A stretch of 46,142 bases of DNA from contig JAJYIE010000008.1 of the NCBI GenBank assembly GCA_021790255.1, forward strand, positions 1 to 46,142, written 5' to 3'. Source of the DNA: a bacterium (lineage in GTDB: Bacteria > Patescibacteriota > Microgenomatia > Daviesbacterales > UBA10151). The position numbers were made by a program, and so were the translations under genes. The notes under the pieces were generated by a model. The model did not search any database. It saw nothing but the letters and a program-made list of their open reading frames with translations, and was not told where the DNA came from. This document shows, one piece after another, positions 1 through 46,142 of this stretch (the first letter of the stretch is position 1; each line of letters starts with the position of its first letter).

Positions 1-428
<428 letters not shown>

Positions 429-572
429 AATCAGGATCCAGCTTCTAGGTACTAGGTTAGAGAAAAACTCTATAACCCATGGCCTATTCCCTGTCACCTA
501 ATTTATGAATTGACAAGTTGACTCTTGTCTTTTTTCCCACCACTTTTTCGAGGTCAATTGTATTTTTAGGTA

Positions 573-608
573 CAAAAAACCGAAAAGTGGTTTATAAACT
601 TTTCGGTT
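573..608 (-). terminator. Rho-independent terminator-like hairpin upstream of 16S, downstream of the 821..2368 gene
   Basis: Inverted repeat AACCGAAAAGT (578-588) / ACTTTTCGGTT (598-608); the minus-strand transcript continues into a T-run (complement of aaaaaa at 573-579). Confidence 0.65.
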
Positions 609-615
609 GTTAAAG

Positions 616-706
616 TGCTTAGTTAGTAGATAGTACATCCCCTACGGGGACTTTAGTTGATAGTTCATCGAAACAACGAACAACCAACTACCTGCTAACA
701 ACTAAA
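616..706. repeat. Degenerate heptamer tandem repeats around a small palindrome
   Basis: TAGTTAG/TAGATAG (620-633), CCCC-TAC-GGGG palindrome (639-649), AACAACG/AACAACC/AACTACC/TGCTAAC/AACTAAA (672-706). Confidence 0.5.
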
Positions 707-820
707 TTGCGAGTAGTATTCTAATTCGTTTAGAACTCGCTCCAATCCGTTCCGGCTTTAGGTCAGAACAACGGATATTGTACCGAATCATGCGGAGAGT
801 GTCAAATAGCGAATCCCTGT

Positions 821-2368
821 TTAAAACATCCGGGGTACCCGGTCAGGAATAGGTGTTAAAACCGTTGCCACCTGGCGGTCAGAAACCGAACGGGATTTTC
901 TGAAACTTAGCATTACCGGCGGATCCTCCAGAAACACCCGATAAATATTCTTTTCCATCTCCGCCGGACTTTCCGCCGGTGGAAGACTGTTAATATTAGC
1001 TGCATTAACGGAGTATGAACCGTCATTCCGGCTTAAGAATTCATGGTCCAGAACGCCTTCCTTATCTCCCAACAGCCGGCTGCGCAGAGATCTGGTTTCC
1101 CGGGGCATCAGGGCAGCCACTTCCCACCCTTCAATTGGCGCTCCCCTCTTCCGGTTCCAGATTATCGTGATCGCTTTCCAGGCAACCCTCAGGCGGTTAT
1201 TAAAAGTCTCCTGGTCCAGTTCATAAGAAAGCTCCACCTGACGCCTTTCGTCTTCCTCTTCCTTTTTCTTCTTTCTTTCTTCCAACTCCCTCATCAACCT
1301 TTGTTCCTCTTCCTCTCTCTCTTTAGTGCTCAGGGCCGTTGATACTCCTGACTCTTCAGTAACGTCAGGGGTAACGGCGATCCGGGCCTGCGGTTTAGGC
1401 CTTGCCTTCACTCCCGGGGCCGCTTCAGCAGCTCTTTTGAGAACATTTTGAGGAGAGTTTTCCTGCCTGGCAGCAGCTTCCAGCTGCTGCAAAGTCCGGG
1501 TCACTTCGGTTGCTCCGGCTCTCGGCTCATGAGTATCCGGCATAACTCCAGTCTTTATCCTTGGCGAAGTAACTGTCTCCCCAGCTTGCCCAAATTTTGC
1601 CGCCTCATTTACTACTGCCATGAAAGTTCTTTCTTTGACAGACAGTCCCTTTTGTCTGACTGCCTGCTCCACCATATTCTCTGCTTCAGTAATCCCAGCC
1701 CTCCGCAGTGCCTGCAGGGTTCTCACTGCCTGTCTGACCTCTCCCGGTTGGTATCCGCCGAAGGTCCGGGTTTTTGCTTTAGAAGCCGGTTTCTCCGGCG
1801 GCACGGTTATTTCCCCCGCAGCGGGCTTTGCAATTTTATACAAAGCTGTGCTTTCCGCTCTTCTTCCCCCAACATCCGGCAAGGCAACTGTGCGGCCAGG
1901 GTATTCGGTAAAGTTACCTCTTCTTATCTGGTAAACCGGGGCGTTTTTAAGTAAAGAGACTTCCAATTGTGAGACTGATTCTCCTCCGGATTTACCGCTT
2001 AAAAATCCCAACCGGCCCGATGTTTCCAGACGAGATATTCCCTTGGAAGGAACATCGTATTCGGGTTTACTGAAACGGGCTGTAACTACAGAACGCCTGT
2101 CTTCAGTAGCCGGCCGGAAATGGTCAACTGAGGGCAGTGACACCCGGCCGAAAGGAGGTACTCGCGTCCGTGAAATTGACCATTTCAGCTCAGGGCGGAA
2201 ACTTCCGCCCTTAAAGTCAATACTGCGGACAAAAGATGGCGTTGCCGGTTTAACTGAGAAAAAATTAGGTCTAGTTGAAATGGAGATTCCATGACCCCGT
2301 TCGGGACCAAAGTTTCCTAAAGAACGCGGGAAACCGAAAGAAGATGAGCCTCTGCTGCCCACAGACAT
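821..2368 (-). CDS. Hypothetical protein with charged coiled-coil-like segment (EEEEQRLMRELEERKKKKEEEDERR)
   Basis: 515-aa ORF, the longest in the region; no family recognised. Confidence 0.6.
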   Translation of the reverse strand: MSVGSRGSSSFGFPRSLGNFGPERGHGISISTRPNFFSVKPATPSFVRSIDFKGGSFRPELKWSISRTRVPPFGRVSLPSVDHFRPATEDRRSVVTARFSKPEYDVPSKGISRLETSGRLGFLSGKSGGESVSQLEVSLLKNAPVYQIRRGNFTEYPGRTVALPDVGGRRAESTALYKIAKPAAGEITVPPEKPASKAKTRTFGGYQPGEVRQAVRTLQALRRAGITEAENMVEQAVRQKGLSVKERTFMAVVNEAAKFGQAGETVTSPRIKTGVMPDTHEPRAGATEVTRTLQQLEAAARQENSPQNVLKRAAEAAPGVKARPKPQARIAVTPDVTEESGVSTALSTKEREEEEQRLMRELEERKKKKEEEDERRQVELSYELDQETFNNRLRVAWKAITIIWNRKRGAPIEGWEVAALMPRETRSLRSRLLGDKEGVLDHEFLSRNDGSYSVNAANINSLPPAESPAEMEKNIYRVFLEDPPVMLSFRKSRSVSDRQVATVLTPIPDRVPRMF

Positions 2369-2499
2369 AGAGGGCCTTGCTGCTACTGCTGAAAAACCTC
2401 TGCCAGCACCTGATTCAACTGTTGGCCTACCCTCCTTTCTTCAACCTACTTTATTAAAAAGGAAAGTATCTTAGCACAAGATTGGCCGAATGTCAAGGG

Positions 2500-3285
2500 C
2501 TAAAGCAGTTGGGAGAGTTTTTCCGTCAGACCTGGACGAGAGAGGTTAAGGTCAAGCTTGCCGTTTTCAGCTAAACTAACCTCTCCCCTTTGCTCGGAGA
2601 TAATGATGGCCACAGCGTCGGTTTGATGAGTAATCGATAAGCCGGCTTTGTGGCGGGTGCCAAAAGGTGGGGACAATTTCATTTGCGGGAGGCTTTGTAT
2701 CACGCAACGAGCTGCTACCACCCGGTTACCAACGGTTACAACTGCTCCATCATGGAGAGGTGAGTTCGGGAAAAATATGCTTTCTAAAACTTCCGGACTG
2801 AGCTTTGCATCAATAATAACGCCTGCATCAATCAGATCGCCAAGCCCAATTCGTCGCTGAATAACAATTAACGCTCCTGTCCCCTTTTCTGCCAGTTCAA
2901 AAACCGATTCAACTAAGTTTTTTACCAACACCTCATCCCTACGCCGGTGGGAGAAAGCCGGAACCCTAAGAAAATGGAGCCCGCCCAGTTTGCCCAGGTA
3001 GTGCCTAATCTCCGGAGCAAAAATTAGCGGCAGGCTGATAAAAATTAAACTACTGACAAAGTTAAACAACCGCCCGGTGACCGTAAAACCAATGGCATAA
3101 AAGAACAGCCCGCAAAGAAGCAGAAAAATTGTTCCCAAAATTACCCGGAAAACTGGAAACTTCCGCATGTAAAACAAAAACCCCGCACCGATTAGCACTG
3201 AAAGGGCAATATCCAGATAAGATAGCGGGTTGTCAAAGTTTACAGCCGGCAGCTGCCTGATAACCGGGGCAAGAAGTGAGTCCAT
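2500..3285 (-). CDS. cdaA: Diadenylate cyclase, CdaA-like (membrane-anchored DisA_N domain)
   Basis: N-terminal TM helices, then DGAVVTVGNRVVAARCVIQ and FGTRHKAGLSITHQTDAVAIIISEQRGEVS, typical of DisA_N catalytic motifs (DGA, RHxAG). Confidence 0.93.
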   Translation of the reverse strand: MDSLLAPVIRQLPAVNFDNPLSYLDIALSVLIGAGFLFYMRKFPVFRVILGTIFLLLCGLFFYAIGFTVTGRLFNFVSSLIFISLPLIFAPEIRHYLGKLGGLHFLRVPAFSHRRRDEVLVKNLVESVFELAEKGTGALIVIQRRIGLGDLIDAGVIIDAKLSPEVLESIFFPNSPLHDGAVVTVGNRVVAARCVIQSLPQMKLSPPFGTRHKAGLSITHQTDAVAIIISEQRGEVSLAENGKLDLNLSRPGLTEKLSQLL

Positions 3286-3335
3286 TTTAGTTTGTTTCCA
3301 ATTTGTTCAGCGATAAGATACATGGCATAAGTGAC

Positions 3336-3359
3336 ATTTTTTACTTTTTACTTTTCACT
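3336..3359. repeat. Heptamer tandem repeat, intergenic
   Basis: ATTTTTT-ACTTTTT-ACTTTTC-ACT, period 7. Confidence 0.5.
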
Positions 3360-3430
3360 CAATATCCTGCTTATTTATTATTATCACTCGCGCCGACCAC
3401 AAAAATCTATAAGCAGTTAAACTGCGCCGG

Positions 3431-3973
3431 CTAAGAGTTAGATTGAAGTTTCTCTAAAACTTTGTATAAAACTATACCCAAACTAGCCATTACATTCAAG
3501 CTCACGTTTACCCCAAACATGGGGATTTCGAGAGTGGCGTCAACAATTCGCAGCACGTCCTCTGAAACACCTTCACTTTCATGACCAACTATCAGACACA
3601 GCGGCAGCCTATATTCAAACTGATCGTATGGTACGGCCTTCTTGCTCTGCTCCACCGCCACCACAGATAAATTTTTAATTTTAAATTTTAAATTTTTAAT
3701 TGCTCCGACTGCTGTCGGAGCGTATTCCCACTCCACCACCTCGGTTGTATTAATTGAGGCTTTTTTGATCCGGGGGTTGGGCGGAATGGTTGTCCGGCCA
3801 CATAAAATAACCTTTTTGGCTGCTACTGCATCCGCGAGCCGGAAAATTGACCCGATATTATATGTGTCCAAAACATCATCCAAAATAATATAAATGTCCT
3901 GCTTTTTTTGTGCGGACGAATCTATCTCTTCTCGGCTGACCTTGCGCAGCTGCCCGGCATTCATTTTAATCAT
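3431..3973 (-). CDS. TrmH/SpoU-family RNA 2'-O-methyltransferase
   Basis: LDDVLDTYNIGSIFRLADAVAAKKVILCG, LCLIVGHESEGVS, IPMFGVNVSLNVMASLGIVLYKVL motifs; ATG at 3973 preferred over the TTG at 3979. Confidence 0.9.
   Translation of the reverse strand: MIKMNAGQLRKVSREEIDSSAQKKQDIYIILDDVLDTYNIGSIFRLADAVAAKKVILCGRTTIPPNPRIKKASINTTEVVEWEYAPTAVGAIKNLKFKIKNLSVVAVEQSKKAVPYDQFEYRLPLCLIVGHESEGVSEDVLRIVDATLEIPMFGVNVSLNVMASLGIVLYKVLEKLQSNS
3670..3721. repeat. Heptamer array plus perfect 8-bp palindrome inside the trmH-like CDS
   Basis: AATTTTT/AATTTTA/AATTTTA/AATTTTT (3670-3697) followed by GCTCCGAC-TGCT-GTCGGAGC (3702-3721); encodes APTAVGAIKNLKFKIKNL. Confidence 0.85.
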
Positions 3974-4050
3974 AGGCAAATCTTACATCAGCCATGCTGC
4001 AAAAGCCATCTTTTAACCGACGCCGCAATAATGGTATATTAATCTTAAAT

Positions 4051-4959
4051 ATGAATATGCCCAAAAAATGCCAGGGGCACCTGCTTGTTAAGGCCGGATT
4101 GCTGCTTCCGGCAGTAACCATTATGGTTGTGCTGCTGGTTCCGGCTGGGCCGGCTGCTCCTACTTTGGCCCAAAACTGTACCACCGCACCCCAAACTGGC
4201 ATCTCTTTGTATGGCAACAGCTTTCTCTCGTCAACCGGCACCGGCAACAATTTCAACCTGAGTAATGTCTCAATAAATGGAGTTGGATCCCAGCCTCTGA
4301 TCTGCGGCAGCGGAGCTACAATTCCCCAATACACCCTGCCGGCCTACACTGACATGAAGAGTTATTATTATGATAAAAAGCCCGCGGCTGAAAAATATGA
4401 TGCCCTTTCAGCCACCACATTGAACGCGATAGGCTCAATGGCAAGTCCGAACTTTAGCACCAGCGGGAATTATCTTTATCATATCCCAGGCGATTTTACC
4501 GTTGACACTGATCCTGATATAAGCGGCACTCCAGGAGTAAAAGTCTTCTTTGTGGATGGCAACCTTTTCTTCAACTCCCCTCTGACTTTTGCTCATCAAA
4601 GTGGCTACAGTGGCTATATTTTTATTGTCCAGGGCAACATTTGGGTAAATTACAATGTCTGTAGCCCCAATAATAGGACTGAGATTGGTGCCATGATTAT
4701 CGATTATGGGAGCTTCTGCGATACCTGGGACGGAAATTTTCCACCATCATGTCCCGGGGCAACAACATGCCCTCTCGCCATCAATGGCTCCTTAGTCTAT
4801 GCAGGAAGCAGCGGACAACCCAATTTCAACCGTAATCTTTCCTTAAGCTATGGCAGCAACGGTAACCCGGCCGAGCAGATTAACTACCAGCCAAAATATT
4901 TAATTATTGCCAGGGATATTTTTGCCTCTACCTTAACTGTCTGGACACAAATACAATGA
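4051..4959 (+). CDS. Secreted hypothetical protein, repetitive beta-rich passenger
   Basis: N-terminal signal-like hydrophobic segment ending ...PTLAQ; repeating GVKVFFVDGNLFF / YSGYIFIVQGNIWV / GAMIIDYGSF / LAINGSLVYAG / NPAEQINYQPKYLII strands. Confidence 0.7.
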   Translation: MNMPKKCQGHLLVKAGLLLPAVTIMVVLLVPAGPAAPTLAQNCTTAPQTGISLYGNSFLSSTGTGNNFNLSNVSINGVGSQPLICGSGATIPQYTLPAYTDMKSYYYDKKPAAEKYDALSATTLNAIGSMASPNFSTSGNYLYHIPGDFTVDTDPDISGTPGVKVFFVDGNLFFNSPLTFAHQSGYSGYIFIVQGNIWVNYNVCSPNNRTEIGAMIIDYGSFCDTWDGNFPPSCPGATTCPLAINGSLVYAGSSGQPNFNRNLSLSYGSNGNPAEQINYQPKYLIIARDIFASTLTVWTQIQ

Positions 4960-4960
4960 A

Positions 4961-5668
4961 TCACTTGCCGAAGTTACGCTGCTGCTGGGAGTACCAGCGG
5001 ATAGCTTTTTTCAGCTCGTTTGCCCTAAAATCCGGCCAGAGTGTCCGGGTAAAATACAGCTCGCTGTAAGCGGTTTGCCAGAGCAGGAAATTGGAAAGGC
5101 GGATATGGCCGCCGGTCCTAATTACCAACTCAGGCGCTGGCTGGCCGTTAGTGTAAAGATGACTGTCAATCGTCTCCTCGTTGATTTTATTTACATCAAT
5201 CCCTTCTTTAACAATATCCTTGACTGCATCAATCAGCTCCCGCTTACCGCCGTAATTTAAGGCAATATTGAGTTTGATTGCCTCATTTTCAATATAAGTT
5301 TTTCTCAGCTCATTAATAATTTTACGGATGGTCAGCGGTAAACCGTTTATTTCACCGAGTACCGTTACTCTGACACCATTTTTAATCATCCGTTTTAGCT
5401 TGGTTCGGTAACCTTCTCTCATTAAATTGAACAATCCGCTTACTTCCCGGCGGGCACGCTCGCGGATGTTTTCCGTGGAGAGAGCATAAACCGTTACAGT
5501 TTTAACTCCCATTTTAGCAGCTGCTTCCACCACCTCTTCCAACGCATCAGCTCCGGCTTCGTGCCCTTTAATATCTGGAAGGCCGTGCAGCCTGGCCCAA
5601 CGCCTGTTGCCGTCCATAATAATCGCGACATGGGAAGGAATTACTGTGTTGTCTTGGCTTCGCACCAT
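4961..5668 (-). CDS. uppS: Isoprenyl transferase (undecaprenyl diphosphate synthase family)
   Basis: IMDGNRRWA, YALSTENIRR-like YALSTENIRERARREV, LNIALNYGGKRELIDAV, ELVIRTGGHIRLSNFLLWQTAYSELYF; ORF track extends to 5755. Confidence 0.95.
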   Translation of the reverse strand: MVRSQDNTVIPSHVAIIMDGNRRWARLHGLPDIKGHEAGADALEEVVEAAAKMGVKTVTVYALSTENIRERARREVSGLFNLMREGYRTKLKRMIKNGVRVTVLGEINGLPLTIRKIINELRKTYIENEAIKLNIALNYGGKRELIDAVKDIVKEGIDVNKINEETIDSHLYTNGQPAPELVIRTGGHIRLSNFLLWQTAYSELYFTRTLWPDFRANELKKAIRWYSQQQRNFGK

Positions 5669-5793
5669 GCTCAAAAGCTTAGCAGAAAAGAAACTTTGGT
5701 GCAATGGACCTGAGTATTTGGTTATCAGAAAACCAATAGCTGGCTGCTCTCGCAATGCTAGCCTTCTGCCCCCTAATCCGTTAAAATATAACG

Positions 5794-7065
5794 GTGAAAA
5801 TTGCTATCCTGGGCGCCGGTTTTACCGGACTAGCCACGGCTTTAAAACTGGCCGAAGCAGGCCACAAGGTAACTATTTTTGAACGGGAAGAGCAGGTTGG
5901 AGGCCTGGCCACCGGCTTTACCCGCCCCGGCTGGGAATGGACCCTGGAAAAAGCCTACCACCACTGGTTTACCAATGATTCTTACGCTCTTAGTCTGGCT
6001 AAAAAATTAAGACAAGAAGTTATAACCCGCCGGCCGCGCACAGATGTGCTGGTGGAAGGGCATATGATCCCGTTTGATTCTCCCCTCACTATCCTTGCCT
6101 TCCCTTACCTTCCGCCAACCGACCGTATCAGAACAGGTTTAGCAGGGTTGTATCTTAAACTGACCAACAACTTTCAGGCAATGGAAGAGACTCCCGCCCT
6201 GCCCTGGATACGCCGTTTTATGGGCAAACGGTCTGCCCGGATTATCTGGGAGCCGCTTTTTTTGGGCAAATTCGGAGAGTATAAGGATGAGATCCTCCTT
6301 AGCTGGTTTTGGGCAAGGATTAAAAAAAGAACAGCAAGGCTCGCGTATCCTGCCGGCGGTTTCCAAAGTTTTGCTGAAAAAATTGCCCGGGCAGTTGAGG
6401 AAAAAAGCGGACAAATATTACTCAAAACTACAATTTCAGAACTTACCACCAATGGAAATGGTTGCATAATCAGCTATAACCATCACCACAAAAAATTTGA
6501 CCGGGTTATCTCTACCCTGCCAACGCCGATTTTAGAAAAACTAGCTCATCATCTGCCAAAAGAGTACATCGGGAACCTCTTAAAAACTCCACATCTGCAT
6601 GCGCTTAATTTAGTGTTAATCCTAAAACAACCATTTCTGAAAAATACATACTGGCTCAACATCACCGATACCGCTTTTCCTTTCCTGGTACTCTCAGAGC
6701 ACACCAACTTCATGGATCCGGTCCATTATAACGGCGAACACGTTCTGTACATTGGCAACTACCTGCCACCCGACCACCCGTACCTGAAAATGAGCAAGAA
6801 GAAGCTTCTCAAAGAGTTTGATCCTTATCTTCGTAAAATCAATCCGAATTATAAATTATCAATTATACATTCTGAATTGTTTATCTCCCTCTTTGCCCAG
6901 CCTGTGGTTACCCGCGGTTACCGTGAGCATATCCCCGATTTCCACTCTCCCATCCCTCACCTTTTTATTGCTAATATGGATATGGTTTACCCATGGGACA
7001 GGGGCACAAATTACGCCATTGAGCTGGGGGAAAAAATAGCCGATATTATTAACGATGAAACCTAA
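5794..7065 (+). CDS. FAD-dependent oxidoreductase / amine oxidase family (NAD(P)-binding Rossmann)
   Basis: Start GTG; N-terminal KIAILGAGFTGLATALKLAEAGHKVTIFEREEQVGGLA dinucleotide-binding motif. Confidence 0.88.
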   Translation: MKIAILGAGFTGLATALKLAEAGHKVTIFEREEQVGGLATGFTRPGWEWTLEKAYHHWFTNDSYALSLAKKLRQEVITRRPRTDVLVEGHMIPFDSPLTILAFPYLPPTDRIRTGLAGLYLKLTNNFQAMEETPALPWIRRFMGKRSARIIWEPLFLGKFGEYKDEILLSWFWARIKKRTARLAYPAGGFQSFAEKIARAVEEKSGQILLKTTISELTTNGNGCIISYNHHHKKFDRVISTLPTPILEKLAHHLPKEYIGNLLKTPHLHALNLVLILKQPFLKNTYWLNITDTAFPFLVLSEHTNFMDPVHYNGEHVLYIGNYLPPDHPYLKMSKKKLLKEFDPYLRKINPNYKLSIIHSELFISLFAQPVVTRGYREHIPDFHSPIPHLFIANMDMVYPWDRGTNYAIELGEKIADIINDET

Positions 7066-8677
7066 GCCGGATATAGAATTTGTAGTTGTTATAATTATTA
7101 TAATCCTCTTAGGGGCCTTCCTCCGCTTTTACAAACTTGATTGGGGCTCGGGGTTGTTTTTTAACCCTGACGAGCTGTTTATTGGCATTTCGGTTTCCCA
7201 GCTGTCTTTTCCCAGCCAGCTGAATCCTCATCTGTTCAGCTACGGAGCACTCCCCGTCTACCTGGTATATTTTGCCCAGCAGCTCTTCCATTTCATTGGT
7301 CCACTAAGCAACCCTATCCTGATAGGGCGCTTTTTTGCCGCGCTTTTCTCCACTTTGAGTATTCTGCTGACGTATCAGATCGCCCGTTTTTTCTTTCCTC
7401 AAAGAGTCTGGGCAGATCTTGCAGCTTTTTTAGCAGCTGTCACGGCGGGATCAATCCAGCAGGCTCACTTTACCACTCCTGAGGCCTTTGAAACATTCTT
7501 TTTGCTTTTAACTCTCTTGTTCCTTTTGCACTTCACAACTAAAAAATCCAGGCGGGATCTTCTTTTGGCAGCAGCCGCCTTCGGCCTGGCCCTTGGCACT
7601 AAAGTCAGCGCCGCCATGCTTGCCCCGACCTTTCTACTTTCCATACTGTTTGTGTATCAAAGATCATGGCGAGAATCTTTGCAGGAAGGGTTTTTGGCCG
7701 TGCTTATAGGCACATTGGTATTTTTGGCGGCAGCCCCGTTTAACTTACTGGATTTTTCCTCATTTAAAACCTCGATCGAATATGAAACAAGCATAGCCAA
7801 CGGCAGTTTGCCGGTGTTTTACACCCGCCAGTTTATCGATACCACACCGGTACTATTCCAGCTGCAAAGTATTCTGCCATACAGTCTTGGGCCCGGGCTG
7901 CTTCTGGCCGGACTGGCCGGCCTACTGGCTATGCTGGCTGCCACAGTCAGGAAATTTTCACCTGTCCAATGGCTGCTGCTTCTTGCATTCTCCTGCCTGT
8001 TTTTCCCAAACGCTTTCCTTTTTGTCAAATGGACCCGCTATATGGTTCCAGTTTTGCCGATTCTCGCCGTATTTGCTGCATATTTTCTTTTCACTCTTTC
8101 CCAGGCAAGCAGTTTCTTCTCCCCGGTTCTAACCATTATCCTGCTGGTTGTTACCGGAGCCTGGGCTATGGCTTTCTTTTCTATCTATCTTCGTCCGGAT
8201 ATAAGAGTAACAGCTTCCGCGTGGCTTAACCAGAATATCCCCAAAGGCAGCACTATCGCCATGGAAACCGGCAATGTTTACAGCCTGCCTCTATCAGGCA
8301 ATTACAACCTCCGGGTGCTGGATTTCTATAACCTTGATACTGACCCCTTCGACCGACAAGGGGTTGCGCAAGGACTGGCCCAAGCTGATTATTTTATCGT
8401 TGCCAGCCGGCGGGTTTTTTATAATCATCAGAGGCTGCCGCAACAATTTCCTCAAACAGCCCGCTTTTATGATAAACTATTTTCGGGCCATGCCGGATTC
8501 CGGCTGATCGGCAAGGCCACATCCTTCCCCCAGCTTGACTTCCAGGGAGCAAAGCTGATTTTTCCCGATGAGGATGCTGAGGAAACATGGACAGTCTTTG
8601 ACCATCCGGTAGTAAGGGTTTTTCAAAGGCAGCGGCCGATGTCCGAGGAACAATATGTCCGGCTTTTTACACAGTAA
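7055..8677 (+). CDS. Membrane glycosyltransferase, GT39/PMT-like
   Basis: Multi-TM; FNPDELFIG, QQAHFTTPEAFETFFLLLTLLFL, FGLALGTKVSA; tandem paralogue of next gene. Confidence 0.8.
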   Translation: MKPKPDIEFVVVIIIIILLGAFLRFYKLDWGSGLFFNPDELFIGISVSQLSFPSQLNPHLFSYGALPVYLVYFAQQLFHFIGPLSNPILIGRFFAALFSTLSILLTYQIARFFFPQRVWADLAAFLAAVTAGSIQQAHFTTPEAFETFFLLLTLLFLLHFTTKKSRRDLLLAAAAFGLALGTKVSAAMLAPTFLLSILFVYQRSWRESLQEGFLAVLIGTLVFLAAAPFNLLDFSSFKTSIEYETSIANGSLPVFYTRQFIDTTPVLFQLQSILPYSLGPGLLLAGLAGLLAMLAATVRKFSPVQWLLLLAFSCLFFPNAFLFVKWTRYMVPVLPILAVFAAYFLFTLSQASSFFSPVLTIILLVVTGAWAMAFFSIYLRPDIRVTASAWLNQNIPKGSTIAMETGNVYSLPLSGNYNLRVLDFYNLDTDPFDRQGVAQGLAQADYFIVASRRVFYNHQRLPQQFPQTARFYDKLFSGHAGFRLIGKATSFPQLDFQGAKLIFPDEDAEETWTVFDHPVVRVFQRQRPMSEEQYVRLFTQ

Positions 8678-10442
8678 GCTAAACAACTCAGCATTATTGT
8701 TGTCTATTATCGTCCTGGCCGCGGGGCTGCGTTTTTACGACCTTAACTGGGATCAAAACCAACACCTTCATCCTGACGAGCGGTTCCTGGTAATGGTTGA
8801 TGAAGGAATCCACTGGCCGAAAGATGTGGCTGAGTATTTTTCTACATCAACCTCTCCTCTTAATCCTTTTATAAACGGCTTTCCATTTTTTGTCTACGGA
8901 ACCTTCCCACTCTTTTTTGCCAAATTTCTGGCCGGTGTGTTTAGCAGCTCCGGCTATGACAGCTCTACTATCTTCGGGAGAGGTTTATCTGCTCTATTTG
9001 ACACGGGCACGGTTGTTCTAATCTACCTAGTAGCCCGTAAAAGCCTTACCCGATCCGCAGCTTTAATAGCAGCATTTTTATATGCCGTGACCGTTTTATC
9101 TATTCAACTGGCCCATTTTTATACTACAGATAGCTTCCTGGTCTTTTTCCTGATGGCCACTATTTATTTTTTAATTGACTTACCTTACCGACCGCAAACA
9201 TTGGCTACAGTTTTCGGTGCCGCCTGTTTCGGTCTGGCCCTCTCCAGTAAAGTCAGTGCAATTTTGCTGATTCCGGCCCTGGCTGCAGTTTTTCTCCTCC
9301 TGTTTGTACACCGGCGGAAGCAAGGCATTTTATTGACACTTACTTTTGCCTTAACCAGCCTGGTTGTTTTCCGGGTGGCTCAGCCTTACGCTTTCAGTGG
9401 ACCGTCTTTCTTCGGTCTGCTGCCCAATCCGGATTTTGTCAACAGCCTCCTGCAGCTGGAAGCGCTGTCTCAACCGGGCAGCTTATACCCTCCCTCCGTG
9501 CAATGGTACACCACCGCTCCCCTGCTTTACCCTGCAGGAAACTTGCTGCTTTGGGGACTTGGTCTGCCGCTGGGAGTTCTATCTGGTTTTGCTATCCTTG
9601 CGACAATCATCCAGCTTGTCCTTAGGCTGCCCCATTCCCTCCTGCAAATCAAGTCCCTCAACCAATCCTATTTTTCCATCTTTTTTCTCACTATATTTAC
9701 GCTCACCGTCTTTTTTTACCAGGGAGTTCAGTTTGTCAAACCGATGCGTTATTTCCTGCCGATGGTCCCGCCGCTGCTGATTATTTGTGCCACCTTTCTC
9801 TCCGTCATGCATCGCCAACTTGTCAGCCGTATTTACCGGCACGGCAGCCTCAGCCTGCAAAGGTATCTAGATTTATTTTTCTACATTTTCATCTTCACGC
9901 TGCTCATTTGGCCCCTTGCTTTTATGTCCATTTATACCCGCCCCCACACCCGTGTTCTGGCCTCGGAGTGGATTTATCAAAACGTTCCTCCCGGCGCCAA
10001 AATCCTTACTGAATACTGGGATGACGGTCTGCCCCTAACCCTGGATGCCCAGCACGTCAGCTCCATTTATCCAAGCCAACAGCTTTCTCTGTTTGATCAG
10101 GACACACCGGAAAAGTGGATTAAAATCAGTCAGCAGCTGGCAGATTCAGACTACGTTATCATTAGTTCCGGCCGGGTGTACACACAAATTCCAAAACTGC
10201 CCAACCGCTACCCTGTAACTGAGCTTTATTACAAACTCCTGTTCAACGGCCAGCTTGGATTTAGCAAAGTGGCGCAGGTAACCTCTTATCCTACCTTCCT
10301 AGGAATTTCGGCAGATGACCACCTGGCCGATGAAACTTTCACTGTTTATGACCATCCGAAAGTGATGATTTTTAAAAAGACCATTGCCTTAAGCCAGGCA
10401 GATATTCTGGCTGCACTTCATCAGGTCAACCAGCCTGAATGA
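8655..10442 (+). CDS. Membrane glycosyltransferase, GT39/PMT-like
   Basis: HPDERFLVM, SIQLAHFYTTDSFLVFFLMATIYFL, FGLALSSKVSA; shares the C-terminal TVYDHPKVMIFKK motif with the preceding gene. Confidence 0.8.
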   Translation: MSGFLHSKLNNSALLLSIIVLAAGLRFYDLNWDQNQHLHPDERFLVMVDEGIHWPKDVAEYFSTSTSPLNPFINGFPFFVYGTFPLFFAKFLAGVFSSSGYDSSTIFGRGLSALFDTGTVVLIYLVARKSLTRSAALIAAFLYAVTVLSIQLAHFYTTDSFLVFFLMATIYFLIDLPYRPQTLATVFGAACFGLALSSKVSAILLIPALAAVFLLLFVHRRKQGILLTLTFALTSLVVFRVAQPYAFSGPSFFGLLPNPDFVNSLLQLEALSQPGSLYPPSVQWYTTAPLLYPAGNLLLWGLGLPLGVLSGFAILATIIQLVLRLPHSLLQIKSLNQSYFSIFFLTIFTLTVFFYQGVQFVKPMRYFLPMVPPLLIICATFLSVMHRQLVSRIYRHGSLSLQRYLDLFFYIFIFTLLIWPLAFMSIYTRPHTRVLASEWIYQNVPPGAKILTEYWDDGLPLTLDAQHVSSIYPSQQLSLFDQDTPEKWIKISQQLADSDYVIISSGRVYTQIPKLPNRYPVTELYYKLLFNGQLGFSKVAQVTSYPTFLGISADDHLADETFTVYDHPKVMIFKKTIALSQADILAALHQVNQPE

Positions 10443-10445
10443 CAG

Positions 10446-11204
10446 TCAGGGTTTGGTTGCCGCCACAAATAGGTACGCTCCCCGCTTTCCCCGGTCCTTT
10501 TTTTCCGTAAGCAGAAGATGGTAAAAAGGCCGGAAAAGCACGGCTTTTTTCGGCAAAATAACCCACCGGCCAAGCAGACGCTTGCTCAGAAGCGAAAAGG
10601 CACTTAAATAGTGGCTTAAGTCAAATAAAAACATCAGCCACAAACTGTCCAGGTAGTAGTGGTTGTCAGTAACCTGCAGGCCGTGCTTGGCCAACTCCCG
10701 GCGCCACTGCAGGAAGTGGTAGAGGTTAAAATGGCGGGATTTTTTAATAAAATAACGCTGGTAGCGCCTGCCCAACACTCTTTTTCCCAGTAAATAGTCA
10801 GGCCAGTAGCTGGTGGGAGCGGTAAAATAAACACTGCCGCCTTTTTTAAGCACCCGAGAGATTTCTTTTAGGGAATAATCTAAATTCGGAACGTGCTCCA
10901 AAACTGAGTTGCAGACAATTGTGGCAAAATAATTATCCGGAAAGGGAATCTTGCTGCCGTCATAACGGACAACTTGAGAGTAAATATGCCGCCATTGGGC
11001 CTCTTTAAGTGACTTTTCATCAACATCGAGTCCCACCTCAACCTTGCCAAAAGCCAGCTGGCTGAAAAAGCCATCTCCGCAGCCGAAATCCAAAATCGGC
11101 CGGACAAAAGGTTTGTACGGCTGGTAATAAGCTGCCTCTTTCGGCCGGATAACGGCAAAGAAAAATGGTTTTTCTCTAAGAAATGCTTCCAAGTAACTTT
11201 TCAT
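10446..11204 (-). CDS. Class I SAM-dependent methyltransferase
   Basis: ILDFGCGDGFFSQLAFGKVEVGLDVDEKSL, FATIVCNSVLEHVPNLDYSLKEISRVLKKGG. Confidence 0.9.
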   Translation of the reverse strand: MKSYLEAFLREKPFFFAVIRPKEAAYYQPYKPFVRPILDFGCGDGFFSQLAFGKVEVGLDVDEKSLKEAQWRHIYSQVVRYDGSKIPFPDNYFATIVCNSVLEHVPNLDYSLKEISRVLKKGGSVYFTAPTSYWPDYLLGKRVLGRRYQRYFIKKSRHFNLYHFLQWRRELAKHGLQVTDNHYYLDSLWLMFLFDLSHYLSAFSLLSKRLLGRWVILPKKAVLFRPFYHLLLTEKKDRGKRGAYLFVAATKP

Positions 11205-12318
11205 ATGCCTTCACGGTCACAGCCAGAGAAAACTCCTGCTGAACTAAATTTTGCCCTTTTAAATAGGCTTCTTTATTTAATAATACATTTGTGGTCGCTT
11301 TGGCAAGGGCCGAAGAATTTTTTGGTGGGACAATTTCTCCCATCCCCGTTTTTTGTACCGGGACTCTTACTCCCGGTAGGTTGGTAGCCACCACCGGCAC
11401 TCCCCGCATCATTGCCTCTACCTGAACCATCCCGAACGCTTCCGTGGAATTGACACTTGGTAAAACCAGCACATCCAGAAGGTCATAAAAGCTACCCATT
11501 TCCTCCTGCTGCAGCGAGCCAAGAAAAGCCAAATAGGAGCGGTGCTTTTCTACCAGCGGAGCCAAGTGCCGGCTGTAAGCCTCCTCCCCCACCGGATCCT
11601 TTGGTCCGGCAAAAACAATCAGGAGATCTTCTCCTAAACCGCGGGTAAGCTCAGGAATCGCCTCCAGCAAATATTCCAAACCTTTTTCCACAGAAAGCCT
11701 GGCAGCCACACCAATTATGTATTTCCGCCTTTCGGGTAATCGCTTTCTTAGCAAACTAACCTGCCTTCTGTCAGTCGCAAGAGGCGGGACAGGCGGATAT
11801 ATCGGCACCCATTTGCTTTTAAAATACGGCAGGACACGGGAGTGATTTGCATAGTCAGTAGTGTAAACTATGATTTTATCTGCCAGGCTAACAGTGAAAG
11901 ATGTTGCCAGAAGTAAAAGTCTTTCAACAGTCCAGTTAAAAAGGCTTTTTGGCAAAAAGACTTCACAATTGTAGATACAATAAACTTTCTTTCCCTGCAA
12001 CCGCCCGTAAATGGCAGGGATAACCCCCTCCAGCTGTGGCAGGTTAACCAAAACAACATCATTGTCGGCCACTACCTGCCAACATACCCACAGGTAGGAA
12101 GGCATAAAAAAACCTTTACTGACTGAAAATAAAAACGGCACCCGCTTTACACCCAGCCCATCCACCCGCTCCTGAGAGGGCAGATCCCGGCGATGCTGTG
12201 TAGTTAAAATCGTGACTAAATGGCCACGCTGGGACAACTGCCGGCTGATGCGGTCCACATAAACAGTCAGCCCCGAGACATACGGCAGAAAGTAGCTAGT
12301 TGTAAAGAGGATCTTCAT
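11176..12318 (-). CDS. Glycosyltransferase family 4/1
   Basis: MKILFTTSYFLPYVSGLTVYVDRISRQLSQRGH, GVAARLSVEKGLEYLLEAIP, LPSVNSTEAFGMVQVEAMMRGVPVVATNLPGVRVPV; ATG 12318 preferred over 12333. Confidence 0.92.
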   Translation of the reverse strand: MKILFTTSYFLPYVSGLTVYVDRISRQLSQRGHLVTILTTQHRRDLPSQERVDGLGVKRVPFLFSVSKGFFMPSYLWVCWQVVADNDVVLVNLPQLEGVIPAIYGRLQGKKVYCIYNCEVFLPKSLFNWTVERLLLLATSFTVSLADKIIVYTTDYANHSRVLPYFKSKWVPIYPPVPPLATDRRQVSLLRKRLPERRKYIIGVAARLSVEKGLEYLLEAIPELTRGLGEDLLIVFAGPKDPVGEEAYSRHLAPLVEKHRSYLAFLGSLQQEEMGSFYDLLDVLVLPSVNSTEAFGMVQVEAMMRGVPVVATNLPGVRVPVQKTGMGEIVPPKNSSALAKATTNVLLNKEAYLKGQNLVQQEFSLAVTVKAYEKLLGSIS

Positions 12319-12338
12319 CCATATATCATACACTAGAA

Positions 12339-12896
12339 ATGACAGTTGCCTTTGATCTGGACGGAGTTTTTATTGACCGGCCCCCTTTCGTGCCACGCTC
12401 TTTATTGGAATGGCTTTACCGGGGGCCGCAAACCAACGGACCCTCTTACCGCTTCCCTACCACCAAAGCCGAGCAGATAGTCAGAAAGCTCAGCCACCAC
12501 CACCGGCTGCGGCCTGCTTTTGCTCAAAATATTGCGTTTTTGCACCAGCTGCTCAGTGGCTTCCCGCATGACAAATTTTATCTGGTTTCCAGCCGCTACA
12601 ATTTTTTAAAACAGCCTACTGAAGCAGTCCTGTCCCGTTATGGATTAGTGTCCCCTGCTCTGAAAGTATATATGAATGAGTGCAATGAACAGCCGCATCT
12701 TTTCAAAGAAAGGATGGTGAAACGGCTGAAAATTGATATATTTATAGAGGACGACCCGCGTACTGCCTACTATCTGGCTCGCTGCTGCCCAGGGGTAAAA
12801 ATCCTTTATTATCACCCCAATGGTAAAATTAAGTCCAACGGCCCAATCATCATCAGACAGCTTCCAGAGGTTGGCCGGTATCTTAAAGCAAAATGA
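12339..12896 (+). CDS. HAD-superfamily hydrolase-like protein
   Basis: FDLDGVFID motif I; KIDIFIEDDPRTAYYLA motif IV-like. Confidence 0.75.
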   Translation: MTVAFDLDGVFIDRPPFVPRSLLEWLYRGPQTNGPSYRFPTTKAEQIVRKLSHHHRLRPAFAQNIAFLHQLLSGFPHDKFYLVSSRYNFLKQPTEAVLSRYGLVSPALKVYMNECNEQPHLFKERMVKRLKIDIFIEDDPRTAYYLARCCPGVKILYYHPNGKIKSNGPIIIRQLPEVGRYLKAK

Positions 12897-15040
12897 GTGC
12901 GGCAGATTTGAACAACGTTTTCCACTGGTGGGTTATTACTTTCGGCATCGGGGTTATCTTTTTCCCCTTAACCAGCTTGGTCTTTGCCGACTTCTTTGAC
13001 CGCGGCTACGGTTTAGCTAAGGTTGTGGGGCTGCTTTTGTTCGGCTACAGTGTTTGGCTACTGGCCAGTCTGAGAATCCTTCCCTTTACCAACCAGAGCA
13101 TCTTTTTGCTGCTGGCCGGCTGGATCATCATCAACTTAGGTGTGGCATTTTTCTACCCAGGCAAAAAAGGCTCCTTGTTTTTGAATTTTTCCGCACACCA
13201 TTTGCCCATTTTTTTGTCTGAGGAATTGTTATTTTTAGGGGCACTGCTTTTTGGGAGTTTTGTCCGGGCCCACGAACCATCCATCCACGGTTTGGAAAAG
13301 TTTATGGATTTTGGGTTTCTTAACTCGATTCTTCGTTCTACTTATTTCCCACCGGCGGACATTTGGATGACCCCTCTTTCGATTAATTATTATTACTTCG
13401 GCCACTTTGTCACCGCACTTCTCACCAAAATTTCCGGCATCGACTCAATTATTACCTTCAACCTCATGATCGCTGAGCTTTTCGCCTTAACTCTTCTGGG
13501 ATCCTTTACCGTGGGAGCTAACCTCTATTTTCTCTACGGCAGACAGCGGCTGGAAGAGGGCAATTTTCGCCTTCGCAAAAGATGGCTTATTTTATCCGGG
13601 CTTTTAAGCGCTTTTTTGGTCACCTTCGGGGGGAATTTACATACAATCTACCTGTTTTTTACTACTTACCCCACTCCTGACAACCCCGTTCCTTTCTGGC
13701 AGTTAAAATTCGGCTGGAGCCCGGATATTTACTGGTATCCCAACGCCACCCGTTTTATCCCATTTACCATTCACGAGTTCCCTATTTATTCCTTTGTCGT
13801 TTCCGACCTGCACGGCCACGTTTTAAACATTCCCTTCGTACTTTTAACTATTGCCTTAAGTCTAAAAACTTTTCTGCAAAAGCACTTCACTCGTACTGAC
13901 TATCTTTTGATCGGTCTGCTTCTAGGAGTCTCCCTCATGACTAATGTTTTAGACGGGCCGATTTACCTGCTTTTTTTCGGCATTTTGCTATGGTGGATTT
14001 TCTACCGGCAAAAAAGGGCAATTTTTTCCTCCTTTACTCGGGCAGTTGCTTCATCTTTGCCCCTGTTGGCTTTAGCAATTGTTTTTTCCTTGCCATTCTG
14101 GCTGGCCTTTATACCCTTCGGCCAGGGCGTGGGAGTGCTTTGCGCCCCGGATTTTTTGACCAGAATCGGCCACATCGGCCCGATTCTCTTTGAACCCAAC
14201 CATTGCGCCCGTTCACCCTTCTGGATGCTGGCAATTTTGTGGGGGTTTTTCTACTTCGCAGTGCTTGGATTTGCCATCAAAATCCTGCGCAGCAAACGCC
14301 AGCCGATTACAGACACTGATCGGATGGTTGCCATATTTGCGGTCGTGGCTACTATTTTGATCCTTATCCCGGAGTTTTTTTATGTTAAAGATATTTACCC
14401 TGCCTATTACCGGGCCAACACCATCTTTAAGTTTGGCTACCAGGCTTTTATCATTCTCGGGCTTATCGGTGGTTACATGATCGTGCGGCTTATATGGCAA
14501 AATCGTTCTCTCCTTTATTCGGTCGCCCTGGTTGCGCTATTCGGACTGGTGGCAGTTTATCCTTACTTTGCCATAAAATCATACTATGGCGACTTAAAGA
14601 CTTATGTCGGGCTGAGTCAGGGTCTGCAGTGGCTGCAGGTAGAATACCCAAGTGATTACCAGGCCATTATGTGGCTGAGGCAAAATATTGCCGGGCAACC
14701 TGTAATCTTAGAAGCCCAGGGCGATTCCTATACAGACTATGCCAGGGTCTCCGCCAATACCGGGCTGCCAACAGTTATTGGCTGGCCGGTCCATGAGTGG
14801 CTCTGGAGGGGCTCTTATGATGTGGCGGCTCCCCGTATCACTGATGTCGTTACTCTTTATGAAAGCCCGGATTTAAGCCAGACCCGGGAACTACTTAGTA
14901 AGTATAAAGTGCAGTATGTCTTTGTGGGGTACCTGGAGCGGCAAAAATATCCCAACATGGACGAAGGCAAATTTGCCCAGCTTGGGAAAGTTATCTTCCA
15001 GAGCGGGCAGACGAGGATTTATCAAATTGATAATTACTGA
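12893..15040 (+). CDS. DUF2298 / Chlor_Arch_YYY-type polytopic membrane protein
   Basis: INYYYFGHFVTALLTKISGI, many TM segments; ATGA overlap with upstream HAD gene. Confidence 0.85.
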   Translation: MSAADLNNVFHWWVITFGIGVIFFPLTSLVFADFFDRGYGLAKVVGLLLFGYSVWLLASLRILPFTNQSIFLLLAGWIIINLGVAFFYPGKKGSLFLNFSAHHLPIFLSEELLFLGALLFGSFVRAHEPSIHGLEKFMDFGFLNSILRSTYFPPADIWMTPLSINYYYFGHFVTALLTKISGIDSIITFNLMIAELFALTLLGSFTVGANLYFLYGRQRLEEGNFRLRKRWLILSGLLSAFLVTFGGNLHTIYLFFTTYPTPDNPVPFWQLKFGWSPDIYWYPNATRFIPFTIHEFPIYSFVVSDLHGHVLNIPFVLLTIALSLKTFLQKHFTRTDYLLIGLLLGVSLMTNVLDGPIYLLFFGILLWWIFYRQKRAIFSSFTRAVASSLPLLALAIVFSLPFWLAFIPFGQGVGVLCAPDFLTRIGHIGPILFEPNHCARSPFWMLAILWGFFYFAVLGFAIKILRSKRQPITDTDRMVAIFAVVATILILIPEFFYVKDIYPAYYRANTIFKFGYQAFIILGLIGGYMIVRLIWQNRSLLYSVALVALFGLVAVYPYFAIKSYYGDLKTYVGLSQGLQWLQVEYPSDYQAIMWLRQNIAGQPVILEAQGDSYTDYARVSANTGLPTVIGWPVHEWLWRGSYDVAAPRITDVVTLYESPDLSQTRELLSKYKVQYVFVGYLERQKYPNMDEGKFAQLGKVIFQSGQTRIYQIDNY

Positions 15041-15048
15041 TGAAGAAA

Positions 15049-15650
15049 TGGTTTTACCCAACCAGTATTCTGTCAGATTAAAGGGGTTTGATTATTCAAA
15101 TGATTGGTATTACTCCGTCACAATTTGCACCCAAAACAGGCAGGAGCTATTTGGATCTGTAATGTCTGGTTCTGTAGGGGTCGACCTGTGTGTTGGCCCT
15201 AAACAAAGCACAATAAAAATTAAATGGGGCTAGTAAAGTGATCAATGAACAGTTGCATAAAATACCGGATAAATTCCCTGGCGTTAATTTGGACCTTTAC
15301 CAAATTATACCCAACCATATCCATGCGATTATCGTTTTGGGAAACGGAAAAATATACGCAAACGAGAGAGGGCAGACACATTAGTCAACTCCTACGATGG
15401 AACAACCAACATTAGGCACAATCATCAAATGGTTTAAAAACACGACTATCCACCATTATTTGAAAAACATGACATTGTTAAAATGGCCCACTTTTGAAAA
15501 ACTGATTTGGCAGTGTAATTTCTTTGAACATATTATTATGAACGAGGCAGAGCTGGCCAAATCAGGGAATATATTGAATTAAATCCCCAAAAGTGGGAAG
15601 ATGGCCAAACAAATCCTGAAAATACAGTCTGGTAATTTTGAAAATTCTTA
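15049..15650 (+). pseudogene. REP-associated tyrosine transposase (RAYT, Y1/IS200-like) remnant
   Basis: Three-frame fragments: SVRLKGFDYSNDWYYSVTICTQNRQELFG; YQIIPNHIHAIIVLGNGK; IIKWFKNTTIHHYL..WQCNFFEHIIMNE; IREYIELNPQKWEDGQTNPENTVW, separated by frameshifts and an in-frame TAG (15382-15384). Confidence 0.85.
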
Positions 15651-15652
15651 GG

Positions 15653-16198
15653 CTAAAGTTCTTCAATTTCTTCCACCGGATAAATCCAAATTTGGACAGT
15701 TCTCTGGCGGACCGGGTTTTTGCCTGAACCATCCCGTCCATCAAACTCCAGGGCAGCAATTTCCTGATATTTACCCAATGTCGGTTTGCCGTCCTGAATG
15801 GGAATAAACACCGACGGATGGCCATAAAGCATCGAGCGGATGTGGCTGGGAGCGTTATAATCTTCGTCAATTTCATTGCAGTAGGGGTTATCCTGGCAGC
15901 GGTGCAAATAGTCAGCGGTGGGAGAATTGAAGCCTTCTTTTTTGGCCTGCGATGCACGCCGATCTGTCGGGACACTCCGAAGAGCATGACTTAGCATATC
16001 CTTCAGCAAATTAGGCTCGGAAATCTCCTGGATAACCACGGTTAGAGTTGTGTGCCGGGAATTGACAACAACCAGCCCCTGCTTGACTCCGGATTTTTCC
16101 ACTGCCTTTTTGACCTCATCCGTCAGGTTTTTAAAATAGGCGTATTCTTTTGATTCAAACTTAATTTCTTTTAGAAAACATTTCATGTTATGCGGCAA
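15653..16198 (-). CDS. YjbQ family protein (UPF0047)
   Basis: GLVVVNSRHTTLTVVIQEISEPNLLKDM, PSHIRSMLYGHPSVFIPIQDGKPTLGKYQEIAALEFDG. Confidence 0.9.
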   Translation of the reverse strand: MPHNMKCFLKEIKFESKEYAYFKNLTDEVKKAVEKSGVKQGLVVVNSRHTTLTVVIQEISEPNLLKDMLSHALRSVPTDRRASQAKKEGFNSPTADYLHRCQDNPYCNEIDEDYNAPSHIRSMLYGHPSVFIPIQDGKPTLGKYQEIAALEFDGRDGSGKNPVRQRTVQIWIYPVEEIEEL

Positions 16199-16220
16199 AA
16201 AACAGCAAGATGCAGGTCAA

Positions 16221-16248
16221 CTTGTTACTTGTGCCTTATTGCTTGTTA
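16221..16248. repeat. Heptamer tandem repeat upstream of sigma-factor gene
   Basis: CTTGTTA/CTTGTGC/CTTATTG/CTTGTTA, period 7. Confidence 0.75.
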
Positions 16249-16270
16249 CCGTATATTATTAGTCGTACTC

Positions 16271-16873
16271 ATGAATAAAACCCCACGATTATCAAAAAAG
16301 TTAGCCATGGAACATCAGCATTTTGCTCTGCTCTATGCTAAATTTGCCCTGCCTCTGACAAAATTCCTTATGAAGCGGATGGGTGCAGACCAGCAGGCTA
16401 CTGAAGAAGTCTTCTCCCGCACAATCATCGCCGCCTGGCAGGGCTTTCAAACTTTTGAAAACAAAAGCAATTATTTTACCTGGCTTTGCCGTATTGCTTT
16501 AAATAAAATGGCTGACTATTACCGTGAACAGGTCCACGAGCGGTCAGTACTGGTTGTCCCCACCTTAGAGTCTTGGACTAACTTTGCTGATAAGGACCTG
16601 ACTCCGGATGAAAGATTTGCCTTAAATGAACTCCGGATGTCAGTCAGGCAATGCCTGGGCCTGCTGCCCTTGGAGAAAAGGCAGCTTTTATATCTTCGAT
16701 ACTGGCGGGAGATGTCAGTTAAAGCTATTGCTGAATACTTAGGCATTTCCGAGCGGGCTGCTGAGGGGAAAATATACCGGGCAAAGGTGAGTTTAAAGAG
16801 CGTTATGACAAAACAAAGCCTTTTGCCCATTCCAGGCACTGTTGCTAAATCCGAAGAAGTATTTAATGGTTAG
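16271..16873 (+). CDS. ECF-like RNA polymerase sigma-70 factor
   Basis: Region 2-like QATEEVFSRTIIAAWQGFQTFENKSNYFTWLCRIALNKMADYYRE and region 4 LPLEKRQLLYLRYWREMSVKAIAEYLGISERAAEGKIYRAKVSLK. Confidence 0.9.
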   Translation: MNKTPRLSKKLAMEHQHFALLYAKFALPLTKFLMKRMGADQQATEEVFSRTIIAAWQGFQTFENKSNYFTWLCRIALNKMADYYREQVHERSVLVVPTLESWTNFADKDLTPDERFALNELRMSVRQCLGLLPLEKRQLLYLRYWREMSVKAIAEYLGISERAAEGKIYRAKVSLKSVMTKQSLLPIPGTVAKSEEVFNG

Positions 16874-16882
16874 CGTTTAGTA

Positions 16883-16903
16883 GGGGGAAACCTGCATTCC
16901 CCC
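16883..16903. terminator. Hairpin between convergent genes (possible bidirectional terminator / palindromic repeat)
   Basis: GGGGGAA-ACCTGCA-TTCCCCC in the 43-bp convergent intergenic region. Confidence 0.5.
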
Positions 16904-16916
16904 ATATACTACCTAC

Positions 16917-17972
16917 TTATTTTTGTCTTTCCACCAAAAACTCCGCCATTTCCGAAAGCAGCTGCTTTTTATTTGCCGGAATTTCCATCCGCTCAACCGT
17001 TTTTTTTGCCTCTTCTACCATCTCCTCCGCCCGCTTCCGTGAATATTCCAGCGCCCCTGTTTCTGTAAAAATCCGCCTGATTTGTTCCAACTGGCTTTGA
17101 TTAATTTTGCCTTTACCGTACACTTTATCCAAAACCTCCCGCTGGTCTGGTGCAGCTTTTTTTAGCGCCTCAATGACGAGCAGCGTGTTTTTGCCTTCCT
17201 CAATATCGGAGGTAACTGATTTACCCAAAGTCTTCTCGTCTCCAAAAACTCCCAAAATATCGTCCTGAATCTGAAAAGCCGTTCCCAAGCTCTCCCCAAA
17301 ATTCTCAATCTCCCCCAGCAGTTTCCTGTCAGCCCCAGCCAATACCGCCCCCAACTGCAGTGGTCCGACAATGGTATAGCGGGCAGTCTTTAAACGGAAA
17401 ACGGTCAGAGCATCTGCCTCTTCTTTCGGAGTTTGTCTGTTGGGCAACTCCACATCCAACAACTGACCCAGCGCCGTATCCAGCATCGCCTGGGCAAAGA
17501 GCCTCACCGCCCGGATTTTCAGTTCATCTGCAAAATCTGACTTGGCAATTACCCTCAGAGCCAAAAAGTAACCGATATCCCCCAGACATATAGTTTGGGA
17601 AACGCCGTAATGGTTGCCTCCAAGAGCCTGATAAAGAGTCGGCCTACCCCGCCTGATTGCACTTTGGTCAATAACATCGTCGTGAGAGAGAATTGCGGTT
17701 TGAAAAATCTCAAAAGCTGCAGCCGCCTTCATTATTTCTCTGTCCGTTATTCTGGCTTGTCCATAATCTTCCGCCAAAGCCATCTCATACCCCAGCTTCA
17801 CCAGCGCTCCTCGCAACCTTTTACCGCCCTGGCTCGCTTGGATAAATTCATTGTTCAGCTCAACTAGTTTGGAGCTGACTGCCTGTACTTCCGCACTCCA
17901 CTTACTGAAGACATCTGCCAATTCCCGGTCAACTTCTGCTGCTGCTTCTTTCAGGTAATTTGAAAAGTCCAT
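16917..17972 (-). CDS. Polyprenyl (geranylgeranyl/farnesyl-type) diphosphate synthase
   Basis: GGKRLRGALVKLGYEMA, LSHDDVIDQSAIRRGRPTLY (first Asp-rich motif), FQIQDDILGVFGDEKTLGKSVTSDIEEGKNTLL. Confidence 0.95.
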   Translation of the reverse strand: MDFSNYLKEAAAEVDRELADVFSKWSAEVQAVSSKLVELNNEFIQASQGGKRLRGALVKLGYEMALAEDYGQARITDREIMKAAAAFEIFQTAILSHDDVIDQSAIRRGRPTLYQALGGNHYGVSQTICLGDIGYFLALRVIAKSDFADELKIRAVRLFAQAMLDTALGQLLDVELPNRQTPKEEADALTVFRLKTARYTIVGPLQLGAVLAGADRKLLGEIENFGESLGTAFQIQDDILGVFGDEKTLGKSVTSDIEEGKNTLLVIEALKKAAPDQREVLDKVYGKGKINQSQLEQIRRIFTETGALEYSRKRAEEMVEEAKKTVERMEIPANKKQLLSEMAEFLVERQK

Positions 17973-18015
17973 CCGCCTAAATTTAGCACAGCCGCTGTTG
18001 ATTTTCCAGCTTGGT

Positions 18016-18044
18016 TTGACCGCAAAAAACGCTTAATATATAAT
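18016..18044 (+). promoter_or_regulatory. Sigma-70-type promoter
   Basis: TTGACC (18016-18021) - 17 bp - TATAAT (18039-18044). Confidence 0.75.
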
Positions 18045-18057
18045 GTCCCCACTAAAG

Positions 18058-18537
18058 ATGAGCCAGCCGGAGTTTCTTACTAATTACAAAATAATTGCCA
18101 ACGCGCCTCGTACTGTGGAGGAAACCCCTCTCTACCGCAACTTTGGGCGCAATCAATTTTCGGGCTTAGGTCAAGAGGAAGATATTGATGACTATGTGGA
18201 GAGCTTACGTGATTTTGACCTGACTCTTCAGACAGTGTCCCCCCGGGACAAAATTTTAGTCATCGGCCGGGGAAAAGCCCTCAGCTATGGTTGTGTTTTG
18301 GAAGGGTTAACCGGAGCTTCACTTACACCAACTTATTCACCGGAAGACAGGCACCGACTATCCCCCCATAGCTTTGATATTGTTTTCGTGGCCCTTGAAG
18401 GGAACCGGCTTGAGGAAGACGAACAGCGGATTACCGAAGCCGAAAGATTAGCCGTCCGGGAGCCGGCCGGCCGCGTTTTATATTTTATAAGTGAGCCCGC
18501 TCAAGATAAGCAATTACCTTCTGACTTGTTCGAATAA
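18058..18537 (+). CDS. Hypothetical protein, Rossmann/MTase-like region
   Basis: DKILVIGRGKALSYGCVLEGLTGASLTPTY..FDIVFVALEGNRL; ORF track starts at 18043, inside the -10 element. Confidence 0.55.
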   Translation: MSQPEFLTNYKIIANAPRTVEETPLYRNFGRNQFSGLGQEEDIDDYVESLRDFDLTLQTVSPRDKILVIGRGKALSYGCVLEGLTGASLTPTYSPEDRHRLSPHSFDIVFVALEGNRLEEDEQRITEAERLAVREPAGRVLYFISEPAQDKQLPSDLFE

Positions 18538-18565
18538 ATTATTCGTTCTGTTTTTTCCTCTCCCA

Positions 18566-18594
18566 TTGACCCAACCTAGCAGAAGTGATATTAA
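18566..18594 (+). promoter_or_regulatory. Sigma-70-type promoter
   Basis: TTGACC (18566-18571) - 17 bp - TATTAA (18589-18594); ATG begins 6 nt later. Confidence 0.65.
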
Positions 18595-18600
18595 TACTCC

Positions 18601-19197
18601 ATGTCAGTTGAGCTTACCACAGAAAATGTGGTGGTTTTTCAAACTCCACTTTCGCCGATAGTGCCGGCTTATAGGCCCGGCTGCCATCCGGCAACCAGTG
18701 TGCCAACCAAGTTAGGGCTGTTCGGCCAGATTCAAGTACCGGACAGGCTTATCGACCTGTGCAGCGGCGGCCTTGCTGGCCGGATATGTGCATTTGTCAT
18801 ACCGGCCGGAAGTCCGGGAAGATTCGAAAGGACACCTTGGGTTACTTTTCATAATGGGAATGTCCTGCACGACACCCGCTGGATCTCTGACCCGGAGATG
18901 GTGGAAAGGCTGGCCGGGAGATTTGCCGCTTTAGACGTTTTTTGGACCATCCTGCCTGACACATTGAAACAGTACCCCAAACTGGGCGGCCAAATACCGC
19001 TCGAACTGATCGATTTCTCCAGCCGCTATCTTAATTTCTTACAAGCAGAAGAGTTTACTGCTAAGGCCGGTAAGTATTTGGACAACAATTTTGGTATCGA
19101 CTGGGATAATTTTCTATCGGGCTTAGCAGACAAAACTCATCTGAAAACCCAGGATGAGATTACCAGAATTATCCGGCAATCTTTCCCCAACCGTTAG
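18601..19197 (+). CDS. Hypothetical protein
   Basis: 198-aa ORF behind a promoter-like element. Confidence 0.6.
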   Translation: MSVELTTENVVVFQTPLSPIVPAYRPGCHPATSVPTKLGLFGQIQVPDRLIDLCSGGLAGRICAFVIPAGSPGRFERTPWVTFHNGNVLHDTRWISDPEMVERLAGRFAALDVFWTILPDTLKQYPKLGGQIPLELIDFSSRYLNFLQAEEFTAKAGKYLDNNFGIDWDNFLSGLADKTHLKTQDEITRIIRQSFPNR

Positions 19198-19229
19198 GGG
19201 GTGTTATAATACTGCCAGCTTCCCCAGAT

Positions 19230-20414
19230 ATGGATAAACTCATCTTTACCCACTTTAAAACCCGCCCGGTCAAAGTCGGACACTTGACTATCGGCAGTAA
19301 CGCCCCGGTGGTGGTCCAGACAATGTGCACCGAGCACACCGAAAACGTTCCGGCCGTTGTTGAACAAATTATTTCCCTGCACAAAGCCGGTGCTGAACTT
19401 ATCCGGGTGACCGTCCCATCTTTAAAAGATGCTGAGCATGTAGTAGAAATTAAGAAGTTGCTTAAAAAGAAATACCATGATGTACCCCTTGTGGCTGATG
19501 TCCATCACTTCGGTTCGGAAATCGCCGTTAAAACGGCTGGGGTGATGGATAAAATCCGCATCAACCCCGGTTTGTTTGTTTTTAAGAAACCTTCCGGTAA
19601 GCTGGAATATTCTCGAAGCGAAATAGAGCAGGAACTGGCTGAGATCGAAAAAGCCCTTCTGCCGGTGATTGATACCTGTAAAAAACACGGTACGGCCATG
19701 CGTATCGGCGTTAATCATGGCAGCTTGTCAGAGAGGCTGAAAGTAATGTACGGCGATACACCACAAGGTATGGTGGAGTCAGCAGTTGAATACCTGAAAA
19801 TCTGCGAGCGGCATAATTTCCGGGACCTGGTCATCTCTTTAAAGGCCAGCAATGTCCTGGTGATGATTGATGCCAACCGGCTGATGGTCGAGCGTATGAA
19901 GAAGGAGAAAATGAACTATCCACTTCACCTAGGAGTCACCGAAGCCGGTGCCGGCCAATCAGGGCGGATTAAAGGTGTTGTCGGAATCGGTACGCTTCTT
20001 GCCGAAGGCATTGGCGATACTATCCGGGTTTCTTTGTCGGAAGATCCCATCAATGAAATCAGCGTTTGTTATGACCTACTGCAAACACTTAAATTGCGCC
20101 GGACTAAGCTTGAGTTGATCGGCTGTCCGACCTGCGGTCGGACCAGGTATAATTTACCGCCGATGCTCACCAAAGTAGAAAAAGAGTTTAGCCATCTCAA
20201 CAACTTGTCCATCGCGGTCATGGGATGTATTGTCAACGGCCCGGGTGAGATGGCCGACGCTGATTACGGGATCATGGGCCAGGGGCCAAATACAGTAGCA
20301 GTCTTCCGCGGCCAAACCCTGATCAAACCCAATGTCTCCCAAGATCAGGCAATTGAAGTCTTAAGGGAAGTTATCCAAAAAGACGGCAAATGGTTGGAGC
20401 CCGGTAACCGGTAA
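19230..20414 (+). CDS. ispG: 4-hydroxy-3-methylbut-2-en-1-yl diphosphate synthase (GcpE)
   Basis: APVVVQTMCTEHT, MRIGVNHGSLSERL, LHLGVTEAG, LIGCPTCGRTRYNL, VMGCIVNGPGEMADADYGIMG. Confidence 0.97.
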   Translation: MDKLIFTHFKTRPVKVGHLTIGSNAPVVVQTMCTEHTENVPAVVEQIISLHKAGAELIRVTVPSLKDAEHVVEIKKLLKKKYHDVPLVADVHHFGSEIAVKTAGVMDKIRINPGLFVFKKPSGKLEYSRSEIEQELAEIEKALLPVIDTCKKHGTAMRIGVNHGSLSERLKVMYGDTPQGMVESAVEYLKICERHNFRDLVISLKASNVLVMIDANRLMVERMKKEKMNYPLHLGVTEAGAGQSGRIKGVVGIGTLLAEGIGDTIRVSLSEDPINEISVCYDLLQTLKLRRTKLELIGCPTCGRTRYNLPPMLTKVEKEFSHLNNLSIAVMGCIVNGPGEMADADYGIMGQGPNTVAVFRGQTLIKPNVSQDQAIEVLREVIQKDGKWLEPGNR

Positions 20415-20440
20415 ATATAAGTTGGCCAAGTTTCAGATAA

Positions 20441-21385
20441 ATGAGCAGTCAAAACCATCTTACCAAGCTACTCCTGGCTTCTCCCCGGGGGTTTTGTGCC
20501 GGCGTCAGGCGGGCTATCGAAGCATTAAATAGCGCTCTTAAAACCTATCCCTGCCAAACCATTTATTGTTACCATCAAATTGTCCACAACACTTTAGTAG
20601 TTAAAGATTTTGAGAAGAGAGGTGTCAAGTTTGTCAATAATATTGAGGGGGTGCCTGACAGCTCAATCCTGGTTTTCAGCTCCCACGGCGTCTCTCCTAG
20701 CATTCGTCAACAAACTATCCGCAAAAAACTAAAAACTATTGATGCCACCTGTCCGTTCGTTAATAAAACACACCTGGAAGTCAAAAAATATGCCACGGAA
20801 GGGCGTAAAATCATCTATATCGGCCACAAAAGCCATGACGAAGCGGTAGGTACCACCGGCGAAGCTCCAGAGGCAAGTTTCATTATTGAATCAGCAGCAG
20901 ACATTCCCGACATCCCTTATTCCACTGATTCCCAAGTCGCCCTCATTACCCAAACCACTTTATCAGTTGATGAGACCGAAATGTTAAAACAACAGCTTCG
21001 CCAAAAATTTCCAAACTTAATCGAGCCGCCGAAAATTGACATCTGCATGGCTACGCAAAACCGCCAAAACGGTGTTAAAGACTTGGTCAAACAGGGAGCT
21101 CAACTGGTAGTCGCCCTCGGCTCACCCAACAGCTCAAACTCCAATAAATTAAAAGGCGTGGCTGAAAAAGCAGGTGCCAAGGCGGTTCTGCTTGAGGAAA
21201 TTGCCGACCTTGACCTGGCTTCTTTGAAAAACATCAACTGCATCGGACTAACCGCCGGAGCTTCTCTGCCGGAAGAAAAAATCAGCGAAGCCGTCAAGTG
21301 GTTTAAGTCGCAGGGAATTCAGGAAGTTGCGGAAGTGTCCGTCGCTGATGAAAGCCGTATCAATCTGCCCCCTGTTCAGCTTTAG
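20441..21385 (+). CDS. ispH: 4-hydroxy-3-methylbut-2-enyl diphosphate reductase (LytB)
   Basis: ASPRGFCAGVRRAIEAL, VFSSHGVSPSIRQ, DATCPFVNKTH, SSNSNKL, IGLTAGASLPEEKI. Confidence 0.97.
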   Translation: MSSQNHLTKLLLASPRGFCAGVRRAIEALNSALKTYPCQTIYCYHQIVHNTLVVKDFEKRGVKFVNNIEGVPDSSILVFSSHGVSPSIRQQTIRKKLKTIDATCPFVNKTHLEVKKYATEGRKIIYIGHKSHDEAVGTTGEAPEASFIIESAADIPDIPYSTDSQVALITQTTLSVDETEMLKQQLRQKFPNLIEPPKIDICMATQNRQNGVKDLVKQGAQLVVALGSPNSSNSNKLKGVAEKAGAKAVLLEEIADLDLASLKNINCIGLTAGASLPEEKISEAVKWFKSQGIQEVAEVSVADESRINLPPVQL

Positions 21386-21605
21386 TCACTGTAATTGCTT
21401 CATCCGGGCAGCCGGAGGCAGCATCTTTAATGGTCCTCTCATCATCATAAGGACCTTTTGATTTGACTGTACTTATCAGCTCATCATCCATCTCAAAGGT
21501 TTTTGGGGCAATAGCCGTGCAGGCAGCACAGGAGAGACACTTGATACGGTCAATGCTGACCACGATATTACCAATTTTAACTGTCTGCAGGTTATCCTTA
21601 GCCAT
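21360..21605 (-). CDS. Ferredoxin, single [4Fe-4S] type
   Basis: CLSCAACTAIAPKTFEMDDE ... ASGCPDEAI cluster motif. Confidence 0.9.
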   Translation of the reverse strand: MAKDNLQTVKIGNIVVSIDRIKCLSCAACTAIAPKTFEMDDELISTVKSKGPYDDERTIKDAASGCPDEAITVTKAEQGAD

Positions 21606-21614
21606 GGTTAGAAA

Positions 21615-22472
21615 TTATTTAAGAAGGGCGTCAACAGTCGGTTCCATTTCCTTATAGCTGTAAGCCCCGGCATAAAGTGTGGCATTAACATAAAATCCCG
21701 GGGTGCCGTTTATACCCAGGCTACTGGCCAAACTCGTATCCTCGCTCAGGCGGCTGTCATACTTACCGCTGTCCAGGCAGCTCTTCATGGTTGCCGGGTC
21801 AACCACAGATTTGAGAAAATCAGCTATCTCCCCTGATTTGGCTTTATCGTTTTTGACGGTGTTGTTGAGCAGATTATAGCCATCTGCGCTCATCAGGAGA
21901 TCATTTGCTTCCCAAAACTTATTGTTATCCGCTGCACAATAGAGCGCTTTGGCTCCCATTTCACCGTTACCGTGCCCGGGAAAATAAAGATAGACAAAAG
22001 CCGCCTTGCCGTTTTTGACCAGCTTTTCCATTTCCGGTACCGGCGGCACATAACTTCCCCCGTCCGCTGCCATAGTAAACTGCGGGCCCATTTGTTTATT
22101 CAGCTCAGGGTTTTGTCCCGTAGCCGCCTGACAATAAGGACAGCTTGGGTCTGAAGCCTCAATAAAAATTACCTTTTTGCTTGTATCACCAAACTTAATT
22201 TGGCTTTTATTAAAAACATCATTAATTGTCGCCAAAGAAACCTGCGGCTGGCCAGGCGCTGTGGTTGGCTGGGCTAAAGCGGTAGGAGGGTTTTTGGAAT
22301 CCTGAGCAGAACCTTTCCAGGAAATTGTGCCGTTAGAAACCAAAATTGCCAAAGCTATAATCACACTGCCGATTAAAATTGCCACCGAAGGAGTCAGAGA
22401 AAACGTTAAAGACGGCTTGGTACTTTCGGCCATATTGCCCATCAGTCTACTCATCAGCCAGGTGTTTGTCAA
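21615..22472 (-). CDS. DsbA-family / thioredoxin-fold secreted oxidoreductase
   Basis: N-terminal TM, EASDPSCPYCQAATG (CPYC), LGINGTPGFYVNATLYAGAY cis-Pro region. Confidence 0.88.
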   Translation of the reverse strand: MTNTWLMSRLMGNMAESTKPSLTFSLTPSVAILIGSVIIALAILVSNGTISWKGSAQDSKNPPTALAQPTTAPGQPQVSLATINDVFNKSQIKFGDTSKKVIFIEASDPSCPYCQAATGQNPELNKQMGPQFTMAADGGSYVPPVPEMEKLVKNGKAAFVYLYFPGHGNGEMGAKALYCAADNNKFWEANDLLMSADGYNLLNNTVKNDKAKSGEIADFLKSVVDPATMKSCLDSGKYDSRLSEDTSLASSLGINGTPGFYVNATLYAGAYSYKEMEPTVDALLK

Positions 22473-23025
22473 TCAGTGAAAAAGGGTTTTGGGCAGCTGT
22501 CAAACCCTCCTCCAGGAAAATCTGCAGTGCCCAAGCTCCTTTTTTGACCATCTCTTCTACAGCCCTCTGCTGCTCCGGCAGAAAATCCTGCAAAACGTAC
22601 TGGTCGGAAGGAATTACTGTCGAGCGGCCGATCCCCAGCCGCAGCCGGTAAAAGTCTGCACTGCTTAAGCTTTCTATGACCGACTCCACACCATGATGCC
22701 CGGCCGCTCCTCCGCCAAGCTGCAACTTCATTTTGCCAATCAGCAAATCCAGGTCATCATGGACGACGACAATATCTTCAGGAGAAAGCTTGTAAAAGCC
22801 TGCCAGCCTTTTTACTGCTTCGCCGGAGTTGTTCATAAAAGTCTGCGGCTTTACCAAAAGCAGCTCCGGGCTGATTTTTAATATTTCCGCCTGGAATTTA
22901 GCTGATTTTTTCCACACTCCCCCGCCCAATTTTTTGGCCAGTTCATCCACCACTAAAAATCCTAAATTATGGCGGGCCTTTTGGTACTTGTTACCGGGAT
23001 TGCCGAGACCAAGCATGATTTTCAT
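22447..23025 (-). CDS. pth: Peptidyl-tRNA hydrolase
   Basis: GLGNPGNKYQKARHNLGFLVVDELA, KPQTFMNNSGEAV, VVHDDLDLLIGKMKLQLGGGAAGHHGVESVIESL, FYRLRLGIGR. Confidence 0.96.
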   Translation of the reverse strand: MKIMLGLGNPGNKYQKARHNLGFLVVDELAKKLGGGVWKKSAKFQAEILKISPELLLVKPQTFMNNSGEAVKRLAGFYKLSPEDIVVVHDDLDLLIGKMKLQLGGGAAGHHGVESVIESLSSADFYRLRLGIGRSTVIPSDQYVLQDFLPEQQRAVEEMVKKGAWALQIFLEEGLTAAQNPFSLIDKHLADE

Positions 23026-23093
23026 AATGGATAAATTTTAACACAGGTTGACAGAACCAAACTTCCGTATTAACCCACTATCAAGTACTCCTT

Positions 23094-23447
23094 GTGCTGG
23101 AAGCAAATAATGGATGCTTACTTCTATTCCCTTTCTACCGTCCGGAAAATGACTATTTTCCTGTAAATGAAAGTTCGGCAGACCGGCCAGACCAACCGCT
23201 AAGTAAACGATGGACAAAAGGCTTGGCTTGTACTTTGGTTTGTTTAGGTATTGGTTCAGCGGGATTTTGGGCTGAGGAACACACGCCAGCCGAGATTAAT
23301 TATAGTCACCTGACGGAACAAATTGCTGCCGTGACCAAAGCAGATATTTCTTTTAAAAACCCTCACCAAAATATCCCGGCGGATCAACGTCCGAGTATAC
23401 CTAATGCGGTTCCGACAAAAAGAATCATGGAAATCACTGAAGCCTAA
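23094..23447 (+). CDS. Hypothetical protein with one TM segment
   Basis: 117-aa ORF with GTG start; 4-bp overlap with the convergent ligase gene. Confidence 0.4.
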   Translation: MLEANNGCLLLFPFYRPENDYFPVNESSADRPDQPLSKRWTKGLACTLVCLGIGSAGFWAEEHTPAEINYSHLTEQIAAVTKADISFKNPHQNIPADQRPSIPNAVPTKRIMEITEA

Positions 23448-25180
23448 GTCTTTTTATACTGCTGCTTATACATTTCCAGCAATTCTTTTACAGTCGTGGC
23501 GTCTTCTGCTCTCCTGTCTGCACCCCTAAACCGGACAAGCCGGGGAAATCTTAAGGCATAACCCGGTTCGCTGTCAGTTTTTCCGGCGGTATGGACCGGG
23601 CTTTTGGTAATTTCATCCGCCAAAACTTCAATGACAATTTCAGGCTTAATCCAAACTGACGGCTCCAAAATTGAGTTGACTCTTGGCGGTTTGTGGTCCA
23701 CTTTGATTTTATCCGCCCGAGCGTGGATTTCCCGCCACTCTTCATCCGATAAACCGGTGCCGATTTTAGAAACCGTCACAAATTCATCTTTTCTCTTATC
23801 GTAAATCCCAACCAAAAGCGCTCCGGCGCCAAAGCTCGCCCGCTTCCCCCTCCCAAAAATATAACCTAAGATCACACAATCAATTGTGTCTTTTAACTCG
23901 CCGGCCGAGTGGCGCTTTAATTTGACCCAGTTGAAATTGCGGGCGCCTGCCTCATATTTTGAATCTGGTTTTTTCAAAAGCAGCCCTTCTAAGCCTTTGG
24001 CCAAAGCGTCATTAAAAAGTTCCGTGACCCGTTTAACCGAATCAGTAAATTCTCCCGGCTGCGGTACTAAAGTTTCATCACCGGAGATCACCTCAGCCAA
24101 CCTTCTCAACCGTTCCCTAAGCGGCAGGTCGATCAACGGTTTTCCATCCAAATACATAATGTCAAAAACAAAGGATTTTAAAGGTATTTGTTTGCTCACC
24201 TCATCGACATTATATTTGCGCCGCCGCTTGGTGGTTTCCTGGAAAGGCAAAAATTCATCCGACTCAGGATTAAAAGCTAACGCTTCCGAATCAAAAATGG
24301 CCGTTGCGGCCTTGACTTGTTTTAAAGCCCCAGCGATAATTTCCGGCATCATGGCCGTAGTTTCTTCTAAGTTACGGGAAAACAGCCGGACTTCGTCACC
24401 ATTTTTGTGGATTTGTACCCTAAAGCCATCGTATTTATATTGGGCATGCGCCTCACCGCCGAATTTTTGTAAAATGGTTTGCGGATCAGGTAGCCGTTCC
24501 GCCAGTTCCGAGCGGATAGGCCTCCCCACCTCAACATCTAATTCTTCTACCCCTTTTAATCCTTCTTTCCATAACGTTTCACCGATTAAGCCTAAATCGG
24601 AAGTTTTATTGTAGGCTTCTTCCAAAACTTTCCGCTGCTTTTTATCGCCTAATTTGGCTACTGCGAAAGCGTCCAAAACCGTCGGATCGCCGATGCCCAG
24701 GCGGGTAGTTCCCAGGGGGATACGCACTAAATGTTTGGCGCTGACCGGATCAACTTGCTTTAACAGTCCCACCAATAAATTTAATTTTTTTTCAACCGCT
24801 CCCTCTCCAGAAGTACCGGCAACTTTTTTTAGCTCCTCAAACACCTCACCAACCGTTAATTTTGAACTTTGAATTTTGAACTTTGAACTCATTCGGCTCG
24901 CGACTTTCCCAAAATCCCCCACCCGGCCGTATTCTGCAGCCACCTCTTCCAGCGGCACGCTGTAAGCCTGGGCAACCGCTTTAGCCACGCCTTTTTCGGC
25001 CATACCGATTTCCACCGGCTCGTAAAACGGCGCCACCCGGCCCTGGATTAAGTAAGCCACTTTGGCCACCTCATTTGTCTCCACATGGGAAAAAAGCTCC
25101 ACCAAAATATCAATTAGGCTTAAGCGGGAGGAGGTTTCCTCCAGCTTTTCAAAATATCCGGAAAGCTCACCGAAAGTCAT
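23444..25180 (-). CDS. lig: ATP-dependent DNA ligase
   Basis: HAQYKYDGFRVQIHKNGDEVRLFSRNLEETT (KxDG motif), FVFDIMYLDGKPL, EGLLLKKPDSKYEAGARNFNWVKLK; start at MTFGELSGYFEKLE rather than 25285. Confidence 0.94.
   Translation of the reverse strand: MTFGELSGYFEKLEETSSRLSLIDILVELFSHVETNEVAKVAYLIQGRVAPFYEPVEIGMAEKGVAKAVAQAYSVPLEEVAAEYGRVGDFGKVASRMSSKFKIQSSKLTVGEVFEELKKVAGTSGEGAVEKKLNLLVGLLKQVDPVSAKHLVRIPLGTTRLGIGDPTVLDAFAVAKLGDKKQRKVLEEAYNKTSDLGLIGETLWKEGLKGVEELDVEVGRPIRSELAERLPDPQTILQKFGGEAHAQYKYDGFRVQIHKNGDEVRLFSRNLEETTAMMPEIIAGALKQVKAATAIFDSEALAFNPESDEFLPFQETTKRRRKYNVDEVSKQIPLKSFVFDIMYLDGKPLIDLPLRERLRRLAEVISGDETLVPQPGEFTDSVKRVTELFNDALAKGLEGLLLKKPDSKYEAGARNFNWVKLKRHSAGELKDTIDCVILGYIFGRGKRASFGAGALLVGIYDKRKDEFVTVSKIGTGLSDEEWREIHARADKIKVDHKPPRVNSILEPSVWIKPEIVIEVLADEITKSPVHTAGKTDSEPGYALRFPRLVRFRGADRRAEDATTVKELLEMYKQQYKKT
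24861..24888. repeat. Heptamer tandem repeat inside the DNA ligase CDS
   Basis: TTTGAAC/TTTGAAT/TTTGAAC/TTTGAAC; encodes SSKFKIQSSKL. Confidence 0.9.
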
Positions 25181-25244
25181 CACCTTGGATTTTAGTCTAT
25201 CCGGCAAAACTTGTAAATTAAACCCAATTGCGTACAATACGCTC

Positions 25245-26215
25245 ATGAGTACAGTTGAGGATGAACATACCCTTTCACTCCCCACAGACTATCAATCACC
25301 AGATTCTTCGGTCAGGGGGTAAACATACCAAGCCAGACAACTTTTAACAGTTATTCAAGCCGCCCTCGAACTTCCGGTATCTTCTCACCCAGGCACCGCT
25401 GCCATTATCAGACAAGCACAAGCTAACCTTCAGGGATTAAGTAAAGCTCTGAATAAAAAAATTAGCGAACATTCATCAAACTTCACAACATCTTCATCTC
25501 CGGAGCAGGAAAAAGAGCGTCGCGCGGTAGCACCAGCTCCGGTTCATGATGAGATTAGCAGTCTCTACCACCAGGCTGTCCGAGGGGGAATTAGCGAGGA
25601 ATGGTTTCGCCAACAAATAGCAAGCTTGCACGAAGAAGATCATTACATCGCCACTCATGACGAGCTGACTGGTTTATTGAATCACCCTGGTCTGAGGGAA
25701 AAAGCCTACAACATTTTCCAAGAAACTTCCTGGAATACTCGCCTTCTTACTTTGTTTTTTATTGATGAAGATAACCTGAAATTAGCCAACAGCATCCCAA
25801 CTTTACTTGGAGACCGTCTGCTTCAGGCTACCGCGAGGCAAATCTTGCCCAGACTCGGAAAGAAGATTTAGTTAGTAGGGTCGGCGGTGATGAACTGGTT
25901 GTGTTAATTGAAGGCCAAAATACTAAGACTGCCCGTAAATGGGCAGAAAGGCTTCGGGAAGGTGTTGGTTTGGCCAACCAGCAGGCTGTATTAGAGTTTT
26001 TGATTGAACGCTATGAAAAACATCACCCGGAACCTATTCCCACCTGGAAGGAAATCGACGGAAAATTCTCAATCAGTGGCGGATTAACTTCCTGGCATCC
26101 CGGTGACTCCTTTGAAGAAATGATTGACGGGTCAGACTTCGCTCTTCGGCAAGTTAAACAAAAATTAGGCAAAAACCGTGTTCGCGTATATAACCCAAAC
26201 CAGGTAGCAGGTTAA
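25245..26215 (+). pseudogene. GGDEF-domain protein, disrupted
   Basis: ATHDELTGLLNHPGLREK ... LVSRVGGDELVVLIEG ... FSISGGLTSWHPGDSFEEMIDGSDFALRQVKQ; in-frame TAA at 25320-25322 and a frameshift near 25855-25865. Confidence 0.8.
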
Positions 26216-26220
26216 AGCTT

Positions 26221-27294
26221 TTACCTTAAAACGTACGCCGCTTTTTTAGTGCCGCCAGTTTTTTTAATTAAACCCTTTTGTTTTAAGAACTTCAGCTCCC
26301 GCAATACTGTATCATCAGAATAATCCGGGAAAATTTTCCGGAAGTCTTTATTTTGCATCAGCTTATGGCGGTGCAGGTATTCCATAATAATCATCTGCCG
26401 CTCATTTAATGTCACTTGCTCCCCCAATTGGTCCTTTACCCGAGCATCCAGGGAGATATTTTTTACCCGTTGCTTAATCCTGTCCAGTTCAATGGCCACC
26501 CCTTCCACAAAATAATCAAGCCAGGGGGTAAGATCCCGATCCTGCGCCTCCGGCACCAGCTGGTTGGATACAGCCTGCAAAGTCAGATAGTAATCCAGGG
26601 GGTTTGCATCAAAATATTCCTCCAGAGAGAAAAATTTACGGATATCATAACCATCCCAGGACATGACCAGCGTAGCCACTGCCCTGGCGGTCCGGCCATT
26701 TCCATCCACAAAGGGATGCACCCTGGCAAGCTCATAATGAATAACTCCAGCTTTTAAAACCGGATGCAAATCCCGGGCTAAGGCACTGTTAACCCAGCTT
26801 ATCAGGTCATCAATCAGATAAGGTACCTCTGCAGCCGGCGGCGGAGTATAAGAGACCTGCCCAGTCCGTGAATCCTTAATTACTACCTGGCGCTCCCGGA
26901 AGCGGCTGGCAACATCCGGCTGGCAGATCCTGTCCACCGTCAGGCCATGGATCTGCAAAACCAACTGCGGAGTCAGTGTCCCGCCTGCCGGGTTACCAGG
27001 CAGGGTCAGGTTATCAATGAATTTCACAACGTTGCGGTAGTTGATCACCTCCTGGACATCACGCTCCCGGGCCACCACTTCCTGGCCTTCTAAAACGTCT
27101 TGGGCCTGCTCAAAAGAAAGATTGTTGCCCTCAAGATGGGTGCCGTGATGGACAATTCTTTCTAAGGCTTCTTTGCGGAATTTGGCTTCCCAGGCCGGAA
27201 TTAAAGGGGCATTGATAATCACTTCCCGGGCAGCATCAATAATGCCAATGTTTTTTAAAATCCTGTTGGTAATGGTATATTTAGGAGAAAACAT
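26221..27294 (-). CDS. Fic family protein with C-terminal winged-helix-like domain
   Basis: VHPFVDGNGRTARAVATLVM Fic motif; HLEGNNLSFEQ N-terminal segment; C-terminal HTH-like tail. Confidence 0.92.
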   Translation of the reverse strand: MFSPKYTITNRILKNIGIIDAAREVIINAPLIPAWEAKFRKEALERIVHHGTHLEGNNLSFEQAQDVLEGQEVVARERDVQEVINYRNVVKFIDNLTLPGNPAGGTLTPQLVLQIHGLTVDRICQPDVASRFRERQVVIKDSRTGQVSYTPPPAAEVPYLIDDLISWVNSALARDLHPVLKAGVIHYELARVHPFVDGNGRTARAVATLVMSWDGYDIRKFFSLEEYFDANPLDYYLTLQAVSNQLVPEAQDRDLTPWLDYFVEGVAIELDRIKQRVKNISLDARVKDQLGEQVTLNERQMIIMEYLHRHKLMQNKDFRKIFPDYSDDTVLRELKFLKQKGLIKKTGGTKKAAYVLR

Positions 27295-27390
27295 TAGTTA
27301 ACGTAAACCCTAACAATTATTGCATTTTTCCCGCAAAAAAACCAGCGGAGTTCTTTTGCAATTGAGATATTAAAGAGATATGATATAGTC

Positions 27391-27666
27391 GTGGCTAAAC
27401 AAACCAGCAGGGCTGAAAAAGAGAGATCTTTTCATATAGAGTTAGCCAGCCAGATGCTGACTCTTGCTACTTCCGGCTTCGGGCTGGTGGCAGCATTAGC
27501 CTGGAATTCAGCAATTCAGCAAATTGTCAAAGACTTTATTGAGCCGCGCATCCCCGGCTCCGGGATCCTGTCCCAGGTAATTTATGCTTTAATTGTCACT
27601 TTCCTGGCAGTATTTATTACCTACCAACTTTCCCGTCTCTCCAGCCGTGTGCACCATCCCCGCTAG
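27391..27666 (+). CDS. Small two-TM protein, DUF5654-like
   Basis: MLTLATSGFGLVAALAWNSAIQQIV..QVIYALIVTFLAVFITYQL; GTG start. Confidence 0.65.
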   Translation: MAKQTSRAEKERSFHIELASQMLTLATSGFGLVAALAWNSAIQQIVKDFIEPRIPGSGILSQVIYALIVTFLAVFITYQLSRLSSRVHHPR

Positions 27667-27670
27667 AGGA

Positions 27671-28837
27671 TCAAAGCGTAACAGCGCCCTTCCCCACCCT
27701 GATTATTTTGGCCTGCCCCAGCAGTTCATTCGGCAGTTTTTCTCCCTCAACTGCCGAAATAATAGTTTGCTGACCAAAGATTAGGCTCGTTACCCGCCGG
27801 CGGTGACTCTCATCAAGTTCAGAAAAAACATCATCCAAAAGCAGCAGCGGGCGGCCTTTGATTGCCCGGCTGATAAATTCTAGTTCGGCAATCTTTAGTT
27901 CCAAAACTGCCGTTCGCTGCTCTCCCCGTGAGCCGAAAATAGCCAGAGGTTGTCCATCAAGCTCAAAGATAAAATCATCTCTGTGCGGCCCAACTAGTGA
28001 GGTGCCGGCCGCAATCTCCCGCAGCAGGTATTGCCGCAGCCGCTCCTCTGAAATTTGGTTCTGCTGATAAAGCAGGCTAAACCCGCCTGAGGGCTGCTTT
28101 TTATCCAAGGCCGAAAGTTGCCGGTTAAGCTCACTAAAAAATGCCTCCCGTTTGCTGCTGACTATTCCACCCGACTTAACCAATTGGTCATTCCAAAAAT
28201 CCAGCTCCATGGACCGGGCTACCCCCTCCTTTACTCTCTTGAGAAGCCGGTTGCGGGAGACCAGAGTCCCGGCATAAGAGAGCAAAGATTTTTTGTATTC
28301 TTTGTCTGTTTGAGCCAAACTTAAGTCCAAAAATGAGCGCCTCAGAGACGGTGAACCTGTTACCAGGTTAATATCCTCCGGGGAAAAATAAACTACCACT
28401 AAATGCCCCAGGTAATCAGCCACTCTTCTGGTCACTCCATTCACCTTCACCCGCTTTTCCAAAAAGAGGCTGTAAGGCCTGACCTGCATGGCAATTTCGA
28501 GTTTTGCAATACTTTGGCTATTTGTTATCAGTTGTCGGGTTTCGGATTCATGTTGGGCAGTTGTCTGTTTACCGGTTTCAGAAACTGGCTGACCGACAAC
28601 AGATAAACGATCCTCCTCTATCTCCCCGCTAACTCGGCAAAAATCCTCTCCCCGGCGGATGAGTTGCACCTCTTTTTCCACCCGCAGCGATCTGCTGGTG
28701 GCCAAAAAATATACTGCCTCCAAAAGGTTGGATTTACCCTGGGCATTATTGCCCAGCAGTAGGGTCAAATCCTCCAAATCCAAATCGGCTTTTGTAAAAT
28801 TGCGGAAATTATCAAGCTGCAGTTTTTGAAGAATCAT
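27671..28837 (-). CDS. recF: DNA replication and repair protein RecF
   Basis: LQLDNFRNFTKADLDLEDLTLLLGNNAQGKSNLLEAVYFLATSRSLR, ISEERLRQYLLREIAAGTSLVGPHRDDF, GSRGEQRTAVLELKIAEL, LLLLDDVFSELD. Confidence 0.96.
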   Translation of the reverse strand: MILQKLQLDNFRNFTKADLDLEDLTLLLGNNAQGKSNLLEAVYFLATSRSLRVEKEVQLIRRGEDFCRVSGEIEEDRLSVVGQPVSETGKQTTAQHESETRQLITNSQSIAKLEIAMQVRPYSLFLEKRVKVNGVTRRVADYLGHLVVVYFSPEDINLVTGSPSLRRSFLDLSLAQTDKEYKKSLLSYAGTLVSRNRLLKRVKEGVARSMELDFWNDQLVKSGGIVSSKREAFFSELNRQLSALDKKQPSGGFSLLYQQNQISEERLRQYLLREIAAGTSLVGPHRDDFIFELDGQPLAIFGSRGEQRTAVLELKIAELEFISRAIKGRPLLLLDDVFSELDESHRRRVTSLIFGQQTIISAVEGEKLPNELLGQAKIIRVGKGAVTL

Positions 28838-28870
28838 TTATTTGCCAACCTTTACCGGGCAGCCGGAGAT

Positions 28871-30274
28871 TCAGGCTGCCGGCTGCTGGCTGGGCTGCTC
28901 TTTCTCCCAGTGGCCCTGACCTAAAAAATCCTTCAGCGGATAAGAAAGGTGCTTCTGAGAAAGGAAAAGGCTGGGGTGGCGTGCCACTAAACCAATCAAC
29001 AGTGCTATCACTCCCAGCCCTAAAACGATCGGTATTACTCCAAACAGGTCAGATAAACTTCCAACCACGACGACAGCAATCGCCGATACAGCCGTCATTA
29101 AAGTTGCCAGAACTGCAAAAATCTTACCCCGGTTTTTCTCAGAGGTGTTTTCCTGCAAAACTGTTTGGCATGGCACGATAATAGACACCATACAAAACCC
29201 CAAAAAGTAGGCAATAACTGCAAAAAAGAACGATAAGGAAGGTGCACGGAAGAAAAACCTCGGATGAGTTATATACGAAGGCAGATCGGCAGTCTGCAGC
29301 AAATGAGCAAAGGTCGGAACAATCCCCACCAAAATAAATGCCAAACCTGATCCTATAATTGCCGGAATGACAATTGAGCGGCGGGGGGTGCTGTTAAACC
29401 GCCGGCCGATCAGAAATGCTCCGGTAATCATCCCAAATCCAAGCGGCAGGATAACAAAGTAGGAAGCGTTGGTAGCTTTAATGATCAGAACTCTTTCCAT
29501 AAAAGATGGCATGATTACCGCCAAAACTCCGATTACTCCCTGAATCATCGACAAGAGCAAAATTGCCACTCCCACATTTAATTTGCCGATGATAAAACCA
29601 AAAGTTTCCCTGATTTCCTGTTTTGTCAGTTTAATCATCAGAACAAACCGCTGCCAGTGTGAACCGCGCCGCAGGCCCGCCTTAACGTATGACGGCCTGA
29701 TAGGAGGAAGGCCCTGCACCAGAATAAAAGCAAAACCCAGGAGAACTACTCCCAGGTAGAAAACTTTGTTTATTCCGAAATTGTCTAAAATCGGCCCACC
29801 GATGGAAAAACCAACCATAAATGCCCCATAAAGAGTTAAGGAGAATAAAGAATTGGCCAACATAAGCTGTTTACGGGAGACTAAACGCGGGATGGAAGAC
29901 CCCTCGGCTGGGATAAAAAATTGAGCCAGGGAGTTAATCAGGAAAGTGTTGAGTAGGATGAGCAGGAAGGAACCCTTGAAAAACACAAATAGCAGGAAGA
30001 AGAGGGCAAGCAGGAAATCAATAATCATGATCAGCTTGCGCCGGTCAATCACATCAACAAATACCCCGGCAAAAATACCAAAAATGACTGCCGGAAGGTA
30101 AGTAGCCAGCATCAAAGCTGCCACCGCCATATGAGTACCAACTAGCTTAAACACCCAGACAATCAGGGCAAAATTTAAGGTGTTGTAGGCAAGCTGCACC
30201 AGTACCTGGTTGGCCCACAGGTACCTAAAACCTGGGTTTTGTGCTACTGAACCAAAAGTCACTTTCCTCACCAT
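28871..30274 (-). CDS. MFS transporter
   Basis: About 12 TM segments; GSVAQNPGFRYLWANQVLVQLAYNTLNFALIVWVFKL, FAGVFVDVIDRRKLIMIIDF. Confidence 0.88.
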   Translation of the reverse strand: MVRKVTFGSVAQNPGFRYLWANQVLVQLAYNTLNFALIVWVFKLVGTHMAVAALMLATYLPAVIFGIFAGVFVDVIDRRKLIMIIDFLLALFFLLFVFFKGSFLLILLNTFLINSLAQFFIPAEGSSIPRLVSRKQLMLANSLFSLTLYGAFMVGFSIGGPILDNFGINKVFYLGVVLLGFAFILVQGLPPIRPSYVKAGLRRGSHWQRFVLMIKLTKQEIRETFGFIIGKLNVGVAILLLSMIQGVIGVLAVIMPSFMERVLIIKATNASYFVILPLGFGMITGAFLIGRRFNSTPRRSIVIPAIIGSGLAFILVGIVPTFAHLLQTADLPSYITHPRFFFRAPSLSFFFAVIAYFLGFCMVSIIVPCQTVLQENTSEKNRGKIFAVLATLMTAVSAIAVVVVGSLSDLFGVIPIVLGLGVIALLIGLVARHPSLFLSQKHLSYPLKDFLGQGHWEKEQPSQQPAA

Positions 30275-30343
30275 CTTAAAGATGCCCTTTTTTAACAGGC
30301 TGCAAGCTAACAAACATTATACTACTAGAAAACGGAAGATGAA

Positions 30344-31201
30344 CTATTTCTGGCACTTCGGACAAAAGTATGTGCCACGACCGGCCTGAGTAATTTTGAC
30401 AACATTACCCTTGCAGCCGTTGCAGGGCATCCCCTCCCGTCCGTAAACGTTGGCAAATGCTAAGAATTCCCCCCTCTGCCCCTGCGCATCTACATAATTT
30501 CTTATTGTAGACCCTCCGTATTTAAGGCTTATTTGTAGGGCATCAACAATCCCCTCGTGAATTTTTTTAAACTCTTCATCCGTCAGGTCACTGATTTTCC
30601 TTCTCGGATCGATTTTTGATAGAAAGAGCGCTTCTGACGCATAAATATTCCCCACTCCTGATATAAGAGATTGATCCATTAAAGCTACTTTTATCGGCAT
30701 TCTTTTGCGTTTTAAGAGACTCTCTTTTAAAATTTGCCATGTAAAACTTTCGTCCAAAGGTTCAGGCCCGAGTTTTTTCAACTCATCCTGATCATTTAGT
30801 TCTGAAGTTTTTACAAGCTTTATCCAACCGAACTTTATCTGGTCATTAAAGTAAAGCGCTGAACCGTCAGTGAAATAAAACACCGCCCTTGTGTCACTGT
30901 TCGGCATCTTCCCAAGCATATTTCCTGTCGGATGTCCGCCCATAACCCTTTCCCCTTCTTTGGCAATAAAAATCAGTTGTCCTGTCATTTTCAAGTGGAA
31001 AAGTAGTGTCTTGTCACCAGTGAGATCTACGCCCAGCATCTTAGCCCTCCGCCAAATATTGAGTACTTTATGCCCTCTAGTAAAAATGGGGCTAAACTGG
31101 ACTGATTTTTGGTTTATGACCTGCAGATCTTTGACCGTCAACCCGATGATCTTCTTCTGCAACCCTAATTTAATGGTTTCAACCTCCGGTAGTTCCGGCA
31201 T
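30344..31201 (-). CDS. mutM: Formamidopyrimidine-DNA glycosylase
   Basis: MPELPEVETIKLGL N-terminus, LMDQSLISGVGNIYASEALFLSKIDP, C-terminal zinc finger CNGCKGN..GTYFCPKCQK. Confidence 0.97.
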   Translation of the reverse strand: MPELPEVETIKLGLQKKIIGLTVKDLQVINQKSVQFSPIFTRGHKVLNIWRRAKMLGVDLTGDKTLLFHLKMTGQLIFIAKEGERVMGGHPTGNMLGKMPNSDTRAVFYFTDGSALYFNDQIKFGWIKLVKTSELNDQDELKKLGPEPLDESFTWQILKESLLKRKRMPIKVALMDQSLISGVGNIYASEALFLSKIDPRRKISDLTDEEFKKIHEGIVDALQISLKYGGSTIRNYVDAQGQRGEFLAFANVYGREGMPCNGCKGNVVKITQAGRGTYFCPKCQK

Positions 31202-31213
31202 AACAGCATTCTA

Positions 31214-31384
31214 TCACTCGGTTTGTTTGAAATCAGTACAGTAAAAAACTTCTGCTGGAAAATGTTTTTGATCTAAATCCGTGTAGTAGCCGTAGGCGAC
31301 CAACCTGTGCATCCCGTCACAAACATAGAATTTGCCCTTTTCCCGCATATCGGCTTCTTTATATAGTCTTTTTAATATTTTCAT
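31214..31384 (-). CDS. Small ORF (56 aa) with YVCDGMHRLVAYGY motif; possible gene or fragment
   Basis: MKILKRLYKEADMREKGKFYVCDGMHRLVAYGYYTDLDQKHFPAEVFYCTDFKQTE; below the 60-aa cutoff of the ORF track. Confidence 0.45.
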   Translation of the reverse strand: MKILKRLYKEADMREKGKFYVCDGMHRLVAYGYYTDLDQKHFPAEVFYCTDFKQTE

Positions 31385-32486
31385 TTATAAGGCCAGCTAT
31401 TTCTTTCTTAAACCTTTCCTTGGAAAACTTTTCTGCTTGTTTGTGGCAGTCTTCTTCTTTAAATTTTCCGGGCTCAAAGTTTTGTAAAATCTCCTCCAGT
31501 TCCTTCTCTGTTTTAAAGAACAGCCCGGTTTTGCCCGCAATAACCGTTTCTTTAAAACCACCCGCTAGCCTTGCCACCACCGGCGTGCCACAGGCCTGGC
31601 TTTCCACCGGGACAATACCAAAATCTTCATCTTCTGATGCCACAATGGTCGCCTTAGCTTTGGTAAAAAGCTCCGGCAGTTTCTCATCCGGCACCGGCCC
31701 CAAGAATTCCACATTCGGGCCGGCTATTTTTTTTAGTTCCTCCAACTGCGGCCCCCCGCCTGCCACTTTTAGGGGAACGCCTGCTGCGCTGCATACCTTC
31801 ACGATCACCTCAATCCCCTTCCCCTTAACCATCCTGCCCACTGATAAGAAGTAATCCTCTCTTTTTCCTTGATACTTGATACTTGATACTTGATACCCTT
31901 CCACATCCACCGGCGGATAAATCACTACAGAGTCCCTCCGGTAAAACTTTTTAATTCTCTCGGCAACATTTCGTGAGTTGGCAACTAAAATATCCGGCCG
32001 CTGGGAGATTTCAAAATCATAAATGCGCAGGAAATGGTTAATTAGAGCTCCTCCCAGCCGGGTATACCATTTTTTTTGATAATCAAACATGGTGGTATAA
32101 CCATAAAGATAACGCGGCGGTGTGTGAATATAACTTATGTGTAAAGTTTCCGGTTTAGTAATAACAGCTTTAGAGAAATAGACAGCTGACGAGGAAGAAA
32201 TTACTAAATCATAGCCGGATAAATCAAAGCTTTCAAACATCATCGGGGCAAAAACCCGAAAAGGAGATAAGAGCCTGTGGGTAAAAGGCATCTTTTGAAA
32301 CCATGAGGTGTAAATTACCCAGTTTTTAAAATCAGCGGCATGTAAACCCAACCCCGCCGGATCATAGTAGGCCGTGTACAAAGGTGCATTAGGGAAAATC
32401 CCATGCAAAACTTCCAGTACCCTTTCCGCGCCCCCGTACTCTTTTAAGTAGTCATGTGTCAGAGCAACATTTAAATTGTTTCTCAT
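31359..32486 (-). CDS. Glycosyltransferase family 4
   Basis: LTHDYLKEYGGAERVLEVLHGIFPNAPLYTAYYD, YFLSVGRMVKGKGIEVIV, VASEDEDFGIVPVESQACGTPVVARLAGGFKETV. Confidence 0.93.
   Translation of the reverse strand: MRNNLNVALTHDYLKEYGGAERVLEVLHGIFPNAPLYTAYYDPAGLGLHAADFKNWVIYTSWFQKMPFTHRLLSPFRVFAPMMFESFDLSGYDLVISSSSAVYFSKAVITKPETLHISYIHTPPRYLYGYTTMFDYQKKWYTRLGGALINHFLRIYDFEISQRPDILVANSRNVAERIKKFYRRDSVVIYPPVDVEGYQVSSIKYQGKREDYFLSVGRMVKGKGIEVIVKVCSAAGVPLKVAGGGPQLEELKKIAGPNVEFLGPVPDEKLPELFTKAKATIVASEDEDFGIVPVESQACGTPVVARLAGGFKETVIAGKTGLFFKTEKELEEILQNFEPGKFKEEDCHKQAEKFSKERFKKEIAGLINENIKKTI
31868..31895. repeat. Heptamer tandem repeat inside the GT4 CDS
   Basis: Four perfect CTTGATA units; encodes GYQVSSIKYQG. 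Confidence 0.95.
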
Positions 32487-33598
32487 ATTAGGCTCCTATA
32501 TATCCTTTCCAACCTACTTGCCAGTTTTACTTCCGTAAACGCCGCAGCATCAAGCTTAGCCTTTTTACCCAAACTTTTTCGCAAAGAGGCGCTCTTTATT
32601 AATCTTACCAAAGCCGCTGCCAGTTCGTCACTGTCTCCGGGTTTTACAAGCAGGCCGTTTTTACCGTCTCTGATAAACTCCGCTGTGCCACCGCTGTCAG
32701 TAGCTATAATCGGCAAGCCGGTCAAAGCTGCCTCAATCACGTTAGTTGCAAAAGGTTCTGGATCTTGCGAGGGCAGTACAAAAATATCCAGTGATTGGTA
32801 AATCAGAGGGCGCTTCTCAATAAAACCCGCCATTTTTACCCGGTGTTCCAGTTTATATTGATATTTTTTAATCTGCTTTCTTAAAAGTCCTTCCACGCAA
32901 CCTGGCTGGCCCTTACCGCTGCCGAAAAGCACCAGCTTAACCCTCGAATCAGCGATTTTAGACACCGCTTCCACTAAAACTTGCGGACCCTTCCATCCAA
33001 CCAGCCTTCCCGCATAACCGATTACTATATCACTTGCGTCTATCCCCAATCCTTTTTTAAGCTGCGCAGCTTCTCCCTTTTTTACAGAGGCCAGCTGGTC
33101 TTTCATATCCGACCCCAGGTAAACCACTTCCCACTTCTTTTCTCCTCCGTAATATTCAGCAACCGAGCGGGAAACAGCCAGGATTTTATCAGCCCTGGTG
33201 GAAAATATCTTCATCAGCCAGCGAGGGTAATCATAATCACGGACATAGCTGATTAACCGGAAGTCGCCCTTCGCCATAGCTGCCACAATTAGCGCCCGGG
33301 TAGTATTGGCCACTACTATTTCCGGCTCCAAAAACTTTACCAGCGCCCTAAATTGCTGAACTGAGTTTCCCAGTTGCTTGAGTTTTGGCAGTTCTATCTT
33401 TTTGAGTTGCTCAAAGTCAATCCGGTAAATGGGAACGTTGCAGTTGTGATAAATTGAGTCATACTTCGAGGATTTGGCGATGGTAAGAAACGGCTGAAAA
33501 CGGTCCTGATCCAGGCACTTTAAATGAGAAGCCAGACAAATCTGGGCTCCACCGGGAAAAGGCGTATGGTCAACAAAAAGAATCTTGGTCTTTTTCAC
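32483..33598 (-). CDS. Glycosyltransferase family 4
   Basis: VKKTKILFVDHTPFPGGAQICLASHL, IGYAGRLVGWKGPQVLVEAV, FVLPSQDPEPFATNVIEAALTGLPIIATDSGGTAEFI; GTG at 33598 preferred. Confidence 0.92.
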   Translation of the reverse strand: MKKTKILFVDHTPFPGGAQICLASHLKCLDQDRFQPFLTIAKSSKYDSIYHNCNVPIYRIDFEQLKKIELPKLKQLGNSVQQFRALVKFLEPEIVVANTTRALIVAAMAKGDFRLISYVRDYDYPRWLMKIFSTRADKILAVSRSVAEYYGGEKKWEVVYLGSDMKDQLASVKKGEAAQLKKGLGIDASDIVIGYAGRLVGWKGPQVLVEAVSKIADSRVKLVLFGSGKGQPGCVEGLLRKQIKKYQYKLEHRVKMAGFIEKRPLIYQSLDIFVLPSQDPEPFATNVIEAALTGLPIIATDSGGTAEFIRDGKNGLLVKPGDSDELAAALVRLIKSASLRKSLGKKAKLDAAAFTEVKLASRLERIYRSLI

Positions 33599-33770
33599 CC
33601 ATGAATTGTACCAAAAATTTACTTCCTTGCTACCAGACTTTCCAAGCACTGGCGGTCTTTGTCCGTAGTCACCCGGTCCCGGCCGTCTTGCAGATAGCTG
33701 TCTTTGGGGATATTACAGCCACTAGCCGAAAGATTAATTGCCAATTATTTCTTGGTAATATTTATTCATC

Positions 33771-34187
33771 TTAGCGGGCAATGAGAATTGCCCCGGCTAC
33801 CATCAGAAGTGTCCCTCCTATCTTGCCCCAGCTTAACCCTTCATGCAGAAATACCAATGCCAAAACCAGGGTAAATATCACTGACAGCCGGTCAATGGGG
33901 GCCACCCGCGATGCTTCCCCCAACTGCAGTGCCCGAAAGTAGGCCAGCCAGGATGCAGCTCCGGCCAGCGCTGAGAGTACTACAAAAACGAAGGTCTTGG
34001 AGGAAAATTGCGCCAGCTGGCCTGCTTTACCCTGGAACAAAACCACTACAAGCACAGTTACCGTCATAATAACCGTCCGGGCGGCCGTGGCCACATTAGA
34101 ATCAATCCCTGATACCCCAACTTTGCCAAAAACTGCCGTCAGAGCGGCAAAAAAAGCAGACATCAAAGCAAATATCAGCCAATCCAT
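33771..34187 (-). CDS. EamA-domain transporter (single EamA repeat)
   Basis: FGKVGVSGIDSNVATAARTVIM, SWLAYFRALQLGEASRVAPIDRLSVIFTLVLALVFLHEGLSWGKIGGTLLMVAGAILI. Confidence 0.9.
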   Translation of the reverse strand: MDWLIFALMSAFFAALTAVFGKVGVSGIDSNVATAARTVIMTVTVLVVVLFQGKAGQLAQFSSKTFVFVVLSALAGAASWLAYFRALQLGEASRVAPIDRLSVIFTLVLALVFLHEGLSWGKIGGTLLMVAGAILIAR

Positions 34188-34198
34188 ACTACCTTCGG

Positions 34199-35301
34199 TT
34201 GAAAAACCTGTCTAAAAACGATTATATAGGAATTGGCGCAGAATACCAGTATTTCAAAAAGACAGCTATGGCCATAGGTGCAACAGAAGCTGCTGTTTCC
34301 GTTTTGCCTGAAAACAGCTTCTCCTCCCACATTGAGAAGAGCAGTTTTAACCATTTCTCCCTGATTGGATCTTTCCGCCAAACCGCTTACGAACGTTTAC
34401 CAGGGGAGGACTACCAGTTGCTTTCCCTCCCCCTTGATGAGCTGGATGAACCGTGCCGGTTAGACCCAAATGAAGACAACCCTTTCGTCTTAATGGAAAG
34501 CTCCGTCATGAAGGATACCTCGGCACTGAAGAACCCCTGGGCAAAGAGGTCAAACAAATCTTTATCGGCTCTCCTGATAAAATTTTCTCTGATTCCCTGC
34601 TTCTAGCCTATTCAAAGGAAAGGTTCAGACATCCGGAAAAGGAAATTGACCCTTCTGACGTTGCAGTGGCCCTTTTTCTGGCCGATTATTGGCATGGACA
34701 AGCCGACAGGATGTACCGGGCGGGCGATGTTAAGAGGTCAGGGGAAATCAAATTGGAAATTTTTTCCCAACTCCAAAAAAATATTTCCAAGTCGTTGGAA
34801 AAGCGTCTGCTTAACCCGGGTTTTGACAAAACCGAACAACAGCAGTTTGTTTTACAATCAGTCAACCAAGCGCTGGAATTAGACCAATTATCCGGCAGGG
34901 AATTTCCAGACTGGGCAGCCAGATCACAGCGGAGTAGTGAATATGCCAGAGCGGTGAGGGAACGTTTCGATGCTGCCAGCAATAAAATTATCGATATTGC
35001 TGCTCATGTCCGGCTGGATTCTCATTCGGGCAAAGCCAGAGAATGGGAGGGTGAGGCATTTAAATTATTCCCCGGTTTTTTTATTACTGAAGACGGCAAC
35101 CACGATTCTCTCCGGTGTGAATGCACTCCGGAAGCGATAGTTACTCAAATCTGGCGCCACCCCGGAGTAATTCCCACCGGAACCATGGATGAGATGTTCA
35201 CTAAGCTAACCGGCCATCTGGTAACCCACTACCAGGATTTCCTGGAAGCCCATAAGCCTCAAAAGTGGTGGGGTGAGGTAGTCAGAGAATATTCCCGGTA
35301 G
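34199..35301 (+). pseudogene. Hypothetical protein, apparently split by one frameshift
   Basis: ORF 34199-34606 and ORF 34666-35301 lie in different frames; the second frame is open through 34500-34666 (GKLRHEGYLGTEEPLGKEVKQIFIGSPDKIFSDSLLLAYSKERFRHPEKEIDPSDVAVALFLADYW). Confidence 0.6.
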
Positions 35302-35325
35302 TGAACATGGTATAATAGGCTCCGG

Positions 35326-35595
35326 ATGAAAGAGTTGGAAGTAACCGTTTTGCTTAAAAAATCCCCTGAGGATTCCAAATGGTTTGTCTCAGTACCGTCT
35401 ATTCCCGGCTGCCACAGCGAAAGTAATAATCAGGCAGAGGCGGAGCTGCTGATAAAGCCGGTAATCGAGTACTTTACCGAAAACAATCCCCGGCTGGTTT
35501 CACGGCTGGAGCACGACCAGAAGTCAGAGTATGTCGTAAAAAAATTAAGAATCGGGCTTCCGGCCCACCCACCCGACCGCTACCCCGACAGTTAA
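35326..35595 (+). CDS. HicB-like small protein (orphan)
   Basis: VSVPSIPGCHSESNNQAEAELLIKPVIEYF resembles the HicB/UPF0150 fold; no HicA neighbour. Confidence 0.55.
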   Translation: MKELEVTVLLKKSPEDSKWFVSVPSIPGCHSESNNQAEAELLIKPVIEYFTENNPRLVSRLEHDQKSEYVVKKLRIGLPAHPPDRYPDS

Positions 35596-35631
35596 AACAT
35601 TTCCCCCGGGGTTTTGTTGTACAATTGGTAT

Positions 35632-36543
35632 ATGCTCGTTAAAAAGGTTGTTTTTGCCCTGCCTTTTCTTCTTCTGCTGCTTCTTTCATACCAAAGTCTA
35701 CAAAGCATCTTGGCTCATCCCGAGGTAATTTTTTCACTGGAAGTTTCCAGTTTACTGCACACATTAACTGCCACTTTTTTACTGACAGCATTTATGATTT
35801 TTTCCCTCCTTTTCTTCACCATCTTTGTTACATTTGCTCCCAAGTGGGAATACATTACCCCGGCAGTTTTACTGGCCGTCTCTACTCCCCTGGTCTTATT
35901 TGCTCCTCCTATTTCGCTGATTTTATCTTTGGGCTCGTTGATAGTCCTGATGGTCGGAGCTTTCCTGCTCAAGTCTGAGTTAAACAGCCGCCTAAATTTT
36001 CACCCAACCATCCTGCTCTCCCCGATTACCCAAACAGCCACCCTAATTTTGCTGGTATTTTCATTGGCTTATTACCAGGATTCTTCAAATCCGGCTGCCG
36101 CCTGGAAGCTGGAAGTTCCCGCTTCCCTGGTTAATTTAAGCCTAAAACTAGCCCAGCCTTCTGCATCTACTCCCACCCCAAGCCAAAAGACCATTCCTCC
36201 GGCCACCCTGGAGTATCTGAAGCAAAGCCCGGAGTTGTTAAGGCAGTATGTGCTTGACCAGCCAGTGCTGGAACAGGTTACGCAGGCGCCGGCAAAAAGT
36301 CTTAACCAGCAGGAAATCATCCGGGCATCTCTCAATAAACAGCTCCAAAGTTTTATCAGCCCCTACCAAAAATACATACCGGCAGTTGCCAGCCTGGTAG
36401 TATTTTTAACCCTAGAATTTTTTGTTTATCTGTTGACTATACCGCTATTCTTATGTCTGTGGTTTGTTTTCCTGATTTTAAGAGTCACTCATTTTGCCCA
36501 TTACGAAACGGAGATGCGGGAAGCAAAAAAGTTGGTAGTGTAG
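35632..36543 (+). CDS. Membrane protein of unknown function
   Basis: About 5-6 TM segments; start ATG 35632, six nt after TACAAT. Confidence 0.65.
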   Translation: MLVKKVVFALPFLLLLLLSYQSLQSILAHPEVIFSLEVSSLLHTLTATFLLTAFMIFSLLFFTIFVTFAPKWEYITPAVLLAVSTPLVLFAPPISLILSLGSLIVLMVGAFLLKSELNSRLNFHPTILLSPITQTATLILLVFSLAYYQDSSNPAAAWKLEVPASLVNLSLKLAQPSASTPTPSQKTIPPATLEYLKQSPELLRQYVLDQPVLEQVTQAPAKSLNQQEIIRASLNKQLQSFISPYQKYIPAVASLVVFLTLEFFVYLLTIPLFLCLWFVFLILRVTHFAHYETEMREAKKLVV

Positions 36544-36653
36544 AGCTGGAGTCCGCTAACTATTTTATGAAAGTTCCGCTTTACCAACGCTGCCGGTGGT
36601 TAAATTTAGCTATTCCAAGGCCGTGTCTTTGAAAAATTCTCTTTCTGTCATAA

Positions 36654-38897
36654 TCAGATTTTCAGCTTTTCCATCTCGCCCCAATTTTTACCCGCCTTCA
36701 CCTCAGCAATCACCGGTACAGAAAGTTCCAGAGCGTGCTCCATTTTGTCCTTGACCATCTTAGCTGTTTCTTCCACCTCATTCGGATTACATTCAAACAA
36801 AAGCTCGTCATGGACCTGGAGGATCATTTGGCACACAGCTCGTGGCGCGTGGCGCGTGGTTTTTTTACCATCTACATCTCTCCCTTCACCTCCCCCAAGC
36901 TCCTTATCTATTTCCACCATTGCTTTTTTGATCATATCCGCTGCCGTACCCTGTACCGAGTGGTTAACAGCTGCCCGCTCTCCAAAGGCCCGGAACGCCC
37001 GGTTAGGGGATGTAAGCTCCGGAATATATCTTTTTCTGCCCCATAGAGTCTTCGCAAAACCGTTCTTGATCGCCTCCTCCAGCGTCCTTGCCATCCAAGC
37101 CTTCACCCGCGGGAACTGTTCAAAATATTCTTCAATATACGCTTTGGCTGTGACGTAATCTACGTCCAGCTGACGGGATAGTGCGCGTGCTCCCTGGCCG
37201 TAAAGGGTGGCAAAGTTCATCGTTTTGCCCACCATCCGCTGGTACTTGCTTACCTCAAGAACCGGCACTTTGAATATCTTGGCAGCCGTGGCAGCATGAA
37301 TATCCACCCCTTCAGCAAAAGCCTTCTTTAGACCAGGATCGTCGGCAAGGTGAGCCATAATTCGCAGCTCAATCTGCGAATAATCCGCAGCCAGCAAAAC
37401 TTTACCTTTGGGGGCAATAAAAGCCTTACGGATATCCGAACCCAGGGTGCCTTTAACGGGTATGTTCTGCAGATTCGGACCCTGCGAGCTGACCCGGCCG
37501 GTGGCCGCTCCTTCCACATTAAAGGTGGAATGAATCCGTCCGTCTTCCCCCACAAAGCGCGGCAGGGCATCAATATAGGTGGAAATCAGCTTAAACAGCT
37601 GGCGGTATTCTAAAATCAGCGATACCACCGAATTGGATTCATACAGTTCGTGAAGTGACTCTTCGTCAGTGGAACGGCCGGTGCGGGTTTTTTTAATAAC
37701 CGGCAATTTTAGTTCATCAAATAAAACCACAGCCAGCTGTTTAGGGCTGTTGAGGTTAAAATTGTGGCCGACCCGGGCGAAGATATCTTTTTCAATCTCC
37801 GCCAACCGTTTTTTAAGCTGCACACCAAGATGTTTTAACAATTTTTGGTCAACTAACACTCCGGTTTTGGTCATCTGCTGTAAGATTGATTCAACCTGGT
37901 GATCAAGATCAGTAGTAGAGAGTTGAGTGCGAGTAGTAGATTGTGGGCTCCCCGTTGTTTTTCTGACTGGGCCATCTTTAGTCATTCTGGCTTGTCCAGA
38001 ATCTGATTCTGGAATGGCTGCGCTCTCCAGAATGATACCTGGTATTCTCTGAATCAGACTTCTAAATTCCAGCTCCTCAAAAAGCTTTTTGACTTTCTCC
38101 CGGTCAAAATCATGCACCCTGCAGGCATAAAGGTTCAACTTCACTGGGATTTCCGTTTCCAGTGTAGCCAGTTTCTTACTCAAAAAAGCGCTGTCTTTGC
38201 CTATCTCAAGAAGACCCCGCAACCTTTCCGGCATCTCTTTTAAGTTTTTGTAAACTTTTTCCAGGGTTGTGTATTGCTGGATCAGTTTGGTCGCTGTAAC
38301 CTCCCCAATCCCGGGCACTCCCGGAATATTGTCCGAAGCATCCCCTGCCAAACCTTTAAAGTCTACTAAACTTTTCGGGTCAAAGCCGAAGCGGGCAGCA
38401 AACTCTTCTTCCCCGTAAAGCCCGACGTCGTTGATGGTTTTTTTGGGCATTAAAACTTTAACCCGCTTATCAATAAGCTGCATAATATCCCGGTCGCCGG
38501 TCAGGATAATAATATCCAAAGCCTTCTCTTTTTTCTCCGCTTGTTTGGCCAGCGCCCCAACCAAATCGTCCGCCTCAAACCCCGGCATTTTATACTCCGG
38601 GATATTTAGAGCTTTTGTGACCTCAAAAACCCGCTCATATTGGACAGTCAAATTCTCGTCAGCCGGACCCCGGTTGGCTTTATAACTTTCGTATTGGGTA
38701 TGGCGAAAGGTTGGGGCTTTCATATCCCAGGTCACTGCGAGATAATCCGGGTGAAGCTCTTCAACTGCCTTAAGAAGCATCGAGGTAAAACCATACACAG
38801 CGTTGACTAACTCACCTTTTGAGGTCGTCAGAAGGGGTGTGGCATGGAAAGCCCGGTGCAATAAGGCATTGCCATCAACCAAAACTAATCTTTTCAT
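36654..38897 (-). CDS. polA: DNA polymerase I (5' nuclease plus polymerase; intermediate exonuclease-like domain absent)
   Basis: MKRLVLVDGNALLHRAFHA, GDASDNIPGVPGIGEVTATKLI, DYSQIELRIMAHL, MVGKTMNFATLYGQGA, QVHDELLFE. Confidence 0.97.
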   Translation of the reverse strand: MKRLVLVDGNALLHRAFHATPLLTTSKGELVNAVYGFTSMLLKAVEELHPDYLAVTWDMKAPTFRHTQYESYKANRGPADENLTVQYERVFEVTKALNIPEYKMPGFEADDLVGALAKQAEKKEKALDIIILTGDRDIMQLIDKRVKVLMPKKTINDVGLYGEEEFAARFGFDPKSLVDFKGLAGDASDNIPGVPGIGEVTATKLIQQYTTLEKVYKNLKEMPERLRGLLEIGKDSAFLSKKLATLETEIPVKLNLYACRVHDFDREKVKKLFEELEFRSLIQRIPGIILESAAIPESDSGQARMTKDGPVRKTTGSPQSTTRTQLSTTDLDHQVESILQQMTKTGVLVDQKLLKHLGVQLKKRLAEIEKDIFARVGHNFNLNSPKQLAVVLFDELKLPVIKKTRTGRSTDEESLHELYESNSVVSLILEYRQLFKLISTYIDALPRFVGEDGRIHSTFNVEGAATGRVSSQGPNLQNIPVKGTLGSDIRKAFIAPKGKVLLAADYSQIELRIMAHLADDPGLKKAFAEGVDIHAATAAKIFKVPVLEVSKYQRMVGKTMNFATLYGQGARALSRQLDVDYVTAKAYIEEYFEQFPRVKAWMARTLEEAIKNGFAKTLWGRKRYIPELTSPNRAFRAFGERAAVNHSVQGTAADMIKKAMVEIDKELGGGEGRDVDGKKTTRHAPRAVCQMILQVHDELLFECNPNEVEETAKMVKDKMEHALELSVPVIAEVKAGKNWGEMEKLKI
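36841..36861. repeat. Heptamer repeat inside polA, adjacent to motif C
   Basis: CGTGGCG/CGTGGCG/CGTGGTT; encodes TTRHAPRA. Confidence 0.85.
37905..38035. repeat. Palindromic ATTCTGG/CCAGAAT cluster plus degenerate heptamers encoding the polA interdomain linker
   Basis: ATTCTGG 37984-37990, CCAGAAT 37996-38002, ATTCTGG 38006-38012, CCAGAAT 38027-38033. Confidence 0.7.
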
Positions 38898-38941
38898 AGA
38901 TAGGTGAATTCTAGCACGAAGGGGGTGACTTTTCTAACCCA

Positions 38942-40084
38942 TTAGGATTGTTTTTTGGCATCCTGCAGTGTTTTTAGCTGTCTGCGGAAGCCAGCTGTTT
39001 GATTCATCTCCTTTAAGAGGTCCGGTATTTGCTCGGTAAATTTTGACTCTATTCCCTGCACCGGCACCCCAGCCCTTTTTAGTGACTGCACACGTCCCCA
39101 TACCATGTAGGAAAGATAGCTTGCTCTCCCTTCCGGCCTCATATCATAAAAATCAGGGTCCTGAAAAATATCGCCTACTAAGTCCCGAATCTTAGGGTCT
39201 ACTCCTTCTAAACTCCACTCGTCTAATGCTGTCAATTTGGCTCCTGCCCTTGGCAAATCCTGCAGGTGCAAAGCATTAACTAAATCATTTTTCAAGCAGT
39301 CCGGGTAGTTAACAGGGTAAGAGTTTTCCAGCTTGACAAAATCTACTAACTCACCAGCCCTGCTCGGGTGTCTGAGCTTTCTTAAAGCACTTTTTTCAAT
39401 TTGCCCAACACGAGCGCCGTGTACTCCCAGCTCCTGCCCGATCTCCTTTAAAGTCCTATCCCGGTCATCTTCTAAACCAAAACGCAGGGTTAGGGTCCTC
39501 TGGTGGCGCTGCGAAAGTCCGGCCAGCACTTTTTTTGTTTGCTGTTTTAAATTGGCAGCTTCGGCCTCTTCTTCAGTTGGATCTGCTGAAGATAAAGCCT
39601 CTCTGCGGAGGGCCTTTCCCACTAAGGTAGAGTTCACTTGGCTCATCGGAATCTCTATACGGACCTGAGTAGGCTGGCTACTATCCCTGGTAAACTCTTC
39701 TAACCAGGCCGGGAAGACTGCCGATATTTCTATCCCCAGGGCTTGAGCTATTTTTTGGGCCGTCTCCTGGCTCGGAAATTTTCTCAAAGTTTCCAGATGA
39801 CTGATTGTAATATTGCTGACTTTGGCCAGCTTGGCTAGTTCATTCTGGCTCAAACCCAATTGCCGCCGGCGGTTATAAAGGGCAGCGTTGTATGGTCCGA
39901 CTTTGAGTCCGATTCCGCTGGATTGTTCACGAGCGTCCTCATTGGCAAGAAGCCAAGCGGCTTCAGACAAGCCAACCTCTTCCCCGAAATAAAGCTTGAG
40001 CGGAAAGCGTTCCCGATTTTGGATATCTGGTTCTAAATTCACTTGCCCCCAAAGTGAATTTTCTGACTCCCGGGAATTATCCAT
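38942..40084 (-). CDS. XRE-type HTH fused to sigma-70 region 4-like domain, with a C-terminal extension
   Basis: LYNRRRQLGLSQNELAKLAKVSNITISHLETLRKFPSQETAQKIAQALGI then LSQRHQRTLTLRFGLEDDRDRTLKEIGQELGVHGARVGQIEKSALRKLRHPSR. Confidence 0.88.
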   Translation of the reverse strand: MDNSRESENSLWGQVNLEPDIQNRERFPLKLYFGEEVGLSEAAWLLANEDAREQSSGIGLKVGPYNAALYNRRRQLGLSQNELAKLAKVSNITISHLETLRKFPSQETAQKIAQALGIEISAVFPAWLEEFTRDSSQPTQVRIEIPMSQVNSTLVGKALRREALSSADPTEEEAEAANLKQQTKKVLAGLSQRHQRTLTLRFGLEDDRDRTLKEIGQELGVHGARVGQIEKSALRKLRHPSRAGELVDFVKLENSYPVNYPDCLKNDLVNALHLQDLPRAGAKLTALDEWSLEGVDPKIRDLVGDIFQDPDFYDMRPEGRASYLSYMVWGRVQSLKRAGVPVQGIESKFTEQIPDLLKEMNQTAGFRRQLKTLQDAKKQS

Positions 40085-40091
40085 AGAGAGT

Positions 40092-40120
40092 ATTATAGGC
40101 CAAATAAAAATAAATTTCAA
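40092..40120 (-). promoter_or_regulatory. Sigma-70-type promoter of XRE-sigma4 gene
   Basis: TTGAAA - 17 bp - TATAAT on the minus strand; ATG begins 7 nt after the -10. Confidence 0.7.
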
Positions 40121-40123
40121 TGC

Positions 40124-41929
40124 TCAACTTTTCAACTCACTTTGGTGGACGATTTCAGTATAGTAACCGTTTTTCTTCAGAAGCTGAGCGTGGGTTCCGT
40201 GCTCAACAAGCCTGCCCTTTTCCATCACCAATATCTGGTCTGCCCGCTGGACAGTTGAAAGCCTGTGGGCGATGACAATCTTGGTAAGCGAGCGCTCCCT
40301 GGAAATATCCTGTAGGGCCTGCTGAATGGAGGCCTCAGAAATCGTATCCAGGTGTGAGGTCGGCTCATCCATAATTAAAATTTTCGGCTCGGCAAAAAGT
40401 GCCCTAGCAATGGCCAGCCGCTGCTTTTGACCTCCGGAAAGCTTCACTCCTCGCTCCCCCACCTCAGTATGATAACCCCGCTCAAACTCCATAATAAATC
40501 CATGGGCGTGAGCCAGTTTGGCCGCCCGGATAACTTCCTCGCATACAGCCAGAAACGTGGTTTTACCAGCACCGTAAGCGATAATCTCCCAGATCTGCCT
40601 GTTTGGCACCGGTGAGTCCTGGAAAACTACCGCTGTTGCTTTGCGGAAAGCATCGATATCCAGCAGGCGCAGATCATATTGGCCGTCCACGACAATGCTG
40701 CCCCGGGACGGATCATAGTAACGGCTGATTAGTTTGGCGATTGTGGACTTGCCGGAACCGGATTTGCCAACAATGGCCGTAAACGAACCTTCAGGCACGG
40801 TAAAGCTGACATTTTTCAGCACCCGGCGTTTGTTATATACAGAGCTTGCCCCGGTTTTACCGGGATAGGCGAACGTAACGTGCTTAAAGGCCAGCTGGCC
40901 GCCAATCTGCTCCGGTATAACCGGGTGCTCGGCATTTCTCACCGTCGGGGTCTTCTGCAGCAATGTGGTAATACGCCCTGCCGGTTCGGCTGCATCAACA
41001 GCCCGCTCATAAATTTTCCCCAGCCGATAGATATTAGAATAAGCTCGTTCAATCAAGGTAATTAAAAAAACCAGGCTTCCTACGCTCAAATGCCCGTTTC
41101 GGATTTCCATTATTCCCATGACAAGTAAGGTGACATAGAATACCTCCACAATGACGTTGCGGCCAGCTCCTGAGATAACATGGCGGGTATACTCTTTCAC
41201 TGAAATACTGTGGATAAGATCCTGCAGGGTCAGGAACGAGCGTTCCTCGCGTTTTTCCTGGGCAAAGGCTTTAACCACGGTAATATTTGTAACCACATCG
41301 CCGATCTCACCGGAGGCGAGATCATAAACGTCATGGCGCCTGCTTCGAAGCTTCCTGGTTGATTCATACGTTTTAAAGGTAATCATCAGGAACGGAATCA
41401 GTGAAAGGGTAAAAACCAGCCCGATCCGCCAGTTGGTCAGGGCGATCATTCCCGAGGTGATCAAAAGCTGCAACACAATCGGCTGAAAGGTCCAGGCGTA
41501 GTCGGCAAGTAAATTAACTATCCGGTCTGTCCCCTTGTTAATGATATTAATCTTGGTCCCGGTATTCTCCTTTTCATGATAATCAAGGGAAAGCTCCAAA
41601 AGCTTGGAAAAAGCAGCCGAGTTGATGTGGTGTTCCGCGCTCCAGATCAGCCGGAAAATAGCGATATCCGTTATATAGTCAATAGCCAGTGATATTAAGC
41701 GAATGCCTGCCAAGCCGCCGATTACAAAAAGCGCTGTTTGCAGGGTCAAAATCCCGTTTGTTTTAATCAAAAGGTCCAAAATCCGCCCGAAAATGTACGG
41801 CCCACCCATCCGCACAAACTCAAAAGCGGCCGTCATCGCTAAAACTTTATATAAATCAGCATGGAAGGGCTTAAGCAATTGCCAGATCCTGCCGATTACG
41901 TTGTTAGTCATTCTTTTTCTCTTTTTCAT
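40124..41929 (-). CDS. ABC transporter, fused permease/ATPase (exporter type)
   Basis: TM domain, GKSGSGKSTIAKLISRYYDPSRGSIVVDG (Walker A), VKLSGGQKQRLAIARALFAEPKILIMDEPTSHLD. Confidence 0.95.
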   Translation of the reverse strand: MKKRKRMTNNVIGRIWQLLKPFHADLYKVLAMTAAFEFVRMGGPYIFGRILDLLIKTNGILTLQTALFVIGGLAGIRLISLAIDYITDIAIFRLIWSAEHHINSAAFSKLLELSLDYHEKENTGTKINIINKGTDRIVNLLADYAWTFQPIVLQLLITSGMIALTNWRIGLVFTLSLIPFLMITFKTYESTRKLRSRRHDVYDLASGEIGDVVTNITVVKAFAQEKREERSFLTLQDLIHSISVKEYTRHVISGAGRNVIVEVFYVTLLVMGIMEIRNGHLSVGSLVFLITLIERAYSNIYRLGKIYERAVDAAEPAGRITTLLQKTPTVRNAEHPVIPEQIGGQLAFKHVTFAYPGKTGASSVYNKRRVLKNVSFTVPEGSFTAIVGKSGSGKSTIAKLISRYYDPSRGSIVVDGQYDLRLLDIDAFRKATAVVFQDSPVPNRQIWEIIAYGAGKTTFLAVCEEVIRAAKLAHAHGFIMEFERGYHTEVGERGVKLSGGQKQRLAIARALFAEPKILIMDEPTSHLDTISEASIQQALQDISRERSLTKIVIAHRLSTVQRADQILVMEKGRLVEHGTHAQLLKKNGYYTEIVHQSELKS

Positions 41930-41944
41930 ATATCCTTTTAAACC

Positions 41945-41972
41945 ATTAAAAAACCAGCCTTTCGGCTGGTTT
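41945..41972 (-). terminator. Rho-independent terminator downstream of ftsH
   Basis: Minus strand AAACCAGCC-GAAA-GGCTGGTTTTTT; 9-bp stem, GNRA-type loop, T-tract. Confidence 0.9.
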
Positions 41973-42170
41973 CTGCGTTCTATACAAAATCTATCCTTTT
42001 AACTCCCCCACTCCCATTTTTGCAACGCAAAAACCTGCCATTTTACAGGCAAACCGCCCCAATTTCTCGGGGTAACGGAAATATTCACTTGTAAGTTGCT
42101 TTTAAGCATAAAATTGCAAAGCTTTTTAAGTTTAAAAGGAATTGCCTGGTTTGTCAACTATGGGATTAGT

Positions 42171-44033
42171 TCATGCAGAAACTGTGGCCAGGGCAGGCTT
42201 AGATCCGACAATCTTTTCAAATTCATCGCTGTCTAAAGTTTCTTTTTCCAATAAAGCTTTAGCCACTTTATCCAGTTGAGCTGTATGCTTTAGCAAAATG
42301 ACTTTTGCCTGGCTGAAAGCAGCATCAATAATCTTTTTGACCTCGGTATCCACCTTACCCAGCATCTGCTCAGAAACACCATTACCCTCCTCCGGCATTC
42401 TTCCCCATAACCCGAAGACTGAACGGGGCTTGAGGCTGATCGGACCAAGCTCAGACATACCATAGGTGGTGACCATATCCTGAACAATATCCGTGGCTAC
42501 CTGTAAATCGGCAGCCGCGCCTGTTGAAATGTCGTGAAAAACCATCTCCTCGGCCGCCATCCCACCCATGGCCGTGGCAATCTGTTGCAGCAGGCGGGAC
42601 TTACGCTCATTGGAACGATCCTCTGTCGGGGGAAACATCGTCTGCCCGCCTGATTCGCCACGAGCAACAATAGAGATACGGTGCACCGGGTCTACCCCCG
42701 GCAGATAATGACCAACCACGGCATGGCCGGCTTCATGGTACGCAGCCAGTTTGCGGTCATCCTCTGTTTGCATCCTCTTGCGCTGCGGACCAAGCTTAAC
42801 TTTGGTCGCCGCCTCTTCCAGATCTACTGTGTCGATGGCTTTTTTATTTTCCCGAGCCGCCAGGATTGCCGATTCATTGAGCATATTGGCCAAATCCGCT
42901 CCAGAGAAACCGACGGTGCGCCGGGCTAATCTTTCCACATCCACCTCCTTGGCAAAAGGTTTGCCTCGCATATGCAGAGTAATAATGGCTTTTCGCTCCG
43001 GCAGATCCGGTAGATTCAAAACCACCCGGCGGTCAAACCGCCCGGGTCTTACCAGCGCCGGATCCAAAAGGTCCGGCCGGTTGGTGGCGCCGATGACAAT
43101 TACCTGTTCATTGGGAGCAAAGCCGTCCATCTCCACTAAGATTTGATTTAAAGTCTGCTCCCGCTCATCATGGCCTCCTGACATCCCAAAACCACGAGCT
43201 CTGCCAATTGACTCAATTTCGTCAATGAAAATAATTGACGGTGCACTCTTTTTGGCCTGGGCAAACATGTCCCGCACCCGGGCAGCCCCTACTCCCACCA
43301 GCATTTCCATAAACTCTGAACCGGCAATTGAGAAAAACGGGACACCGGCTTCTCCTGCTACCGCCCGCGAAAGCAGGGTCTTGCCGGTTCCCGGCGGACC
43401 CACCAAAAGCACTCCTTTGGGGATTCGGGCACCGATATCACGGTATTTTTGCGGCTGCTTTAAGAAATCAACAATTTCCTCAAGCTCTTTTTTGGCCTCA
43501 TCCACTCCTGCCACATCAGAAAAGCGGATGCGGGGCTGGTCTTTGGAAAAAACCCTAGCCCGGCTTTGGCCAAAGCTGAAAATGGAGTTGCCAGCTTCCC
43601 TGGCTTGGCGGAAGATGAGTACAAAAAATCCGACCATCAAAAGAATCGGCACAATTGTACCCAGAAGCGAAACCCACCCCTGCTGCCAGGAAGTATCTTC
43701 GATGGTTGTGGGTACTGTTGAGGGGTCAACGTTGGAATCTTTCAGAAGCTGGGAAATTGACTCAGAGCTTTCCTTACGGGCAGTTACATCCGGCTGCTTG
43801 TTATTTTTAAATTTTGCCGTTACCTGGTCGCCGGAAACCGTCAAAGAAGCAACCTGGCCGGTTTTAACATCAGCAATAATTTGTGAAATCGGCACTTCCG
43901 TGCTGGGCTGACCTCCTCCGGAGAGGTTAACAAAAAAAACCAGGGCCACAAAACCAATCAGCAGATAGATTAAAAATCCCCTCAGAGCCCCCCAAATTTT
44001 TTTTGAGTTTATTTTCCGTTTCCCGTTAGCCAT
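42171..44033 (-). CDS. ftsH: ATP-dependent zinc metalloprotease FtsH
   Basis: [46 protein letters not shown] region, [14 protein letters not shown] (HEXXH). Confidence 0.97.
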
Positions 44034-44154
44034 AGCAAGACTCCCAAACACGCAATTTTAGCATATTTAGCCTCAAAAAACACTTGTTAATCAGGTTTTT
44101 CCCGCTTCTGCTATCTTTTGGATTGTATCCTGTTCGGCAAAGCAAATCAATGAT

Positions 44155-44475
44155 TCAACGTACTAAAGTACCGTTGGGAACCTTGTGGGATGGCCTCAGG
44201 CAGATAGGCTTTTTTGCATTGGCACAAAGGATCATCCCCTGTGACTCAAAACCCATCATCACCCTAGGCTGCAAATTAGCGGCAAAGATAAACTGTCTGC
44301 CGACTAAACTTTCCGATTTGTAGTATAGCTTGAGGCCGGCCAAAACCTGGCGGGGCTTTTCCTCCCCCAAATCCACCATCATTTTAATCAGCTTCTCTGA
44401 TCCATCCACTGCCTCCGCAGCCAGCACTGTTCCGGCTTTCATTTCTAGTTTGGCAAATTCGTCAATAGTAACCAT
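44155..44475 (-). CDS. Stand-alone tRNA-binding domain protein (MetRS C-terminal/CsaA-like)
   Basis: FAKLEMKAGTVLAAEAVDGSEKLIKMMVDLGEEKPRQVLAGLKLYY..GRQFIFAANLQPRVMMGFESQGMIL. Confidence 0.88.
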   Translation of the reverse strand: MVTIDEFAKLEMKAGTVLAAEAVDGSEKLIKMMVDLGEEKPRQVLAGLKLYYKSESLVGRQFIFAANLQPRVMMGFESQGMILCANAKKPICLRPSHKVPNGTLVR

Positions 44476-44520
44476 CTTTTTAAATTATTCTGAGTAAATA
44501 TTATATCCTATATGTGTTAT

Positions 44521-45525
44521 CTAGCCCAGCCCAATCTTATTTTTTACTTCCCGCAATTTCGGTTCAGCAATCTGACGAGCTTTTTCGGCACCTTCGGCTA
44601 AGATTTTTTCCAAAGTTCCGGGATCCCCCATCAACTGGTGATATTTATCCTGCAAAGGCTTTAACCCGGCGATGACTACTTCAGCCAGTTCTTCCTTAAG
44701 CTGGCTGTAATTTTTATCGGCAAACTTAGACTCAATTTCCGGACGGGTCAGGCCGGAAAAAATTTCGTAAATTTCTAGCAGGTTGTATAACCCGGGCCTG
44801 CTTTGGTCAAAACGGATTTCAGTCAACGAGTCTGTAGTTGCTCTGGCGAAGGCAGCGCGGATTTGCTCTGGGGAATCCAGCAGATGAACAGCGTGGCCCA
44901 GCTTGAAATTGGACTTGCTCATTTTGACTGTAGGATCATCAAGCCCCATAATCCTAGCTCCCACCTTAGGCACCACCGCCTCCGGCAGCTTAAAGGTCGG
45001 ACCATAAATATTATTAAAGCGCTGAGCGATATTGCGGGCCAACTCCACATGCTGTTTTTGGTCCTCCCCTACTGGTACCTCATCGGTGTCATAAAGCAGG
45101 ATATCAGCCGCCATCAGCGCCGGGTAATCCAGTAAACCGGTACTGACCGACTCTTTATTTTCGGATTTTTCCTTAAATTGAGTCATCTTGAGCATCCAGC
45201 CGATCGGAGTATAACAGTTTAAAATCCAGGCCAACTCGGTATGAGCCGGAATATGCGACTGGACAAAGATGATCGATTTTTGAAAATCAATTCCGGCGGC
45301 CACGTAGAGGCCGGCCAGCTCCCTAATTTTGCCTTTCAGCTCTTTGGGGTCTTGGGGAACGGTGATAGCATGCAGATCAACAATGCAAAAAATATTATCT
45401 TTCTCTTCCTGAGAAGCCACCCATTGCTTCAGCACTCCCACAAAATTCCCAATGTGTAAATTGCCCGATGGCTGAATGCCGGAAAATACCCGCTTTTTGC
45501 TTATCTTGAGCCTGTCGAAAGACAT
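44521..45525 (-). CDS. trpS: Tryptophanyl-tRNA synthetase
   Basis: SGIQPSGNLHIGNFVGVLKQWV, CYTPIGWMLKMTQFKEKS, GLDDPTVKMSKSN (KMSKS). Confidence 0.97.
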   Translation of the reverse strand: MSFDRLKISKKRVFSGIQPSGNLHIGNFVGVLKQWVASQEEKDNIFCIVDLHAITVPQDPKELKGKIRELAGLYVAAGIDFQKSIIFVQSHIPAHTELAWILNCYTPIGWMLKMTQFKEKSENKESVSTGLLDYPALMAADILLYDTDEVPVGEDQKQHVELARNIAQRFNNIYGPTFKLPEAVVPKVGARIMGLDDPTVKMSKSNFKLGHAVHLLDSPEQIRAAFARATTDSLTEIRFDQSRPGLYNLLEIYEIFSGLTRPEIESKFADKNYSQLKEELAEVVIAGLKPLQDKYHQLMGDPGTLEKILAEGAEKARQIAEPKLREVKNKIGLG

Positions 45526-45567
45526 GGCTTAAATATACCACGTTCAGGAAGACATTGTCGACAAAAA

Positions 45568-45921
45568 TTATTTCGGATCCTCAACCGGTTTTTCCGGAAG
45601 CAAAAGCTGTTTTAAGGCAGAATGGGTGATGCGGCCGTTCATGATTAACCTGGTACCCACCGGGTAACTTACCTCCAAGATCGGAGCACAAATGACATGC
45701 GGAATTCTGCCAACCACTGTTGCCCCCTCGTCATCTAACGCTTTCCCGCGGGCAACCAGCACAGCCCGATCGTCTTCCACAATCACCAGCTCTTCCACCC
45801 GGTCAACCCCGTATAGAACTCCGTCATCTACCCCAAGATTGCTGGCTTTAAGAGTTGCTGAAAAATTCCCGGCACCATCGGCATGAAGGCAAATTAACTT
45901 GTCTAAACTTTCAACACTCAT
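45568..45921 (-). CDS. Hypothetical protein
   Basis: 117-aa ORF from MSVESLDKLICLHADG; the longer 45999 start would run through a terminator-like hairpin. Confidence 0.55.
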   Translation of the reverse strand: MSVESLDKLICLHADGAGNFSATLKASNLGVDDGVLYGVDRVEELVIVEDDRAVLVARGKALDDEGATVVGRIPHVICAPILEVSYPVGTRLIMNGRITHSALKQLLLPEKPVEDPK

Positions 45922-45933
45922 TTTTCTTTTCCC

Positions 45934-45958
45934 AAAAAATAAAAACCCTTGCGGGTTT
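45934..45958 (-). terminator. Rho-independent terminator-like hairpin
   Basis: Minus strand AAACCC-GCAA-GGGTTTTTATTTTTT. Confidence 0.7.
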
Positions 45959-46056
45959 ACTTTGGCAGAATGGTATTTTACCTCATCAGTTCCAAACAAG
46001 CAAGCTTAACTATCTGAGTTTAGTGCAAAACTACATTTAAGTTGATTTAACAATAA

Positions 46057-46138
46057 AAAAGCAGCTGACTAGTCTGAATATGTAGCTACAAACTAATAAA
46101 CAGACGGAAGCTCCAGTTAGGAGGTGTCAACTGCTTTT
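46057..46138 (-). ncRNA. Candidate branched structured RNA / long-stem terminator at window edge
   Basis: 13-bp closing stem AAAAGCAGTTGAC/GTCAGCTGCTTTT (minus strand, with a U.G wobble) enclosing GTCTG..CAGAC and CTCC-TAACT-GGAG; T-run follows. Confidence 0.4.
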
Positions 46139-46142
46139 GCTA

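What the first reader, a model, noticed from the sequence alone, without database searches (positions are those of the whole stretch)
3970..45540. Recurrent -10 hexamer ending exactly 6 nt before start codons: widespread leaderless mRNAs
Six-nt spacing to the start codon is seen at: TAAGAT->ATG 3973(-), TATGAT->ATG 12318(-), TATTAA->ATG 18601(+), TACAAT->ATG 25245(+), TATGAT->GTG 27391(+), TAGAAT->ATG 31201(-), TACAAT->GTG 33598(-), TACAAT->ATG 35632(+), TATATT->ATG 45525(-), and TAAAAT->GTG 5794(+). It is 7 nt at 40084(-) and 17972(-). Several have TGn extended -10s (31201, 33598, 45525) or a -35 at 16-17 bp (18601, 25245, 27391, 40084). A TSS about 7 nt after the -10 puts +1 on the start codon. 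Operon-internal starts (8655, 12893) lack this signal, which acts as an internal control.
Basis: partly seen in the sequence, partly recalled or inferred. Interest (0 to 1): 0.85.

Follow-up and report, generated by a model that had tools for sequence, protein, structure and literature searches.

The report
Leaderless genes in a Daviesbacteria genome
In this uncultivated, ultra-small bacterium (a Patescibacteria/CPR member) about half of the genes that begin a transcript have their promoter placed so that RNA copying starts on, or within about 3 bases of, the protein's start codon, so these messages probably carry no ribosome-binding leader; this is a known bacterial strategy, here shown computationally for a lineage where I found no published report of it.

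Summary
All ten cited hexamers lie exactly 6 nt before the named codon. In the rebuilt 0.94-Mb genome (Patescibacteria, Daviesbacteria-like), with starts called from coding potential only, TANNNT peaks at 6 nt before first-of-unit genes: 77 observed, 16 expected, maximum 30 in 200 shuffles. The excess continues to 9 nt. A -35 TTG at 17 bp and TGn mark a sigma-70 promoter. It nearly excludes Shine-Dalgarno motifs (0.4% vs 10.6%) and occurs with ATG and GTG but not TTG starts, as in mycobacterial leaderless initiation. Orthologs keep the -10 in place (66 of 181 pairs; controls 1-9) although upstream identity is only a third. All eight sampled relatives show it (weak in one); a pattern survey finds it in 68 of 108 Patescibacteria genomes and in none of four outside genomes; E. 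coli lacks it. About half of divergently oriented starts appear leaderless. Corrections: 25245(+) is not a gene (the ligase there probably starts leaderless at 25180(-)); 18601 and 33598 are unverified; operon-internal genes are only a partial control. Leaderless genes are known elsewhere, so this is a new, phylum-wide but patchy instance of a known kind. No RNA evidence exists.

The parts
3980..3985 (-). -10 TAAGAT, 6 nt before ATG 3973 (SpoU-type rRNA methylase)
   Evidence: orthologs L130 TAAAAT-6-ATG, L176 TATAAT-6-ATG, L122 TATAAT-6-ATG, L159 TATAAT-6-ATG
5782..5787 (+). -10 TAAAAT, 6 nt before GTG 5794 (flavin amine oxidoreductase)
   Evidence: orthologs TACAAT-7-ATG and TACAAT-6-ATG
12325..12330 (-). 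-10 TATGAT, 6 nt before ATG 12318
   Evidence: ortholog L153 TATCAT-6-GTG
12324..12329 (+). -10 TATCAT, 9 nt before ATG 12339; the same symmetric TATCATA site read the other way, shared with gene 12318(-)
   Evidence: sequence
17980..17985 (-). TGn-TAAATT, 7 nt before ATG 17972
   Evidence: orthologs TAAATT-8-ATG, TAAATT-7-ATG, TAAAAT-7-GTG
25189..25194 (-). -10 TAAAAT, 8 nt before ATG 25180 with TTTACA 17 bp upstream: likely true leaderless start of the ATP-dependent DNA ligase
   Evidence: protein homology begins at this Met; ortholog L152 TACAAT-7-GTG
27379..27384 (+). -10 TATGAT, 6 nt before GTG 27391
   Evidence: ortholog L111 TACAAT-6-ATG
31208..31213 (-). TGn-TAGAAT, 6 nt before ATG 31201
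   Evidence: orthologs L152 and L073 TAAAAT-6-ATG
33605..33610 (-). TGn-TACAAT, 6 nt before GTG 33598 (start not verified by homology)
35311..35316 (+). TGn-TATAAT, 9 nt before ATG 35326
35620..35625 (+). -10 TACAAT, 6 nt before ATG 35632
   Evidence: one homolog aligns from this Met
38908..38913 (-). TAGAAT, 10 nt before ATG 38897 of DNA polymerase I; five of six listed orthologs have the -10 at 6 to 8 nt
   Evidence: (sequence): TAAAAT-6, TAAAAT-8, TACAAT-6, TACAAT-6, TACAAT-6 before ATG
40092..40097 (-). -10 TATAAT, 7 nt before ATG 40084, with -35 TTGAAA at 17 bp
45532..45537 (-). TGn-TATATT, 6 nt before ATG 45525, with TCGACA at 18 bp
18589..18594 (+). TATTAA, 6 nt before ATG 18601, with TTGACC at 17 bp (gene start unverified, no homolog found)
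25233..25238 (+). TACAAT 6 nt before ATG 25245: rejected as a gene start (25-codon ORF antisense to ligase)

Best explanation
Many transcription-unit-first genes of this Daviesbacteria-like Patescibacterium are leaderless. The housekeeping sigma-70 polymerase recognises TTG-17 bp-(TGn)TATAAT placed so that its usual start position, about 7 to 10 bp downstream of the -10, falls on the A or G of the start codon or at most a few bases before it. The mRNA therefore begins with AUG or GUG and is translated without Shine-Dalgarno pairing, by analogy with leaderless initiation elsewhere probably by 70S ribosomes or an IF2/fMet-tRNA-dependent route. Genes inside operons and a minority of first genes use SD or coupling; the anti-SD is intact in relatives. 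Shown: motif, position, context, conservation, start-codon restriction, near-exclusion with SD. Inferred: the actual transcription start and the ribosomal route.
For: Peak at spacing 6-9 of TANNNT before unit-first genes with promoter-blind start calls. An unsupervised motif search on divergent genes returns TAAAAT/TATAAT peaking at 6. In a nine-genome pool, -35 TTG at spacer 17 is 20% (most other spacers about 2%) and TGn is 32%. SD is 0.4% in genes with the -10 at 6-9 versus 10.6% in the rest; GTG starts 24 at spacing 6 versus background 2.3; TTG not enriched. With homology-validated starts, 69 of 114 divergent genes have it (background 16), and ortholog pairs keep it (66 of 181; control windows 1-9) at 33% upstream identity. 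All eight relatives peak, E. coli does not. Phylum survey 68 of 108 at p<0.01, outside genomes 0.80-1.16. Anti-SD intact in relatives.
Against: No RNA data. Only about half of unit-first starts carry the signal. Operon-internal genes have a weak peak too. Spacing 9 is about as frequent as 7 in this genome, which would mean leaders of up to 3 nt or start-calling errors. The relative G078 has only a weak peak. Eighteen of 108 Patescibacteria genomes have a survey ratio below 1.2, so it is not universal in the phylum.
Confidence: 0.9

Rival explanations
1. The transcripts carry very short leaders (1 to 5 nt), so that initiation is not strictly at a 5'-terminal start codon.
For: The peak has a shoulder at 7 to 10 nt; polA here is at 10 nt; polymerase can start a few bases either side of its preferred position.
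Against: The mode is sharply at 6 and drops to background at 5; GTG starts sit mostly at 6 (24 versus 8 at 7). An SD cannot fit in 1-5 nt anyway, so the outcome is functionally leaderless.
Confidence: 0.3
2. The AT-rich hexamer is a translation element (an A/T-rich non-SD ribosome site or S1-binding site), not a promoter.
For: AT-rich upstream signals in some phyla have been read as possible S1 sites (PMC5397173).
Against: It is coupled to a -35 at 17 bp and TGn, concentrated in unit-first genes, and occurs in genomes where no bS1 gene was found.
Confidence: 0.04
3. Gene starts are misplaced and the -10 elements drive ordinary leadered transcripts to downstream true starts.
For: Start prediction is error-prone; some cited starts (25245, 33598) are wrong or unverified.
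Against: The peak is stronger with homology-validated starts (61% of divergent genes) than with raw calls, and internal Met codons show none.
Confidence: 0.04

Closest known systems
TA-led (leaderless) bacterial genes of Zheng et al. 2011 (PMC3160421), e.g. Deinococcus-Thermus and Actinobacteria
   Same: TANNNT about 12 bp (counted from the first T) before the start codon; reported mainly for single and operon-first genes; low SD
   Different: Different phylum. Here the -10 is close to TATAAT with a clear -35 and TGn, as described there for lower-GC groups; that survey of 953 bacterial genomes predates most Patescibacteria genomes (my inference from its date)
Leaderless RTG initiation of Mycobacterium (PMC4633059)
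   Same: ATG or GTG but not TTG at the position of the 5' end
   Different: Only sequence evidence here; no ribosome profiling or reporters
Bidirectional promoters with a symmetric -10 (PMC12825309, PMC10268837; titles and abstracts only)
   Same: One pseudo-symmetric -10 read on both strands between 12318(-) and 12339(+)
   Different: Here each direction would yield a leaderless or near-leaderless mRNA from a 15-26 bp gap between two start codons; not shown to fire both ways

Membership tests
Bacterial leaderless (TA-led) genes | -10-like TANNNT positioned about 12 bp upstream of the start codon, above shuffled expectation | tested here: met
   77 versus 16.3 (max 30 of 200 shuffles) at spacing 6
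Bacterial leaderless (TA-led) genes | Concentrated in first genes of transcription units | tested here: met
   Excess at 6-9: 23% of unit-first, 9% of internal genes; the internal peak is weaker, not absent
Bacterial leaderless (TA-led) genes | No SD motif at those starts | tested here: met
   0.4% versus 10.6%
Bacterial leaderless (TA-led) genes | Start codon restricted to ATG/GTG | tested here: met
   GTG enriched about 10-fold at spacing 6, TTG not
Bacterial leaderless (TA-led) genes | Transcript 5' end at the start codon | not testable with these tools
   No transcriptome available
Bacterial leaderless (TA-led) genes | Translated as leaderless mRNA by the organism's ribosomes | not testable with these tools
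   Needs ribosome profiling or reporters
Sigma-70 promoter | -35 TTG at about 17 bp and optional TGn extension upstream of the -10 | tested here: met
   20% at spacer 17 versus about 2% at most other spacers; TGn 32% versus 9% at control positions

The most novel reading that the evidence does not exclude
Leaderless transcription is a main and possibly ancestral mode of initiation for unit-first genes across Patescibacteria, kept for core genes such as polA, and so compact that some head-to-head gene pairs share one palindromic -10 that starts two leaderless mRNAs.
Probability: 0.4. Interest if true: 0.68.

Novelty: new member of a known kind. Interest (0 to 1): 0.5.

Why it matters
Gene finders and start annotation for Patescibacteria that assume SD sites will misplace many starts. 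Design of reporters, inducible systems and riboswitches for these hard-to-handle bacteria should allow for promoters without a leader. It also bears on how the reduced ribosomes of CPR bacteria, in some family members apparently without bS1, select start codons, and on whether the leaderless mode is old in this branch of Bacteria.

Tried and rejected
(1) bS1 loss as the cause: rpsA was not found in this genome or in six family members up to 100% complete, but bS1-bearing relatives have the same peak, so loss is not required. (2) SD usage trading off with leaderless usage across the phylum: Spearman 0.08, p 0.44. (3) A fixed spacing of divergent start codons from a symmetric -10: only 8 of 273 divergent pairs have gaps of 15-23 bp, too few to call a peak. 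(4) Motif search on co-directional classes gave only coding-like motifs. (5) 25245(+) as a gene: rejected. (6) The 16S 3' end of this genome was not found in the assembly, so the anti-SD was read in relatives. (7) The exact-pattern survey on Deinococcus plasmids gave too few matches to use.

Full report
What the window is. The window is contig C6 of a 941-kb, 45-contig genome, 91.6% complete. Its closest named relatives by DNA polymerase I are Candidatus Daviesbacteria, Microgenomates branch of Patescibacteria/CPR. Window position 1-428(-) is the 5' part of a 16S gene.

Check of the observation. To test for chance I fetched all contigs and called genes from coding potential only, with no promoter or SD term. 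Genes were classed by their upstream neighbour as divergent, co-directional far, co-directional mid, or operon-internal. In 571 unit-first genes TANNNT occurs 77 times at spacing 6, 47 at 7, 30 at 8 and 44 at 9. Dinucleotide shuffles give about 16 each (maximum 30 of 200 at spacing 6), spacing 5 is at background (12), and internal Met codons show nothing. An unsupervised motif search on the 40 nt upstream of divergent genes returns TAAAAT/TATAAT with its mode at 6.

It is a promoter. In nine genomes pooled, the -10 at 6-9 nt has TTG at the 17-bp spacer in 20% of cases (most other spacers about 2%, 18 bp 9%) and TG one base upstream in 32%, with a secondary TG two bases further, as in TRTGn. 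Placing the -10 six nucleotides before the codon puts +1 of a sigma-70 promoter on the first base of that codon (established knowledge of the usual -10 to start distance; not looked up here).

It replaces SD. Genes with the -10 at 6-9 have a strict SD in 0.4% of cases against 10.6% of the other unit-first genes. GTG starts are enriched at spacing 6 (24, background 2.3) while TTG starts are not. Mycobacterial leaderless translation accepts ATG and GTG but not TTG or CTG (PMC4633059). Internal genes use SD more (20% versus 9% in this genome). The 16S 3' end in relatives reads GGATCACCTCCTTTCT, so SD pairing remains possible.

It is conserved by selection. Among reciprocal best pairs with the same start, 66 of 181 pairs keep TANNNT at 6-9 in both genomes; control windows give 1-9 pairs, and upstream identity is only about 33%. 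With homology-validated starts 69 of 114 divergent genes have it (background 16), which gives about 54% leaderless after correction; 148 of 292 over all unit-first classes gives about 42% (my arithmetic). Window examples: SpoU methylase 3973 (four orthologs with a -10 at exactly 6), oxidoreductase 5794, 12318, 17972, 27391, 31201, and polA, whose own -10 is at 10 nt while five of six listed orthologs have it at 6 or 8.

Corrections to the list. 25245(+) is a 25-codon ORF antisense to the DNA ligase region; protein homology indicates that the ligase starts at 25180(-), with TAAAAT 8 nt upstream and TTTACA at 17 bp, and its ortholog L152 has TACAAT 7 nt before a GTG. 18601 has a good -35 but no homolog; 33598 is unverified. 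Operon-internal genes are a partial control (13 of 240 at spacing 6, background 3.9), and 12893's ortholog in L153 has its own TAAAAT six bases before ATG.

How widespread. Seven family members and one genome of another family in the class all show a peak at 6, weak in G078; the E. coli control has none and the Deinococcus deserti control a small one. Counting TATAAT-N6,7-ATG against TATAAT-N12..17-ATG in 117 Patescibacteria genomes: of the 108 with enough counts the median ratio is 1.90, this genome has 2.94, 68 are at p<0.01, and 18 lie below 1.2. Four genomes from other phyla give 0.80-1.16. The signal is therefore common but patchy in the phylum. SD enrichment does not trade off with it.

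What is known. Zheng et al. 2011 described the same signal, TANNNT about 12 bp upstream, in a survey of 953 bacterial genomes (PMC3160421); GeneMarkS-2 predicted leaderless transcription in 21.6% of bacterial species (quoted in PMC9581028). Text searches joining leaderless with CPR, Patescibacteria, Saccharibacteria, Parcubacteria or Microgenomates found no paper reporting it there; this covers only open-licence PMC papers, so absence is weak evidence. A 2024 review of Patescibacteria has no mention of promoters or Shine-Dalgarno.

Limits.

Noticed in passing
whole genome G000; also G004, G006, G009, G078, G079, G082: No bS1 (rpsA) gene found: at E<=1e-20 none in these family members (one 100% complete), and in this genome only a PNPase-sized ORF with one S1 domain matches. 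Other family members and most other sampled Patescibacteria have a shortened bS1.
   Followed up: partly
window 12319-12338 and 3974-3993: Two divergent gene pairs with only 20 bp between start codons; the first shares one symmetric TATCATA -10 read both ways. Similar 15-26 bp gaps with -10s on both strands occur elsewhere (contigs C36 and C1, relatives G003 and G004).
   Followed up: partly
window 25180-25285 (-): DNA ligase start is probably 25180, not 25246 or 25285; homology of the protein begins there.
   Followed up: yes
window 12318(-) and 5794(+): Orthologs swap ATG and GTG at the same leaderless position, so GTG seems to serve as well.
   Followed up: partly
window 1-428 (-): The contig ends inside the 16S rRNA gene; the 3' part with the anti-SD was not found in the assembly.
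   Followed up: partly
phylum survey families f16, f22, f51, f81 and others: Several Patescibacteria families show no leaderless signal with exact TATAAT; whether they lost it or use another -10 is unknown.
   Followed up: no
G006:C11:62980-65235 and G006:C10:1365-3539: Two full-length polA genes (64% and 65% identical to the window's) in one genome bin: possible mixed bin or duplication.
   Followed up: no
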